Below are positions 1 through 60,679 of a stretch of DNA of 60,679 nt, piece by piece. Source of the DNA: Rhodanobacteraceae bacterium (lineage in GTDB: Bacteria > Pseudomonadota > Gammaproteobacteria > Xanthomonadales > Rhodanobacteraceae); NCBI GenBank assembly GCA_003142815.1, contig PLNP01000035.1, positions 762-61,440 of the forward strand. Reading direction: 5' to 3'. The stretch's first letter is position 1. Each line of letters opens with the position of its first letter. Made by a program: the position numbers and the translations under genes. Below the pieces are notes generated by a model that had not been told where the DNA came from, searched no databases, and was given only the letters and a program-made list of their open reading frames with translations.

Positions 1-18
1 GGGTTTTTCAGCACCCTG

Positions 19-1236
19 CTAACGCGAACGCGCGCTCAGGCGCACACGCGCAAACGCGCGCTTGCCGATCTGCAACAGATGTTCACCGCCGGCCCGCAGC
101 AGCAACTCGCGATCCTCTACCACCGCACCGTCGATGCGCACGGCGCGTTCGCTCATCTTGCGCGCGATTTCCGAATTGCTCGCACCAAGCTTCGCGGCAA
201 CGAACAAGGGCGCGACACGAATCCCGTCGGCGGGCACGTCGATGTCGAGCAACGGCAGGTCGACATCGACACGCTGCTCGCGCACCAGCGCCGTCCATTG
301 CTCGATCGCCTGCGCCGCGTCGGCGGCGCCGTGAAAACGCGCGGCCAATTCACACGCGAGCGCCGTCTTCGCATCGCGCGGATGCAACTGCCCTGCCGCG
401 ACGTCGCGCTTCATCTGCGCGATCTGTGCCAGCGATTGATCGAGGCTCAGCAATTCATACCAGCGCCACATCAGGTCATCGCTGATCTTCATCGTCTTGT
501 TGACGATGTCGATCGCCGCCTCGTTGATGCCAATGGTGTTGCCTAGCGACTTCGACATCTTGTGTATGCCGTCGAGTCCTTCGAGCAGTGGCATCGTCAG
601 CACGATCTGTGCTGGTTGGCCATGGTGCTCCTGCACGTCACGGCCCATCAGCAGGTTGAACTTCTGGTCGGTGCCGCCGAGCTCGACGTCGCATTTCAAT
701 GCGACCGAGTCATACCCCTGCACCAGCGGATACAGGAACTCATGGATCGCGATCGACTGCTGTGCGGCGTAGCGCTTGGCGAAATCGTCGCGCTCAAGCA
801 TGCGCGCAACCGTGTGCTGCGCGGCGAGCCTGATCATGTCCGCCGCGCCCATCTGTCCGAACCATTCGGAATTGAAGCGGATCTCTGTCCGCTCGCGATC
901 GAGCACCTTGAACACCTGGTCGGCATAGGTTTTCGCATTGGCCTCGACGTCTTCGCGGGTGAGCGGCTTGCGCGTCACGTTCTTGCCGGTTGGATCGCCG
1001 ATCATTCCGGTGAAGTCGCCGATCAGGAAGATCACCTGGTGACCGAGATCCTGGAACTGGCGCATCTTGTTGAGCAGCACCGTATGGCCCAGATGCAGGT
1101 CCGGCGCGGTCGGATCGAAACCGGCCTTGACGCGCAGCGGGCGGTCGAGCTGCAGCCGCGCCTTCAGGTCTTCGCGCTTGATGATTTCCTCGGCGCCGCG
1201 ACCGATCAGGTCGAGCGCGGCTTGCGTATCGGTCAT
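19..1236 (-). CDS. tyrS: tyrosyl-tRNA synthetase
   Basis: Charges tRNA-Tyr with tyrosine in the cytoplasm. The 405-residue protein has the class I signature HLGH at residues 48-51 and KMSKS at 226-230. A C-terminal S4-type RNA-binding segment (about 340-400) follows. This layout fits the longer TyrS/TyrZ subfamily. The ATG at 1236 is preceded by a good AAGGAG ribosome site (complement of 1241-1246). It is transcribed away from the M23 peptidase gene, and the AT-rich stretch at about 1328-1345 is the likely promoter zone. No defects are seen. Confidence 0.97.
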
Positions 1237-1439
1237 ATCGCTCCTTGTGGCACCTTGGCTTCAGGTTCACCGCGCGCGCGGCGCCAGTGCCTGTTGATCG
1301 CAACGGGGTGCGCCAAAAGTGGACGCTCCAGTTAATAATTTGTTAGCCGAGAATCACACGCAACCCTTTGCCAGCATTGGCATTGACGGCGACCGCGCAA
1401 CACATTTATGGTACCGGGCTATTGACCGGAACGCGACCC
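1237..1439. promoter_or_regulatory. divergent promoter region tyrS / M23 peptidase
   Basis: This non-coding stretch separates two divergent genes. On the plus strand TTGACG at 1383-1388 is followed 17 nt later by TTATGG (1406-1411), a weak sigma-70-like pair ahead of the GTG at 1440. On the minus strand an AATTATTAAC-type AT-rich patch (complement of about 1328-1342) is the best -10 candidate for tyrS. Both are visual calls. Confidence 0.3.
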
Positions 1440-2897
1440 GTGACTGACCTTCGACACGACCTGAAAACCGCTCGACACAAGACTCGTCGTCTCGCGATCC
1501 GGCGTCATACACAACGCAGACATTTCCATTTCTATTCGCGCTGCTCAAGCTGGACGTTCCTGCAGAACGTCGCCGCGTCGCCGATCAGCTGGCGCGGCGA
1601 GCACTGGATTCTCTGCGGGGTCGCATTGCTCCTGACCGCCTTGGTCGGCATCGTGCTTCCGACCTTCGCGAAAGCGACGCGCCACGACCCCGCGCCGACA
1701 CCTTACACGACGATGGCACTTGATCTGCCGCAGCTTCCGCCCGGCAGCGAAGCGGATCCGACCATCGGCGCCTACGGCGTCGACGGCAGCGCCCAACCGG
1801 ATTGGCACGTGGTCACCGTCCGCGCGGGCCAGTCGTTGTCGGACATCTTCCATGAGGAAGGTCTCAGCTCCAACGACCTGCAACATGCGCTGGATTCGCA
1901 GGACGATGCTTCCGCGCTGCGCCACATCCGACCCGGTCAGGAATTTGCGTTCGAACTCGACAAGGGCGGCGCGTTGACCGCGATGCGCTTCGAGCGCGGC
2001 GACGCCACCCGCGTAATCCTGCATTTCAACGCCGACGGCGTCACCCAGACCGCTGAAGCACGCGCGGTCGAGCGGCGCACCCACGTCGCGCATGGCATGG
2101 TCACGCGCTCATTGTTCTATGCGGGCGAACGGGCCGGCCTCACCGACACCATGGTGCTGAAACTCGCCAACGCGTTCGGTTACGACATCGACTTCGCGCA
2201 GGATCTGCGCGAAGGCGACAGCTTCAGCGTGCTCTACGACGACGTCTACCGCGAAGGCGAACACCTGCGCGACGGCGACATCATCGCGGCGACTTTCATC
2301 AACCAGGGCAAGCGCTACACCGCGATCCGCTACACCAACGCCGATGGCGAAATCCTGTTCTACAACGAAGCCGGGCGGCCGCTGCGCAAATCCTTCCTGC
2401 GCACGCCGGTCGAATTCACGCGTATCTCTTCCGCGTTCTCGACCGGCCGCATGCATCCGATCCTTGGCTACATGCGCGCCCACCAGGGGGTCGACTACGC
2501 GGCGCCCACCGGCACGCCAATCCGCGCCGCCGGCAACGGCAAGATCACATTCCGCGGCTGGCGAAACGGTTACGGCAACTTCGTGACCATCCAGCACAAC
2601 GCCACGATCAGCACCGCCTACGGCCACATGTCGCGCTTCGCCAACGAGAAGCTGGGCGAAAAGGTGAAGCAGGGCGAGACCATCGGCTATGTCGGCATGA
2701 CCGGCCTCGCGACCGGGCCGCACCTGCATTACGAATTCCGCGTCAATGGCGTGCATCGCGATCCGCTGACCGTAACCTTGCCGGCCGCCGAACCGCTGCC
2801 CGCCACGCAGCTCGCGCAGTTCAAGCAGAAGACCGCGCCGATGCTCGCCAAGCTCAAGATCGTCGACGGCATCCAGCTTGCCCGCGCCAGCGACTGA
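1440..2897 (+). CDS. M23 family murein DD-endopeptidase (MepM-like)
   Basis: Predicted zinc endopeptidase that cuts peptidoglycan cross-links. From the GTG start at 1440 the protein has 485 residues: a basic N-terminus, one membrane anchor (about 57-76), a LysM/OapA-like segment (about 120-175) and a C-terminal M23 domain. Zinc ligands are visible as HxxxD (H348, D352) and HLH (428-430), with YGH at 394-396. An in-frame ATG at 1368 would add 24 residues but has no clear ribosome site. anmK follows directly, so cleavage of the wall and recycling of its sugar are linked; the pair beside tyrS is a common Xanthomonadales arrangement as I recall it. Confidence 0.9.
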   Translation: MTDLRHDLKTARHKTRRLAIRRHTQRRHFHFYSRCSSWTFLQNVAASPISWRGEHWILCGVALLLTALVGIVLPTFAKATRHDPAPTPYTTMALDLPQLPPGSEADPTIGAYGVDGSAQPDWHVVTVRAGQSLSDIFHEEGLSSNDLQHALDSQDDASALRHIRPGQEFAFELDKGGALTAMRFERGDATRVILHFNADGVTQTAEARAVERRTHVAHGMVTRSLFYAGERAGLTDTMVLKLANAFGYDIDFAQDLREGDSFSVLYDDVYREGEHLRDGDIIAATFINQGKRYTAIRYTNADGEILFYNEAGRPLRKSFLRTPVEFTRISSAFSTGRMHPILGYMRAHQGVDYAAPTGTPIRAAGNGKITFRGWRNGYGNFVTIQHNATISTAYGHMSRFANEKLGEKVKQGETIGYVGMTGLATGPHLHYEFRVNGVHRDPLTVTLPAAEPLPATQLAQFKQKTAPMLAKLKIVDGIQLARASD

Positions 2898-2907
2898 CCC
2901 GCGCGCC

Positions 2908-4014
2908 GTGGTGCCGGGCTCGCTTTACCTCGGCCTTATTTCAGGCACCAGCGCCGACGGCATCGACGCGGCGCTGGTTCGCTTCGAGCCGCAACTGAAC
3001 GTTCTTGCGGCGCATACGGCGCCCTATTCCGATGCGCTGCGCGAGCGCGTGCTCGCGCTGGCAACCCGGGATGCGGCCATTGCGCTGGACGATTTCGGGC
3101 GGCTCGATGTCGAGATCGGCGCAGCATTCGCTGCCGCCGCGCTGTCCGTGCTGCGCGAAGCCGACGTCGACCCGGGTGCCGTCGTCGCGATCGGTTCGCA
3201 CGGCCAGACCGTGCGCCATCGTCCGGCAGGCGCGCATCCGTTCACCCTGCAGATCGGCGATCCCAGCGTGATCGCTGAGCGTACCGGCATCCTGACCGTC
3301 GCGGATTTCCGCCGCGCCGACGTCGCCGCTGGCGGTCATGGCGCGCCGCTGCTTCCGGCGCTGCACGCAGCGGTTTTTGCCGACCGGGCTATTCCGCGCG
3401 CGATCCTCAACCTCGGCGGCATCGCGAATATCAGCGTGCTTGGCGACGGCCGCGACGTGCTCGGCTTCGATACCGGCCCGGCCAACTGCCTGCTTGATGC
3501 CTGGGCCATGCGCCATCTCGGCACGGCACGCGACGACAACGGTGCCTGGGCACAGAGTGGTCGCGTAGACGACGCCCTGCTCGCGTATTGGCTCGCTGAT
3601 CCGTATTTCGCGGCGGTGCCGCCGAAAAGCACCGGCCGCGAAGTGTTCAATCTCGACTGGCTCGACGCGCGTCTGCCAGCGAACCTTGCGCCTGCGGACG
3701 TGCAGGCCACTCTGCTCGCGCTCAGCGCGCGCAGCATCGCGGACGCGCTGCGCACGCATGGCCGTGGCGCACGCGAGGTGTACGCCTGTGGCGGCGGCGT
3801 GCACAATGCGGCGCTGATGGACGCGCTGCGCTCGGAACTCGCAGGCATGCGCGTCGCTACCACCGCCGCGCTCGGCCTCGACCCCGACTACGTCGAAGCG
3901 GCCGGCTTCGCCTGGCTCGCGCGCGCGCGCCTCGCCGGCGAACCCGGCAACCTCCCCTCGGTGACCGGCGCACGCGGGGCGCGCTTGCTCGGCGCGGTGT
4001 ATCCCGCCCCTTGA
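2908..4014 (+). CDS. anmK: anhydro-N-acetylmuramic acid kinase
   Basis: Phosphorylates and opens 1,6-anhydro-MurNAc to MurNAc-6-P in murein recycling. The ATP-binding opening motif GTSADGID lies near the N-terminus and GFDTGPANCL in the middle, both typical of AnmK. The start is uncertain. The frame opens with TTG at 2878, overlapping the peptidase gene by 20 nt (378 aa). GTG at 2908 or 2911 gives about 368 aa, close to the usual AnmK length, and is preferred. It is probably co-transcribed with the upstream M23 gene and ends 16 nt before the stop of the convergent AmpG-like gene, with which it shares a pathway. Confidence 0.95.
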   Translation: MVPGSLYLGLISGTSADGIDAALVRFEPQLNVLAAHTAPYSDALRERVLALATRDAAIALDDFGRLDVEIGAAFAAAALSVLREADVDPGAVVAIGSHGQTVRHRPAGAHPFTLQIGDPSVIAERTGILTVADFRRADVAAGGHGAPLLPALHAAVFADRAIPRAILNLGGIANISVLGDGRDVLGFDTGPANCLLDAWAMRHLGTARDDNGAWAQSGRVDDALLAYWLADPYFAAVPPKSTGREVFNLDWLDARLPANLAPADVQATLLALSARSIADALRTHGRGAREVYACGGGVHNAALMDALRSELAGMRVATTAALGLDPDYVEAAGFAWLARARLAGEPGNLPSVTGARGARLLGAVYPAP

Positions 4015-4030
4015 GTCGCAGCCGTCGAAC

Positions 4031-5368
4031 TCAATCCGGCGCGATCGCCGCACTGTCGGCGTCACGGAAGCGTGGCCACAGGTGGATGAACAACGCCGTC
4101 GCAGGTAGCACCGCGAGCGTCGCGATCACGAAATACACGCCATAGCTGGTCGCCTCGACGATGCCGCCCGCGAAAATGCCGAGCACCTTGCCGGGCAGAT
4201 TGACCATCGAGCTCAGCAGCGCGTATTGCATCGCCGTGTGCTTGTGGCTGACCAGCGAGGACAGGAACGCGACGGTCGCGGTGCCGAGAAAGCCCAGACT
4301 CAGGTTCTCGCCGGAAATCACCATAGTCAGCACGGCGAGATTGCCCGGGTGCGCGATCAGCGCGAGATAGAGCAGATTGCAGAAGCCACACACCACGATC
4401 GCGGCCAGCAGCGGTCGGCGCAAACCCCAGCGCGCGACCGCCATGCCGCCGAGGAAGACGCCGACGATGCCGATCCACACACCGTAAATCTTGGTGATCG
4501 CGCCAACCTCGGTCTTGGAAAAGCCCATGTCGAGATAGAACGGCCCCATGATGCCGCCGACCAGTGCCTGCTCGGGAATCTTGAACAGCAGGATGAAAAC
4601 GAGCGTCATTGCGGCCATCTGCCAGCCGTAGCGATGGAAGAAATCGGCAAACGGTTCGACGATCCCCTCGCGCATCGCCTGCTTCCACCCGGCCCGCGTC
4701 GTGCGTGCTACCGCGGGTTCGCGCGCCAGCAGAGTCGCCGCGATCGGGATCAGCATGGTCAGCGCCACGAGCTGATAGACCCTCGCCCAAGCGACGTGAT
4801 CGGCTAGGATCAATGCCAGCGCGCCGGCGAGAATCAGGGCGATGCGATAACCGAGCGAATACGTCGCGACCAGCGGCCCTTGCGCCGCCGGTGGCGCGAT
4901 CTCGATGCGATAGGCGTCGATCGCAATGTCCTGGGTTGCGCCGGCGAATGCGACGAACAGAGTTGCCGCAACGAATAGGCCGAGCTGGGCCGGCGTGACC
5001 AGCGCCATCGCCAGCAGCCCGACCAGCACGCCGAGTTGCGCCAGCAACAGCCAGCTACGCCGCCGACCCAGCCACGCCAACCCCGGCACGCGCGTTTGAT
5101 CGAGTAGCGGCGCCCACACGAACTTGAACGCATACGTCATGCCGGCGCTGGCGATGAGGGTGATGCTCTTGAGCTCGATGCCATTGTCCTTGAGCCAGTA
5201 CGCCAGCGTGCCGGCAACGAGCAGGAACGGGAGCCCCGACGAGAAGCCGAACAGGAACATCGTCCACGCGGCCGGCTGCGTGAACGCCTTCCAGACCGAG
5301 GGCTTGGCCGGCCTGGATTCTGCCGCCGCCGCAGCGGCCATTGGCGCCTCAGGCACGGTAGTCGACAA
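4031..5368 (-). CDS. ampG: AmpG-family MFS muropeptide permease
   Basis: Inner-membrane major facilitator (445 aa, about 12 hydrophobic segments) of the AmpG type, which imports GlcNAc-anhydroMurNAc muropeptides for recycling. Support comes from the N-terminal WMFLFGFSSGLPFLL segment, the acidic/aromatic loop FVWAPLLDQ and the ATQDIAIDAYRIE segment typical of AmpG. Placement next to anmK strengthens the assignment. Its start overlaps the 3' end of xthA by 20 nt (5349-5368), so the two are probably one transcript. Induction of a beta-lactamase, as in enterobacteria, cannot be judged from this window. Confidence 0.88.
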   Translation of the reverse strand: MSTTVPEAPMAAAAAAESRPAKPSVWKAFTQPAAWTMFLFGFSSGLPFLLVAGTLAYWLKDNGIELKSITLIASAGMTYAFKFVWAPLLDQTRVPGLAWLGRRRSWLLLAQLGVLVGLLAMALVTPAQLGLFVAATLFVAFAGATQDIAIDAYRIEIAPPAAQGPLVATYSLGYRIALILAGALALILADHVAWARVYQLVALTMLIPIAATLLAREPAVARTTRAGWKQAMREGIVEPFADFFHRYGWQMAAMTLVFILLFKIPEQALVGGIMGPFYLDMGFSKTEVGAITKIYGVWIGIVGVFLGGMAVARWGLRRPLLAAIVVCGFCNLLYLALIAHPGNLAVLTMVISGENLSLGFLGTATVAFLSSLVSHKHTAMQYALLSSMVNLPGKVLGIFAGGIVEATSYGVYFVIATLAVLPATALFIHLWPRFRDADSAAIAPD

Positions 5369-6122
5369 CGTACGGCGCGTGATCGGAAAACCGCGGCGCC
5401 GGGTAGATCGCGCAGCGTTCGAGGCGTGCCCGCAAGCCGGGCGTCATGAACTGGTAGTCGATGCGCCAGCCGACATTGTTCGCGCGCGCCGCGCCGCGAT
5501 TGCTCCACCAGGTGTAGTCCTCGCCTTGCGGATGCAGCGCGCGATAGCTGTCGATCCAGCCTCGTTCGTTCGCGCAAAGACCATTCAACCACTCACGTTC
5601 CGGCGGCAGGCAGCCGGAGTTCTTCTGGTTCGAGGTCCAATTGCGAATGTCGAGCGTGCTGCGCACGATGTTCCAGTCGCCGCACAGCACGTAGTCGCGT
5701 CCGCTGGCAAGCCAGCCGTCTAGAATCGGTTTGAACCAGGCCATCACCTCGAACTTGAAGCCCTGGCGCAACTCACCGGACGATCCCGACGGCACGTATA
5801 GCGAAACCACGCTCAGATTGGCGTAGCGCACCTCGATATAGCGGCCTTCGTCGTCGAACGGTGCCCAGCCGAGCGCGGTGCGCACTTCGTCCGGCTCGCG
5901 CCTGGAGTAGATCGCGACGCCGCTGTAGCCTTTCTTGGTGATCGCGTCGCGGTAGAAGCAATGATGGCCATCCGGCCGGAACATCGGATCGGCGAGTTGC
6001 TCCTCCTGCGACTTGGTTTCCTGCAGGCAGACCACGTCGGCCTTCTGCGCGCGCAGCCAGTCGAAGAACCCCTTGTTCGCAGCCGAGCGGATACCGTTGG
6101 CGTTGAAGGTGATGATGCGCAT
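5349..6122 (-). CDS. xthA: exodeoxyribonuclease III
   Basis: AP endonuclease and 3'-5' exonuclease of base-excision repair, 257 aa from the ATG at 6122. Exonuclease-endonuclease-phosphatase motifs are all present: FNANGIRSA at the N-terminus (metal-binding Asn), LQETKSQ (catalytic Glu), CGDWNI, GWRIDYQF and SDHAPYV (catalytic Asp-His). The frame is open upstream to 6251, but that extension is unlike the family and passes through a 7-bp repeat array. It is divergent from pyrE. Confidence 0.96.
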   Translation of the reverse strand: MRIITFNANGIRSAANKGFFDWLRAQKADVVCLQETKSQEEQLADPMFRPDGHHCFYRDAITKKGYSGVAIYSRREPDEVRTALGWAPFDDEGRYIEVRYANLSVVSLYVPSGSSGELRQGFKFEVMAWFKPILDGWLASGRDYVLCGDWNIVRSTLDIRNWTSNQKNSGCLPPEREWLNGLCANERGWIDSYRALHPQGEDYTWWSNRGAARANNVGWRIDYQFMTPGLRARLERCAIYPAPRFSDHAPYVVDYRA

Positions 6123-6127
6123 GAGAT

Positions 6128-6155
6128 CGGGAACCGGGAGCCGGGAATCGGGAGC
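6128..6155. repeat. 7-bp tandem array near the xthA start
   Basis: Four head-to-tail heptamers CGGGAAC, CGGGAGC, CGGGAAT and CGGGAGC lie directly upstream of the xthA ATG, where its ribosome site should be. A sister array in inverted orientation sits in front of pyrE at 6255-6282. Confidence 0.85.
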
Positions 6156-6254
6156 CAGCAAAGCGCACAACCCGAGGCGCTTCGTCGATTCGTTGGAGAC
6201 TAGCCGAAGTCGCGACCGTTGTGGCACCGCTGCACGCGCCGATTGCGGCACAAT

Positions 6255-6282
6255 CCGGCTCCCGGCTACCGGCTATCGGCTA
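6255..6282. repeat. 7-bp tandem array abutting the pyrE start
   Basis: Four heptamers CCGGCTC, CCGGCTA, CCGGCTA and TCGGCTA end two bases before the pyrE ATG (6285). The array therefore occupies the whole Shine-Dalgarno window, and no purine-rich ribosome site is visible there. It is the inverted relative of the array at 6128-6155. Confidence 0.85.
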
Positions 6283-6284
6283 CC

Positions 6285-6926
6285 ATGCTCCGACCCCAAC
6301 GCGAATTCCTCGACCTCGCCCTCGCCCGCAATGTGTTGTGCTTTGGCGAGTTCACACTGAAATCCGGCCGCGTCAGCCCGTACTTTTTCAATGCGGGACT
6401 GTTCGACTCCGGTGCCGCGCTGGCAACACTGGGCCGCGCCTACGCGGACGCCGCGGCGCGCGCCGACATCGGCTTCGACATGCTGTTCGGACCGGCCTAC
6501 AAGGGCATCGTGCTCACCGCGATCACCGCGACGGCGCTCGCCGAACAGCACGGCCGCGACCTGCCGTTCGCCTACAACCGCAAGGAGACGAAGGATCACG
6601 GCGAGGGCGGCCAGCTGGTCGGCGCACCGCTCAAGGGCCGCGTGCTGATAGTCGACGACGTGATCACCGCCGGCACCGCGATCCGCGAATCGCTCGCGCT
6701 GATCCAGAGCGCCGGCGCGACACCGGCCGGCGTATTGGTCGCACTCGACCGCGAGGAACGGGGCCACGGTGCGCTGTCGGCGACCCAGGAACTCAGCGCC
6801 GAATACGGCATCCCGACGTTCGCGATCGCGCGTCTGACCGACTTGTTGGCGTATGCGGACGACAAACCCGAACTCGCCGACCATCGGCAGCGCCTGGCCG
6901 CGTATCGGACACTTTACGGGGTATGA
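6285..6926 (+). CDS. pyrE: orotate phosphoribosyltransferase
   Basis: Converts orotate plus PRPP to OMP in pyrimidine synthesis; 213 aa, the normal bacterial length. The PRPP-binding signature [11 protein letters not shown] is at about 122-132 and the flexible catalytic loop [13 protein letters not shown] at 97-109. ATG 6285 matches the family N-terminus ([20 protein letters not shown]). The open frame reaches back to 6219 but the extra residues are encoded by the heptamer repeat. Translation initiation lacks an obvious ribosome site. Confidence 0.96.
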
Positions 6927-6985
6927 CGCCGCGCCCAGCGCAACGCCGCGCGGCTCGCCTATACTCAGCCCGGGAGGAACCTGCC

Positions 6986-7645
6986 ATGCGTGTTTCATTG
7001 CCACGTTTGTTGATCGCCGTGCTGGCTGCCGCCGTTAGCGCGAACGCATGCGCCGCCGGCGGTCTGGACCACAATCGTTTCAAATGGCATGACGCGGCGG
7101 GCAATCTGCATTACAGCGACGTGCTGCCGCCGGAAGTGGCCAAGTTCGGTTACGAAGTGGTCAGCCCGCAGGGCCTGGTCGTCAAGCGCGTCGAGCGCCC
7201 CAAGACCGCGGCCGAGCTCAGCGCCGCGAAAACGGCGCTGGCGAAAACGCAAGCCGAACACGACGCCGCCGATGCGCACACACGCGCCGACCAGCAACTG
7301 CTCAGCGGCTACCCGGCCGAGAGCGACCTCAAGCGCGCGCAGCAGCAAAAGCTCGAGATGCTCGATCAGCAGGTCATCGCAGCCCAAATCAGCCTGCGCA
7401 GTCAGGAACAAACGCTTGCCGACCTGCTCAGCCGCGCCGACGAGGCCGAACGCGGCGGCAAGACGCTGCCGGAGGCGCAAGCCACGCAACTTGCGAAAAT
7501 GCGCAAGCAGGTCGACGACCAGCATCTAGCGCTCGAACGCCGCCAAGGCGACCGCGACAACGCGAGCACGCAATTCGAAACGGAAACCGCGCGCTATCGC
7601 GAACTCAAGGCCAAACTCGCCGAACAGCAACATCCGGCGCAGTAG
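6986..7645 (+). CDS. DUF4124-type exported coiled-coil protein
   Basis: A 219-residue predicted periplasmic protein of unknown function. A signal peptide (about 1-24, ending in a CAAG-like site) precedes a short DUF4124-like segment (FKWHDAAGNLHYSDVLPPE), which is common in Xanthomonadales exported proteins. The rest is a long alpha-helical, Ala/Gln/Lys-rich region with heptad character, probably a coiled coil. The start at 6986 has a strong GGGAGGA ribosome site at 6972-6978. It lies 59 nt after pyrE and may be read through from it. Confidence 0.75.
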   Translation: MRVSLPRLLIAVLAAAVSANACAAGGLDHNRFKWHDAAGNLHYSDVLPPEVAKFGYEVVSPQGLVVKRVERPKTAAELSAAKTALAKTQAEHDAADAHTRADQQLLSGYPAESDLKRAQQQKLEMLDQQVIAAQISLRSQEQTLADLLSRADEAERGGKTLPEAQATQLAKMRKQVDDQHLALERRQGDRDNASTQFETETARYRELKAKLAEQQHPAQ

Positions 7646-7722
7646 CCCATCCCCGCACCGGCTCCCGCTGCAGCGCCGTTTCGCGCGGCGCGCAGTCGTC
7701 CTGAAAAGAAAGACACGGGTGG

Positions 7723-10700
7723 CTACCCGCGCGCGCCGACACGTGCCGCACGCGCTGTCGCCATCGCGTACACGACCGGCATCACCAACAGGACCAGCGG
7801 CACCTGCACCAGCAGTCCAGCGATGATCGCGACGGCGAGCGGTTGCTGCATCTGCGAACCACGACCGATCGCGAGCGCCAGCGGCAGCAGGGTGAGGATT
7901 GCGGCCAGCGTCGACATCAGGATCGGTCGCATCCGGTTGTGACCGGCTTCCAGCAACGCTTCGCGCTGCGGACCCGACGTCTGGATCGATGTGAATTCGG
8001 AGAAATAGAAGATCGCGACTTCGGTGACGATGCCGACGATCATCGTCATCCCCATCATCGCGCTGATATTGAGTTCGATACCGGTCAACCAGAGACCGAT
8101 GAAGACCGCCGCCATCGCCAGCAGCGGCATCGCGAGGATCACCAGTGCGACGCGGAAACTTTCGTAGAGGAACAGCAGCAGCGCGAAGACCAGCGCGATC
8201 GCGGCGATCAGCACGAGGGTCAGCCCCCGAAATGCCTGCTGCTGCTGCGCGTACAAACCGCCGAGTTCGTAGTACATGCCGGTCGGAAGGGCGCCGCGCT
8301 GATCGAGGAGCTTCTTGACGTCGGCGACGGTCGAGCCGAGATCGCGGCCACTGATGCGGCCGGTGACGGCGACCATGCGTTTCAGGTTTTCGCGGGTGAT
8401 CTGTGGTTGTCCGTGCTGCTCACGCAGGGTCGCAACCCGCGACAGCGGGAAGACATGACCACCGGAATCACGGATCGGCAACGCGGCGACCTGTTCAATT
8501 TGCGAACGTGCCGAAGGCGATAACCAGACGCGCACACCCACCATCTTCGGACCCTGCGGCAGTTGCGCCGGGACCGTGCCGGCCATCCCCAGGGAAACCT
8601 GATCGGCGACGCTCTGCGGATCGACTCCGGCCAGCGCGGCCTTGACCGGATCCACTTGCACCTCAAGCGCGTCGCCGGCCGGATTGATGCCGTCGCGCAC
8701 ACCGACCACACCGTTGATCTTGCCGATCTGCGCGGCGACTTTCTTCGCCGCCGCGTCCATCTGCGCGGGGTTGTCGCCATACAGCTTGACCTCGATCGGC
8801 TGAGGCACCGCGACCAGATCGCCGATCAGGTCTTCCATCAGTTGCGCGAGCTCGATGTTCAGACCATGCACCTGCGCCTCGACCTGGCTGCGGATGTCGT
8901 CCATGACCTCGTCGATCGGCGGCCGTGAACCGTCTTTCAGGCGGATGAAGAAATCGCCGGTGTTCGCTTCGGTGAGACCGCCGCCGAGCTGCAAGCCGGT
9001 GCGCCGCGAATAGGTGTCCACGTGCGGATTGGCGCGGATGATCGCTTCGACCTGGCCCAGCAGGCGATTGGTTTCGGCGAGTGAGGTACCAGGTTCGGAA
9101 CGGTAGTCGAGGATGAAACCCCCTTCGTCCATGTTGGGCATGAAACCAGTGCCGACCTGACGGTACGCGATGAGTCCGAGCAGAAGCAGCGGAATCACGC
9201 CGATCAACACGCGCAGCGGTTTGCGCAGCAGGAAGTCGAGACTGCTTGCGTAGCGCTCCGCGGTCCAGTGGCCGAGCCTGCCGGGCGGACGTTCGACCGC
9301 ATGGCGTTCGTCGATGAAGCGTTCCGCCAGCAGCGGCACCGCGACCCAGGTCAGGAAATAGGAGATCGCGAGGCCGCTTGCCATGGTCAGCGAGAGCGCC
9401 TTGAAGAACGCGCCGGTGACTCCGCTGAGAAACGCGAGCGGCACGAAGATCACGATCGTTGCCGCGCTGGAACCGGTCAGTGGCCGCGTGAATTCCAGCG
9501 CGGCGGCCGCGATGCGCTCGCGCACGCTGGTCGACGCGGCGTCACCGCCCGACTGCAGGCGACGCATGATGTGTTCGAGCATCACGATGACATCGTCGAT
9601 GATCAGTCCGACCGCGGCGGCCATGCCACCGAGGGTCATCATGTTGAAGCTCATCCCGAGTACGCGCAGCAGCAGCACGGTGATCGCCAGCACCGAAGGC
9701 ACCACGATCAGTGCGACCAAAATCACGCGGGTGTTGCGCAGGAACACGAACAGGACCAGACCGGCCAGCGCGATCCCGATCAGGATCGCGTCGCGCACGC
9801 TGGCCGCCGCCGCGGCGACGAGCTGGCTCTGGTCGTACCAGGTGGCGATCTTGACGCCCGCCGGCAGCTGCTTGCGGAACTGCGCCAATCGCGCTTTGAC
9901 GTCGGCGACCATCTGCACGCTGTTCGCCGCCGGCTGCTGATAGACCTGCATCAGCACCGCATCCTGACCGTCGGCGTTGACGCGGCTCCACTGCGGTTTC
10001 GCGCTGCGCACGACCTCGGCGACGTCGCCGACGCGGACGATGCCGCCGGGGCCGCCACGCACCACCACATTGCGCAATGCAGCGACGTCGCCGGGCTGGT
10101 TGTTGGCCAGCACCAGGAACAATTTGTAGTGATCCTGCAGTCGACCGAGCGCCGAGATCACGGCGGCGTTGCCGACCGCGCGCACGACATCGTCGACGCC
10201 GAGATCCTGCGCGCGCAGGCGCTGTGGATCGATGTCGACGTGATATTCCTCGACCGCGCCGCCCTGCACATTGACGCGGGCGACGCCGGCGACGCCGGTG
10301 AGCAGCGGTCGCAATTGATATTGGGCGAGATCGTAGAGCTGGGTCGGCGACAAGGTCGCCGAACGCAGGCTGTAGGCGAGCACCGGAAACACAGTCGGGT
10401 CCATCCGCCGGGTGCTGAGCTGGGTGCCGGCCGGTAGCTCCGGCAGGGTCTGTCCGACCGCGGCGTTGACATCGAGAAACGCGCGGCTCATGTCCACGCC
10501 CCAGTCGAACGTGACCGCAATCTCGGCGCCGCCGCGGCTGGTCGTGGAGCGCACATCGCGTACGTCACGCACGCGGCGGATCGCCTCCTCCAGTGGCGTC
10601 GTCACCTGCAGCACCATCTGGTCCGCGGGCCGGTCGCCGGCGTCCAGCGTGACCTGCACGCGCGGAAAGGAGACATCCGGAAACAGCGAAACCGGCAGGC

Positions 10701-10791
10701 CGAACGCGGCGGCGATGCCGCCCAGGGCGAGAATCAGGCACAGGAACAGCAGCGATCGCCGATGCGCATGCATCCACAGCGTCGGCGTCAT
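7723..10791 (-). CDS. RND efflux pump, inner-membrane transporter
   Basis: Proton-driven RND transporter of 1022 aa, the full family length, with two repeats of TM1 plus periplasmic loop plus TM2-6. The TM4 proton-relay region carries adjacent acids (GLIIDDVIVMLEHI) as in the HME/NFE-like branch. Porter-domain text such as GGAVEEYHVDIDPQRL matches CzcA/MdtB-type pumps. Its start overlaps the adaptor gene by 4 nt (ATGA), and it ends the OMF-adaptor-pump operon. The substrate is not evident: metal or drug are both possible. Confidence 0.93.
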   Translation of the reverse strand: MTPTLWMHAHRRSLLFLCLILALGGIAAAFGLPVSLFPDVSFPRVQVTLDAGDRPADQMVLQVTTPLEEAIRRVRDVRDVRSTTSRGGAEIAVTFDWGVDMSRAFLDVNAAVGQTLPELPAGTQLSTRRMDPTVFPVLAYSLRSATLSPTQLYDLAQYQLRPLLTGVAGVARVNVQGGAVEEYHVDIDPQRLRAQDLGVDDVVRAVGNAAVISALGRLQDHYKLFLVLANNQPGDVAALRNVVVRGGPGGIVRVGDVAEVVRSAKPQWSRVNADGQDAVLMQVYQQPAANSVQMVADVKARLAQFRKQLPAGVKIATWYDQSQLVAAAAASVRDAILIGIALAGLVLFVFLRNTRVILVALIVVPSVLAITVLLLRVLGMSFNMMTLGGMAAAVGLIIDDVIVMLEHIMRRLQSGGDAASTSVRERIAAAALEFTRPLTGSSAATIVIFVPLAFLSGVTGAFFKALSLTMASGLAISYFLTWVAVPLLAERFIDERHAVERPPGRLGHWTAERYASSLDFLLRKPLRVLIGVIPLLLLGLIAYRQVGTGFMPNMDEGGFILDYRSEPGTSLAETNRLLGQVEAIIRANPHVDTYSRRTGLQLGGGLTEANTGDFFIRLKDGSRPPIDEVMDDIRSQVEAQVHGLNIELAQLMEDLIGDLVAVPQPIEVKLYGDNPAQMDAAAKKVAAQIGKINGVVGVRDGINPAGDALEVQVDPVKAALAGVDPQSVADQVSLGMAGTVPAQLPQGPKMVGVRVWLSPSARSQIEQVAALPIRDSGGHVFPLSRVATLREQHGQPQITRENLKRMVAVTGRISGRDLGSTVADVKKLLDQRGALPTGMYYELGGLYAQQQQAFRGLTLVLIAAIALVFALLLFLYESFRVALVILAMPLLAMAAVFIGLWLTGIELNISAMMGMTMIVGIVTEVAIFYFSEFTSIQTSGPQREALLEAGHNRMRPILMSTLAAILTLLPLALAIGRGSQMQQPLAVAIIAGLLVQVPLVLLVMPVVYAMATARAARVGARG

Positions 10792-11876
10792 CGCGTGTTC
10801 TTCTCTGCCGCCTGCGGGTGCGCCGCGGCGCCGTCGCTCAACTCATAGGCGCCGAGCGTGACGACGGGGTCGTTGCCATCGAGTGTGCCGCTGATGCCGA
10901 TCGGGTCGCCCGTCGGCGCCACCACCTCGACATCCACGCGATGCGCCTTGCCCTGATGAAGCTGGAACACGTAGCTGCCCTGTTCGTCGCTGAGCAACGC
11001 GTCGCGTGGCACCGCCCAGGCGGTGTGCTGCGCAACCTCGATCTGCGCTCTCAAAGCTGTACCGGCAGTCAGCGACGCGGCCTTGTCGGTGTCGACATCC
11101 ACGAGGACGTCGATCAGATGCGTTTGCGGGTTCGTCGCGTCGCTGACAATGCTGACGCTTCCCTGCAATGGCTGTGCGGCGCCGCCATAGACTGGCGTCA
11201 CCGAGACTAGCATCCCGGGCCGAATCTTCGCCGCCTGCTCGGGGGCCACGCCGAGTTGCGCGGACAACGCACGCTGCGGAGTGAAGTCGAGCAGTCTGGC
11301 GCCGGCCTGTACGCGTTCGCCGACCGCGACCGCGATCGCGGTGACGACACCGTCGGCCGGCGCGGCGAGGACCGCGACATCCGCACTGCCGCCGAGGCGG
11401 TCCTGTGCGGCGAGGTTGCTTTGCGCGTCGGCCAGCGCCTTGCGCACGCTCGCGAGCTGCGCGTTGGTGGCCAGATGTTCGCCGACCAGGCGCTCGGTGC
11501 GCGCCAGTTCGCCGTGCGCGAGACCGAGTGCGCTCTGCGCCTGCTGGTAGGTGCTGCGCATGGCAGGATCGGTGGCGAGCCGCAGCAGCGCTTGGCCCTT
11601 GCTCACGCGGCGTCCTGGGGTCACTTCGGTGGCGACGACCTGGCCGGCCTGCGGCAGAGTCAGGGTCTGCGTGTGGCGGCTGTCGCCGGCAAACGTTCCA
11701 AACGCCTCGACGTGATCATGGAACACCTGCTGCGTCGGCGTTGCCACGCCGACCGCGACGGATTCGGCTTTGCTCGCGGCGCTTGCGTCGGCTTCATCGC
11801 CCGATCGTGAACAGGCTGCCAGCAACAGCAGCGGTAGCAGCAGGAAGGTGTGCAGGCGAAGCGAGCGCAGGATCAT
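10788..11876 (-). CDS. RND periplasmic adaptor lipoprotein (MFP/HlyD)
   Basis: Membrane-fusion protein bridging the pump and the outer-membrane channel; 362 aa from ATG 11876. It begins with a lipoprotein signal (LLLAACSRSG, lipobox Cys near residue 20). A biotinyl-lipoyl half, an alpha-helical hairpin (about 105-165), the second lipoyl half (VLAAPADGVVTAIAVAVGE) and beta-barrel and membrane-proximal domains follow. Both ends overlap their neighbours by 4 nt, implying translational coupling. A longer open frame extends to 12764 but is only the shadow of the OMF gene. Confidence 0.93.
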   Translation of the reverse strand: MILRSLRLHTFLLLPLLLLAACSRSGDEADASAASKAESVAVGVATPTQQVFHDHVEAFGTFAGDSRHTQTLTLPQAGQVVATEVTPGRRVSKGQALLRLATDPAMRSTYQQAQSALGLAHGELARTERLVGEHLATNAQLASVRKALADAQSNLAAQDRLGGSADVAVLAAPADGVVTAIAVAVGERVQAGARLLDFTPQRALSAQLGVAPEQAAKIRPGMLVSVTPVYGGAAQPLQGSVSIVSDATNPQTHLIDVLVDVDTDKAASLTAGTALRAQIEVAQHTAWAVPRDALLSDEQGSYVFQLHQGKAHRVDVEVVAPTGDPIGISGTLDGNDPVVTLGAYELSDGAAAHPQAAEKNTR

Positions 11877-13297
11877 GGCGAGGCCGGGTCCGTGGGTTGT
11901 GGCCAGTCGCCGCCGACGAGGGCGTCGAGTGCGATGGCTTGCTCGTGAGTGTTCTGCTCCAGCGTGGCCAGATCCGTGTCGGCGGCGAGTGCGCTGGCGC
12001 GGATCGCCAGATACGTCGGCCAGTCCAGCTGTCCGGCGGCATAGGCACGTTCGGCGTCGATGCGTGCACGCGTCAGTTCGCTCGCATTCTTCGTCAGCAC
12101 AGCGCGCTGCGCGCGGTAGCGGATCATGTCCTGAAACAGGCGATCGATGTCGTTGCGGCTGGCCAGTACGCGCACGGCATATTCGTCGCGCAGGCGCTGC
12201 CGGGTCGCGGTTGCGATCGCGATATTGCCGCGGTTGCCATCCAACAGCGGCAGCGACAGCGCGACCGAGAATCCCGAGGTGTAGACGCTGCCGGTATCGC
12301 GTGCGCGCGTGAAACCGACGCTGATCGCGGGGAACTGGGCGAGGATCGCCGCGTGCAGCGTCGATTCCTGCGCCTCGTAGCCGGCTTGCAGCGCGCGCAG
12401 GTCCGGCCGTCGGCGGGTCATGTCCGCGAGCGCTGCATCCAGCTGGCGCGAATCCGGATCGACCCGATACGGCGGTCCAACCAGCTGCAGCGGCACGTTC
12501 GTACCGAGGCCGAGCAGAGTGCGCAGATCGTGCTCGGCCTGATTGACCTGGCGCTCGCTGTCGGCCAGTTTGCCGACGACATCGGCACCGGCACGCAAGC
12601 CGCTGCTGGCGCTGTCGTAGGTCAGGTCGCCGGCTGCCAGCGCACGCTCGATGGCCGGTTGCAACGGCGCCAGCGCAGCGCGTTCCTCGCGCAATCGCGC
12701 CATCTGCGCGCGCAAGTCGTGGATCTTGTCGAACAACTGGCGTGCCTTGGCGACGGTCTGCCATTCGTTCCAGAGCAGGTCCAGATGCACGGCGCGTGTC
12801 TTGCCTCTTGCCGCCGCCGCGCGCGCCGAATGGGTCAACAGATTGCCGAGGTCGTAGCTGAGTCCCAGATTGAACGCGCTGGTGAGGTCGGGTTGATGGC
12901 TGGTCGGCCGATCGCGACTCGCACTCAACTGGGGATCGGGCAGCAGTCCCGCCGCGAACGCCTGCGCCTCGGCGACGCCGAGGTCGTCACGCAGGACGCG
13001 CAGGTCCGGGCTGTTCGCGACCGCCAGCATCGCGACCTCGGTGACGTCGAGGCCATCGGTCGGATCGAAGCGATGTGCGGCCAGCGCACGAGTCGGCATC
13101 GATGCGGCGGGCACCTGGATATCGGCGAGACGCTGCGCGGCGCGCGGATCGGTCAACGGCAGCGGTCGATAACTCGCACAGGCGCCGAGCAGCGCGCAGG
13201 TAACCAGCAAGGTCACACGGCGGGCTGCACGCTGCAGGCTATCGCCGCGTATGGCTGAGCCGCTCAGCGCATCAGGCATACCGGTGCATCCGGGCAT
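11873..13297 (-). CDS. TolC/NodT-type outer-membrane efflux lipoprotein
   Basis: Outer-membrane channel of the tripartite pump, 474 aa from ATG 13297 (or 468 aa from ATG 13279; neither has a strong ribosome site). A lipobox (VTCALLGACASYRP) gives a lipidated NodT/CusC-like N-terminus. Two repeated outer-membrane efflux protein domains with long helices follow. It is the first gene of the operon. Its leader contains an inverted repeat at 13298-13312 and the first copy of the triple-hairpin element at 13326-13442. Confidence 0.92.
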   Translation of the reverse strand: MPGCTGMPDALSGSAIRGDSLQRAARRVTLLVTCALLGACASYRPLPLTDPRAAQRLADIQVPAASMPTRALAAHRFDPTDGLDVTEVAMLAVANSPDLRVLRDDLGVAEAQAFAAGLLPDPQLSASRDRPTSHQPDLTSAFNLGLSYDLGNLLTHSARAAAARGKTRAVHLDLLWNEWQTVAKARQLFDKIHDLRAQMARLREERAALAPLQPAIERALAAGDLTYDSASSGLRAGADVVGKLADSERQVNQAEHDLRTLLGLGTNVPLQLVGPPYRVDPDSRQLDAALADMTRRRPDLRALQAGYEAQESTLHAAILAQFPAISVGFTRARDTGSVYTSGFSVALSLPLLDGNRGNIAIATATRQRLRDEYAVRVLASRNDIDRLFQDMIRYRAQRAVLTKNASELTRARIDAERAYAAGQLDWPTYLAIRASALAADTDLATLEQNTHEQAIALDALVGGDWPQPTDPASP

Positions 13298-13312
13298 TGG
13301 AATGTTGTTCCA
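13298..13312. promoter_or_regulatory. possible operator in efflux operon leader
   Basis: TGGAA and TTCCA form an inverted repeat with a 5-nt centre, immediately upstream of the first efflux gene. The size and place suit a repressor site, but no regulator gene is adjacent, so this is only a candidate. Confidence 0.25.
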
Positions 13313-13325
13313 TGGCAGACACTCT

Positions 13326-13442
13326 TATTGGTCCGGCACTCAGAGTTTGAGTGCCTTCCGCTTGCCCTCTCCTGCGTCAGCGGGGAGGGCAACGGGGGAT
13401 TGATTCGATCGATTGGAATCTGAATTCGTTCCGAATCAATAG
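13326..13442 (-). repeat. triple-hairpin intergenic element, copy 1
   Basis: Read on the minus strand it starts TATTGATTCGG and ends CCGGACCAATAA. Stem 1 pairs TTGATTCGG-like and CGAATCAA arms, a C-run/G-run stem lies in the middle, and stem 3 pairs GGCACTCA with TGAGTGCC. It ends 28 nt before the efflux operon start and points toward it. The same element recurs at 32315-32435 and 49523-49644. Confidence 0.9.
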
Positions 13443-13515
13443 TGAAACGTCCTCGCGCGCGAGGACGCAGGTGGGCACGCATCCGCCCATCGCGCACGAA
13501 GATCGCGAGCGCATG

Positions 13516-14583
13516 CTATTTCGCGTGCGTGGCGGCAACGGCGTGCGGCCCGACCACCAGGATGACGAAGCTGTCCGCCTTCATCGCCGGACGCGTCTTC
13601 GGCTTGCCCTCGACCGGCGCAGGCGCCGGCTCGAATTCCGCGGCGGCGAGAAACACGCGCTGCGAAGGCGGGTCGATCGCGAGCGTGCGCGCACTCTTTT
13701 GCGTCGGCACGTTCGCGACCACCGTGTAGTGATCGGCATCATTCTGATGGATCACGGTCAGCGTGCCGTCCTCGCCGTTGGAACTGAATACGAGATGGCG
13801 TTGCGCGTCGAAGGCGACCGCATCCGGTCCCTTGCCGATCGGCACGTCGGCGACGTGGTGGCCGGATTTCGCATCGGTGACGACGAGCCGCCCGTTCTGG
13901 CAGACCGAGAACAGGCGCTGGCGCGCGCGATCGAGAGCGAGGCCGCTCGGTTCCTCGCAACCGGGCAGCGGCCAAGTCGCGACGACCTTGGCCGTGCGCG
14001 CGTCGATGGTCGTCAGCTCGGCGCGATCCTCGATATTGAGGTAGAGGCGCCCGGCGCCGTCGCTGACCGCGAACTCCGGCTTGCCGGTCAGCGCGATCGT
14101 GGCGATCGGCCGATCCGTCTTCGCGTCGATCACGGTTGCATCCTTGCTGTGCCCGTTGAATGTGAACACGCGCTGGGTTGGCTCATCGAAGAGGATCGCG
14201 TCGGGATTGTGGCCCTCGATCGGGATGGTTTTCAGTGTCGCCAGGCTCTTGAGGTCGAAGACGGTCACGCTGTCGCCGCGGCCATTGCTCGCGTAACCCC
14301 GGTTCAAGCCCGGCGCCAGTGCGACGCCGTGAACACCTTCGGTCGGTCGCACCTCACCGAGCATCTTGCCGTGGTCGATATCGACCACGGCGACATGATC
14401 CGAACGGGTCACGAACAACCGGTGCGTCGCCGCATCGAGGCTGAGATAGTCCCAGCCGCCGGTGCCGCCAATCGCCCAGCGCGCGTTGACTTGCCAGGTC
14501 TGGGCAGGACTCGAGTCGGCGACGGCGTACCCGCCGGCGGTGAGAGCGAAAGCAGCGACAGTAAACAACGTGCAAGTACGCAT
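13516..14583 (-). CDS. YncE-like exported beta-propeller protein
   Basis: A 355-residue secreted protein of the YncE/40-residue YVTN family. A signal peptide (1-22, ending GGYAVA) is followed by repeated blades of the type RVFTFNGHSKDATVIDAKT, each about 40-45 residues, consistent with a seven-bladed propeller. The biochemical role is not known; family members bind metal or DNA, or serve as scaffolds. It lies 23 nt downstream of the sensor kinase gene on the same strand, so it may be an output gene of the two-component system. Confidence 0.85.
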   Translation of the reverse strand: MRTCTLFTVAAFALTAGGYAVADSSPAQTWQVNARWAIGGTGGWDYLSLDAATHRLFVTRSDHVAVVDIDHGKMLGEVRPTEGVHGVALAPGLNRGYASNGRGDSVTVFDLKSLATLKTIPIEGHNPDAILFDEPTQRVFTFNGHSKDATVIDAKTDRPIATIALTGKPEFAVSDGAGRLYLNIEDRAELTTIDARTAKVVATWPLPGCEEPSGLALDRARQRLFSVCQNGRLVVTDAKSGHHVADVPIGKGPDAVAFDAQRHLVFSSNGEDGTLTVIHQNDADHYTVVANVPTQKSARTLAIDPPSQRVFLAAAEFEPAPAPVEGKPKTRPAMKADSFVILVVGPHAVAATHAK

Positions 14584-14606
14584 GGGAATGTCCTTGGCTG
14601 GAAGAG

Positions 14607-16037
14607 TCAGGGTGAATATCCGACACCGGCGCTTGAGGTGGTTGGCCGCGTCGCGATGATAGGCGCCGGAAACGCGATTTCGACGCGCAAGCCTTCATGT
14701 GTGTCGACGTCCGCGAGCGTCACACGCGCGCGATGCAATTGGGCGATACGGGCGACGATCGAGAGGCCGAGGCCGCTACCCTCGCTGATGCCGTCGGGCC
14801 CGCGCTGGAAGCGCTCGAACATCGACGCACGCCGCGCCGGTTCGATGCCGGGACCGTGATTGGCGATCGACAGTCGAGTGCCGCCGTCATGCTGCGCGAT
14901 GTCGATCTCGACGCGGCCGCCGGGGAAGCTGTAGCGAATCGCATTGTCGAGGAGGTTGCGCAGCAGCGTGCGCAGGCCAGGCTCCCAGCCATCGACGATG
15001 CAGGCCTCCGCTTCGCTGTTGATCGCGATTTCGAGATCCTTGTCCGCCGCCATCGCGCCGAGTTCCTGCAACTCTTCGTCGACACAGCGACGAAGATCGA
15101 CCGCTCGCAGTTCGCGCGTCGAAGTCGCCGCATCCCAACGCGCAAGTTCCAGCATCTGGTTGACGATGCGGGTCAGCCGGGTCAAGCCCTGCTCGGCTTT
15201 ACCCAGGGCTTGCGCGATCGCCGTGGGCGTGGCTGCGGCCTGTGCGTTTTCGATATGTATCAACGCACCGGCGACCGGCGTGCGCAATTCATGCGCGGCA
15301 TTCGCGGTGAACTGACGCTCGTGATGCAGCAAGCTGCGAACACGGCTCAAGAGACCATTGAGCGCCGCGACAACCGGCTCGATTTCGCGCGGCAGATCCG
15401 CGACGGCGACCGCTTCGGTATCGTCGGGCCGACGTTCGGCGAGTCGGTCGGCGAGCACGCGCAACGGTCGCAGACCGCGGCGCACTGCCCATCCCGCGAG
15501 CAGGGCAAGCAACGGAAGCCCGATCGCGACCGGCGCGACCGCCTCGATCGCCAGTGCACGCGCGATATCGTGACGACTGTCATAGCGCTCGCCGACACGC
15601 ACCCAATTCCGCCGCGCGTCCTGCAACGTGAATACACGCCAGCGCCTGCCACTGACCAGGATATCGGCAAAGCCGGCCGCCGCTGCGTCGAGAGGTATAT
15701 CGCGCAGATTCCCCGAGTTCATCAACAACCGCTTCGCAACGCTCCAGTACTGGAACCCGATCTCCATCTCGTAACTGTGACCGCGCACGGTCAGCGCCTG
15801 CTTGCCCTCTTCGTCGTGCCAGCTGGAAATTTCCAACGGCGTTTTCGCCGTGAGTGCGGTGGTGCCGGCGTCGGCGACCAACGCGCTGATCGTGCGCGCG
15901 CTCTGGGCGAGACGCGCATCGCTGAGTTCGTCGACCTCGCCCCTCATGAAGACGTAACTGAGCGTTACCAGCGGGATCAGCACCGCCGCGATGACCGCGA
16001 GCACGAGAACGCTGATACGGTTGCGCAGCGAGCGCAT
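14607..16037 (-). CDS. sensor histidine kinase (QseC/PmrB-like)
   Basis: Inner-membrane kinase, 476 aa. TM1 is about 8-30 and TM2 about 163-184, with a periplasmic sensor region of roughly 130 residues between them. A HAMP-like linker follows, then the H-box AAHELRTPVAG with phospho-acceptor H249. The ATPase domain carries the N-box NLLDNAIRYS (361-370) and the SGLGLSIV glycine box. The start overlaps the end of the response regulator gene by one base (16037). The ligand cannot be told from sequence. Confidence 0.94.
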   Translation of the reverse strand: MRSLRNRISVLVLAVIAAVLIPLVTLSYVFMRGEVDELSDARLAQSARTISALVADAGTTALTAKTPLEISSWHDEEGKQALTVRGHSYEMEIGFQYWSVAKRLLMNSGNLRDIPLDAAAAGFADILVSGRRWRVFTLQDARRNWVRVGERYDSRHDIARALAIEAVAPVAIGLPLLALLAGWAVRRGLRPLRVLADRLAERRPDDTEAVAVADLPREIEPVVAALNGLLSRVRSLLHHERQFTANAAHELRTPVAGALIHIENAQAAATPTAIAQALGKAEQGLTRLTRIVNQMLELARWDAATSTRELRAVDLRRCVDEELQELGAMAADKDLEIAINSEAEACIVDGWEPGLRTLLRNLLDNAIRYSFPGGRVEIDIAQHDGGTRLSIANHGPGIEPARRASMFERFQRGPDGISEGSGLGLSIVARIAQLHRARVTLADVDTHEGLRVEIAFPAPIIATRPTTSSAGVGYSP

Positions 16038-16699
16038 CAGGATTTTCCCTTGACCAGCAGATAGCCGAGACCACGCACGGTGCGGATCGCGTCGCTCGCG
16101 AGCTTGCGCCGCAACGCGTGCACGTGCACCTCGAGTGCGTTGCTGTCGACACCGGCATTGCCGTACATGGCCTGTTCCAGTGCGGCGCGCGTGACCACAC
16201 GCCCGGCTCGCTCGGCGAGCGCGCGCAGGAGTAGGAACTCGGTACGCGAAAGATCGAGTGTGCGTCCCGCGTAGCTCGCGTCGAATGCGACCGTGTCGAG
16301 CGTCAGTGCCCCGGCTTCGACGAGCCGGTGCGCGAGGCCGTTCGCACGGCGATGCAGCGCACGCAGGCGCGCCGCGAGCTCGTCGAGATGAAACGGTTTC
16401 ACCAGATAGTCGTCGGCGCCCGCGTCGAGCCCGTCGATGCGATCGGGCAGGGTGTCGCGCGCGGTAACGATCAATACCGGAATAAGGATCTTGTCGCGGC
16501 GCAATGCCTTGAGCACGCCGAGACCATCGACCTTTGGCAAGCCGAGATCGAGCACCGCGATGTCGAACGCGGTCGCGCGCGCGGCAGCCAGCGCCGCAGC
16601 GCCATCACGCACCCACTCGCATGTGTACGACCAGCGCCGCAGCGCATCCTCGATGCCCTGGCCCAGCAACACATCGTCTTCGACGACGAGAACATGCAC
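16037..16699 (-). CDS. OmpR-family response regulator (QseB/PmrA-like)
   Basis: Receiver plus winged-helix regulator, 220 aa from the GTG at 16699. Acidic pocket VVEDD at 5-9, phospho-acceptor D51 in AVLDLGLPKVDG, and the C-terminal Trans_reg_C domain with ALEVHVHALRRKL. The frame is open to an ATG at 16753, but that extension would start in the presumed promoter, so GTG is preferred. It is partner to the kinase directly downstream, and it may regulate itself through the box at 16754-16775. Confidence 0.93.
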   Translation of the reverse strand: MHVLVVEDDVLLGQGIEDALRRWSYTCEWVRDGAAALAAARATAFDIAVLDLGLPKVDGLGVLKALRRDKILIPVLIVTARDTLPDRIDGLDAGADDYLVKPFHLDELAARLRALHRRANGLAHRLVEAGALTLDTVAFDASYAGRTLDLSRTEFLLLRALAERAGRVVTRAALEQAMYGNAGVDSNALEVHVHALRRKLASDAIRTVRGLGYLLVKGKS

Positions 16700-16753
16700 G
16701 TTGGAGCGCGCCCTTTTCAGCCGGATCGGCCCAGCGTGCAGCTTACGCGGCAC

Positions 16754-16775
16754 GGCTTATACCAACCTTAAAGCC
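16754..16775 (-). promoter_or_regulatory. PmrA/QseB-like box and promoter of the two-component operon
   Basis: The minus strand reads CTTTAAGGTTGGTATAAG: half-sites TTTAAG and TATAAG separated by five bases, similar to direct-repeat PmrA/QseB boxes. The second half doubles as a plausible -10 hexamer. The outer bases GGCTT/AAGCC also make a palindrome. Confidence 0.4.
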
Positions 16776-16938
16776 TGCCATTGCGAGTCATGCCGCCGCC
16801 CTGCCGCCAATCCAGGTGCGGCGCACGCGAGCACGCACCCAGCGCCACATCGATCACACGCAGGTCCGCTTGATCGGTGCCGCCAGCGGGTACTTCGCGG
16901 GTTGGAACGGCGCTCGCACCAAATCGATCGGGCGCGGG

Positions 16939-17535
16939 CTACAGACATTCCAGCGCAGCGACCGAGCGCATCAGGCGCGGCCCGAGATACGCGTGCGATC
17001 CGCAAGGAAGCAGGCCGGCCTCGACAAACGCCGCGCGGTACCAAGCCGGCGAACGCGCGATAAAGCCCGTGCGGTCGCCGGATGGGTTGTCGCGTGCGAT
17101 AAAAACTTCGAGAAACGCGAGACCTTCGAGAAGATCGCCGAAACCGGACAGACCGCGACGCAATTCGGGCGCGGGGACGTAATGCAGCATATCGCTGCAC
17201 ACGATCAGGTCGAAGCGCTCGTCGAAGCGCAACTCGCCGAGCTGGCCGAACGTCGCCAGCCCGATGCCGCGGGTACGACCGTAACGCGCGACGGCATACT
17301 CGCTTGAATCGAGGCCGCGATAGTCGATCTTGGGCCGCAGCCGCTTCAGCGGCGCACGCCACGCGCCCTCGCCACAACCGACATCGAGCACGTTGCGCAG
17401 CGGCCGCGCCAGATAGTACTCGGCCAGGTGCACGACCATGGCGACCTTGCGCGCCAATTGCGCGCGCGAACCGACGCGGTGGCGTGGGTCGCGATACCAC
17501 TTCTGGAAATAGGCACGGTCATAAACCTTGCTCAT
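16939..17535 (-). CDS. class I SAM-dependent methyltransferase
   Basis: A 198-residue Rossmann methyltransferase. SAM motif I NVLDVGCGEGAW lies at about 48-59, an acidic strand-2 end (GLDSSEYAV) follows, and the motif IV region is DLIVCSDMLHYV. The substrate is unknown. The N-terminal YDRAYFQKWYRDPRHRVG text is typical of a small family of uncharacterised proteobacterial proteins. It is a stand-alone gene, with no tight operon partner, on the same strand as the two-component operon. Confidence 0.82.
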   Translation of the reverse strand: MSKVYDRAYFQKWYRDPRHRVGSRAQLARKVAMVVHLAEYYLARPLRNVLDVGCGEGAWRAPLKRLRPKIDYRGLDSSEYAVARYGRTRGIGLATFGQLGELRFDERFDLIVCSDMLHYVPAPELRRGLSGFGDLLEGLAFLEVFIARDNPSGDRTGFIARSPAWYRAAFVEAGLLPCGSHAYLGPRLMRSVAALECL

Positions 17536-17710
17536 GGATGCATTCGGCTTGGCGTCGGATCGCGCATGATAAGCGATGCGAGTCCCGCCTCCGCGTCGTG
17601 CGATGCATCACCCCAGCCTCAGTCGGGCGATGCGCCGGTAGCGAGCGGACGACGCCGCTACGCTGTCAGCGGCAGCCAGCGATGCGAATCGTCCGGCGCA
17701 GCATCAGTCG

Positions 17711-17739
17711 TTGCATATGCAATCGAATTGGAAAATACT
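17711..17739 (+). promoter_or_regulatory. palindromic operator and promoter of the Xre-RES module
   Basis: A perfect 12-bp palindrome TTGCATATGCAA (17711-17722) contains a -35-like TTGCAT. Seventeen bases later AATACT (17734-17739) can serve as -10. A degenerate second half, TTGCAcAGGCAA, follows at about 17740. This is a suitable site for autorepression by the antitoxin. Confidence 0.45.
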
Positions 17740-17767
17740 TGCACAGGCAATGACAGAGGGAAACACC

Positions 17768-18157
17768 ATGTCGCCGTCGATTTCTCCCAAGCGCAACCCG
17801 ATCGCCGATTCTGCGAGCGTGCTGACCCGCGCCGCGCTGCGTGCTGCGGACATCCTCGAGGTTCCGCAACGCACACTGGCCGACATCATCGGCGTCAGCG
17901 CCTCGACGATTTCACGGGCGGCGAGTGCGCGCGCACCGATCGCGCCTGCCAGCAAGGCCGGCGAACTGGCCAAACTCTGGGTGCGCGTATTTCGCTCGCT
18001 CGATGCGATCGTCGGTTCCAATGACATCGCCGCGCGCGCCTGGCTGACGTCGCCGAACGCCGCGTTCGGCGGTGAACCGCCGCTGCAACGTCTGCGCAGC
18101 GCCGAAGGTCTGGTTCACGTGCTGCATTATCTGGACAGCGCACGCGCTCGCTTGTGA
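17768..18157 (+). CDS. Xre/MbcA/ParS-type antitoxin
   Basis: A 129-residue antitoxin of the type II Xre-RES family. A Xre-like helix-turn-helix spans about 20-55 (LRAADILEVPQRTLADIIG then SASTISRAAS). The C-terminal toxin-binding half includes AWLTSPNAAFGGEPPLQRL, a hallmark of the MbcA/ParS domain. ATG 17768 has an AGAGGG ribosome site; an open frame from 17711 crosses the operator and is disfavoured. It presumably neutralises the RES toxin 136 nt downstream and represses its own promoter. Confidence 0.88.
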   Translation: MSPSISPKRNPIADSASVLTRAALRAADILEVPQRTLADIIGVSASTISRAASARAPIAPASKAGELAKLWVRVFRSLDAIVGSNDIAARAWLTSPNAAFGGEPPLQRLRSAEGLVHVLHYLDSARARL

Positions 18158-18293
18158 CACAGGGTGCGGCATCGCGAATGCAACCACGCCGGCGGCGGAC
18201 AGGCGCCGTGCAAGCGAAGGTGGATGGGGAACGCCGCGTGATCGCAATGCCTGCGACAGGCTATTGCCATCGTTCGCGGCATCGTGATGCGCG

Positions 18294-19037
18294 ATGAAGA
18301 TGATGACTCCACAAACCCTGCACAAAGCGGCGCGGCGCATCAACGCCAAGCCGTGGCGCGTGGTCGAGGCGCAGCATCGTGCGTCGACGATGCGCCTGGT
18401 CGATACACTCGACGAACAACGTGCGCTCGAGGATTTGCTTGAGGCGAGCAAGCCGCCAATGCCGCTGGAAGCCTGGCACCTGCATTATTTGCTGGCAACG
18501 CCGTTTCGCTACTCGGCGCCGCCGCCGCTGGGTTCGCGCTTCCGCAGCATTGGCGATGCCGGTGTCTGGTACGGCGCGGACGTGGTGGCGACTGCGCTGG
18601 CCGAAGTCGCGTACTGGAGGCTGCGCTTTCTCGCCGATTCGCCGGCGACGCCCGATCTGCCGCCAGTCCCGCATACCGCGTTCCGCGCGAGCGTCGGCGG
18701 CAGCGCGCTCGTGCTGGGCGATCCGCTGTTCGCACGTCAACGCAAAGCCTGGGAAGATCCGGCGAGCTATGCAGCTTCGCAGGCACTCGCATGCACGGCG
18801 CGCGAAGCGGGCATCGCGCTGATCCGCTACCGCTCGGCGCGTGATCCGGAACACCGCGCCTGCATCGCGCTATTGACTCCAAAAGCATTTCGCCAGCCGG
18901 CGCCGCTGGAACAACACATCTGGCTGATCAAGGTCTCGCGCACGCAGGTGATCGCGGAAACGAATCTTGGCGCCGAGCGCATCGCGTTCGCGCCAGAGGC
19001 GCTCGGTTTGCCGACGGCAATTCCGGTACGCCAATAG
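18294..19037 (+). CDS. RES-domain toxin (NAD+ phosphorylase family)
   Basis: A 247-aa toxin. Known RES toxins deplete NAD+ by phosphorolysis. The RES signature is seen as FRYS (R72), GVWYGADVVATALAEVAYWR (E104) and IRYRSARDPEHRAC (S181). It is somewhat longer than many RES toxins, with an extra N-terminal helical region of about 65 residues. The gap of 136 nt from the antitoxin is larger than the usual near-overlap, so the toxin may have its own weak initiation. No ribosome site stands out. Confidence 0.88.
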   Translation: MKMMTPQTLHKAARRINAKPWRVVEAQHRASTMRLVDTLDEQRALEDLLEASKPPMPLEAWHLHYLLATPFRYSAPPPLGSRFRSIGDAGVWYGADVVATALAEVAYWRLRFLADSPATPDLPPVPHTAFRASVGGSALVLGDPLFARQRKAWEDPASYAASQALACTAREAGIALIRYRSARDPEHRACIALLTPKAFRQPAPLEQHIWLIKVSRTQVIAETNLGAERIAFAPEALGLPTAIPVRQ

Positions 19038-19113
19038 TGGTTGGCGAGAGGCCCGGTCAAAGTGCGGTGCTGCCACCGCATTGGGTCACCCATTCGAACC
19101 CTTGGGGGCTCGA

Positions 19114-19314
19114 TCAGGTCGTCGGTCGGCCGCGCAATACCCGCGCCGGCAGCAGCACGATTGCGCGCAAGAATGCAAACACGCCCTCGACCGCAATGCC
19201 GAGCAACCGGAACGGCAGCAACAACAACCAGACAATCGGATACAGGACCAGCGCGAGCAGCGCCAGCGGCCAGCAGAAGACGAGCAGCAATACCCAGAGC
19301 AGAAACGTCAGCAT
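19114..19314 (-). CDS. small two-helix membrane protein
   Basis: A 66-residue, extremely hydrophobic protein with start ATG 19314. Leu/Trp/Val-rich segments (about 3-32 and 36-58) are broken by a short polar LLLPFRLLG turn, and the tail is basic. The function is unknown. I recall similar short proteins annotated as hypothetical in Xanthomonadaceae, which supports it being a real gene, but this is memory only. It sits between the RES toxin and the divergent M1 aminopeptidase. Confidence 0.6.
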   Translation of the reverse strand: MLTFLLWVLLLVFCWPLALLALVLYPIVWLLLLPFRLLGIAVEGVFAFLRAIVLLPARVLRGRPTT

Positions 19315-19483
19315 CGTTATACGACCGAGGCATGGAGACGGAGAGACAGTTTCGCGCAAGCAACGCGCGAGCGGGAGTGTCGAAAGGGATGCGGCGCGAA
19401 TACGGCACCACTGGGCCTTTCGCCACGGGTCGGCGCGGGAACCACGATGGCATACTGGGCGGAAGCTATCTGAGAACCCCCGC

Positions 19484-21394
19484 ATGCACTCATTTCCCGT
19501 TCTCGCACTGGCTGCACTGATATTGCCGCTCGCCGCACACGCTGCCGATCCGCATTCCTACGCGCAGCCCGACCAGGTTCGCGTGACCCATCTCGACCTC
19601 GACCTCGCGGTCGATTTCGCCAAGAAGCAACTGCAGGGCGACGCCACGCTGACGCTCGACTGGAAGGATCCCAAGACGTCGCAGTTGGTGCTCGATACGC
19701 GCGACCTCAACATCAAGCGCATCAGCGCAATCGATGCGGACGGTAAACCGAGCATGTTGAAGTTCGCGCTGGCGCCGCGCGACAAGGATCTCGGCAGCAA
19801 ATTGACCATCGTCGCGCCCCGGCAGCCGGCCAAGGTGCGCATCGCCTACGCGACGTCGCCGCAGGCTTCCGGCCTGCAATGGCTGACACCCGCGCAGACC
19901 GCGGACAAAAAACAGCCGTTCATGTTCTCGCAGTCCGAATCGATCCACGCGCGTTCGTGGGTGCCGCTGCAGGATTCACCCGCGATCCGTTTCACTTACG
20001 CCGCGCACATCAGCGCGCCGAAAGACATTCGCGTCGTGATGAGCGCAATCAACGATGCGAAGCACGCGCTGGACGGCGACTTCCGCTTCGACCAGCCCAA
20101 GCCGATTCCGTCGTACCTGCTGGCGATCGCCGCGGGCGACATCGATGCGCGCGAAACCGGTCCGCGCAGCGCGGTCTATGCCGAACCGTCTGTGGTCGCC
20201 AAGGCGGCGCGCGAGTTCGAGGACACCGAGAAGATGATCGCGGCCGCCGAGAAACTGTACGGGCCGTATCGTTGGGGTCGTTACGACATTCTCGTGTTGC
20301 CGCCGTCGTTTCCGTTCGGCGGCATGGAAAATCCGAACATGACGTTCGCCACGCCAACCGTCCTGGTCGGCGACAAGAGCCTGGTCTCGCTGGTCGCGCA
20401 CGAGCTCGCGCATTCGTGGTCCGGCAATCTCGTGACCGCCGCGTCGTGGCGCGACATCTGGCTCAACGAAGGCTTCACCACCTATGTGCAGGGCCGCATC
20501 ACCGAGGCGCTCTACGGCAAGGCGCTCGCCGACGAGGAAGCGCTGCTGGCCGCGCGCGCGTTGCAGAAATCGATTGGCGAGATGTCGGAAAACAGCCAGC
20601 GCCTGGCGCCCGAGCCACGTCATGTCGGCGCCGATGATTCGCTCTCCGATGTCGCCTACGACAAGGGCTCATGGTTCCTGCGTTTCCTCGAACAGCGCTT
20701 TGGCCGCGCGACGTTCGATGCCTACCTGCAAGGCTACTTCGACCACTTCGCGTTCCAGAGCATCACCACCGAGCAGATGCTCGATTACCTCAAGCCGAAC
20801 CTGCTTGAAAAATATCCCGGCAAGGTCAGTGCGGGCGAAGTGAGGGACTGGGTCCATGGCGCGGGAATCCCGAAGGATGCGCCGCTGCCCGATTCGCCGC
20901 ACTTCGATGCGATCGACAAGGAGCGCGCGGCGTTCCTCGGCGGCACGCTGGACGCCGCCAAGCTCGATGCGAAGGGTTGGAACACGCAGGAGTGGATGGT
21001 TTTCCTCGATGGCTTGCCGGAGAAAGCAGAACTGGCGAAGTTGCGGACGCTGGACGCAGCCTGGCACCTGACCGGCACCCCGAACGCCGAGATCGGCATG
21101 CGTTGGTACAGCCATGCGATCAACGCCGGTGATACAGGCGTCTGGACGGCTGCGGCCGAACACATGACGCGCATCGGACGCTTGTATCTGACCTTGCCGC
21201 TGTACAAGGCGTTCGCCGAAACACCGACGGGCCTCGCCTTCGCGCAGAAAGTTTATGTGAAAGCCAAACCCGGCTATCACCCGATGACCCAGGCCGCGGT
21301 GGAGCGCATCTTCGCCAAGGCGAAGAAGATGCCTGCCGCCGACAAGCCTGCGGCTCCGAAAGCCAACAGCGAGACCAAGAAAATCTCCGGATAA
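19484..21394 (+). CDS. M1 family metallo-aminopeptidase
   Basis: Exported zinc aminopeptidase, 636 aa, of the leukotriene-A4-hydrolase-like branch. Signal peptide 1-20 (LALAALILPLAAHA). Exopeptidase motif GGMENPNM. Zinc motif HELAH at 306-310 followed 18 residues later by the Glu of WLNEGF. The C-terminal ARM-like helical domain ends with YHPMTQAAVERIF. ATG 19484 gives the signal peptide; the longer frame from 19037 is not credible. It probably trims peptides in the periplasm for nutrition. Confidence 0.93.
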   Translation: MHSFPVLALAALILPLAAHAADPHSYAQPDQVRVTHLDLDLAVDFAKKQLQGDATLTLDWKDPKTSQLVLDTRDLNIKRISAIDADGKPSMLKFALAPRDKDLGSKLTIVAPRQPAKVRIAYATSPQASGLQWLTPAQTADKKQPFMFSQSESIHARSWVPLQDSPAIRFTYAAHISAPKDIRVVMSAINDAKHALDGDFRFDQPKPIPSYLLAIAAGDIDARETGPRSAVYAEPSVVAKAAREFEDTEKMIAAAEKLYGPYRWGRYDILVLPPSFPFGGMENPNMTFATPTVLVGDKSLVSLVAHELAHSWSGNLVTAASWRDIWLNEGFTTYVQGRITEALYGKALADEEALLAARALQKSIGEMSENSQRLAPEPRHVGADDSLSDVAYDKGSWFLRFLEQRFGRATFDAYLQGYFDHFAFQSITTEQMLDYLKPNLLEKYPGKVSAGEVRDWVHGAGIPKDAPLPDSPHFDAIDKERAAFLGGTLDAAKLDAKGWNTQEWMVFLDGLPEKAELAKLRTLDAAWHLTGTPNAEIGMRWYSHAINAGDTGVWTAAAEHMTRIGRLYLTLPLYKAFAETPTGLAFAQKVYVKAKPGYHPMTQAAVERIFAKAKKMPAADKPAAPKANSETKKISG

Positions 21395-21419
21395 CCACTC
21401 CAGCGCGCAGGGTTGCGCG

Positions 21420-21450
21420 CCCTCTTCCCCAACAGCGTTGGGGAAGAGGG
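21420..21450. terminator. 14-bp perfect hairpin after the aminopeptidase gene
   Basis: CCCTCTTCCCCAAC and GTTGGGGAAGAGGG are perfectly complementary around an AGC loop, 25 nt past the stop codon. There is only a short CTTTC after it, so it may be a terminator or one of the species' dispersed hairpin repeats. Confidence 0.55.
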
Positions 21451-21583
21451 CTTTCGGGACCACCCAACGTGGGGAAACCTCAGCGTCGGAACACGTTGCA
21501 GCGTTCGGGTTTGCGGGCCCGCTGTGGCTCCGGCCAGCCGCATCGGCGATGATGACTCCTTGGCCACTCTGACGGGACACACC

Positions 21584-22339
21584 ATGGCATCCAGCAATCC
21601 GGTTCTACGCGACAATCGTATTCAAACCGCCGTCGTCGGCGAAGAGCGAATGACCGTCAACGGCACCATCGGCAAGGCCGGTATTCTGCTGGTTCTTCTA
21701 ATCATCACCGCGGTCTGGACCTGGCAGCGTTTCGACGCGGCCCTGGCTGTGGGTGGATCGACGGCGGCGATGGCCGCGGTTTCGCCATTCATGATTGGCG
21801 GCCTGATCGCCGGCTTCGCGCTGGCGCTGCTGTCGGTATTCGTGCAACGCTGGATCGCCCTCACCGCGCCGCTGTATGCGATCGCCGAAGGCTTTGCCGT
21901 CGGCGGTATCTCGGCGCTATTCAATCTGCGCTATCCAGGTCTGGTGGTGACCGCGGTGGCGCTGACCTTCGGCACCCTCGCCGCGATGTTGCTGCTCTAT
22001 CGCAGTGGCGCGATCAAGGTCACCGACAAGCTACGCATGGGCATCGTCGCTGCGACCGGCGGCGTCATGCTGGTCTATGTCGCCGATCTGGTGATGGGTT
22101 TCTTCGGCGTGCACATGCCGATCATCAACAGCGCCAGCCCGCTCGGCATCGGCTTCAGCCTGCTCGTGGTCGGCATCGCCGCGTTCAACCTGCTGCTCGA
22201 CTTCGACTTCATCGAGCGCGCCGCCGCCACAGGCGCCGCGCGCAACATGGAGTGGTACGGCGCGTTCGGCCTGATGGTCACCCTGGTCTGGCTATATCTG
22301 GAAATGCTGCGCCTGCTGTCCAAGCTGCAGCGGCGCTGA
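21584..22339 (+). CDS. Bax inhibitor-1 / YccA-YbhL family membrane protein
   Basis: A 251-residue integral membrane protein with seven predicted helices and the late conserved segment FIERAAATGAARNMEWYGAFG. The AARNMEWY text, with its acidic residues, is typical of the YccA/BI-1 family, whose members act as pH-sensitive ion or calcium leak channels or interact with FtsH. ATG 21584 fits the family start (MASSNPVLRDNRI). Single-gene unit. The precise role is unproven. Confidence 0.9.
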   Translation: MASSNPVLRDNRIQTAVVGEERMTVNGTIGKAGILLVLLIITAVWTWQRFDAALAVGGSTAAMAAVSPFMIGGLIAGFALALLSVFVQRWIALTAPLYAIAEGFAVGGISALFNLRYPGLVVTAVALTFGTLAAMLLLYRSGAIKVTDKLRMGIVAATGGVMLVYVADLVMGFFGVHMPIINSASPLGIGFSLLVVGIAAFNLLLDFDFIERAAATGAARNMEWYGAFGLMVTLVWLYLEMLRLLSKLQRR

Positions 22340-22466
22340 CCGCAGTGCTGCGCGAGCCACCCTCGCGCAGCGCGCACTGCTGTTGCGTGTTGCCGCCTTG
22401 ACCGATCGAACAAACAACAGCGCTGGCAAGGCATCGCCGCGCGGAAGCATTGTTGCACAATCGTTG

Positions 22467-23021
22467 TCAGCGGCTTTGTACTAATGACGCCCAGGCCAGA
22501 ACGATCGAGAGCACGCCAAGGTGGCGATTTCGCATCGCGCAGGCCATACCTGCCAGCACGAGAATCAGGACGAACAATGCGAGCGGGCCGGTGGCCGGCA
22601 CCGGCGCGGCTGACACCGCCGCGCCGGTTACCGTGAATGGAACCACGCCGATGGGGAATATGGCTGGAGTGCCGAAGCCATCGATGTAGGCCAAATCGAC
22701 CGTCAGCGTGTAGTTCCCTGGCACAAACGTTCCAATCGGTAGCGTCGCAGTCCCGATGCCTTAGATGCAAAGTTCATCGCCGGGTTGATAGTGCACTCCA
22801 TAATTACGAAAACGAATCGCGTTGCCTTGTTGCGTGATCTGAGGGTAGTCCTGCGCTTCAAAAATCGCGTCGCATATGCCACCGTGTATGTTGACCGACA
22901 CGGTATCGCCGACCATCGGCGCGGCCGGGGTGATCCAGGGCGGATCGAAGAATGCTTGCGCGGATTGGGCGAACACGACAAAAAATAGCGCCAGAACAGA
23001 CGCGATGCGATGCTTTAACAT
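22467..23021 (-). pseudogene. exported protein with C-terminal sorting-type anchor, in-frame stop
   Basis: Coding starts at ATG 23021 with a signal peptide (ASVLALFFVVFAQSAQAFF) and a beta-rich domain. At 22761-22763 a TAA interrupts the frame. The same frame continues without another stop to 22467: TLPIGTFVPGNYTLTVDLAY, then a Pro-rich spacer and VPATGPLALFVLILVLAGM with a basic end. That resembles IPTL/PEP-CTERM-like sorting anchors. Removing one stop gives a coherent protein of about 184 aa. It is a recent nonsense mutation, a read-through case or a base error. Function unknown; possibly surface display. Confidence 0.65.
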
Positions 23022-23183
23022 TACTGATTCCCCAATAGCCCGGCCAACTCCGATGGGGGCGAGACTATACATTGGCCGCCCTCATTGAAGGCGGCGAACT
23101 TCTCGGCGCCCATGCGGTGAAACTCTTTTCTGTCGCGCGCGGAAGGTACTAGACCGACCAGTCGCCGAGGAAGGCAGCGAGGA

Positions 23184-24935
23184 TCAGCCGGTGATGCGGC
23201 GTACCAGGGCGCGGCCGACAAAGCGCAGCTTGGTGCGGGTATCAAAGCGCTTGAAATTGGTGGCGACAACGCCCTTGGTAAAACGCGTGCGCTTGGAGTA
23301 GTCAATGCGCACATCCACAATCACCGGCTTGCCGCCTGCAGCGATCTTCAGCGCCTCACTGATGACATCGGCAACGTCCTCGTTGCTGTTCAGTGGCAGA
23401 TAGGCACAGCCCGTGGCATCCGCCACGCCGGAGAATTTTGCCTGGCCAATCACCGTGCAGACCTTGCGGTTGTAGGGGATTTCCTGCGCCTGCGAGATCT
23501 GCGAGAGCTCGCCGTCATTGAAGATGAACTGCACCACGCCGAGCTTGTTGGTAGAAGCGGTCAGCAACTCCATGCAGGTCATCGTGAAGGCCCCGTCGCC
23601 GACAATACCGACTACCTGTTTCTGCCGATGCGCGAGCTTGGCGCCAATCGATGCCGGCACGCAGTAGCCCATGCAGTTGAAATCGGTGGGCGAGATGAAG
23701 TGCCGGCTCTTGTGGATCGGCATCAGCTCGGCGGTGAGGAAGGTGTGGTTGCCGTCATCGGCAACAACGAAGGCATCGTCGTCAAGTGCGGCACGCAGCT
23801 GGGCAAAGAAACGCGCCGGATTCACGCGCCCCTTGCTGTCGTGCGCGAACCACTCCTTGCGATACGCGTCACGGTCACGCTGGATTTGTGCCTGGACGGC
23901 ACCACCCTCCACCTGGCTCTTGAAACCGGATGACTTCAGGGCGTCCAGCAATGCACTCACCACCACGCGTGCATCACCTGCCAACTTCGCCTTTGCCGGA
24001 TAGTTGGCGTCGAACACGTCGGGATTGATGTCGATATGAATCAGGTTGGGCGGCGCCTTGATACCGTAGCTGCCAGTCGGTATTTCAGAAAAGCGTGTAC
24101 CAATGGCAATCAGGCAGTCACAGTTCCTGAACGCATTTTCTGCGGCTGGAACCGCATGCGGCCCGAAGGAGAAGCCGGCAGAGAGTGGATGATTGGCAGG
24201 AAATACGGAGAGCCCTTGCAGCGTGGTGGACACAGGCGCATTGAGCAGCGTCGCCAACTCCACCAGGGTGTCTTCGCAGAAGCGCGCACCCCAGCCGGCA
24301 AAGATGCCGGGTGACTTTGCGTTCTTCAACAGGGCCACGGCATCGTCCAACTGGCGGCCGAGGGCACCGTTCCCGTCGAAAGCGGCCGGTTCAGGCTTGT
24401 TGAAGGTGGGCAGTACGCCATCCACCTCGCCGGTGAATGCCCCGATGTTCAGCGGTATTTCCACAAACACCGGGCCAGGTTCGCCGTCGCAGGCAATGCG
24501 GACGGCCTCGAAAATGGTGGGCACCAAGTCCTTTTGCGAAGTCACTTTGAATCGTGCCTTGGTGATGGCCTGCAGCAGGCCGGCCTGGTCGATATCGTGA
24601 AGCTGATAGCGATGTGCCATGTCGGTGCGGATGCCGCCGGAAATCACCAGCATCGGGATGCCATCGAGAAACGCCTCGCCGATACCGCTGGCCGCATGTG
24701 TGAGGCCAGCGGCCGGTACCACGAGCAACGTGCCAATGGAATCGGTGGTGCGGCTGATGGCATCGGCCATGAAGGCGCCGCCACCCTCATGCGTGACCAG
24801 CAAGGGCGTGATGAGCTCGCTATCACCGATTTCGTCATAGAGTTCGGTGTTGTGCACACCGGGAATGCCGAAGGTGTACTTCACGCCGACTTGTTCCAGC
24901 GCATAACGCAGCAGAGAAGCTCCGGTCTTTTTCAT
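23184..24935 (-). CDS. thiamine diphosphate enzyme, acetolactate synthase-like
   Basis: A 583-aa ThDP enzyme with the three domains of the POX/ALS family. Catalytic Glu50 is in VTHEGGGAFMADA. The metal/ThDP motif runs from GDG 446-448 to Asp474 in FIFNDGELSQ, where most relatives have NN. It is not a classical IlvB: there is no regulatory subunit gene and the substrate pocket is diverged. It overlaps the flavoprotein gene by 4 nt, so the two should act together. Base composition looks less GC-rich than that of the neighbours, suggesting transfer. The substrate, probably a 2-oxo acid or acyloin-type compound, is unknown. Confidence 0.85.
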   Translation of the reverse strand: MKKTGASLLRYALEQVGVKYTFGIPGVHNTELYDEIGDSELITPLLVTHEGGGAFMADAISRTTDSIGTLLVVPAAGLTHAASGIGEAFLDGIPMLVISGGIRTDMAHRYQLHDIDQAGLLQAITKARFKVTSQKDLVPTIFEAVRIACDGEPGPVFVEIPLNIGAFTGEVDGVLPTFNKPEPAAFDGNGALGRQLDDAVALLKNAKSPGIFAGWGARFCEDTLVELATLLNAPVSTTLQGLSVFPANHPLSAGFSFGPHAVPAAENAFRNCDCLIAIGTRFSEIPTGSYGIKAPPNLIHIDINPDVFDANYPAKAKLAGDARVVVSALLDALKSSGFKSQVEGGAVQAQIQRDRDAYRKEWFAHDSKGRVNPARFFAQLRAALDDDAFVVADDGNHTFLTAELMPIHKSRHFISPTDFNCMGYCVPASIGAKLAHRQKQVVGIVGDGAFTMTCMELLTASTNKLGVVQFIFNDGELSQISQAQEIPYNRKVCTVIGQAKFSGVADATGCAYLPLNSNEDVADVISEALKIAAGGKPVIVDVRIDYSKRTRFTKGVVATNFKRFDTRTKLRFVGRALVRRITG

Positions 24936-26575
24936 TTTGTATGTCCTTGGTGGCCAGCTGAAGGATTGGTTGCGCCAGCAATGGCTCGAGCGGCAATGCG
25001 CCCGCTCAGAATACAGCCCGAAAGAAAGGTCCCTTCCAATGAACGGATGCCGCTGATACCTCCGCCCCCAAAGCCACAGGCTTCGCCGGCTCCGTATAAG
25101 CCTTCGATCGGCTGGCCGCGTGAATCGAGTACGCGGGAAGACAGATCCGTTTCAATGCCGCCCATACTCTTGCGCGACAGCAGCATGACGCGGATGGCCA
25201 CCAGCGGCAGCGCTTTTTTATCCATGACGGCCTGAAATTTCAGAGTGCGGGCTTTATCGCCGCGCCAGTTGCGCAGCTGCGCAATGCGGCGCAGCTGATC
25301 ATCGTCATGGAACGTGGGTCCACGCGCAATCATGCCGTCATACGGCGCAATCCCACCACGCAGATTGTCGGCGCTCACCTTGTTGTTGCCGGTCACGCCG
25401 TTCATTTTCACGGCGAGCTCGTCGAGCGTCGTGCCGATAACAACATCCGGGCAGGTGTCCACCAGCATGCGGTACTGCTTCTGGTTGCCGAACAGGATGT
25501 CGCGCAGCAGCATGAGAATGTCGCGCTGGCAGAACGCCGGGTTCACATGCGAACCGGAAATGGCCATTTCCTTGAGCACAATGCGACGGTTCATCACCAG
25601 CCAGCCGTACTGGTCCTCCATGTGGCCCACACGCTTGCACAGCTCATGCGTATCAAAGCCGCTCATCATCGGATGCGGGCCGACACGGTTGCCGCGACAG
25701 TCCATCCACAGCGCCGAGCGCGGCGGAATCAGCGAAAGGCCGTGATGTTCGAATTGCGGCTGCGGGTGGCGGATTCCCGTCGCGTAATTCCACATCTGGC
25801 CCAGGCGCACCACGCGACCGTCGTGTCGTGCCACCACATCATGCAGGTGGCCGTCACCATCTGGATGAGCGCCGTTCAGAAGTAGGGCGGGCGGTTGGCC
25901 ATAACGTTTACGATCCCACACGGCACGCACGCGCTCCAGATTCCCATTGATGCCGCCACTGGCGACAACGGTGGCGCCGGCGCGTACTTCAAACGCCTTG
26001 CCTTCCGCATTCCCGCGCACGCCGGCGATGCGGTTGCCCTCGACGAGAAAGTCCTCAACATAATGGTCGCAGCGCAAGTCCAGCAGTGAACGATTGGGGT
26101 GATTTTCCAGTGCCTTGATCAGCGTCTGTGTGAGATGCCAGCCGGTACCCCAGACGACGTGATAGCGGGGTAAGGAATTGAGCGGCAGGAATTCGCCGCG
26201 CTCCACCCACTGCACGACCGGAAAATATTTGATGCCGTGCCCGCGCACCCAGTCATACGCATCCGGTACACAGCGCTCGACATAGGTATCGGCCCAGCGT
26301 TTGGGCCAGTGGTCATCTGCGCTGAATTCGGCCGCACGATACCAGTCATCACGGAACAACTCGGGGGTATCACGGATGCCGTTGCGGCGCTGCAGGCCCG
26401 TACCGCCAAACAGCATACCGCCAAAGGCCTCGTTGGCGAGGCCGCCGAAATTCTTGCGGGCGCCGCGCTCCAGCAGGGTCACGCGCCTGCCGCGATCCAG
26501 TAGTTCAAGGGCTGTGGCAATACCGGTAATGCCGCCGCCGGCAATCACGATATCCGACTCTGTCGCCTCGTGCAT
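24932..26575 (-). CDS. FAD-binding dehydrogenase (fumarate reductase/KstD fold)
   Basis: A 547-aa flavoprotein of the FAD_binding_2 superfamily, closest in wording to predicted oxidoreductases of COG3573. The dinucleotide motif GGGITGIATALELLDRG is at 13-29 with the Glu of TLLERG. The C-terminal FAD motif is GLYGAGEACGFGGGGISG. It is cytoplasmic, with no signal peptide. ATG 26575 has a GGAGAGCGGA ribosome region; the open frame extends to 26830 but through non-conserved sequence. It is co-transcribed with the ThDP enzyme. The substrate is unknown: a cyclic ketone or steroid-like alkene is a family-based guess. Confidence 0.85.
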   Translation of the reverse strand: MHEATESDIVIAGGGITGIATALELLDRGRRVTLLERGARKNFGGLANEAFGGMLFGGTGLQRRNGIRDTPELFRDDWYRAAEFSADDHWPKRWADTYVERCVPDAYDWVRGHGIKYFPVVQWVERGEFLPLNSLPRYHVVWGTGWHLTQTLIKALENHPNRSLLDLRCDHYVEDFLVEGNRIAGVRGNAEGKAFEVRAGATVVASGGINGNLERVRAVWDRKRYGQPPALLLNGAHPDGDGHLHDVVARHDGRVVRLGQMWNYATGIRHPQPQFEHHGLSLIPPRSALWMDCRGNRVGPHPMMSGFDTHELCKRVGHMEDQYGWLVMNRRIVLKEMAISGSHVNPAFCQRDILMLLRDILFGNQKQYRMLVDTCPDVVIGTTLDELAVKMNGVTGNNKVSADNLRGGIAPYDGMIARGPTFHDDDQLRRIAQLRNWRGDKARTLKFQAVMDKKALPLVAIRVMLLSRKSMGGIETDLSSRVLDSRGQPIEGLYGAGEACGFGGGGISGIRSLEGTFLSGCILSGRIAARAIAGATNPSAGHQGHTK

Positions 26576-26719
26576 TCCGCTCTCCACGCGAGTGGGCGGA
26601 TTCGCTTCCGTCCATGAATCACCCATCCTACGTTTTGCAAAATCTCTGTATTCGATTGACCTGCCCCCACCGGCCCTGCCACTCGCAGGAGGCCATTCCA
26701 GACTTGGGATCAGAAAGCC

Positions 26720-26842
26720 AGTCTGCGGTACGCAGGCTGCCTGTCTGCTCTTGCCCACACACCAAGCTTGAAAAGCACGGTTCGCTACCTGGGCATCGAA
26801 GTCAATGATGCCCTGGGGATGGCCGAGCAAACCGAGGCCTAG
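26720..26842 (+). pseudogene. C-terminal remnant of a tyrosine recombinase/integrase
   Basis: The frame ending at TAG 26840-26842 encodes LKSTVRYLGIEVNDAL then GMAEQTEA. This matches the C-terminal tail STVRYLGIEVDDALxxAEQ that I recall from a widespread family of site-specific integrases. Upstream, HTKLE appears in a second frame, so the catalytic region is degraded by small indels. Only about 40 codons remain. It lies directly upstream of the flavoprotein-ThDP operon and suggests that operon arrived on a mobile element. Confidence 0.65.
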
Positions 26843-27102
26843 GGGCTGCTACACCGGGTAGCGTCACTTGACCGGCGCTGTCCGGCCAAGAGGTGGCCCA
26901 AGGCCAAGTCATCTCTGGAACTCATCGCCGAATCGGACTAGGTAAGCGCCAATAGCACCGCCTGATCGCAACCGTCCGGTTTGGGTCGGTTGCTGCCCTT
27001 CAGACGCGAGCGGAAAGTGATCGTCGGCCGCAGCGCGTGATCAGCATCGGCGTTGACACGGTTCGATCAGCATCCGGATCAAGTGTTCAGCACGCGCACT
27101 CG
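26843..27102. other. non-coding tail of the integrase element
   Basis: No plausible gene. An inverted repeat GCAACCG (26968-26974) / CGGTTGC (26987-26993) is visible. The sequence up to the stop of the MFS gene probably includes the old element boundary, but no attachment-site duplication was found by eye. Confidence 0.4.
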
Positions 27103-28410
27103 CTAAGGCTCGATGTGCGCGATCGCGGTCGGGTCTGGCGGCGTTGCGCCGACCGCTGACACCGCTGCCGTAAGGCCGTGTACCGGCATCCTCGCGGTTA
27201 CGCGCCAAGCGACGACTGCGGCAACTGCGAGCAGGATCGCGGCGAGGACGAAGGCGACGCCGGGTAGCGGCAGCGGTGCGTGATCGCTGATGAACAGCGC
27301 GAACAGATTGGCGAACAGGGCCGGCCCGAAGATGCCGGCCAGGCTGGCCAGACTGGTCAGTGCGCCCTGCAGGCGGCCTTGTTCGTGCGCATCGACCTGG
27401 TGGGTCATCATCGCCTGCGCCGGGGGCCCGACCAAGCCACCGAGACACAGGAATGGAATGCCGAGCACGAACAGCCATGCGGTCGGGGCGAGACCGAAAA
27501 ATACGTATCCGACGATGCATAGCGCCAAGCCGGCCATGATCATGCGGCGCTCGCCCAATGTCGGCATCAGGCGTCGCACCAGCACCGCCTGCACCAGTCC
27601 GCTGAACAACCCGACCAGAGCCAACGTGTAGCCGACGATCTGCGGCCCCCATCCGTAGCGATAGTCGGTGTACAGCACGTAGGTCGAGTTGAGCGAGAAC
27701 TGCGCCAGATTGGCCAGGAAGAACACAGCCGCCAGCCCGAACACCTGCGGATAGCGGCGCAGTAGAACCAAGACGCCGAACGGGTTGGCGTGGCGCCAGT
27801 CGAAGCGCGCGCTGCGCCGCTCCGGCGGCAGCGATTCGGGCAGCACGAAAAATCCGTAGCAGAAGTTGACCAGCGACAAGCCCGCCGCCACCCAGAACGG
27901 CAGGCGAATATGCAGGTGACCGAGGAAACCGCCGAGCGCCGGGCCGACGATGAAACCGATGCCGAACGCCGCGCCGAGCAAACCAAACGCGGCAGCGCGC
28001 TTTTCCTTGGGCGTGACGTCGGCGATATAGGCGTTGGCCGTGGAGAAACTCGCCGCGCAGATGCCCGATACCGCGCGGCCGATGAACAACAGCCACAGCA
28101 CCGGGGCCAGCGCCATCACGACGAAATCGATGCCGAGGCCGAAGCTCGAAATCAGGATCACCGTGCGTCGGCCAAACCGATCCGACAACGCGCCCTGGAT
28201 CGGCGAAAATACGAATTGCATCAGCATGTACAACGTGCCGAACGCACTCGACCACACCGCTGCCTTGGCGATGCTGCCGCCGATCAACTGCACGATGAGG
28301 TGCGGCAACACCGGGATGATGATGCCGAACGCCAGCATGTCCAGCATCACGGTGACGAAGATGAAGGTCACCGCGGCGCGGCGCACAGGCGTTGTGGGTG
28401 GCGTGCTCAC
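27103..28410 (-). CDS. MFS exporter, TetA/DHA1-like
   Basis: A 435-aa drug:H+ antiporter-type MFS protein with 12 TM segments. Motif A is GALSDRFGRRTVIL after TM2. The N-terminus VMLDMLAFGIIIPVLPHL and the TM5 motif C-like GFIVGPALGGFLG resemble the tetracycline-resistance (TetA/TCR) branch. Whether it exports tetracycline is not shown; chromosomal relatives in Xanthomonadales have varied roles. The start is taken as GTG 28410. An ATG at 28458 lies inside the left arm of the palindrome at 28441-28538. No divergent tetR-like regulator is adjacent. Confidence 0.85.
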   Translation of the reverse strand: MSTPPTTPVRRAAVTFIFVTVMLDMLAFGIIIPVLPHLIVQLIGGSIAKAAVWSSAFGTLYMLMQFVFSPIQGALSDRFGRRTVILISSFGLGIDFVVMALAPVLWLLFIGRAVSGICAASFSTANAYIADVTPKEKRAAAFGLLGAAFGIGFIVGPALGGFLGHLHIRLPFWVAAGLSLVNFCYGFFVLPESLPPERRSARFDWRHANPFGVLVLLRRYPQVFGLAAVFFLANLAQFSLNSTYVLYTDYRYGWGPQIVGYTLALVGLFSGLVQAVLVRRLMPTLGERRMIMAGLALCIVGYVFFGLAPTAWLFVLGIPFLCLGGLVGPPAQAMMTHQVDAHEQGRLQGALTSLASLAGIFGPALFANLFALFISDHAPLPLPGVAFVLAAILLAVAAVVAWRVTARMPVHGLTAAVSAVGATPPDPTAIAHIEP

Positions 28411-28440
28411 GGGCAGTCTCGCGGATACTCTTCGATGGCA

Positions 28441-28538
28441 GCACCGAGAAAGGTGCAAGCGCGGGCAGGCGCGGTAGGCTTGCTTTTCATGGTGTCAAAA
28501 AGCGTCGCGCCTGGCGGCGCTTGCACCTTTCTCGGTGC
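28441..28538. repeat. long palindrome with 22-bp arms
   Basis: The left arm at 28441-28462 starts GCACCGAGAAAGGTGC, and the right arm at 28517-28538 is its perfect complement over 22 bases. The 54-nt centre contains, on the minus strand, a GCGCC/GGCGC stem followed by TTTTT, a likely folE terminator. Set between folE and the MFS gene. Confidence 0.85.
28497..28520 (-). terminator. putative folE terminator
   Basis: On the minus strand a GCGCC-GCCA-GGCGC hairpin is followed by GACGC and TTTTT, about 35 nt after the folE stop. It is nested in the larger palindrome 28441-28538. Confidence 0.5.
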
Positions 28539-28555
28539 TCCCACCCAACCATTGT

Positions 28556-29152
28556 TCAGCGGCCGCTGTCGATGTCGATGAAGCGCAGGAATTCGCTGCG
28601 GGTACGCGCGTCGTCGCGGAAGCTGCCGAGCATCTGGCTGGTGATCATCGACACGCCGCGCTTGTGCACGCCGCGCGTCGTCATGCACTGATGGGTGGCG
28701 TCAATCACGACGCCGACGCCGCGCGGTTTCAGCACCATGTCGATGCAGTGCGCGATCTGCGCGGTGAGTTTTTCCTGCACTTGGAAGCGCCGCGCATACG
28801 CGTCGACCACGCGCGCCAGCTTGGAGATGCCAACGACCTTGTCGGTTGGCAGATAGCCGACGTGCGCGCGGCCGATGATCGGCGCCATGTGATGCTCGCA
28901 GAACGATTCGAACGGGATGTCGCGCAGCACGATCATCTCGTCGTAGCCGGCGACTTCCTCGAAGGTGCGGCCGAGATATTCGGCCGGATCGACCGCGTAG
29001 CCGGAAAACCAGTCGCGATACGCCTTGGCGACGCGCTTGGGGGTGTCCAGCAAGCCCTCGCGCAAGGGATCTTCTCCAGCCCAGCGCAACAGGGTGCGGA
29101 CGGCCTCTTCAGCTTGCTGCTGGTCGACTGGCGGAGTTGTCGGTTCGTTCAT
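28556..29152 (-). CDS. folE: GTP cyclohydrolase I
   Basis: Makes dihydroneopterin triphosphate from GTP, the first step to folate (and pterin cofactor for PhhA, encoded about 4 kb away). 198 aa from ATG 29152. Zinc ligands are C85 and H88 (FCEHHMAP) and C156 ([10 protein letters not shown]). GRAHVGYLP and [10 protein letters not shown] are family signatures. The longer frame to 29485 is a shadow. The cofactor of phenylalanine hydroxylase derives from this pathway, a plausible functional link across the region. Confidence 0.97.
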
Positions 29153-29243
29153 GGGGTTGCTCGTCACGGGCGGCGTGCCGCGTCGCGCGGTGGCGGAGTT
29201 TAGCAGGCAGCCGCAAACCTGCCCGCATGGCATCGTTTCCGGG

Positions 29244-29316
29244 GTAGGCCGGGCGCGTGCAACGCAGCCGGCACGCGACACGTAAAGCGCCGGCCGCGCG
29301 AGCGCGTCCGGCCTAC
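29244..29316. repeat. REPIN A (paired inverted REP sequences)
   Basis: Begins GTAGGCCGGGCGCGTGCAAC and ends GCGCGTCCGGCCTAC, two inverted REP units around a GGCACGCGACACGTAAAGC spacer. The right unit supplies the TAG stop of the RAYT gene (complement of 29313-29315). Near-identical pairs lie at 29929-30001 and 34349-34418. Confidence 0.93.
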
Positions 29317-29822
29317 GTGTTTCGGAGGCGATTCGCCGAGTCGGCAGCCCAATCAGGCGCATAGACCCCGGTACGGACGTAGCGCTTGAAGGTCGAATAC
29401 GGCCATGCCGACGGGGTCGCGGCGAGCCCATGCTTGACCGGGTTGTAATGCAGATAGTCCAGATGCCGGCCAAAATCCTCTGCATCGCGGATCAGATGTT
29501 CCCAGAAGCGTGGCTGCCAGATCGTGCGCCTGGATGTGTGTGGCGAAGCCGCGCTGAGGTTGGCGGTGAAACGCTTCTTGACGAGCTGCCAGCGCAGCGA
29601 GAAATCCGCATCATCCGGCATCAGTTTCCACAGGCAATGCAGATGGTCGGGCATGACCACGATGGCCAGTGAATCGAATGGGTGCGAGGAACGCGTGCAC
29701 TGCAATGCATCGCCCAACAGGCGAACGTTGTCCGCGTTGTCGAAGCACGGCCAACGATTAGCGGTCACTACCGTGAAGAAATAGGTGCCGCCCGGTTGGT
29801 ACAGTCGCCGAAAGGTACGCAT
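29313..29822 (-). CDS. REP-associated tyrosine transposase (RAYT)
   Basis: A single-copy HUH-type nuclease of the Y1/TnpA_REP family, 169 aa from ATG 29822. The HUH motif is H60-L-H62 in [10 protein letters not shown]. The catalytic tyrosine is Y126 in [11 protein letters not shown]. It is flanked on both sides by REPINs (29244-29316 and 29929-30001), the configuration expected for a RAYT and its cognate repeats. The ORF looks intact, so it may still mobilise REPs. Its stop codon is inside REPIN A. Confidence 0.93.
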
Positions 29823-29928
29823 CCGTGATCCGTGCTCGAGTGTTCCGCCAGCATCGGCACCCAGCGTTGATCTTGAAACGGGCATTCATTGACAGCGCGC
29901 GTACGATTTCCCCCCGTTTCACGTGCGC

Positions 29929-30001
29929 GTAGGCCGGACGCGTGCAACGCGGCCGGCACGAGGCATGTAAAGCGCCGGCCGCGCGAGCGCGCCCGGCCTA
30001 C
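29929..30001. repeat. REPIN B (paired inverted REP sequences)
   Basis: GTAGGCCGGACGCGTGCAAC on the left and GCGCGCCCGGCCTAC on the right. It is about 107 nt upstream of the RAYT start. The right end supplies the TAG stop of rlmI (complement of 29998-30000). Confidence 0.93.
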
Positions 30002-31182
30002 GCCACCCGGCAGAATGCAGCCTTGAGATAGCGCGATTCCGGTACATGCGCCAGCCACGGATGATCCGCTCCGGCGCCGGTCACCTTGAGGACCTGCACG
30101 GTACGGCCCGCGTAGAACGCGGCGCGGCGCAGCATGTCGAGGAACTGGTCCTCGCTGACCAGACCGGTGCAGGAACAGGTGAGAAGAATGCCACCCGACT
30201 TGACCGCGCCCATCGCGAGCTTGTTCATGTCGAGGTACTTCTTCAGCGCCGGGATCACCTGTTCGCGGTCGCGCGTCATCTTGGCCGGGTCGAGAATCAC
30301 GACGTCGAATTTCTCGTTCTTGTTGCCGGCGCCATCGCGCAACCAGTGAAAGATATCGGCCTGCACGAAGCGGATTTTTGCCTTGTTGAGGCGCGCGTTC
30401 CTTTCCGCGATCTCCAGGATTTCCTCGTCGAGATCGACACCGACGACCTCGTCCGCGCCGCCGATCGTCTTCGCGTAGATGCCGAAACCGCCGGAATTGC
30501 AGCACAGATCCAGCACGCGCTTGCCGGCGCAGAACTCCGATAGCAGCTTGCGATTGTCGCGCTGGTCGGCGAAGAAGCCGGTCTTGTGCTTGGTGCCGGG
30601 CGCGGCGTGGAAACGCACGCCGTGCTCGTGGATCACGGTTGGCTCGGGCGATGGCGGAATCGAGCAGTCGAAACTCTCCTGCTTCTGCACATGTTCTTCG
30701 GCGAACGCGTACAGGCTCGCTTCCGGGAAATGCTGAGCCAAGCAGCGCCGGATCACATCGCGCTGTTTGAACATGCCGGCCGAGAAATATTCGACCACCA
30801 AGGTATTGGCGAAGCGATCGACAACCAAGCCAGAAAGGCCATCGCCCTCGGAATGGATCAACCGATACGCGTCGGTCACGGTGTCGAGCTTCAATAGATC
30901 GCGGCGCAGTGCGACCGCGTCGGCGATCTTGCGCGCGAAAAACGCCTCGTCGACGGCCTCGTCCGGATTCATGGTCAACACGCGCAGCGAAATGCGCGAA
31001 TGGCCGTTGTAAAAGCCGCGCCCGGCGAAGTGGCCTTCGCGGTCGACGATGTCGACGAGGGTGCCGGGTTTGGGTTTGGGGTCCGGCTTCTCGACCATCT
31101 TCTGGAAAATCCAGGGATGGTTCGAGCGGCGTTCGGTCTTGAGCTGGATCAAGGGCAGCGCGCCCGCGGGTTCATGGTTCAT
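29998..31182 (-). CDS. rlmI: class I SAM-dependent rRNA methyltransferase (RlmI-like)
   Basis: A 394-aa protein with an N-terminal PUA-like domain (LIQLKTERRSNHPWIFQKMV), a middle EEHVQ-type linker and a C-terminal Rossmann methyltransferase: motif I VLDLCCNSGGFGIYA, motif II VVGVDLDEE, and motif IV DPAKMTRDR instead of the usual DPPKF. RlmI makes m5C1962 of 23S rRNA in E. coli; identity as RlmI versus a paralogue is likely but not certain. ATG 31182 fits the family start. The stop codon is provided by REPIN B. Confidence 0.85.
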   Translation of the reverse strand: MNHEPAGALPLIQLKTERRSNHPWIFQKMVEKPDPKPKPGTLVDIVDREGHFAGRGFYNGHSRISLRVLTMNPDEAVDEAFFARKIADAVALRRDLLKLDTVTDAYRLIHSEGDGLSGLVVDRFANTLVVEYFSAGMFKQRDVIRRCLAQHFPEASLYAFAEEHVQKQESFDCSIPPSPEPTVIHEHGVRFHAAPGTKHKTGFFADQRDNRKLLSEFCAGKRVLDLCCNSGGFGIYAKTIGGADEVVGVDLDEEILEIAERNARLNKAKIRFVQADIFHWLRDGAGNKNEKFDVVILDPAKMTRDREQVIPALKKYLDMNKLAMGAVKSGGILLTCSCTGLVSEDQFLDMLRRAAFYAGRTVQVLKVTGAGADHPWLAHVPESRYLKAAFCRVA

Positions 31183-31274
31183 GCGCGCATGATAGCGAAG
31201 CACTTGCCCAGGAGGGTCACTGGCCTACGCAAGCGAACGTCCGACCGTACCGCTACGGCAATGGCTGCACCGGA

Positions 31275-31440
31275 TCAAGCGCAGCGCCCATGCCAGGTGC
31301 GCGCACGAGCGATGCGATCCCGACCGCTGCGCTTGGCCGAATACAGCGCACGATGCGCTTCGCGCAGCAGCAAGGCCAGATCGTGGGTGCCGACCCCATG
31401 TCGCGCGGTAGCGTGCCGCAAAAACCCACTTGCGGCGCAC
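31275..31440 (-). pseudogene. GGDEF-domain (diguanylate cyclase) C-terminal remnant
   Basis: One minus-strand frame reads DLALLLREAHRALYSAKRSGRDRIA, in two overlapping parts (DLALLLREAHRALYSAK and RSGRDRIA). That is the end of a GGDEF domain, where ADxALYxAKxxGRNRV is conserved. Upstream in the gene direction the frame is lost (a QVGFC-like strand appears in another frame), and the rhomboid gene begins in antisense. Nothing of the GGDEF active loop remains, so this is a relic. Confidence 0.55.
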
Positions 31441-31476
31441 CACGGCAGCCTTGCTCCTGCTTCGACTGCCCCCAAC

Positions 31477-32286
31477 ATGAGAGCGATGGATATCGCGCCA
31501 CCGCTCCCGGAATCGAGCGCCGCCGCTGTTGCGCGCGACCGCGCACGTGTGCGCTACGCGGTGCTCGGTGCCGGTGCGCTGCTGGCCGGCATCTGGATCG
31601 TATGGTTCGGCGCGTGGCTGCTCGGCTGGTCGATGGAAGATTTGGGTATTGCACCGCGCCAACTGCGCGGCCTGATCGGCATCCTCACCGCGCCGTTCGC
31701 ACATGCGTCATTCGCGCACCTGATGTCGAACACGCTGCCCATGGCATTGCTGGCAACCTTGACGCTGTACTGCTATCCGCGCGCGGCGCGGCTCGCGTTG
31801 CCGCTGATCTGGCTTGCGTCGGGCATCGGGGTCTGGCTGTTCGCGCGGCCGTCGGTGCATGTCGGCGCGAGCGGCATCGCCCACGGCTTGATGCTTTTCC
31901 TGTTCGTGATGGGCCTGATCCGGCGCGACCGCCTCGCCGTGGTCACCTCCCTCGTCGTGTTCTTCCTCTATGGCGGCATGCTGCTCAGCGTGCTGCCGCA
32001 CGAAGAGCACGTGAGTTTCGAATACCATCTCGCCGGCGCAGTCGCCGGCGTGCTCGCGGCCATCCTGTTGCACGCACGCGATCCGCTGCCGCCGCGCAAA
32101 CACTACAGCTGGGAGGACGAAGATCTCGAAGCGTCCGCCGTCGACGACGAGCTGGAGCCGCCGCGCGCGCAGGACGTACCCGTGATCTGGCACCGCTCCG
32201 TGCACGACCGCGACGATGGCCACGTGATCGCTTTCAGGCCGCGCGATCCCGGCGATTCACCCCCGCCGCCGCCGACCTTGCACTGA
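31477..32286 (+). CDS. rhomboid-family intramembrane serine protease
   Basis: A 269-aa membrane protease with about six TM helices. Catalytic Ser132 is in VHVGASGIAHG and the partner His184 in EYHLAGAVAG; H81 and N85 of AHLMSNTL form the oxyanion region. A proline/acid-rich cytoplasmic tail of about 65 residues follows the last helix. The start may be ATG 31477 or ATG 31486 (a GAGAG just upstream favours the latter). Substrates unknown. Followed by triple-hairpin element copy 2. Confidence 0.9.
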   Translation: MRAMDIAPPLPESSAAAVARDRARVRYAVLGAGALLAGIWIVWFGAWLLGWSMEDLGIAPRQLRGLIGILTAPFAHASFAHLMSNTLPMALLATLTLYCYPRAARLALPLIWLASGIGVWLFARPSVHVGASGIAHGLMLFLFVMGLIRRDRLAVVTSLVVFFLYGGMLLSVLPHEEHVSFEYHLAGAVAGVLAAILLHARDPLPPRKHYSWEDEDLEASAVDDELEPPRAQDVPVIWHRSVHDRDDGHVIAFRPRDPGDSPPPPPTLH

Positions 32287-32314
32287 TCGAAAACACCGCT
32301 CGCCCTGCGATATC

Positions 32315-32435
32315 TATTGATTCGGAACGAATTCAGATTCAGTAACCGAATCAATCCCCCACCCTTGCCCTCCCCCCGCTGGCGCAGGGGGAGGGAATGC
32401 GGAGGGCACTCAACCAATTGAGTGCCGGAGCAATA
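32315..32435 (+). repeat. triple-hairpin intergenic element, copy 2
   Basis: Stem 1: TTGATTCGG ... CCGAATCAA. Stem 2: CCCTCCCCC ... GGGGGAGGG around a GCTGGCGCA-type loop. Stem 3: GGCACTCAA, 4-nt loop, TTGAGTGCC. It ends CCGGAGCAATAA, 61 nt before the phhA ATG and pointing to it. Confidence 0.93.
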
Positions 32436-32496
32436 ACGGCGCACTGCGCGAGGTGAACCGCGCTAAGCTGTTGCCGATGAATCACGAGCCTAAGCC

Positions 32497-33390
32497 ATGA
32501 CCGCTCCCAAACCGCAACGCGTCGAACGCCAGCAGACCGACAAGGGCTATGTGCCGGTCTACACGACCGCGGCCGTCGAACAGCCATGGTCGAGTTATTC
32601 GAGCGCCGACCATGCGACCTGGGCGGCTTTGTTCGAGCGTCAGCGCGACGTTCTCAAGGACCGCGCCTGCCGCGAATTCATCGAGAACCAGCAACGCTTC
32701 GGGATGACGCCGGACGCGATCCCGCGCTTCGACGAACTCAACGAGGTGCTCGCGAAGGCGACCGGATGGACCCTGATCGGGGTCGAAGGGCTGCTGCCGG
32801 AACTCACTTTTTTCGAGCACCTCGCGAACCGGCATTTCCCGGTCACCTGGTGGATCCGCAAGCCCGAGCAGATCGACTACATCGCCGAACCGGACCTGTT
32901 CCACGACTTGTTCGGCCATGTGCCGCTGCTGCTCAATCCGATGTTCGCCGACTACATGGCCGCATACGGCCGTGGCGGCGTCAAGGCGCACGGCATCGGC
33001 GCCGAGGCGCTGGTCGACCTGACGCGGCTGTACTGGTACACGGTCGAGTTCGGGCTGATCAAGCAGGACGACGGCCTGCGCATCTACGGTTCCGGCATCG
33101 TCAGTTCCAAAGGCGAATCGATCCACTGTCTCGAATCGCCGGCGCCGAACCGCGTCGGCTTCGACCTCAAGCGCATCATGCAGACGCGCTACCGCATCGA
33201 CACCTACCAGAAAACCTATTTCGTCATCGACAGCTTCGAGCAGCTGATGGAGGCGACGCGCCCGGATTTTCGCCCGATCTATGCGGAACTCGCTGAACAG
33301 CCATCGATCGCGGCCGGCGAGGTGCTGGCGAGCGACCGCGTGTTCCATCGCGGCACCAGCGAGGGCTGGGCGAAGGATGGCGACGTGTAA
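32497..33390 (+). CDS. phhA: phenylalanine 4-hydroxylase
   Basis: Pterin- and iron-dependent monooxygenase turning Phe into Tyr, 297 aa. The iron triad is visible as H136 and H141 in FHDLFGH and E184 in YTVEFGLI. The bacterial single-domain length is normal, with no ACT domain. ATG 32497 matches the family. No phhB (pterin carbinolamine dehydratase) is adjacent. The element at 32315-32435 lies in its leader and may affect expression. Confidence 0.97.
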   Translation: MTAPKPQRVERQQTDKGYVPVYTTAAVEQPWSSYSSADHATWAALFERQRDVLKDRACREFIENQQRFGMTPDAIPRFDELNEVLAKATGWTLIGVEGLLPELTFFEHLANRHFPVTWWIRKPEQIDYIAEPDLFHDLFGHVPLLLNPMFADYMAAYGRGGVKAHGIGAEALVDLTRLYWYTVEFGLIKQDDGLRIYGSGIVSSKGESIHCLESPAPNRVGFDLKRIMQTRYRIDTYQKTYFVIDSFEQLMEATRPDFRPIYAELAEQPSIAAGEVLASDRVFHRGTSEGWAKDGDV

Positions 33391-33660
33391 TCGCGGATAC
33401 GGCGGATGAACTTCACTTCCAACGGTCCTACGATTGCGCTTTTCGTCGTAGTTACGACTTGGCGGGTTCCGCGCAAGCCATTGCCGCGCGCCAGCGATGG
33501 TCCTTTCCATCACGAATGAGATCATCATTCCGGCGAAAGCCGGACTGTGCAGGCAGGATGCCGAAACGAACGCCGCAGGCGGCCCGGAGGGCTGGGCCGC
33601 AGGAGCGGCCAGTAACCCAGCGTCTTGTTTTCGCGCCTTCCCGCATTTCCGAGCTACCCC
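33391..33660. other. intergenic region with small hairpin repeats
   Basis: No gene is seen. It contains a CCGGC-GAAA-GCCGG tetraloop hairpin at 33530-33543, of a type dispersed in Xanthomonadales genomes, and a GCGGCCC/GGGCCGC hairpin at 33579-33600 followed by GCAGGAGCGGCC. Either could end phhA transcription. Confidence 0.45.
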
Positions 33661-34335
33661 ATGAAGCGCGCACGCATACTCCTCGTCACGATATTGTTTG
33701 CGACACTCGCTCACGCCGAGGTCAAGCAATCAGCCGCCGACGGCTTCCTCGTCGCGTTCTCCGCGCCCGTCGCCGCGACGCCGGCGAAGGCATACGCGAG
33801 CATCGCGCAAATCCAGCACTGGTGGAGCGATGAGCACACCTGGTCGGGCAAGGCCACGAACCTGAGTCTCAAAGCCGAGGCCGGCGGCTGCTTCTGCGAG
33901 CGCTGGAAAGATGGCAGCGTCGAGCACGGCCGCGTGATCATGGCGCTGCCGGACAGGCTGCTGCGCCTCGATGCCGCGCTCGGGCCGCTGCAGGAATTCG
34001 CGCTGAAGGGGATTCTGAGTTTCGGAATCGAAACCGGCGACGACGGCGCGACCCAGCTCACTGTCGAGTACCGCGTCAACGGCGCCAGCGCCAGCGGACT
34101 CGACACTTTCGCGCCGCAGGTGGATGCGATGCTCGGTGCGCAGGTCGCGCGACTGGTGCGCTACATCGACACCGGCAATGCCGAGCAACCCGTCGCCGCG
34201 CCGCCGCCTGACCCATCCGCCGCCGCGCGCGCCGCAACGCTCGGCGAATGGGCCGCACAGGCCGCCGCGGAAAAATCGACGAACCCGAAAAACGCGAAAG
34301 CGACCGCGCCACCGAAACCCGCGAAGAAACCTTGA
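33661..34335 (+). CDS. exported SRPBCC/START-like protein
   Basis: A 224-aa protein with signal peptide 1-19 (LLVTILFATLAHAEV), an SRPBCC-fold domain (about 22-170; IAQIQHWWSDEHTWSG and GGCFCERWKDG resemble AHSA1/polyketide cyclase-like members), and an Ala/Pro/Lys-rich, disordered tail. A periplasmic location for this fold is less common. The function is unknown; ligand binding is likely. It ends just before REPIN C. Confidence 0.75.
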   Translation: MKRARILLVTILFATLAHAEVKQSAADGFLVAFSAPVAATPAKAYASIAQIQHWWSDEHTWSGKATNLSLKAEAGGCFCERWKDGSVEHGRVIMALPDRLLRLDAALGPLQEFALKGILSFGIETGDDGATQLTVEYRVNGASASGLDTFAPQVDAMLGAQVARLVRYIDTGNAEQPVAAPPPDPSAAARAATLGEWAAQAAAEKSTNPKNAKATAPPKPAKKP

Positions 34336-34348
34336 TCTGCCCGGGAAC

Positions 34349-34418
34349 GTAGGCTGGACGACCGCAGGTCGGCCGGCACCCTGCGAGCTGCCGGCCGCGC
34401 TGCGCGCGTCCGGCCTAC
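34349..34418. repeat. REPIN C (paired inverted REP sequences)
   Basis: GTAGGCTGGACGACCGCAGG on the left and GCGCGCGTCCGGCCTAC on the right, with a GCCGGC core on each side. It is 4.4 kb from the RAYT gene. It fills the gap between two convergent genes and ends six bases before the stop of the MBL gene. Confidence 0.88.
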
Positions 34419-34423
34419 GCCGC

Positions 34424-35803
34424 TCACACGTCGACCTGTTTACCCGGCGCGCTCAGATTCACCGTCGTGCCGTATTGCGCATGCAGGCGCTCCGCGAGCG
34501 TGCCGCGCGCGGGATCCTCGCCGTGCACCAGCCAGACCGGCGGATGGTTCGCGATCGCGCCGTACCACGCCATCAGACCGGCTTGATCGGCGTGCGCCGA
34601 GAGACCGCCGACAGTGTGGCGCTGCGCGTTCACCGGCACCTGCTCGCCGAATAGCTTGACCGACGGCACCCCGTTAACCAGCAACCGGCCCAAGGTTCCC
34701 GCCGCCTGATAGCCGACAAACACGATGTGGTTGTTCGCGCCGGGTAGATTGTTGCGCAAGTGGTGGCGGATGCGGCCGCCATTGCACATGCCGGAACCGG
34801 CCAGGATGATCGCGCCGCCATGGATCTCGTTGATCGCGCGCGATTGGTCGACACTATCGGTGAAGCTGAGGTTGGGCAGGCGCAACGGATGCGGACGGTT
34901 CGCCCACAGGGCTTTCGCCTCGGCATCGAACAGATCCTCGTGACGGTCATAGACGGCGGTGACCTTGCTCGCCATCGGGCTGTCGAGAAAGATGCGGAAC
35001 TGGTCGAGCCCCCAGTCCTGGAAATGCTCGGCGAAAAAGTAGAGAAGCTCCTGACTGCGGCCGACCGCGAACGCCGGAATCACGACGTTGCCGTGTGAAG
35101 CGCTCGCCTGCGCGAAGATCTGCCCAAGCTCGGCAATGGTGTCGGTCAATGACCGGTGCAGGCGATCGCCGTAGGTCGATTCCATCAACACCAGATCAGC
35201 ACGCGGCACGGTCTCCGGATCGCACAGGATCGGCGTGCCCTTGGGGCCAAGGTCGCCGGAGAAGACCAGGCTGCGGCCGCTCGCGGTTTCAGTCACCTCG
35301 ACCGAGGCCGAGCCGAGGATATGCCCCGCGTCGCGCAGGGTTACGCGCACGCCAGGCAGGATCTCGCTCGATTGCCGATACGGCAGTGGGCGCATCCGCT
35401 GAATCGTCGCGGCGACATCGTCGGCCCCGTACAGCGGTACCGTCGGCGCGCTGCCGGCGGCCAGATGGCGGTTGTCGCGATCGGCATCCTGCGCGGCGAT
35501 CGATGCGCTGTCGGCGAGCAGGATGCCGGCCACGTCGATGCTCGCCGGATGGGTGAAGATCGGGCCGCGAAAGCCGCGCTTGACCAGCAGCGGCAAGCGC
35601 CCGCTGTGGTCGATGTGCGCATGGCTGAGCACGACGGCGTCGATGGCTGCCGCGTCAAAATCGAACGGCGTCAGATTGCGTCGCTCATCAGCGGGGCTTC
35701 CCTGGATCATGCCGCAGTCCAGCAGCACGCGATGGCCGGCGACGTCAAGTAGATGACACGAGCCGGTCACCTCGCCCGCCGCACCGTGGAATTGGACTTG
35801 CAT
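34424..35803 (-). CDS. MBL-fold RNA-processing exonuclease (CPSF/RNase J-like)
   Basis: A 459-aa metallo-beta-lactamase with beta-CASP and RNA-specificity regions. Zinc motif HAHIDH at 61-66, GDLGPKG, the beta-CASP motif VVIPAFAVGRSQELL, and C-terminal GLSAHADQAGL. Relatives process or degrade RNA as nucleases; the YsiH/Ysh1-like bacterial group is poorly characterised. Likely cytoplasmic. No close operon partner. The convergent gene end is occupied by REPIN C. Confidence 0.88.
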   Translation of the reverse strand: MQVQFHGAAGEVTGSCHLLDVAGHRVLLDCGMIQGSPADERRNLTPFDFDAAAIDAVVLSHAHIDHSGRLPLLVKRGFRGPIFTHPASIDVAGILLADSASIAAQDADRDNRHLAAGSAPTVPLYGADDVAATIQRMRPLPYRQSSEILPGVRVTLRDAGHILGSASVEVTETASGRSLVFSGDLGPKGTPILCDPETVPRADLVLMESTYGDRLHRSLTDTIAELGQIFAQASASHGNVVIPAFAVGRSQELLYFFAEHFQDWGLDQFRIFLDSPMASKVTAVYDRHEDLFDAEAKALWANRPHPLRLPNLSFTDSVDQSRAINEIHGGAIILAGSGMCNGGRIRHHLRNNLPGANNHIVFVGYQAAGTLGRLLVNGVPSVKLFGEQVPVNAQRHTVGGLSAHADQAGLMAWYGAIANHPPVWLVHGEDPARGTLAERLHAQYGTTVNLSAPGKQVDV

Positions 35804-35841
35804 GATTGCGTTCTCCCTTGATGCGCTAACCCATTGACGCT

Positions 35842-35923
35842 GTCGCGGCTGCGCCGCTCCTGCAAAATCGTGTGGCGTCCAGCAAAATCATGTGGCGTTT
35901 TGTAGGAGCGCTGCAAGCGCGAC
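35842..35923. repeat. inverted TGTAGGAGCG-type REP pair with a 17-bp direct repeat inside
   Basis: Outer arms GTCGCGGCTGCGCCGCTCC and GTAGGAGCGCTGCAAGCGCG are imperfect inverses. Inside lie GCAAAATCGTGTGGCGT (35862-35878) and GCAAAATCATGTGGCGT (35882-35898), a direct repeat with a 20-bp period. Another unit of the outer arm is cut by the window end at 60659. Confidence 0.8.
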
Positions 35924-35959
35924 CGCCATGCCATAGGGGCAAGAATGGCATGCCTCGGT

Positions 35960-37732
35960 TCACGGCTTCGCCGCCGCGCACTCGCAATCTGCTTTTGGCG
36001 CCGGACCACCGGCGGCGATGAAACGGTCGATCTGCGATTCCAGCACCGGCAGAGGCACCGAACCGAGTGCGAGGATGGTGTCGTGAAAGTGGCGCAGATC
36101 GAACTTCGGACCGAGTTGCTTTTCAGCGCGCGCGCGCAGTTGAACGATCTTCATCTCGCCGAGCTTGTAGCTGAGCGCCTGACCGGGCCACGAGATATAG
36201 CGGTCGACCTCGGTCTCGACCTCGTGCTGGCTGAGCGCGGTGTGTTCGGCGAGATAGGTGATCGCCTGCGCGCGCGTCCAGTCTTTGTGATGGATGCCGG
36301 TGTCGATGACGAGGCGCGCGGCGCGCCACATTTCGTAGCTCTCGCGGCCGAATTCCTCGTACGGCGCGTGATAGATGCCCATCTCCTTGCCGAGCTTCTC
36401 GCAGTACAGCGCCCAACCTTCGCCATACGCGGAAATGTAGCTTTTGCTGCGAAAATCTGGCAGGCCCTTGTGCTCCTCGGACAGTTCGCCCTGCAGCGCA
36501 TGGCCCGGCGCGGACTCGTGCAGGGTCAGCGCCGGCAGGTTGTAGAGCGGACGCGAGGGCAGGTCGTAAGTGTTCACCCAGTACGTATGCGCACCGCCGC
36601 GGCCGGCGGTCCAGAACGGCGCGATCGAGGCCGGCACCGGCTCGATGCCGAAGCGTCCGCGCGGCAGCAGGCCGAAGAACTGCGGAAGCTTCGCATCGAC
36701 CTGCTTGGCGATCCATGACGCGCGCATCAGGAGTTCGTCCGGCGTCTTCGCATAGAACTGCGGATCGGTGCGCAGGAACTTCAGGAACGCCGGAAAATCG
36801 CCCTTGAAGCCGGTCGCCTTCATCGTCGCCTGCATCTCGGCGTCGATGCGCGCGACTTCCTTCAGGCCGATCTGGTGGATCGCCTCGGGATCGAGATCGA
36901 GCGTCGTGTATTCGCGGATCTGCTGGCGGTAGTACGCCTTGCCGTCCGGCAACGCCTCGGCCGCGAGCGTGATGCGCGCATGCGGCACGTACTCATTGTG
37001 GAAGAATGTCAGCAGCTTCGCGTAGGCCGGGATCACCTGCGCGCGGATCGCGCGCACCGCGTCGGCGCGCAATGTCGCCTGCTCGCCGGCGGGAATGTTC
37101 GCCGGCAGCTTCTGCAGCGGCTTGTAGAACTCGCTGTCCTCGGGTGACTTGACCTCGGTGTAGCTCGCGATCGAGACGTCGCGCCCGTCGAGCACTGCGC
37201 GCGGCACCGAGAAGCCACGCTTCAGACCCGCGCGCATGTCCGCGATCTGCTGATCGAAATAGCGCGGCATATCGTTCAATTTTGCGATGTAGTTCCGCGC
37301 GGCCTGCGCGTCCTTAAGGGGGCGCCGCGTCATGAAGCCGAGGTCCGACCAGAACTGCGAGTCGCTGTTGAACGGCATCTCGTAGCCGCGGAAGCGGATG
37401 TCCGCCGCAAGATTCTCGATCTGTGGACGGTACACCGCGAGGTTGACCTGGTTCTCCGCGGAAAGCGCCTTCGCCGGAATCGCGTCGAGCTGCTTCAGCA
37501 CATTATCCCAGTACGCCAGCCGCGTCTGTTGCGCCTTCGCGTCGACGGCGGGCAGGCGGTTGTCGTTCGCGCTCGCCTTAGTGTCCTCGTCGTCGGAGCC
37601 CGGAAACTGCTGCTGGCGCCAGCTCCATTCCTGCGTGTAGAGCGCCTTGAAGCGATCGTCGGCGCTTTCGGCGTGCACGATCGCCGTCAGCGACAAACCG
37701 AGACAGAGCAGGCCACCGAGCCAATGGGTCAT
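35960..37732 (-). CDS. DUF885 family exported protein, probable metallopeptidase
   Basis: A 590-aa protein with signal peptide 1-21 ([14 protein letters not shown]). The DUF885 hallmark [15 protein letters not shown] is a metallopeptidase-like HExxPGH motif, and [21 protein letters not shown]-like text follows it in two parts ([24 protein letters not shown]). It is predicted periplasmic, and relatives are thought to be carboxypeptidase-like. It is intact and of normal length, and divergent from the fbp fragment. Confidence 0.85.
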
Positions 37733-38001
37733 CGCGATCTCCTCACGCTATGGAAAACGCGATGATCGCACCGAAGCGCCGGTGCGGGAGTGCCGATAGA
37801 TGGGGCGCGCAGAAACGCATCGGATCGATCGCTGCCGGCCGAACCAACGGACTCAGCCGTCGAGGTGATTCCTTGGCAGACGTGCGCCAGCCGCACGCCG
37901 CAGAGCATGCGCAGGGGCTGCTGCCAGCCTGGTGTCAGCAGTGGCATGCGCGGCGCCGAGTCGCGACAATGCCGGCTGCCCCCTTGCCGAAAGCGCCGCC
38001 C

Positions 38002-38213
38002 ATGCCGTCCACGTCGCCGAATGCCGCTTCCGCCAGCCGGGTGTCGCTCAGTCGCTTCCTGATCGAGGCACAGCGCGAGAAGGGGCATATCAACGGCGAC
38101 TTGCGCCTGCTCATCGAAATCGTCTCGCGTGCCTGCAAACGCATTTCGATCGCGGTCGGCAAGGGTGCGCTGGGCGGCACGCTCGGCAGCGCCGGCACCG
38201 AGAACGTGGTGAA
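38002..38213 (+). pseudogene. fbp: 5' fragment of fructose-1,6-bisphosphatase
   Basis: From ATG 38002 about 70 codons match the class I FBPase N-terminus: [36 protein letters not shown] and [16 protein letters not shown]. The family then continues with a QGE...KKLD helix, but here the sequence switches at about 38213 to unrelated residues and stops at 38272-38274. The remaining four-fifths (substrate and metal sites) are absent from the window. The break coincides with the left edge of the anomalous kds-pro block. Confidence 0.8.
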
Positions 38214-38306
38214 TTCATTTTATGTGCCGGTCACGAACGGACAGAGCTGGATCAGGAACAAGACCGGAATCTAGTGACGGGATCGGGAAACAATCGCACT
38301 CCGATA

Positions 38307-39137
38307 TTAGATTTTATTGTCCCTCAAACTTTTACTTCGCTTCGTTGCGGCCAGTACAGCCTTGATCAAAGTCACCCGCAATTTACCCTCCTCGAGGGCC
38401 ATGAGGCCGTCGATCGTGCATCCTGCCGGCGTCGTCACCTCATCCTTGAGCGCGGCTGGATGCTCTCCCCGTTCGAGTACCATTTTAGCGGAGCCCATCA
38501 GGGTCTGTGCCGCAAGCAGGGTCGCGGTTTTGCGGGGCAGCCCCACCTTCACTCCGGCTTCGCTCAATGCTTCGATGATCAAGTAGATGTACGCCGGCCC
38601 GCATCCGCTCAAGCCGGTCACGCCGTCCATGAGCGACTCTTCGACAGTAGCGGTCCGTCCTACGGTACCAAAGATCTTCTCGGCGATCTCAAGGTGGGCA
38701 TTCGAAGCATTTGCTCCACCGCTGAACACCGTCATCCCCTCGCCGATCAAGCACGGGGTATTGGGCATCGCACGGATGATCGCAACAGAGGCTGCAGAGG
38801 AGCCTGCTAACCAAGCCGCGATCTGCTCGCAAGTCACCGACGCGCAGATGGAGATGACGAGCTTCGAGGGGGACAAACGGGGTGCGATCGACCTCACCAC
38901 GCTCTCAGCCTGGTGGGGCTTCACGCAGAGAATGATGACTTCGGATTCGGCGGCGAGCTTGGCGTTATCCGTGTGGCACTCAATGCCCAGGCGCTTGGCC
39001 GCTTCGGCCGCGCTCTCCTTCGAGCGGGTGGTACCCTTGATCGCGAAGAGCTTTGAATCAGTCGAGGACTGAAGGCCCTTGGCCAGCGCCTCGCCCATCT
39101 TGCCCATCCCCAAAATTCCAATGCGACCGATCTTCAT
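38307..39137 (-). CDS. proC: pyrroline-5-carboxylate reductase
   Basis: Last step of proline synthesis, NAD(P)H-dependent, 276 aa from ATG 39137. Rossmann motif IGILGMGKMGEALAKG at the N-terminus, VRAMPNTP-type segment (IIRAMPNTPCLIGEG), and the P5CR signature ALKDEVTTPAGCTIDGL. It is last in the run kdsA-kdsC-proB-proA-proC, 8 nt after proA. Its base composition and wording differ from the surrounding host genes. Frame intact. Confidence 0.95.
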   Translation of the reverse strand: MKIGRIGILGMGKMGEALAKGLQSSTDSKLFAIKGTTRSKESAAEAAKRLGIECHTDNAKLAAESEVIILCVKPHQAESVVRSIAPRLSPSKLVISICASVTCEQIAAWLAGSSAASVAIIRAMPNTPCLIGEGMTVFSGGANASNAHLEIAEKIFGTVGRTATVEESLMDGVTGLSGCGPAYIYLIIEALSEAGVKVGLPRKTATLLAAQTLMGSAKMVLERGEHPAALKDEVTTPAGCTIDGLMALEEGKLRVTLIKAVLAATKRSKSLRDNKI

Positions 39138-39145
39138 CTCCGCTC

Positions 39146-40450
39146 TCACTTTCTTATTTGGCCATTGCCGTCGATCACCCAACGAACGCTCGTTAATTCC
39201 CTTAGGCCGATGGGGCCGCGCACGTGGAGCTTCTGCGTGCTGATTCCCAGCTCGCCTCCCAAACCGAACTCGAAACCATCCGTAAAACGGGTGGAGGCGT
39301 TCCAATAAACTGCTGCCGCATCGATCTCCTCTTGGAACCTTCGAGCTTCGATCTCGGACGAGGTGACAATCACCTCGGAATGTCGGGACCCATGCTGCTC
39401 GATATGCTGAATGGCCTCATCGATCGTGTCCACCAGGCGACAGTTCATCTTGAGATCCAGATACTCGGTATCCCAGCTCGCGTCCGTGGCCGCGCTCACT
39501 CCCGGCTCGCCCGCAAGGATACGGCAAGTTTCAGGGCATCCGAACCATTCGACGTTCTTCGCGCCCAATCTCGAATAAAGCGCGGGCAAAAGCGACTCGG
39601 AGAGTTTCCGATGGACCAGCACCGTCTCCATCGCGTTGCAAACACCGGGACGATGGGTCTTCGAGTTATCGATGATTTCGAGCGCCATCGTGGCGTCGGC
39701 ATCGTCGTGCACATAGACGTGGCACATGCCCCGGTCATTCTTGATGATGGGGATCGTCGAGTTGCGGACGACGAAGTCGATTAATCCCTCGCCCCCGCGC
39801 GGAACAACAACGTCAATCCATTCACGTTGCGCAAGCAGTGCCGTCATCAGCGCTCGATCCGTGTTGGTGATGCCCCAGATGCACTCGGGCGGAGCTCCAT
39901 TCTCGAAGAGTGCCTCCGCGATGATCCGGTAGATCGCTTCGGTGGTCCGCATGGACTCGCTCCCGCCGCGAAGCAAGATCACGTTGCCCGACTTGAACGC
40001 GAGCGAAAAAGCCTCGATTGCGACATTGGGGCGAGACTCGAAAATCATGAGAATCACGCCAAGAGGAGAGCGAATCTGGCGAAGCAAGAGCCCATTCGGG
40101 AGAACGCGCCGACTTACCTGCTCGCCCAAGGGGTCCCCAAGCGCGGCCACCCTAGCCAGGCTCTCCACCATCTGCACGATCCGCTGCTCGGTCAGAAGCA
40201 GGCGATCACGAAACGCGGGGATCGCGCGCGTGGGGTCCATTCCGGAGAGCGCGGCCAGATCTTCTGCGTTCGCGGCCAAAACGGAGTCCTGATGCTCGAC
40301 AAGAAGACGTGCGACCGCGAGCAGTACTCGGTTCCGCGTGTCCGTGACACTGGAGCGAAGCCAAAGCGCGGCTTCGCGACTGGCTCGCAAGCGGGATAAG
40401 GTTTCCTCCGCAATCGGTGGCGCAATCGATGAAGTCAGCGCGGCAGTCAT
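39146..40450 (-). CDS. proA: glutamate-5-semialdehyde dehydrogenase
   Basis: NADPH-dependent reduction of glutamyl-5-phosphate in proline synthesis. 434 aa, full length. ALDH-fold motifs GNVILLRGGSESMRT and the catalytic Cys region THRPGVCNAMETVLVH are visible, and the C-terminal RFTDGFEFGLGGELGIST is a ProA signature. It overlaps proB by 4 nt (40447-40450). No frame damage, unlike kdsA and kdsC in the same block. Confidence 0.96.
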   Translation of the reverse strand: MTAALTSSIAPPIAEETLSRLRASREAALWLRSSVTDTRNRVLLAVARLLVEHQDSVLAANAEDLAALSGMDPTRAIPAFRDRLLLTEQRIVQMVESLARVAALGDPLGEQVSRRVLPNGLLLRQIRSPLGVILMIFESRPNVAIEAFSLAFKSGNVILLRGGSESMRTTEAIYRIIAEALFENGAPPECIWGITNTDRALMTALLAQREWIDVVVPRGGEGLIDFVVRNSTIPIIKNDRGMCHVYVHDDADATMALEIIDNSKTHRPGVCNAMETVLVHRKLSESLLPALYSRLGAKNVEWFGCPETCRILAGEPGVSAATDASWDTEYLDLKMNCRLVDTIDEAIQHIEQHGSRHSEVIVTSSEIEARRFQEEIDAAAVYWNASTRFTDGFEFGLGGELGISTQKLHVRGPIGLRELTSVRWVIDGNGQIRK

Positions 40451-41241
40451 TTCTGTTTCCGTTTGTGAGGACGGACGGCATCAATCCGCGTACCCACGGG
40501 ATCATTAGCCGCCACATGAAGGAGGACCGAGGGCGAATCCCCTTGCGCAAGCCAGGTCTCGATCCCGGCCCGAGTGGCCTCGCGCGCAGCCAGGAGCTTC
40601 GAGTACATCCCGCCCGTGCCCCGGCTGGATCCCGCGCCCTTGCCCGCCTGCGCGAGAACTTTCGGCGTAATGGACTGCAGATGTTCCACTCTCCGCGCGC
40701 GGGGGTCTTCTTTTGGATTGCGTTCATAAAGTCCGTCGACATCCGTGAGAATCACCAGACGATCGGCCTGCATCACGCGCGCCACTTTGGCCGAGAGCGA
40801 GTCGTTATCGCCGAAACGGATCTCTTCCGTGGCCATCGCGTCGTTCTCGTTCAAGATCGGGGTGACATCCCACGAAAGCAGACGATTCATCGTGACTTGG
40901 AAGTTCGAGCGTCGGCGAGCATGCGAGAGATCGTCATAGGTAAGCAGGACCTGCGCTCCCAGCAGTCCCACCGCCTGCAACGAGATATTATAGAGATCCA
41001 TCACGAGCGGCTGGCCGATCGCGCTCAGTGCTTGTTTCTCGGAAAGCTCGCGATCCCGTTTGCGAAAGCCAGTGCGATCCACTGCCGAGGCGATCGCGCC
41101 CGAGGTCACCCAGATCACTTCGATACCGAGATCGCGCCTGAGCCTGGCCACTTGCTGCATCCAGGCCCGAAGGAGCAGGGGGCCGCCCGAGCAGACCATG
41201 TTGCTGCCGGCCTTCACGACCCAACGACGGCGCGTTTTCAT
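40447..41241 (-). CDS. proB: glutamate 5-kinase, short form without PUA domain
   Basis: First step of proline synthesis. 264 aa from ATG 41241, the amino-acid-kinase domain only; many ProB proteins have a further C-terminal PUA domain that is missing here. N-terminal WVVKAGSNMVCSGG has Asn where many have Ser. PILNENDAMATEEIRFGDND and LTDVDGLYERNP are typical. The start overlaps the kdsC stop by 4 nt. Confidence 0.93.
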   Translation of the reverse strand: MKTRRRWVVKAGSNMVCSGGPLLLRAWMQQVARLRRDLGIEVIWVTSGAIASAVDRTGFRKRDRELSEKQALSAIGQPLVMDLYNISLQAVGLLGAQVLLTYDDLSHARRRSNFQVTMNRLLSWDVTPILNENDAMATEEIRFGDNDSLSAKVARVMQADRLVILTDVDGLYERNPKEDPRARRVEHLQSITPKVLAQAGKGAGSSRGTGGMYSKLLAAREATRAGIETWLAQGDSPSVLLHVAANDPVGTRIDAVRPHKRKQK

Positions 41242-41791
41242 GTGCAGTAGGGGCCGATCTTCTGCGCCTTTCGAATGGCATCGGCCACTTCCCGGACGGT
41301 GCCCCAACCCCCTTGCGTCTCGGTGACGTAGTGGACGCGTTCCTTGACTGGATCCACCGCATGAGGAACCGTGGCGCTGAAACCCACTTTTTCGATCACG
41401 GGAATGTCAAAAAGCTCATCGCCCATGAATGCCATCTGCTCATAATCGAATTTGGTCGCAGTACGGATCTTGTCAAGCGCCTTGAGCTTGTCCTCGTCGC
41501 CAAAAAAACATGCGGAATCTTGAGGAACTCCATACGCACGCGCACGTCCTTGGAGCCTCCGCCGCTGATCACGGCGACCTGAATGCCAGCCTTCATGAGG
41601 ATCTTGAGCCCGTAGCCGTCCTTCACGTGGAAGAAGCGGGTCCACCCCTGTCCCTCATGCCAAAAGAATCGACCGTCGGTCATCACTCCGTCGACATCCA
41701 AGACGAGGATCCGGATCTTCTGGAGACGACTTTGGATATCCAAGGTTTCGAGCAGCTTCGCTGAGGACACTGATGGGGATGAGATCATCAT
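41238..41791 (-). pseudogene. kdsC: KDO-8-phosphate phosphatase, split by a -1 frameshift
   Basis: HAD phosphatase that dephosphorylates KDO-8-P for lipopolysaccharide. Frame 1 (from ATG 41791) has LVLDVDGVMTDGRFFW and AVISGGGSKDVRVRMEF, then runs to a stop at 41396. Frame 2 supplies FFGDEDKLKALDKI, AFMGDELFDIPVIEKVG and the end at 41238. The switch is at a run of seven A on the plus strand (41502-41508), read T TTT TTG in frame. A -1 slip, or one missing T, restores a complete protein of about 184 aa. It overlaps kdsA and proB by 4 nt each. Confidence 0.85.
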
Positions 41792-42664
41792 TTCGAAGTC
41801 TCCCGGCTTGAAGCCTCCTCGGGCAGGAGTTTGGGTTGGCTATGGACGAGTGCTCGAATGTCGAGGAGTTGCTTGACGAAGGCGCCGACGTGCTCGAGAT
41901 GGAATGCGTTCGGCCCATCGCTCTTCGCGAGTTGTGGCCGGGGATGGCACTCCAGGAAGAGCCCGTCCGCGCCCGCCGCCATGGCGGCACGTGCGAGAGT
42001 CTCGGCTTGCCGCCCGTACTTTTCCCGCCGCTTCCCGCGCCTGGAGTCTGAACCGAGTGGGTCGCATCGTAGATGACTGGCACGCCAAAACCCTTCATGC
42101 ACTGGAAGCTGATCATATCGACCACAAGCGTATTGTAACCGAAGGAGACTCCCCGTTCGGTCAACCAGAACCAGTTCTTATCGACCTTCGCGCCCGAACG
42201 GGTTTCGACTTCCCGGACCTTCTGAACAATATTCTTCGCGTCCCAAGGCGCCAGAAACTGGCCTTTCTTCACGTTCAGGCGGCGGCCACGCGCCAGCGCC
42301 GCTTCCGCACCAGCCACGATCATATCGGTCTGGCGACACAAAAAAGCGGGGACCTGCATGAAGTCGATCCCCTCGGCGACAGGCTTGGCCTGATCAGGGG
42401 TGTGGAAGTCAGTGCAGAGCCGGAGCCCCGTTTTATCGCGAACTCGGTCCATCATCTTCAGCCCCTCCACCATGCCGGGCCCTCGAAAGCCCTCGATGGA
42501 AGTGCGATTGGCCTTATCAAAGGAAGCCTTGAAGTAGAGGACGACCGGAAGAGAAGATAGCTGGCGTTTCAGTTCCTGCGCGACTTCCATGAGCAGCCCT
42601 TCATCCTCGATCACGCATGACCGGCGACCAAGGTCATGGGCTCGGAACTGCCGGAATAGGCCAT
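41788..42664 (-). pseudogene. kdsA: KDO-8-phosphate synthase, two frameshifts
   Basis: Condenses arabinose-5-P and PEP to KDO-8-P. Translation from ATG 42664 gives MAYSGSSEPMTLVAGH and then a premature stop. Adding one base at about 42616-42621 makes the conserved AGPCVIEDEG and opens the long middle (YFKASFDKANRTS, CTDFHTPDQA, NVKKGQFLAPWD, YDATHSVQTPGAG). A second single-base loss at about 42004-42016 (near KSTGG) shifts the tail, which resumes as LARAAMAAGADGLFLECHPRP. With both corrected the protein is full length. Confidence 0.85.
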
Positions 42665-42777
42665 CACTCAATCCCCTTCAAAGCGCGCTGAGCTCCCTTG
42701 CCCACTTGATCGACGTTCGAACGCAAGGGCGAGTACGGTTGGCTCTCCACGAAGCGGCATTCACGAAGGAGATCGCG

Positions 42778-43824
42778 ATGAACCAGATCCTGATCTACGG
42801 CGCGAACGGCTACACCGGCGCGTTGATCGCCGAGGAAGCCGTGCGGCGCGGACTCACACCGATCCTCGGCGGGCGCAATCGCGATGCGCTCGATGCGCTT
42901 GCGGAGCGACTGAAACTGAGTCGACGCGTATTCGAGCTTTCCGATACGGCCGAGATCGCGCGCAATCTCGACGGCGTCGAGCTGCTGCTGAACTGCGCCG
43001 GCCCGTTCTCGAAGACCTGCGCGCCGCTACTCGAAGCCTGCCTTGAACTCAAACTGCATTATCTCGACATCACCGGCGAGATCGACGTGTTCGCGCACTG
43101 CCATCGCACGCAGCCGCACGCGAGCCGCCAGGGTGTCGTCGTCGCGCCCGGCGTCGGTTTCGACGTGGTGCCGACCGATTGCGTCGCGGCGATGCTGAAA
43201 CAGCGTCTGCCGGATGCTAGCGAACTCGTGCTCGCGTTCGAGGCCGGCGGCGGCGCGAGTCCGGGGACCGCGAGAACCAGCATCGAAGGCCTCGCCAAAG
43301 GCGGTCGCGCACGCATCGGCGGTGAGCTCGTCGAGGTGCCGCTCGCCTGGAAGACGCGCACGTTCGAGCGTGCCGGCAGCAAGCGCAGCGCGATGACGAT
43401 TCCGTGGGGCGACGTCTATACCGCATACGTGTCGACCGGGATTCCGAACATCGAAACCTACATGGTGCTGCCGCCGCAGACGATCGCCCGCATGCGCTGG
43501 TTGCGATACGCGAAACCTCTGCTCGGTCTGGCACCCGTGCAACGCATGCTGCAAGCGCGCGCGTCCGCGGCATCGCCGGGGCCGGATGCAGCGCGGCGCG
43601 AGTCGACGCACTGTCACGTCTGGGGCGAAGTGCGCAACGCTGCCGGCGCCGAGGCACGACTCGCGCTGACCACACCGAACGGTTACGCCCTGACCGTGCA
43701 GTCCGCACTCGGCATCGCGCAGCACGTGCTCGACGCGAAGCCCGCCGGTGGCTACTACACGCCGTCGCAGCTGATGGGCGCCGACTATGTGCTTCGATTG
43801 CCCGGCGTCGCGCTCGTGGAATAA
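42778..43824 (+). CDS. saccharopine dehydrogenase-like NAD(P)-binding protein
   Basis: A 348-aa protein with the N-terminal Rossmann motif ILIYGANGYTGALIAEEA and the family text LLNCAGPFSKTCAPLLEACL. It belongs to the broad Sacchrp_dh_NADP / trans-acting enoyl reductase group, not to lysine metabolism proper. Substrate unknown. ATG 42778 has an AAGGAG ribosome site at 42766-42771. It marks the return of high-GC, host-like sequence after the kds-pro block. Confidence 0.82.
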   Translation: MNQILIYGANGYTGALIAEEAVRRGLTPILGGRNRDALDALAERLKLSRRVFELSDTAEIARNLDGVELLLNCAGPFSKTCAPLLEACLELKLHYLDITGEIDVFAHCHRTQPHASRQGVVVAPGVGFDVVPTDCVAAMLKQRLPDASELVLAFEAGGGASPGTARTSIEGLAKGGRARIGGELVEVPLAWKTRTFERAGSKRSAMTIPWGDVYTAYVSTGIPNIETYMVLPPQTIARMRWLRYAKPLLGLAPVQRMLQARASAASPGPDAARRESTHCHVWGEVRNAAGAEARLALTTPNGYALTVQSALGIAQHVLDAKPAGGYYTPSQLMGADYVLRLPGVALVE

Positions 43825-43959
43825 GCATCGCGATGCACCGCCGCGCGCCAGTCGCGCGCGCGCATCGGGGCGCTCAGCGAAGGCCCGGTAGCGCGCCCTT
43901 CGCCGAGCACGAGGAAAGCCTACGTGCAGGGCGAGCCGATACACGGTACAACAGCACCG

Positions 43960-43982
43960 CGAAGCGCACGACGTGCGCTTCG
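43960..43982. repeat. 10-bp perfect hairpin
   Basis: CGAAGCGCAC and GTGCGCTTCG pair around GAC, 28 nt upstream of the small membrane protein start. It could be a leader hairpin or an operator. Confidence 0.5.
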
Positions 43983-44010
43983 GACCCAGTCAAACCACGG
44001 AGATCACCTC

Positions 44011-44226
44011 ATGCGTATCGGACTCATCCTCGCCGGCATCATCCTCGCCGCAGTCGGCTTCGCCGCGTTCACCGGCAACCTCAACTTCAACCAGGACAAG
44101 GAAGTGGTGAAGATCGGCGGCCTCTCCGCGTCGGTGAAGCAGGAGAAGACCGTGCCGCAATGGCTCGGCGGCCTCGGCGTACTGGTCGGTCTTGGCCTCG
44201 TCGTCGCGGGTGCGACGCGCAAGTAA
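44011..44226 (+). CDS. small two-helix membrane protein
   Basis: A 71-aa protein with a helix at about 2-20 (LILAGIILAAVGFAAFTG), a short polar loop with the lysines of KEVVKIGG and SVKQEK, and a second helix at about 48-66 ending in ATRK. The hairpin topology suggests an inner-membrane protein of unknown function. The start is supported by CACGGAGAT upstream. A remnant of a methyltransferase begins right after its stop. Confidence 0.65.
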   Translation: MRIGLILAGIILAAVGFAAFTGNLNFNQDKEVVKIGGLSASVKQEKTVPQWLGGLGVLVGLGLVVAGATRK

Positions 44227-44228
44227 GT

Positions 44229-44690
44229 GCGATCACCCTGGTCCACGTCATCGAACATCTGGTCGAACCGCAGCGCCATCTCGCCGAGTGCGCGCGGATT
44301 CTGAAGCCTGCTGGCCGCCTCTTGGTGATCACGCCAAACGTGCGCTCGCTCGCGCATCGTGGGTTCCTGCGCGACTGGCGTGGCCTTGAGCCGCCGCGGC
44401 ATCCGCCACTCTACGCAGCGGGGGGCCTTCGGCAGGCACTGGCTAACGCCGGACTGGACGTAAAGCGGATCAGGACGAGCGCGCGCGATGCCGCCTATAT
44501 GCTGTGGTTCAGTGCACAGTTGCGAGCGGCGCGACGTGCCGCGCAACCACGCGTGGCATTGCGCACCAAGGGCCCCGCGTTGCGGCTCTGGCGGGGGCTC
44601 GAAGGCGTCGAGCGCGTCGCGGCCGCACTCTCGATTCCTGTCGGCGAGGAGATCGTCTGCCTTGCAGGTGTCGCACCTGCTTGCGCCTGA
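44229..44690 (+). pseudogene. 5'-truncated SAM-dependent methyltransferase
   Basis: The frame encodes the C-terminal half of a type-11 methyltransferase: ITLVHVIEHLVEPQRHL (post-SAM region), CARILKPAGRLLVITPN and RDWRGLEPPRHPPLYAAGGL. The N-terminal half with the SAM-binding glycine motif is missing, and no believable start lies in frame near 44229. An in-frame ATG at 44162 lies within the preceding gene and adds only basic, unrelated residues. Probably a deletion relic. Confidence 0.7.
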
Positions 44691-44756
44691 CGTGTGCCGT
44701 CGCGATGGCACGCGACGTACGCAGGGCTGGGCGATGATCGCCGCTACAATTACCGC

Positions 44757-47027
44757 ATGGACGTTTCCCATCTGCTCGACGGACTCAATCCGTCGCAACG
44801 CGAGGCCGTGACTGCAGCGGCGGGCGACTATCTCGTGCTCGCTGGCGCCGGCTCCGGCAAGACACGCGTGCTCACCCACCGGATCGGCTGGTTACTCGAG
44901 GTCGAGCGCGTGTCGCCGTGGTCGGTGCTCGCGGTCACGTTCACCAACAAGGCCGCCGGCGAGATGCGCGGGCGCGCCGAAGCGCTGATTAAGGGCGGCG
45001 CTCGCGGCCTCACGATCGGCACGTTTCACGGCATCGCGCATCGTCTGCTGCGCCGGCACTGGCGCGAAGCGAAACTGCCGGAGACGTTCCAGATCCTCGA
45101 TGCCGACGACCAGCAACGGCTGGTCAAGCGCACGATGCAGGGACTTGGCCTGGACGAAGCGCGCTTGCCGGCGCGTCAGGCGACCTGGTTCATCAACAGC
45201 GCGAAGGATGAAGGCAAGCGTCCGGATGCGCTCGATGCGGGTTTCAATCCAGTCAACCGCGTGTTGATCGACGTCTCCCGCGCCTACGAAGCGGCATGCC
45301 AGCGCGCGGGACTCGTGGATTTCGCGGAGCTGCTGCTGCGGGCGCATGAGCTGTGGCTGCAGGACGAGGCGCTGCTTGCACACTATCGAGAACGTTTCCA
45401 GCATCTGTTGATCGACGAATTCCAGGACACCAACACGCTGCAGTACGCGTGGATTCGCGTGCTCGCCGGACAGGGATGTCCCAGTGCCGCGAGCGCAGGA
45501 CGCGCAGGAGCGGCGGCGGGAGCCACCGGCCACGTGTTCGTGGTCGGCGACGACGATCAGGCGATCTATGGCTGGCGCGGCGCGAAAGTCGAGAATGTGC
45601 AGCACTTCCTGCGCGACTTTCCGAGCGCGAAGACGATTCGCCTCGAGCAGAACTATCGCTCGACCGGCACCATCCTCGCCGCCGCGAACGCGGTGATTGC
45701 GCACAACCCGGACCGGCTCGGCAAGCAGCTCTGGACCAATGGCGATGCAGGCACTGCGATCGAGCTTTACGCCGCGTACAACGAGCAGGACGAGGCGCGC
45801 TACGTGATCGAGCGCATTCGCGAAAACCTGCGCGCAGGCGCGAAGCCATCCGACGCCGCGATCCTGTATCGCTCGAATGCGCAATCGCGCAACTTCGAGG
45901 AACAACTGATCCAGCACAAGATCGCCTACCGCGTCTACGGCGGCCTGCGCTATTTCGATCGCGCCGAAATCAAGGACGCGCTCGCGTATCTGCGTTTGAC
46001 CGCGAACCGCCACGACGACGCCGCGTTCGAGCGCGCGGTCAACACGCCGCCACGAGGCATCGGCGATCGCACGCTTGACCTTTTGCGGCAGCACGCGCGA
46101 CGAGAAAATACATCGATGTGGGACGCGACAATCGGCGAACTCGCGGCGAATGCGCTCGCGGCGCGCGCGAAGAATGCATTGCGTGGATTTGTGCAATTGA
46201 TCAATGAGCTGGCGCGCGATTGCCTTGCACCATCCCACCGTGACGAAATGAAAGGTGCCGACGATGAGGCCGACGAACCACTCCCACTCGCCGAGCAGAT
46301 CGCGCACGCGATGGCGCGCTCGGGACTGCGCGACTATTACGAGAAAGACAGTCGCGGCAGCGCCGAATCGCGGGTCGAAAACCTCGATGAGCTGGTCAAC
46401 GTCGCGAGTCGCTTCCAACGCACGCCCGACGACCTCGAAGCGGGCCTTTCGGAACTGGCCGCCTTTCTTTCGCACGCGGCGCTCGAAGCCGGCGAAGGCC
46501 AGGGCGAGGCCTGGCAGGATTGCGTGCAATTGATGACCCTGCATTCGGCGAAGGGATTGGAGTTCCCGTTCGTGTTCCTGGTCGGCCTTGAAGACGGCCT
46601 GTTCCCGAGCCAGAAGTCGATCGAGGAACCCGGCCGCCTTGAAGAGGAGCGCCGCCTCGCCTATGTCGGCATCACGCGCGCGCGCAAGCACCTGCTGCTG
46701 ACCTACGCCGAATCACGGCGCCTGCACGGCGTCGAATCGTATGCGCGGCCATCGCGTTTCCTCGGCGAAATTCCCGGCGACCTGCTGCATGAAGTGCGAC
46801 CGCGCGTGCAGGTCAGTCGGCCCGCGTTCGCCGGTCGCTACGTCGACCACGCGGCGGAATTCGCAGCGCCCTTCAAGCTCGGCCAGCGCGTACAACATGC
46901 GAGCTTCGGCGAAGGCGTGGTGCTGAGTTATGAGGGCGCTGGCGCGCACACCCTGGTCGAAATCAATTTCGCCGACGTCGGCCGCAAGCGCCTCGTGCTC
47001 GCCTACGCCAAACTCGTGCAGCTTTAG
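44757..47027 (+). CDS. uvrD: DNA helicase II (UvrD)
   Basis: SF1A 3'-5' helicase in mismatch and excision repair, 756 aa from ATG 44757. Walker A AGAGSGKT at 29-36, motif Ia TFTNKAAGEMRGR, motif II LLIDEFQDTN, motif III VVGDDDQAIYGWRGA, motif V TLHSAKGLEFPFVF, motif VI VGITRARK, and a Tudor-like C-terminus (GQRVQHASFGEGVVL). Odd point: about 17 extra residues (CPSAASAGRAGAAAGAT region, 45471-45529) are inserted between motifs II and III. Confidence 0.95.
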   Translation: MDVSHLLDGLNPSQREAVTAAAGDYLVLAGAGSGKTRVLTHRIGWLLEVERVSPWSVLAVTFTNKAAGEMRGRAEALIKGGARGLTIGTFHGIAHRLLRRHWREAKLPETFQILDADDQQRLVKRTMQGLGLDEARLPARQATWFINSAKDEGKRPDALDAGFNPVNRVLIDVSRAYEAACQRAGLVDFAELLLRAHELWLQDEALLAHYRERFQHLLIDEFQDTNTLQYAWIRVLAGQGCPSAASAGRAGAAAGATGHVFVVGDDDQAIYGWRGAKVENVQHFLRDFPSAKTIRLEQNYRSTGTILAAANAVIAHNPDRLGKQLWTNGDAGTAIELYAAYNEQDEARYVIERIRENLRAGAKPSDAAILYRSNAQSRNFEEQLIQHKIAYRVYGGLRYFDRAEIKDALAYLRLTANRHDDAAFERAVNTPPRGIGDRTLDLLRQHARRENTSMWDATIGELAANALAARAKNALRGFVQLINELARDCLAPSHRDEMKGADDEADEPLPLAEQIAHAMARSGLRDYYEKDSRGSAESRVENLDELVNVASRFQRTPDDLEAGLSELAAFLSHAALEAGEGQGEAWQDCVQLMTLHSAKGLEFPFVFLVGLEDGLFPSQKSIEEPGRLEEERRLAYVGITRARKHLLLTYAESRRLHGVESYARPSRFLGEIPGDLLHEVRPRVQVSRPAFAGRYVDHAAEFAAPFKLGQRVQHASFGEGVVLSYEGAGAHTLVEINFADVGRKRLVLAYAKLVQL

Positions 47028-47158
47028 CAACGCCGCATCGCAGGGATCGACGTCGGAACCATCGGCCCCGTTACACGCAGACCGGATGGCGCGGTGGATC
47101 AAAGCTTCGTGTACTCGACCTGCATCCCGGGCGAATGGCATGAAGCATGCCAACAAGG

Positions 47159-47184
47159 TGGCTCCGCGATTGCCCGCGGAGCCA
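47159..47184. terminator. hairpin between convergent uvrD and kinase genes
   Basis: TGGCTCCGCG and CGCGGAGCCA pair around a 6-nt loop. It lies 132 nt after uvrD and 18 nt after the kinase stop (minus strand), so it may serve both. There is no long T-run on either side. Confidence 0.5.
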
Positions 47185-47201
47185 TCGATGTTGCTGTCCG
47201 A

Positions 47202-49244
47202 TCAGCCGCGCTTGCCGCGTGCGCGGAATTCGGCGAGGCGGCTGTCGACGTTGTCGAGCATCGGCTCGATCGCTTCGCGCGCCTTCTGCGCGGCGTTGAG
47301 ACTGGTGAAATTCACCTGCTCGCTGCCGCTCGTCCATAGCACGCTGCCGTCGGAAACCTTGTACGCCTTGACGCCGAGCTGCACGGTGTACAGAGTCGAA
47401 CTCTGCCCGTAGTACTGCATTTGCTGCGTACCGACCGGGCGCGCGTTGATGAACACGACCGCGTCGGCCTTGCCAGCGAGCGCGCCGAGATTCGGACGAT
47501 CACCGTGCGTGCGGCCGCCTTCGATGACGCGAAAGCCGCGGCTCTGCAGCAGGCTCACCAGCGCTTCCTCGGCCGGCGAGGAAATCACGTCGTCGCCAGC
47601 GGCGACCACCGCGATCGTCGGCACATGCGGCTTCGGCAGCGCGGCCGGCTTCTCCACCGGCGTCGCCTTGGCGACGCGCGGCGCGGGCGCCGGTTCGACC
47701 GCGCGCTCGGCGGCCTGCGCCGCGGGCAGGTCGTGCAGCGCCTGCATGCCGGCTTGCGATGCGCGCGGCGCAGGTGCGTCGGAAGCGTCGGCAGGCGTGC
47801 CTGCGGCATCGGCGATCGCATTCGGTGCTGCCGTCGCGGGTGGCGCCGTGTTCGGCTCGGGCGCGATCGCGGCGCTCGCCGCATTCGCATTCGTGGCTGC
47901 GGGCTGCTGCGTCATCGAGGCCGCGATCGCTGCCGATGCGCTCGGCACCGGCTCGGCAGTCGCCGACGCGTTGCCCGCGGCGGCGTTGCTGGCGTTGGAC
48001 GCAGGTGGCGACGTGGTGACCGGCGCCGTGCTCGCGTTGTTGCTGGCGACCAGCGTCGGTGCGCCGAGCAAACCGTTCAGAACCGGAATGCGATCGCGAA
48101 ACGCGTACGCGCCCGCACCGAACCCGAGCAGCAGGATCGCTGCGATCGCCCATGGCAACGCCGAGCGGCGCGGTTGTACCGGAACAGTGGTTGCACGCTC
48201 GAGCACGGATTGATGAACCGACGCCGCAGATGGCGTGCCGCCGAACGGCGGCGGCAGCGGCTGGCCGCTCGGGGTGATCCGCGTGTTCGCATCTGCGGCC
48301 GCGTTGCGCACTGGTGTCAGCGGTGTGTTCTGCAGCGAAGCCTGACCGGATATTGGCGTCTTGCGGCCCACCAAAGTCGCCGCGGCGGTGGACATCTTCG
48401 GCTGCGCCGTGATCGGGCCGCCTTTGGCGACCGGCGGATACACACTCAACGCTGCCACCAGTTCGTGGCAGTTCTGATAGCGTTCGGCCGGGTCCTTGGC
48501 GATCATCCGGGCGAGGATCTGCGCGATCTCGGCATCGACATCGGTGTTCAACTGGCGCACATCCGGGATGTCCGCTTGCACGACCTCGAGCATCAGGCCG
48601 AGTGGCGATTCGTCGGTGAACGGCATCTTGCCGACCAGCATTTCGAACAGCACGATGCCGAGCGAGAAGATGTCCGAGCGCTGGTCAACCGCTTTGCCGA
48701 GGCAGACTTCGGGCGACAGATAGCCTGGTGTGCCGACGAATTCGCCGGTCGAGGTCAGCTTCTGCGAGAAATCCTGGTTCGACAGCGCGATGCCGAAGTC
48801 CGCGATCTTGATCGAGCCGCGGCTGGTGATCATCAGATTGCCGGGCTTGATGTCGCGATGGACGACGCCGCGGTCGTGCGCGCTGGAAAGGCCGAGCGCG
48901 GTCTGCTGGATCACCTTCGCCGACTGCTCGACGGTCAGCTTGCCTTCGCGCTTTAGCATCGAGCCGAGCGACTCGCCTTCGACAAATTCCATGACGAAGA
49001 ACGTCTGCCCTTCATCCTCGCCGATGAAATAGATCTGGATGATGTGCGGATCGTTGAGCGCGGCCATGCTGCGCGCCTCGCGCAGGAAACGCTCCTTGAT
49101 GCCCTCGTCGTGGGCGAGCGAATCGGCGAGCACCTTGATCGCGACATAGCGGTTCAGCGAGGATTCGTAGCCTTTGTAGACGACGCCCATGCCGCCGCGG
49201 CCGAGTTCGGCGACGATGTCGTAATGACCCAAGCGCGTTCTCAT
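47202..49244 (-). CDS. transmembrane serine/threonine protein kinase
   Basis: A 680-aa Hanks-type kinase from ATG 49244. G-loop GRGGMG 15-20, ATP-Lys K37, catalytic HRDIKPGN 129-136, DFG 149-151, GTPGYLSPE 171-179. A Pro/Thr-rich linker and one TM helix (about 362-381) lead to an outside region: about 150 residues of Ala/Thr/Ser-rich low complexity, then a folded C-terminal domain (TIAVVAAGDDVISSPAEEAL to the end) that lacks PASTA repeats. Its target and signal are unknown. The leader has duplicated hairpins at 49259-49306. Confidence 0.92.
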   Translation of the reverse strand: MRTRLGHYDIVAELGRGGMGVVYKGYESSLNRYVAIKVLADSLAHDEGIKERFLREARSMAALNDPHIIQIYFIGEDEGQTFFVMEFVEGESLGSMLKREGKLTVEQSAKVIQQTALGLSSAHDRGVVHRDIKPGNLMITSRGSIKIADFGIALSNQDFSQKLTSTGEFVGTPGYLSPEVCLGKAVDQRSDIFSLGIVLFEMLVGKMPFTDESPLGLMLEVVQADIPDVRQLNTDVDAEIAQILARMIAKDPAERYQNCHELVAALSVYPPVAKGGPITAQPKMSTAAATLVGRKTPISGQASLQNTPLTPVRNAAADANTRITPSGQPLPPPFGGTPSAASVHQSVLERATTVPVQPRRSALPWAIAAILLLGFGAGAYAFRDRIPVLNGLLGAPTLVASNNASTAPVTTSPPASNASNAAAGNASATAEPVPSASAAIAASMTQQPAATNANAASAAIAPEPNTAPPATAAPNAIADAAGTPADASDAPAPRASQAGMQALHDLPAAQAAERAVEPAPAPRVAKATPVEKPAALPKPHVPTIAVVAAGDDVISSPAEEALVSLLQSRGFRVIEGGRTHGDRPNLGALAGKADAVVFINARPVGTQQMQYYGQSSTLYTVQLGVKAYKVSDGSVLWTSGSEQVNFTSLNAAQKAREAIEPMLDNVDSRLAEFRARGKRG

Positions 49245-49258
49245 GATCGATCCCCCCG

Positions 49259-49306
49259 GGGGCGACGCCCCATAACTGCAGGTTGGGGCGGATGCCCCGT
49301 AACTGC
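49259..49306 (-). repeat. duplicated hairpin in the kinase leader
   Basis: Two direct copies, each with a GGGGC...GCCCC stem and a flanking GCAGTTA on the minus strand, lie at 49259-49279 and 49285-49306, just upstream of the kinase ATG and its GGGGGGA ribosome site. Confidence 0.6.
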
Positions 49307-49522
49307 GATGAATCCTACACCGGCCTCGCAGGCCTCGCGCGGAACCTCTTGGCACCGCTTGGCGTGCATGGATCGTATACGTCATGTGAACGGGTTCGCA
49401 CATTCATCCGATTGAGGCGCCGCGGCGAGCCGCCTACACTCCGCTACCGTCTCCGCATCGCTGACTCGGAATGTCGAACTCGCACGGTGATTGGCGCAAC
49501 CCAGTGGTCGAACGGCACGCCC
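49307..49522. other. intergenic region between kinase and membrane protein genes
   Basis: No gene and no clear repeat are seen here. It must hold the divergent promoters for the kinase and, with the element at 49523-49644, for the membrane protein at 49731. Confidence 0.3.
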
Positions 49523-49644
49523 TATGGATTCGGAACGAATCCAGATTCGAGTCGACCGAATCAATCCCCCACTCTTGCCCTCCCCCGTTAGCGCAGGGGA
49601 CGGAAAACGGAGGGCACTCAAACTATTTGAGTGCCGGATCAATA
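49523..49644 (+). repeat. triple-hairpin intergenic element, copy 3
   Basis: Begins TATGGATTCGG and ends CCGGATCAATA. Stem 1 pairs GATTCGG with CCGAATC, and stem 3 pairs GGCACTCAAA with TTTGAGTGCC around CTA, with compensating differences from copies 1 and 2. It is 86 nt upstream of the TTG start at 49731 and points toward it. Confidence 0.9.
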
Positions 49645-49730
49645 GACGCGTACCCGATGAACGCGTTCGCGGGCACCGCCGCGCCGCCGGTGGCAGCAAT
49701 GCCCGGATTCGTTGCACCGGAGCCGTAGGC

Positions 49731-51188
49731 TTGAACGCCATCTCGGAGCAGCGGCCGATCTCGCGCGTTGTCCTGCTCGTGCTCGTACTGCTTTGGCTGC
49801 TCGGCACGCTACGCGCGTTCGCATTGTGGTCGCACGATCCGCTCTACGCTTACGCGAACAGCTACGACCAGACGCGCTATACCAATTGCTTTCATTTCTA
49901 TCCAGATCGCAACGCCGAGATTCCGCCGCAACAGAACAGCCCGCAGGCGCCTTTTGCGAAGTACCGCTTCATCGCAACCAGCGATTCGATGTGCTACTGG
50001 TCGAGCGAACTGGCGTTCACCGGCGCGACCGCACTGATCTGGAAAGTCGACGCAGCGCTCGGTGGCGACGCTGTGCACGACGCGCGTTGGATCGGCGCGT
50101 TGCGCTGGCTGACCCTGCTTGCGCTCTCGATCGCGTTCTCGCTCGCATGGCTGCGCCGTGGCGACGCGCCCGTGGCAGTCGCGAACGCGGCGTTGCTACC
50201 GCTGCTGTTCGCCGACCCCGGCAACACGCTCTATCTCAATACCTTCTATGCGGAATGGACCGCGCTGCTCGCCGCGTATGCGGTGTTCGCGCTGACCCTG
50301 CTCTGGCGCGACCAGTTGTGCAGTCGGCGTCGCTGCGCGCTGCTCGCGCTGGCCGCATTCATGCTTGCCACCGCCAAGATCCAGCATATGTTCCTGCCGC
50401 TCGGGCTCGCGGTCGTCGTGATCGTGCTCGACCGCGTGCGCACCGGCCGCATCGGCTGGCGCGTCGCCGCGCTGGGCGTCGGGGCGCTGGCTGGATTCTG
50501 CCTGCAGTTCGCGCAGCTGCACCGCGACGGCGCGATGATGGACGCGATCGATCAATACAACCGCGCCGACGTCGTATTCACCGCGCTGGTGCCTTTCGCC
50601 GACGATCGCGGCGCGCTGCTGCAAGAACTCGGCATCGATCCTGCGTGCGCGATCTACAGCGATCATCACGCCTGGGAATTTCCGGATTTCCCCGAGCGCG
50701 TCTGCAGCGGCCTGGTCAATTTCAATCGCCGCGCGGAATTGCGCACACTGCTGTGGCACCCGCGCATCGCGTGGCGTCTGGCCGGACATGGCGTGCTCGG
50801 GCTCGATCCATGGATCGCCAAAAACCTTGGCGAGGTCGAAGGGGGCGATTTCGCGCTGATGCCGCCAACCATCCCGAGTGTCGGCCGATGGTTGCATGCG
50901 TCCGCGCTTGCGCAGCTGGCGCTTCTTGCGCTGCCTTTCCTCGCGCTGCTCGTGCTGCTGCTGCGACCGGGCCTGCGGATTGGCAGTCGTGCACTCGACT
51001 ACGCGGCGATGAGCGCCACGATCATGCTTGGCACCTTCGCCATCACCGTGCTCGGCGACGGCCTCGCCGACGCCGCCAAGCAAGGGCATCTCGTCGTCAA
51101 TACCGCGTTGGCATGGCTGATCGTGACCGCCGCGGCGGGTCTCGCGACCTTGGTCAGCGCGCGCATGTCTTCGACACCGAAGAGCTGA
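49731..51188 (+). CDS. polytopic membrane protein, GT-C-like
   Basis: A 485-aa inner-membrane protein with about ten hydrophobic helices. The first (VVLLVLVLLWLLGTLRAFAL) is followed by an outside loop rich in Tyr/Asp/Asn (YANSYDQTRYTNCFHFYPDR), reminiscent of GT-C glycosyltransferases, but I do not recognise the family. TTG 49731 is the best start: GGAG lies 8 nt upstream at 49719-49722, and the longer open frame runs through the repeat. Unknown function. Confidence 0.72.
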   Translation: MNAISEQRPISRVVLLVLVLLWLLGTLRAFALWSHDPLYAYANSYDQTRYTNCFHFYPDRNAEIPPQQNSPQAPFAKYRFIATSDSMCYWSSELAFTGATALIWKVDAALGGDAVHDARWIGALRWLTLLALSIAFSLAWLRRGDAPVAVANAALLPLLFADPGNTLYLNTFYAEWTALLAAYAVFALTLLWRDQLCSRRRCALLALAAFMLATAKIQHMFLPLGLAVVVIVLDRVRTGRIGWRVAALGVGALAGFCLQFAQLHRDGAMMDAIDQYNRADVVFTALVPFADDRGALLQELGIDPACAIYSDHHAWEFPDFPERVCSGLVNFNRRAELRTLLWHPRIAWRLAGHGVLGLDPWIAKNLGEVEGGDFALMPPTIPSVGRWLHASALAQLALLALPFLALLVLLLRPGLRIGSRALDYAAMSATIMLGTFAITVLGDGLADAAKQGHLVVNTALAWLIVTAAAGLATLVSARMSSTPKS

Positions 51189-51467
51189 ACAACGTGAATC
51201 ACCGGCAGCCTCCCTGCACAGCGCTCCCCAAGCCGCGTCGAGTTTCAGCCCCTCTCCTCGGGTTGGGTGAGGGTTCAGTCAAGGCGCTTCCAACTGGCAG
51301 CCTGACCAGCAAAAGTGCAGTGGAGCCAACTGAGGAGACGATCACCCGGCCAGGACCGGTTGACTTGCGCGACGGACTCCAACTCCGAACCTGAACCCGG
51401 GCGAAGACTTGGGACATCAGAATGTGTGCAGGACTGCCGTGCTGCCAACCGAAAGCGCACTCGGCGC
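51189..51467. other. intergenic region, no gene seen
   Basis: Convergent gap. A CCCTCTCCTC...GGGTGAGGG hairpin at about 51250-51275 resembles common Xanthomonadales intergenic repeats and may act as terminator. Confidence 0.35.
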
Positions 51468-52064
51468 TCAGCCCACATTGCGATGCTTGCCGCGAAACGG
51501 CGCGTAATAAGCGTGCAAGGCGACGAGATCCGCGTGCATGTCCGCGCCCGCATGGAACAGAGGGCCGATCGCGATCGTCTTCGAGGGATAGTCGAACGAG
51601 ACTGGCAGGATCGGCACGTCGGCGGCGCGGGCGATATGCCAGAAACCCGTTCTCCACGCGCGCACGTGCTTGCGCGTGCCTTCCGGCGCGATACCGACCC
51701 AGAACTGTGTACTGGCGTGAAAGCGGTCGACGATCTGTTCGACGACACCGTGCGTCGCCGAGCGTTCGATGGGCATGCCGCCGAGTTGGCGCAACGCCCA
51801 GCCGAGTGGCCCGCGAAAGAGTTCGCGCTTGCCCATGAACGCGATGTCGGCGCCGATCGCGACCTTGAACAACAGGCCCAAAAAGCCGTCCCACCACGAA
51901 CTGTGCGGCGCGGCAATCAGGACCAGTTTTGCCTCGTTTGGAAACTCACCGAGCAGGCGCCAACCACAGATGTGCAGCCACTGCGCGCACAACGATCGAA
52001 ACGGATTGGAAGGAAATTGCGGCATCGCCGGCGGCAGCGGCGCTGCAACGAGCGACGCGTTCAT
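51468..52064 (-). CDS. 1-acyl-glycerol-3-phosphate acyltransferase-like protein
   Basis: A 198-aa LPLAT-fold acyltransferase. The catalytic HxxxxD is seen in APHSSWWDGF and the phosphate-binding block in APEGTRKH. It is shorter than PlsC and has no strong TM helix, matching the small 'lysophospholipid acyltransferase' family of gammaproteobacteria. Substrate unknown. The start ATG 52064 overlaps the arfB stop by 4 nt, so the two are translationally coupled. Confidence 0.88.
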   Translation of the reverse strand: MNASLVAAPLPPAMPQFPSNPFRSLCAQWLHICGWRLLGEFPNEAKLVLIAAPHSSWWDGFLGLLFKVAIGADIAFMGKRELFRGPLGWALRQLGGMPIERSATHGVVEQIVDRFHASTQFWVGIAPEGTRKHVRAWRTGFWHIARAADVPILPVSFDYPSKTIAIGPLFHAGADMHADLVALHAYYAPFRGKHRNVG

Positions 52065-52483
52065 TCGGCGCTCCAACCACTGCCGCGGTTGCGCTTGATC
52101 GCCGAGCGCGTCTTCTTCGCGTCGATGCGACGCTCTTTCGACGCCCGCGTCGGCCGCGTCGCGATCCGCCGCTTTGGTACGACCAGCGCCGCGCGCACCA
52201 GTGCGGCCAGGCGTGCGCGCGCGTCTTCGCGATTCTTGCCCTGGTCGCGGAAACGATTGGCCTGGATGACCAGCACGCCGGCATCGGTCAGGCGGCGGTC
52301 GCGGCGCAACAGCATGCGCACGCGCACCGCGTCGGGCAGCACGCGCGAGCCGGCCACGTCGAAGCGCAGCTCGACCGCGCTCGCTACCTTGTTGACGTTC
52401 TGGCCACCGGGGCCGGCCGAGCGCACGAAGCGTTCGACGAGTTCGTCCTCGGGAATCTGCAGATCGTCAGTGATAGCGAGCAT
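52061..52483 (-). CDS. arfB: alternative ribosome-rescue factor, peptidyl-tRNA hydrolase
   Basis: A 140-aa protein with the release-factor GGQ motif in RSAGPGGQNVNKV near residue 25 and a basic C-terminal tail (RIDAKKTRSAIKRNRG) that enters the empty mRNA channel. It frees ribosomes stalled without a stop codon. Length and layout are those of ArfB/YaeJ. It overlaps the acyltransferase gene. Confidence 0.94.
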   Translation of the reverse strand: MLAITDDLQIPEDELVERFVRSAGPGGQNVNKVASAVELRFDVAGSRVLPDAVRVRMLLRRDRRLTDAGVLVIQANRFRDQGKNREDARARLAALVRAALVVPKRRIATRPTRASKERRIDAKKTRSAIKRNRGSGWSAE

Positions 52484-52562
52484 GCGTGCATTCTAGCAAG
52501 CGCGCGTACTCGCTCCGACGCCACGCGTCGGCGTCACCCAACCTGGACGACACGCCGCCGCG

Positions 52563-53288
52563 TTACTCGTTGCCAGCGGCGAGTAGATTCCGTGCGATGT
52601 TGGCGACGTTGGTTGCGCTGGTCGCCATCGCATCGAGCGCCTCGCTGCTGTGTCCGTTGCGCGCCGACAACTGCATGGTCGAACGCAACTGGCGGAGGTT
52701 GCCAACACAGAACGCAGCAAAGCTCTTCAGGCGCGGATTGGCCTTCGGACCCGCCGCCGCCTGCTGGGTCTTCTGGCACAGTGTTTCCGCTTCGGCCAAC
52801 TTGGTGCCGGCGATACCGAGATCGACGGTCGGATCGGGCATGGCGAACGCGGCCGGCGCAGGGGCCGGACGGGTCAGTGCAGCCGGGGGGACGTGCGCCG
52901 CCGGATTGGCCAAGGCGGCCATCCGGCGCGCTTCCTGCAGGTCGATCGCGCGCGTCACGACCTTGGGTGCCGTCACTTCCGAGAACTTGAATTTGTCGGG
53001 ATTGCGCGCGACATCGGCGAGCATGCCGTCGAGCTTGCCGTGACAGGTTTTTCTGCCCCCCTCGCTGACGATGTCGACGGGAAGACTTTGCAGCAGCTTT
53101 TCGTTGCCCGACCAAGCGCGCAGACACTCGATCGCCTTCGAATCGAGCAATGCATTCGGATCGGCGGGATTGGACCGCTCGCTGTGCAGCAGAGTGGCGA
53201 GCTGCGTATCGGTGGGTTCGCGCAGCTGGCTGCACGCGGCCACGGCGAATGCGCAGGCGACCATCACCAGACCAAATTTGTTCATCAT
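52563..53288 (-). CDS. predicted lipoprotein, unknown function
   Basis: A 241-aa exported protein. The N-terminus MMNKFGLVMVACAFAVAACS gives a lipobox (VAAC). The mature part is helical, with conserved-looking Cys residues (IECLRAWSG, KTCHGKLD, ETLCQKT, AAFCVGN), possibly paired in the periplasm, and a Pro/Ala-rich hinge. ATG 53288 or 53285 follow a GGAGAT ribosome site. I do not recognise a family. Confidence 0.7.
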   Translation of the reverse strand: MMNKFGLVMVACAFAVAACSQLREPTDTQLATLLHSERSNPADPNALLDSKAIECLRAWSGNEKLLQSLPVDIVSEGGRKTCHGKLDGMLADVARNPDKFKFSEVTAPKVVTRAIDLQEARRMAALANPAAHVPPAALTRPAPAPAAFAMPDPTVDLGIAGTKLAEAETLCQKTQQAAAGPKANPRLKSFAAFCVGNLRQLRSTMQLSARNGHSSEALDAMATSATNVANIARNLLAAGNE

Positions 53289-53322
53289 GGATATCTCCAA
53301 TAAAACCGGATCGAAAGGGGCA

Positions 53323-54981
53323 TCAGCGCCGCCATCCGGCGCCTGCTAAAGCGATGAGTGCGCCGATGCCGGTGAACCATGCCGCGATGGGCACGCCCAA
53401 CCAACGTGCACTTGCAGCCAGCATGGCTATCAATAGCGTGGCGACCGCCAACGAAACCGCCAGCGCGAGCCAGACCGCGATCCGCTGGCCGCGGGCGGCG
53501 CGCAGCTCCATCCGCTTCAGATCATCCGAAGCGATGCGAAGTTCCATCCCGCCACTGGTCGCCTGGGTGAGATAGCTGTGCACGAGTTGCGGCATGTCCG
53601 GCGCGGCGGCGATCCATTCGGGCAGGCGGCGCCGCAGTGCCTTCAGTGCCGCGCGAGGTCCGCGGCGCTGGCGCCAGATGCGCTCCAGCACCGGTTTCGC
53701 GGTCGTCCAGATGTTGATCTGCGGATACAGCAGGCGGCCTACACCCTCGATATTGAGCAGTGTTTTCTGCAACAGGATCAGCTGTGGCTGCAGGGTGAGT
53801 TCATGGCGGCGCGCCACCTGGAACAACTTGACGACGACTTCGGCCAGCGAGATCTCACTGAGCGGTCGCGTGAAATACGGCTCGCAAACCGTGCGCACCG
53901 CCGCTTCGAGTTCATCCAAGCGCGCATTCGCCGGCATCCATCCTGCGCGCACATGCAGTTCGGCGATGCGCGCATAGTCCTGGTTGAACAGTGCGAGAAA
54001 ATTCTCGGCCAGCCAGTACTGGTCGCGCTCCGGCAACGAACCCATGATGCCGAAATCGAGCGCGATGAAGCGCGGGTCATGCGGGCGCGCGGGGTCGACC
54101 CAGATGTTGCCCGCGTGCGCATCGGCGTGGAAGAAGTTGTCGCGGAACACCTGCGTGTAGAACAGGCGCACGCCTTTCTCGGCAAGCGCCACGCGGTCGA
54201 TACCGGCCGCATCCAGCGCGGCGAGATCATCGACGGGTATCCCGCGCACGCGTTCCAAGGTCAGTACGCCTTCCGTGGTGTGCGACCAGATCACCTCGGG
54301 CACGTACAAATCGTCGGAGCCGGCGAAATTGCGCCGCAGCAGCGACGCATTTGCGCCTTCGCGTTGCATATCCAGCTCGTTGGTCAGCGTCGAGGCGATT
54401 TCGCTGACGACATCGTGCGGCCGGATCTTGTCCGCGTTCGGATGGAAGCGTTGCACCGAGTCGGCAAGCGCGCGCAGCAGCGCGACATCCTCGGCAATGC
54501 GTGCACCAATCTCCGGGCGCAGGATCTTTACCACCACCTCGCGACCATCATGCAAGGTGGCCGCGTGCACCTGCGCGATCGACGCCGAGGCCAGGGGTGT
54601 GTTGTCGAACGACGCGAAGCGCGCGGCGATCGGCGCCGCGAGCGCACGTTCGACGGCGGCGCGTGCGACTTCGCCGGGAAAAGGCGCGACCTGGTCTTGC
54701 AGCTGCGCCAGCGCATCGGCGACGTCGGCCGGGATGAGGTCGCGTCGCGTCGAAAGAATCTGCCCGAACTTCACGAAGATCGGACCCAGTTCGGTCAGCG
54801 CGAGCGCCAGCCGTTCGCCTCGCGCCAACGCGGCGATGTCGGCGCGCGGCCTCGGCAACACGATGCGCGCGAACGCCAGTGCGCGCGAACGGTGCGTGCG
54901 GTCGACGAGATCGTCGACCCGGTAACGCACCAGGACGCGCGCGATGCGCACGATGCGAGGCAGTTGGCGCAACGTCGTCAT
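53323..54981 (-). CDS. ubiB: UbiB-family ABC1 atypical kinase/ATPase
   Basis: Needed for ubiquinone synthesis; an ATPase that may extract Q intermediates from the membrane. 552 aa. The hallmark KxGQ appears in [13 protein letters not shown], the Ala-rich loop in [22 protein letters not shown] holds the Lys, and HADAHAGNI and LDFGIMG complete the atypical kinase core. Two TM helices at the C-terminus (about 495-545) anchor it. It overlaps ubiJ by 4 nt. Confidence 0.94.
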
Positions 54982-55631
54982 GCGCGCGGCGATGCGCTGA
55001 TCCGGCGCACCCGTGCGTCGAGTTGGTCGACGAGATCGCGCAAGCCGTCGACCTCGTCGAAGAACGTCTCAAGTTCGGCCTTGGCGACGAGATCGCGGCT
55101 TTCCTCGGTGAGGAATTCGGCGGTGTCTTGCGCCCATCCGCGCACAGACGTCCGCGACCAGTTGAGGCCACGCCGCAATGCATGCGCGATCTTCATCCCG
55201 ACCACATCGCCGAACACGCGGGTGAACGCCTCGTCGAAATCAGGTGCGAAGCAGGTCGCGATCTGTTCGAGCCGGCGCGCAAGTTCGGCATCGCCCGCGA
55301 TTTCGATCCGACCCGGCGCCAGCGCGCCAGCGCCGCCGCGCGCGAATGCGAGCGCCAACACGCTGCCGGGCGTCGCCGCGACGCGCAATGCGCTGGTGCC
55401 AGCGAACGCGGGGCCGATCCGGAGTCGATCGCGCTCGACCGCGATCCGCATCGAAAGCGCGCTGCCCTGGAAATCGAGCGTGATCGCGCGCCCGTCGAGC
55501 GCGGCGATACGCGTCCTGCTATCCGGATCGAGATCAACGAGGCGATTCAACGCGGTTTCAAGTGCGCGACCGAGCGCGACGAGGAGCGGATTGGGCGCGC
55601 GCGCGGCGCTGGCGGGAATGGCTTCTGGCAT
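54978..55631 (-). CDS. ubiJ: ubiquinone biosynthesis accessory factor UbiJ (SCP2 domain)
   Basis: A 217-aa SCP2-like lipid-binding protein that scaffolds the Ubi complex. The SCP2 half is at about 20-125 and the C-terminal half is a coiled-coil-like helix ([17 protein letters not shown]). Position directly before ubiB matches the ubiE-ubiJ-ubiB order of gammaproteobacteria, though ubiE is not in this window. Confidence 0.88.
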
Positions 55632-55808
55632 GGGCCCCGATTCTACCCGTCTGCGCCGTGTCGGCGGGCATCGCCGCTTAACGTCCCGCTCAGCGTCGCG
55701 GGCTTAACGTGGGCGCCTTGCGATAGTGGGCGACAGCGAAGAAGTCGCGATGGCACGGGAGTTCGCTCTTCGATACCTTGGGGCGAGCGGTTCTTGGTGG
55801 AGGATGCA

Positions 55809-57209
55809 ATGTTGCGATATCTGTGGCTGGCTCTCGTTGTGTGTGGCCTGTGGGCGAGTCGCGATGTGCGCGCCGCCTCGCAGGAGTTCACCGGCATCGC
55901 GCCATCGGGCGCGTGGTATCACATCGAACTTCCAGCCGGCTGGAACGCCGGTGGCCCGTTGGTCATGTACCAACATGGCCTCGACTTCAAGAACGCGAGC
56001 AATCCTCCAGGCTTGGGGCCGTTGAGCTCGGTCATGCTCGCCGAAGGCTATGCGATCGCGGCGACCAGCTATCGCCAGCGCGGCTGGGCCTTGTTCAGCG
56101 CGATCGAGGACAACCACGAATTGCTCGACGTGTTCGAACGCATTGCCGGCGCCCCCGGTGAAATCCTGCCGTTCGGCGGCTCGTTGGGTGGCTTGATCGC
56201 GTTGAAACTGGCCGAGGCACGCGGCTTTCCGCCCGTGCGCGGCGCGTTCGCGTTGTGTCCCGTCGCGGCCGGCAGCCGTGCGTGGGATGCGGCGATCGAC
56301 CTGCGCCTTGCGTACGACGTGGTCTGCGCGAGTGCGGGCCACCTTCCGACCGGCGCCGAGCCGCTGCCGTGGGCGCTCAACCTCGACCAGATTCCCGACA
56401 ATCTCAATGACTTCTCCGATCAGGTGCAGGTCGCCGAGGCCCTGGTACCGCTGAACCAGTGCACCGGCATCAATCTACCGACCGGGTGGCGCAACGACGC
56501 GATGCAGCGCCGGCTCGACGAACTGATGACGTTCAGTCACATCAGCGACGAGAATTTCTTCCTCACCAATGTCGCCTACGCGGTGTTCGTGATGAGCGAC
56601 CTCGTGCGCGCGCTTGACAAACTCGGCAATCGCAACCCGTTCACCACGGTTGGCGTCGATTACTCCAGCGATCCGGCGATCGATGCCGGCATCGCGCGGA
56701 TCAGTGCCGATCCTGCGGCGGCAGCGTGGTTCCGCGCAGTCTCCGATTTTGAGGGTAACATCGGCGCCGCGAAAATCCTGTCGATGCACACCAGTCGCGA
56801 CCAACTGGCGATTCCTTCCAACCAGGAGTTCATCCGAAAGGTTGTGCCCGCGGATCAGCTGACCAGCGCGATCGTCGACGAAGACACGCCGACCCATTGT
56901 GGATTCACCGAGGCCGAAGGTCTCGCCGGCTGGGAAGCATTGCGCGCGTGGAAAAATGGCGCGCCGCAACCCGGTGTGGCCGCGTTGCAGCAGGCGTGCT
57001 CGAATCTTGAGGCGAGCGGCGCGGCCAATGGCCCGTGCCGATTCAATCCAGACGCGCAGATCGCGCCATTCGACAGCATCGTGCGGCCACGTCCCGCCGC
57101 GCCGCCAATATCGCCACGCAACCATTCGCAGCGAGCGATTCCGGACAACCTTTTGCAATCGCATGAACGCGCAGCCAGACCGCAGCACACTGCGTTCGCT
57201 CAGCCTTGA
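55809..57209 (+). CDS. exported alpha/beta hydrolase
   Basis: A 466-aa secreted enzyme. Signal peptide 1-23 (LVVCGLWASRDVRAAS). Nucleophile elbow GGSLGG at 123-128 (S125), oxyanion region MYQHGLDF, and a late His in DTPTHCGFT. The substrate is unknown: an ester or peptide is likely. About 40 C-terminal residues are basic and low complexity and may not be folded. Start ATG 55809 with GGAGG at 55798-55802. Confidence 0.8.
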   Translation: MLRYLWLALVVCGLWASRDVRAASQEFTGIAPSGAWYHIELPAGWNAGGPLVMYQHGLDFKNASNPPGLGPLSSVMLAEGYAIAATSYRQRGWALFSAIEDNHELLDVFERIAGAPGEILPFGGSLGGLIALKLAEARGFPPVRGAFALCPVAAGSRAWDAAIDLRLAYDVVCASAGHLPTGAEPLPWALNLDQIPDNLNDFSDQVQVAEALVPLNQCTGINLPTGWRNDAMQRRLDELMTFSHISDENFFLTNVAYAVFVMSDLVRALDKLGNRNPFTTVGVDYSSDPAIDAGIARISADPAAAAWFRAVSDFEGNIGAAKILSMHTSRDQLAIPSNQEFIRKVVPADQLTSAIVDEDTPTHCGFTEAEGLAGWEALRAWKNGAPQPGVAALQQACSNLEASGAANGPCRFNPDAQIAPFDSIVRPRPAAPPISPRNHSQRAIPDNLLQSHERAARPQHTAFAQP

Positions 57210-57263
57210 GCGCCGCGAGGGGACGTTACCTCGACAATCCGACCGAGCAGCGCCGACGCGCGA

Positions 57264-57665
57264 TCAGTGTTCCTTGACCGGGTAGGTTTCGACCGCGCCG
57301 TTGCTGTTCTTCTGCTCGATGCGCATCGCCGGTCGATTCGCGTTCGCGCGCGGACCGCAATGGTAGGCGGCCCAATCCTGCTGGCCATCGCGCGGGTCGC
57401 CGAGCGGCTTGATCGTATCGGCGCTCATGTCGGCCGCTTCGTTGCGCGCCATCACCTCCAGCTCATCGCGTACCTTGAGATCCCGGCGATCGACCGGGCC
57501 CACGTGATCGAGCACCGAGACGGTGATCTTGCCCATCTCCTTGCAGCCGCCGACGTCTCCATTCCACGCGGTGCGCACCTTGTTGCCCCCCGAGTCGAGT
57601 TTGATGCCCCAGCTGCAGGCGGCGAGCGGCAGGGTTGCGACGATCAACAGCGGCAGGTATTTCAT
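57264..57665 (-). CDS. small predicted lipoprotein (DUF4156-like)
   Basis: A 133-aa protein with lipobox LPLAAC (Cys17) and a compact mature domain with Cys in GGCKEMGKI and YHCGPR. The VGGCKEMGKITVSVLD text resembles DUF4156 lipoproteins; the assignment is tentative. It ends by KEH. Located between the hydrolase and the M16 peptidase genes, without a clear operon. Confidence 0.7.
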   Translation of the reverse strand: MKYLPLLIVATLPLAACSWGIKLDSGGNKVRTAWNGDVGGCKEMGKITVSVLDHVGPVDRRDLKVRDELEVMARNEAADMSADTIKPLGDPRDGQQDWAAYHCGPRANANRPAMRIEQKNSNGAVETYPVKEH

Positions 57666-57777
57666 CGAAATCTCCGAAAGGTTGCGCAGATGCTAACGCG
57701 CTACGCCTGAATGCGCCGCGTCGCAAAGATCGGTTGTAGGAAAACAAACCGTTGCTCCAATGGCGTTGTGGAGACCT

Positions 57778-60603
57778 TCAGCGCACGATCTTGCTGTCCG
57801 TATCGATGACCTTGACCTCGCCGATCTTGAGATCACGAATCGGCTGCTCGATCTTCTTGAGGTCGCCGACAACGATCCAGGTCAGCGCGTCGGGGCGGAT
57901 GACTTCCTTCGCCGCCGCCTGCACGGCCGCGTCGGTCTGCGCCTCGATGCGCGGCTTCAATGTTTGCACATAGTCATCGGGACGGTCGTAGAGCTTGATG
58001 CCGGTCATCGCACCGAGCACCGCGCCGGTGGTCTGGTATTCGCCCGGCATGCTGCGCACGTCGCCGACCTTGATCTTCTCGATCTCGGCGTGGGTCAGCG
58101 ACTTCGCGCCGATCACATCCTTCGTCTCGCGCAGGATCTCGGCGACCGATTGCGCGGTCTTGTCGGTCTGCACCGGCGCATACAGCATGAACGGACGTTG
58201 CCCGATCGCGTTCGACAGGAAGCTGCCCGCGCCGTATGCCCAGTGCTTGTCCTCGCGCAGATTCATGTTGAGACGCGAGGTGAAGCTGCCGCCGAACGCG
58301 CCGTTCATGGTCTGGATCTCGAGGTTGTTCTTCGCCTTCGTCGACGGCGCGACTTCGCCAGCGAGGATCAGCGATTGCAGCGCACCGGGCTTGTCGATCA
58401 GGAAAACGCGCGGCTTTTCCTGCAACGCGACGCTCGCGATGTTCTTCCTCGGCAGCGCCGAAGCGGGCGCCTTCCAGTCGCCGAACACGCCATTGAGCTG
58501 GGCGACGATCGCATCCAGCGAGGTGTCGCCGGCGACCAGGATCGTCGCGTTGTCCGGACGGATGAAATCCCGAACGTACGCCCGCAGGTCGTCCGCCGTC
58601 AGGGACTTGATCGATGCCGTGGTGCCGGAGCCGGTGAACGGAATCGCGTAGACGTGGCCGGCGCCGTACAAGAGCGGCGGCAAGGTACGCAGGGCCAGTC
58701 CGGTCGGCTGAGTTTCCTCCTGCGCGATTCGCGCCAGCCACTGGCCGCGAATGCGCACGATATCCGCGTCGCGGAACGCGCTGTTGCGCACGATGTCGCC
58801 GTATAGACGTAGAGACGGCTCAAGTTGCGAGCTCAGTGCATTCAGGCGCACCGTCGAGCTGTCGAGGCCGGACCCGGCGCCGATCTCGGCGCCGAGGCGC
58901 TCGGCGCGACGCGCGATTTCAAGCGAATCGAGATTCCTGGTTCCCTCGTCCAGCATGGCCATCGTGAACGCCGACGAGCCGAGCTTGCGACCTTGATCCG
59001 ATGCATAGCCGGCGTCGAACAGAAGCTGCACCTGCACGACCGGAATGGTATGGCGCTCGGCGAGCACGACGTTGATGCCGTTGTTGAGTTTTCCGTGTTC
59101 AAGCTTCGGGAAGCTGAGGTCCGGGAAGCTGGCCACCGTCGGTACGCCCTTGCTGCGATCGAGGCTCGACGCGACCGTGTGGAACGTCTGCTTCGACGGC
59201 AACTTCGCGGCCGGCCATCCTTCAGTCGCGGCGAGCCCCGGCTTTTCCATTTCGTCCTGTGCGGAGAAGTCTGCGTCCTTCGCCGCCGGCGTCACCGTCA
59301 GCGTGTAATCACCCTTGCCGATCCATTTTCTGGCGGCCGCGCGCACGCCCGCTGGCATCGCCGCCTCGATGTGCGCGAGGTCGTCCTTGTACGCACCCGG
59401 ATCGCCGCGATAGACCTGACCCTCGGCGAGAATCGTCGCCTTGCCGTTGACCTTTTCGAGGCCGCGGATGAACCCCGCGCGGGTATCGATCTTGACCCGC
59501 GCCAGCTCGTCGGCGGTCGGCCCATCCTTCAGGAATTTCTGCCATTCGTCGGCGACCGCAGCTTCGACCTTGGCCGGATCGACGCCTTTCTTGACGTCGA
59601 CCTGCAGCTGCAGCATCGATGCGAGCGCGAACGATTGCACACCCACCGAAACTGAATCGGCGAGCTTGTCCTTGTAGACCAGCCGCTCGTACAGGCGCGA
59701 GGTCTTGCCGCCGCCGAGCACCGCGGCGGCGAGCTCGAGCTGCGTCTCGTCCGCGTCATTGAGCCCTGGCACATTCCATTCGCGGTAGATGCGTGTCTGC
59801 GCGACGTGGTCCTGCATCGTGTCGCGCGTTGCCGTGGCGCGCGGCGCGGTCCACGGCTGCTGGCGTGCCACCGGCGGGCCGGCCGGTATGTCATCGAAAT
59901 ATTCGAGCATCTTCGTCCTGGCGACGTCCGGCGTGATGTCGCCGACCAGCGCGACGGTTACATTCGCCGCGCCGTAATACGTCGAAAACCATTGCTTCAC
60001 ATCCGCGAGCGACGCGGCATCGAGATCCTTCATCGAACCGATCGTGTCGTGGTGATACGGATGATTGCCCGGGAACGCATTTGCCATGATGCGTTCGTCA
60101 ACGCGACCATAGGGCTGGTTCTCGTCCTGCCGCTTCTCGTTCTGCACGACGCCGCGTTGTTCGTCGAGCTCATGCTGGCCGATCGCGCCGAGCAGGTGAC
60201 CCATGCGGTCCGATTCCATCCACAACGCCATGTCGAGCGCCGTGGTCGGCACGGTCTCGAAATAATTGGTACGGTCGAACCAGGTCGTGCCGTTCTGGTC
60301 GGTCGCACCGGCGAGTTCGAACGGGCGGAAATATTCATCCTTGTGATGCTCCGAGCCTTGGAACATCAGGTGTTCGAACAGATGGGCGAAGCCGGTCTTG
60401 CCGTTCGGCTCGTCGGCTGAGCCAATGTGATACCAGACGCTGACCGCGACCACCGGTGCCTTTTGATCCTCGCTGACCACGACGGTAAGGCCGTTCGGCA
60501 GCGTGAAACGCGTGAACGGGATGTCGACGGTATCCGTTGCCGCGGCGGACGCGCCCTGTGCGAGACCGAAAGTGAACAAGGTGGCGGCGATCAGCTTGCG
60601 CAT
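57778..60603 (-). CDS. M16 family zinc metallopeptidase (fused two-domain)
   Basis: A 941-aa exported pitrilysin-family protein. Signal peptide 1-21 (LFTFGLAQGASAAA). The first half has the inverted zinc motif HLFEH (H74, E77, H78) and the third ligand region GVVQNEK (E156). The second half (about 480-930) keeps the fold but lacks HxxEH, as in fused M16 proteins where it acts as the substrate-binding partner. Start ATG 60603 with an AGGAGAG ribosome site. Substrate unknown. Confidence 0.94.
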   Translation of the reverse strand: MRKLIAATLFTFGLAQGASAAATDTVDIPFTRFTLPNGLTVVVSEDQKAPVVAVSVWYHIGSADEPNGKTGFAHLFEHLMFQGSEHHKDEYFRPFELAGATDQNGTTWFDRTNYFETVPTTALDMALWMESDRMGHLLGAIGQHELDEQRGVVQNEKRQDENQPYGRVDERIMANAFPGNHPYHHDTIGSMKDLDAASLADVKQWFSTYYGAANVTVALVGDITPDVARTKMLEYFDDIPAGPPVARQQPWTAPRATATRDTMQDHVAQTRIYREWNVPGLNDADETQLELAAAVLGGGKTSRLYERLVYKDKLADSVSVGVQSFALASMLQLQVDVKKGVDPAKVEAAVADEWQKFLKDGPTADELARVKIDTRAGFIRGLEKVNGKATILAEGQVYRGDPGAYKDDLAHIEAAMPAGVRAAARKWIGKGDYTLTVTPAAKDADFSAQDEMEKPGLAATEGWPAAKLPSKQTFHTVASSLDRSKGVPTVASFPDLSFPKLEHGKLNNGINVVLAERHTIPVVQVQLLFDAGYASDQGRKLGSSAFTMAMLDEGTRNLDSLEIARRAERLGAEIGAGSGLDSSTVRLNALSSQLEPSLRLYGDIVRNSAFRDADIVRIRGQWLARIAQEETQPTGLALRTLPPLLYGAGHVYAIPFTGSGTTASIKSLTADDLRAYVRDFIRPDNATILVAGDTSLDAIVAQLNGVFGDWKAPASALPRKNIASVALQEKPRVFLIDKPGALQSLILAGEVAPSTKAKNNLEIQTMNGAFGGSFTSRLNMNLREDKHWAYGAGSFLSNAIGQRPFMLYAPVQTDKTAQSVAEILRETKDVIGAKSLTHAEIEKIKVGDVRSMPGEYQTTGAVLGAMTGIKLYDRPDDYVQTLKPRIEAQTDAAVQAAAKEVIRPDALTWIVVGDLKKIEQPIRDLKIGEVKVIDTDSKIVR

Positions 60604-60658
60604 GTGCTCTCCTGAGAAAACCGGGAGATTCCCCAAGGAAGTCCCGTGAACAAGTCCG

Positions 60659-60679
60659 GTCGCGCCTGCGGCGCTCCTA
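60659..60679. repeat. partial TGTAGGAGCG-type REP, cut by window end
   Basis: GTCGCGCCTGCGGCGCTCCT at the last bases is the same arm as in the element at 35842-35923; the rest lies outside the window. Confidence 0.7.

Follow-up and report, generated by a model that had tools for sequence, protein, structure and literature searches.

The question raised by this locus is why three copies of one short element, each lying before a gene, should occur within a single stretch of 60,679 nucleotides of Rhodanobacteraceae DNA (the whole of which we call the window). The copies are found at 13325..13442 on the minus strand (copy 1, TA-to-TA core 13326-13441), at 32314..32436 on the plus strand (copy 2, core 32315-32435) and at 49522..49645 on the plus strand (copy 3, core 49523-49644). 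They are homologous, about 120 bp in size, and align over their whole length. A preliminary description of this DNA had placed the three copies on the same strands with ends that are right to within 1 nt, and had called the genes downstream of them mutually unrelated, which is borne out. The analysis given here indicates that the element is very probably a non-autonomous DNA transposon (MITE) of about 120 bp, with TA as its target, spread by a transposase acting in trans.

The three consecutive stems claimed for each copy were found, copy 2 being the one that was folded. The left terminal inverted repeat of copy 2, CTATTGATTCGG, spans 32314..32325 (+), and positions 32316-32325 double as the 5' arm of stem 1. 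The 3' arm of this stem, CCGAATCAAT at 32346..32355 (+), reproduces the terminal repeat in inverted form inside the element. Folding places stem 2, a C-run/G-run hairpin, at 32368..32395 (+) and stem 3, formed by GGCACTCAA/TTGAGTGCC, at 32405..32426 (+), while the right terminal inverted repeat, CCGGAGCAATAA, occupies 32425..32436 (+). The z-score of the fold was -7.2 with DNA parameters and -5.3 with RNA parameters, and none of 200 shuffles folded equally well in either. Two details had to be corrected: the start TATTGATTCGG, thought to be common to the copies, is replaced in copy 3 by TATGGATTCGG (TATGG), and stem 3 of copy 3, thought to be altered on both arms, has arms (GGCACTCA/TGAGTGCC) that are identical in all three copies, with only the apex differing. 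Copy 2 is preceded at 27 nt by a rhombosortase-like gene (a match below NCBIfam's cut-off), and a phenylalanine 4-monooxygenase gene begins 60 nt after it. Neither a sigma-70-like promoter nor an intrinsic terminator was found around copy 2, the copy that was scanned, and Rfam gave no window match at gathering scores; a terminator and a known Rfam family were both rejected as identities of the element.

A search of the genome and its relatives by covariance model, as proposed in the preliminary description, gave at least 71 matches at E <= 0.01 in the 3.2-Mb genome itself (30 copies went into the model, and 150 of 1116 first-look candidates were scored), far more than chance would give, and none in 60 relatives, of which 15 are congeners. 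At the DNA level, with 40 of 77 candidates scored, at least 42 matches were obtained in the genome. Of the 71 matches, 62 measure 105-127 bp and nine are shorter, at 56-95 bp; identity of the copies to the consensus is 81-97%, with a median of 91%. As to placement, 68 are located in gaps between predicted genes or at gene ends, two lie mostly inside a predicted gene, and one is at a contig end without a flanking gene. An exact 24-base core was absent from the genome contig collection, from which the own or very near genomes were possibly excluded. There was no phage match to the element, and an exact 20-mer was likewise absent from viral contigs. Among plasmids, 11 Azospirillum records matched, solely within query positions 43-87, a segment that extends into the C-run hairpin. 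The folP protein of the host has Dokdonella fugitiva as its best named relative, at 77%; the host probably belongs to Dokdonella or to a closely related genus.

A second covariance model was run with stricter filters over 233 family genomes, the own genome included, with 15 candidates scored per genome where these were listed. At E <= 1e-5 it matched in five other genomes, all of one genus. In three of these (G211, G195 and G212) the match is a related element at one orthologous site, whereas the matches read in G217 and G184 look by eye like a different repeat with a common C-run hairpin; second matches in G195 and G211 lie outside this reading. The related element supplies the end of a cytochrome c1 gene (PF02167), which stops 7 nt inside it, and an SspA-like gene (below NCBIfam's cut-off) follows; of the three genomes, L284 is the one in which gene ends and families at this site were checked.

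The ends of the element fit those of a transposon. Consensus copies start with CTATTGATTCGG and end with CCGGATCAATAA, a 12-bp inverted repeat with TA at both termini. The terminal repeat YTATTGATYCGG has 56 exact sites in the genome against none for a reversed-pattern control, and 133 against two for the reversed pattern when one mismatch is allowed; the 15 congeners have three exact sites altogether. We read by eye 21 terminal-repeat sites outside the model matches (five exact, the rest with one mismatch) from part of the 133 places. Identical terminal repeats were observed to cap unrelated interiors: a fold-back family of about 180 bp at four loci (C24:2452-2629, and on C10, C5 and C55), and a second family of about 98 bp at two loci (C31:4295 and C8:86636). 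Unrelated interiors under shared ends suggest that one transposase acted on all of them in trans. A third site, on C38, resembles the family of about 98 bp in about the first 28 bases only. The outer base is asymmetric, reading CTA in 30 of the 51 left ends with intact TTGAT and TAA in 27 of the 51 right ends counted, so that either the target is oriented or the base is part of the element.

The target site can be read at gene ends. Ten of the 71 copies provide the stop codon of a predicted gene, whose end lies exactly 7 nt into the element; the reading is TAT TGA in eight and GAT TGA in two. One of these ten genes is cyoE, encoding heme o synthase, and it gives one clear comparison of a filled site with empty ones. 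Here the element interrupts the stop codon, and the gene continues with TAT TGA from the element. An orthologue was present in 14 of the 15 congeners (the fifteenth has a 26% paralogue, which was excluded), and one of the 14 is a fragment cut short. In 11 of the 13 readable congener C-termini the alignment runs through residue 304 with the stop directly after. Of the remaining two, one aligns as far as residue 303 with its stop 1 codon on, and one as far as residue 290 with its stop 13 codons on, which is likewise consistent with a stop at residue 304 or thereabouts. Past the far end of the element the host sequence resumes with TA-G, and a single TA restores GGT TAG; this would mean that TA was duplicated on insertion.

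Other sites add to this reading in different measure. The junction of a tandem pair at C26:31894-32140 is as expected if one copy had inserted into the TA at the end of the other; this pair was the sole informative case in a flank BLAST for nested insertions. For folP, 30 of the 80 orthologues fetched were read. In 10 of these the stop follows the aligned end directly, and the two nearest relatives are in this group, as expected; in 20 it comes one codon later, as in the folP of the host, which makes the gene at best weak support for TA duplication. At an LpxL-like gene on C21, also compared for an empty site, the C-terminus is too variable to inform. Read mainly from the cyoE site, the pattern fits a TA target-site duplication.

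Each end of the element reads TATTGA. With TA as the target, an insertion that hits a TAA or TAG stop codon would therefore rebuild an in-frame TGA after one added tyrosine, whatever the orientation of the element. One could suppose that the terminal repeat is tuned to such harmless landing, and that gene ends have been opened in this way as a safe niche; we consider this rather unlikely. Insertions at stop codons make up 10 of the 71 copies as compared with 144 of the 1856 available TA sites (7.8%), with p = 0.07. With regard to this idea, it was also observed that the two unrelated families share the same end, and that the related element of the other genus, at its one orthologous site in three genomes, carries the cytochrome c1 stop.

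All three copies in the window point towards the start of a gene, and the reading that they suggest at first sight is a mobile 5'-leader or promoter module, retained for regulating downstream genes. We determined the gene layout around the copies with a codon-usage script, a rough predictor, by which 68 of the 71 copies could be classified. In element orientation both genes run forward in 24 cases and both are reversed in 14, while 21 gaps are divergent and nine convergent. The resulting 38 codirectional, 21 divergent and nine convergent gaps compare with 37.1, 23.0 and 7.9 expected from intergenic TA sites (p = 0.84); this null comprised 840 codirectional, 521 divergent and 179 convergent sites in stretches picked around the copies, and is thus not independent of them. 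Within codirectional gaps the orientation of 24 against 14 gave p = 0.14. A mild lean towards gene starts is seen genome-wide, the gene on the 3' side running away from the element in 45 of 68 cases (p = 0.010 against one half), with a median distance to the gene start of 60 nt on this side and 125 nt on the other. Divergent gaps, all 21 of which add to this number by definition, account for most of the lean: 21 plus half of 38 gives an expectation of 40. The earlier claim that the copies point at a gene start holds for the three in the window and fails across the genome, where 23 of 68 have a 3'-side gene pointing back.

Conservation and covariation of the stems were examined as further evidence on this reading. 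Identity to the consensus was 92.8% in stem columns, 87.2% in unpaired and 83.6% in terminal columns. Covariation was assessed in 53 copies at E <= 1e-16 aligned to the three-stem model, that is, in an alignment fitted to the structure. Paired cells made up 89.2% of 1962, as against 88.3% in shuffles. In this structure-fitted alignment double changes were seen in 11 of 38 pairs, with 5.0 in shuffles, and in 17 of the 1962 cells, with 8.7 in shuffles; seven of the 11 pairs fall in stem 2. When the partners were shifted by -3 or +2 columns, 11 double-change pairs were again obtained, with 16 or 19 cells and far fewer paired cells. The conservation of the stems and the small excess of covariation allow for some selection on structure, or for hairpin-templated correction; they do not point to a conserved regulatory RNA.

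The preliminary description had named beforehand random orientation and position with no covariation as the pattern of an ordinary REP/MITE. Layout and orientation follow this pattern, and the absence of covariation does not hold cleanly, given the small excess. A regulatory leader RNA would be expected to keep one orientation and one position with respect to gene starts, and this was not found. With stems better conserved than loops on the one side, and with the layout, the orientation, the lack of a promoter-like site around copy 2 and of an Rfam match in the window, the unrelated genes after the window copies and the absence of the element from 15 congeners on the other, the earlier suggestion of a leader or promoter finds no support in these data, and we regard it as very unlikely.

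We searched the genome for a transposase in three families. PF13358 (DDE_3) had no match. PF01609 had two, with no YTATTGATYCGG within one mismatch in about 3 kb around them. PF01797 (Y1_Tnp) had four, one of them in the window at 29313-29822 (-). By inspection, the ORFs listed at two of the terminal-repeat loci outside the model matches include nothing recognisable as a transposase. Within these three families and this 57-contig draft, no transposase with the terminal repeats of the element was found.

The presence of Y1_Tnp genes, together with the palindromic, intergenic and high-copy nature of the element, brings in a second alternative, in which a REP-associated tyrosine transposase (RAYT) would have moved a REP/BIME family. 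In the window, the Y1_Tnp gene is about 2.5 kb from copy 2. It is flanked by its own, different GTAG-type palindromes starting GTAGGCCGG, a start that the element lacks. A GTAG-type start beside a hairpin marks REPs, whereas the element starts with CTATTGATTCGG, and a REP moved by a RAYT was rejected on this ground. What the element shares with REP/BIME is the form of high-copy intergenic palindromes; it differs from them in having terminal inverted repeats and in a cyoE site that fits TA duplication. Since, in addition, no match to the element lies within 18 kb of the Y1_Tnp genes on C19 and C26, movement by a RAYT appears even less probable than a leader. Least probable of all is a DNA-binding or chromosome-organising site that is not a transposon, as might be read from repeated palindromes and from a left end of 27 bases, much of which is strongly conserved; against it stand the lineage-restricted dispersal, the TA-flanked termini, the insertion in the cyoE stop codon, the unrelated interiors with only termini in common and, the orientation of the contigs being unknown, a strand split of 38 minus to 33 plus.

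The MITE, which the preliminary description had listed as an alternative, is supported by the ends, the dispersal, the lineage restriction and the filled/empty comparison at cyoE. The element is short, non-coding, multi-copy and dispersed, as a MITE is, it has terminal inverted repeats, and TA duplication is read at cyoE and fits the nested pair. From the TA target we infer a transposase of the DDE type, in the style of IS630/Tc1-mariner, which would act in trans on any DNA capped by YTATTGATYCGG. Insertion would occur into TA dinucleotides, with duplication of the TA and with gene orientation disregarded. The transposase may since have been lost, may have drifted, or may be located in an assembly gap. 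Surviving copies would be those that lie in non-coding DNA or precisely on a stop codon, the latter because the ends read TATTGA and rebuild the stop. If a copy happened to be transcribed, its hairpins would be strong and might influence the transcript concerned, as an incidental effect. The placement of copies before genes would then reflect random landing in spare DNA, and not a shared gene switch.

Elements of this description are known from other bacteria. In its passages on these repeats, PMC2229807 describes RUP of Streptococcus pneumoniae as short and protein-less, with 9-bp terminal inverted repeats, TA termini and target duplication, and gives the IS630-Spn1 transposase as its proposed mover in trans. 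The element is like RUP in its short, protein-less form, its terminal inverted repeats, its TA termini and a cyoE site that fits target duplication; host and interior differ, and no PF13358 (DDE_3) transposase was found here. Correia/NEMIS of Neisseria, as treated in parts of PMC2229807 and PMC10969869, is a MITE that comes in two forms, of about 107 bp and about 155 bp; it has terminal inverted repeats, ends in TA and duplicates its target, and it often lies directly before genes. The relevant part of PMC10969869 also reviews its promoters, an IHF site and RNase III cleavage. Its terminal repeats are 24 bp long as compared with 12 bp in the element, and promoters are reported for it; around copy 2 no promoter-like site was found. 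ERIC/IRU/RU-1 of enterobacteria is given in PMC2229807, in the part concerned with it, as 127 bp long with TA termini, 7-bp terminal repeats, target duplication and an orientation-dependent effect on mRNA stability. The element resembles it in size, TA termini and short terminal repeats, and differs in the host group. Likened by description and not by sequence, the element is of the same kind as Correia, RUP and ERIC, and it probably works like them. It is a new MITE family of a known kind; no paper on such an element in Dokdonella was met in the literature searched.

These findings add a MITE family in a Dokdonella-like member of the Rhodanobacteraceae, and illustrate that a few copies in one window can mimic a regulatory module. 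An end that rebuilds a stop codon is a simple idea on how a transposon may lower its cost to the host. The approximately 70 insertions are natural material on whether inserted hairpins alter mRNA processing.

The terminal repeat of the ~120-bp element was also observed on two other repeat families. One is a ~180-bp fold-back family, which shares the element's terminal repeat and has an interior of its own; it is represented at L133 (contig C24, 2452-2629), L129, L126 and L124. The other is a ~98-bp family found at L122 (C31:4295) and L074 (C8:86636), and a site on contig C38 (L123) matches it over the first ~28 bases only.

A Y1_Tnp gene, resembling those of REP-associated tyrosine transposases (RAYTs), lies at 29313-29822 (-) of the window. 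GTAG-type palindromes, which are unrelated to the ~120-bp element, border this gene on either side, at 29244-29316 and at 29927-30003.

A related element was observed in a different genus of the Rhodanobacteraceae, where three genomes carry it at a single orthologous site (L284:1361-1481; L285; L287). In L284, the stop codon of a cytochrome c1 gene falls 7 nt inside it, and stem 3, read by eye, shows one compensatory change across the three genomes.

Within the own genome (G000), contig C19 (218,928 bp) carries one copy of the ~120-bp element, where the average density would predict ~5. Contig C26 carries a tandem pair (L079, 31894-32140), in which the junction TA is common to both copies; this arrangement fits the insertion of one copy into the end of the other.
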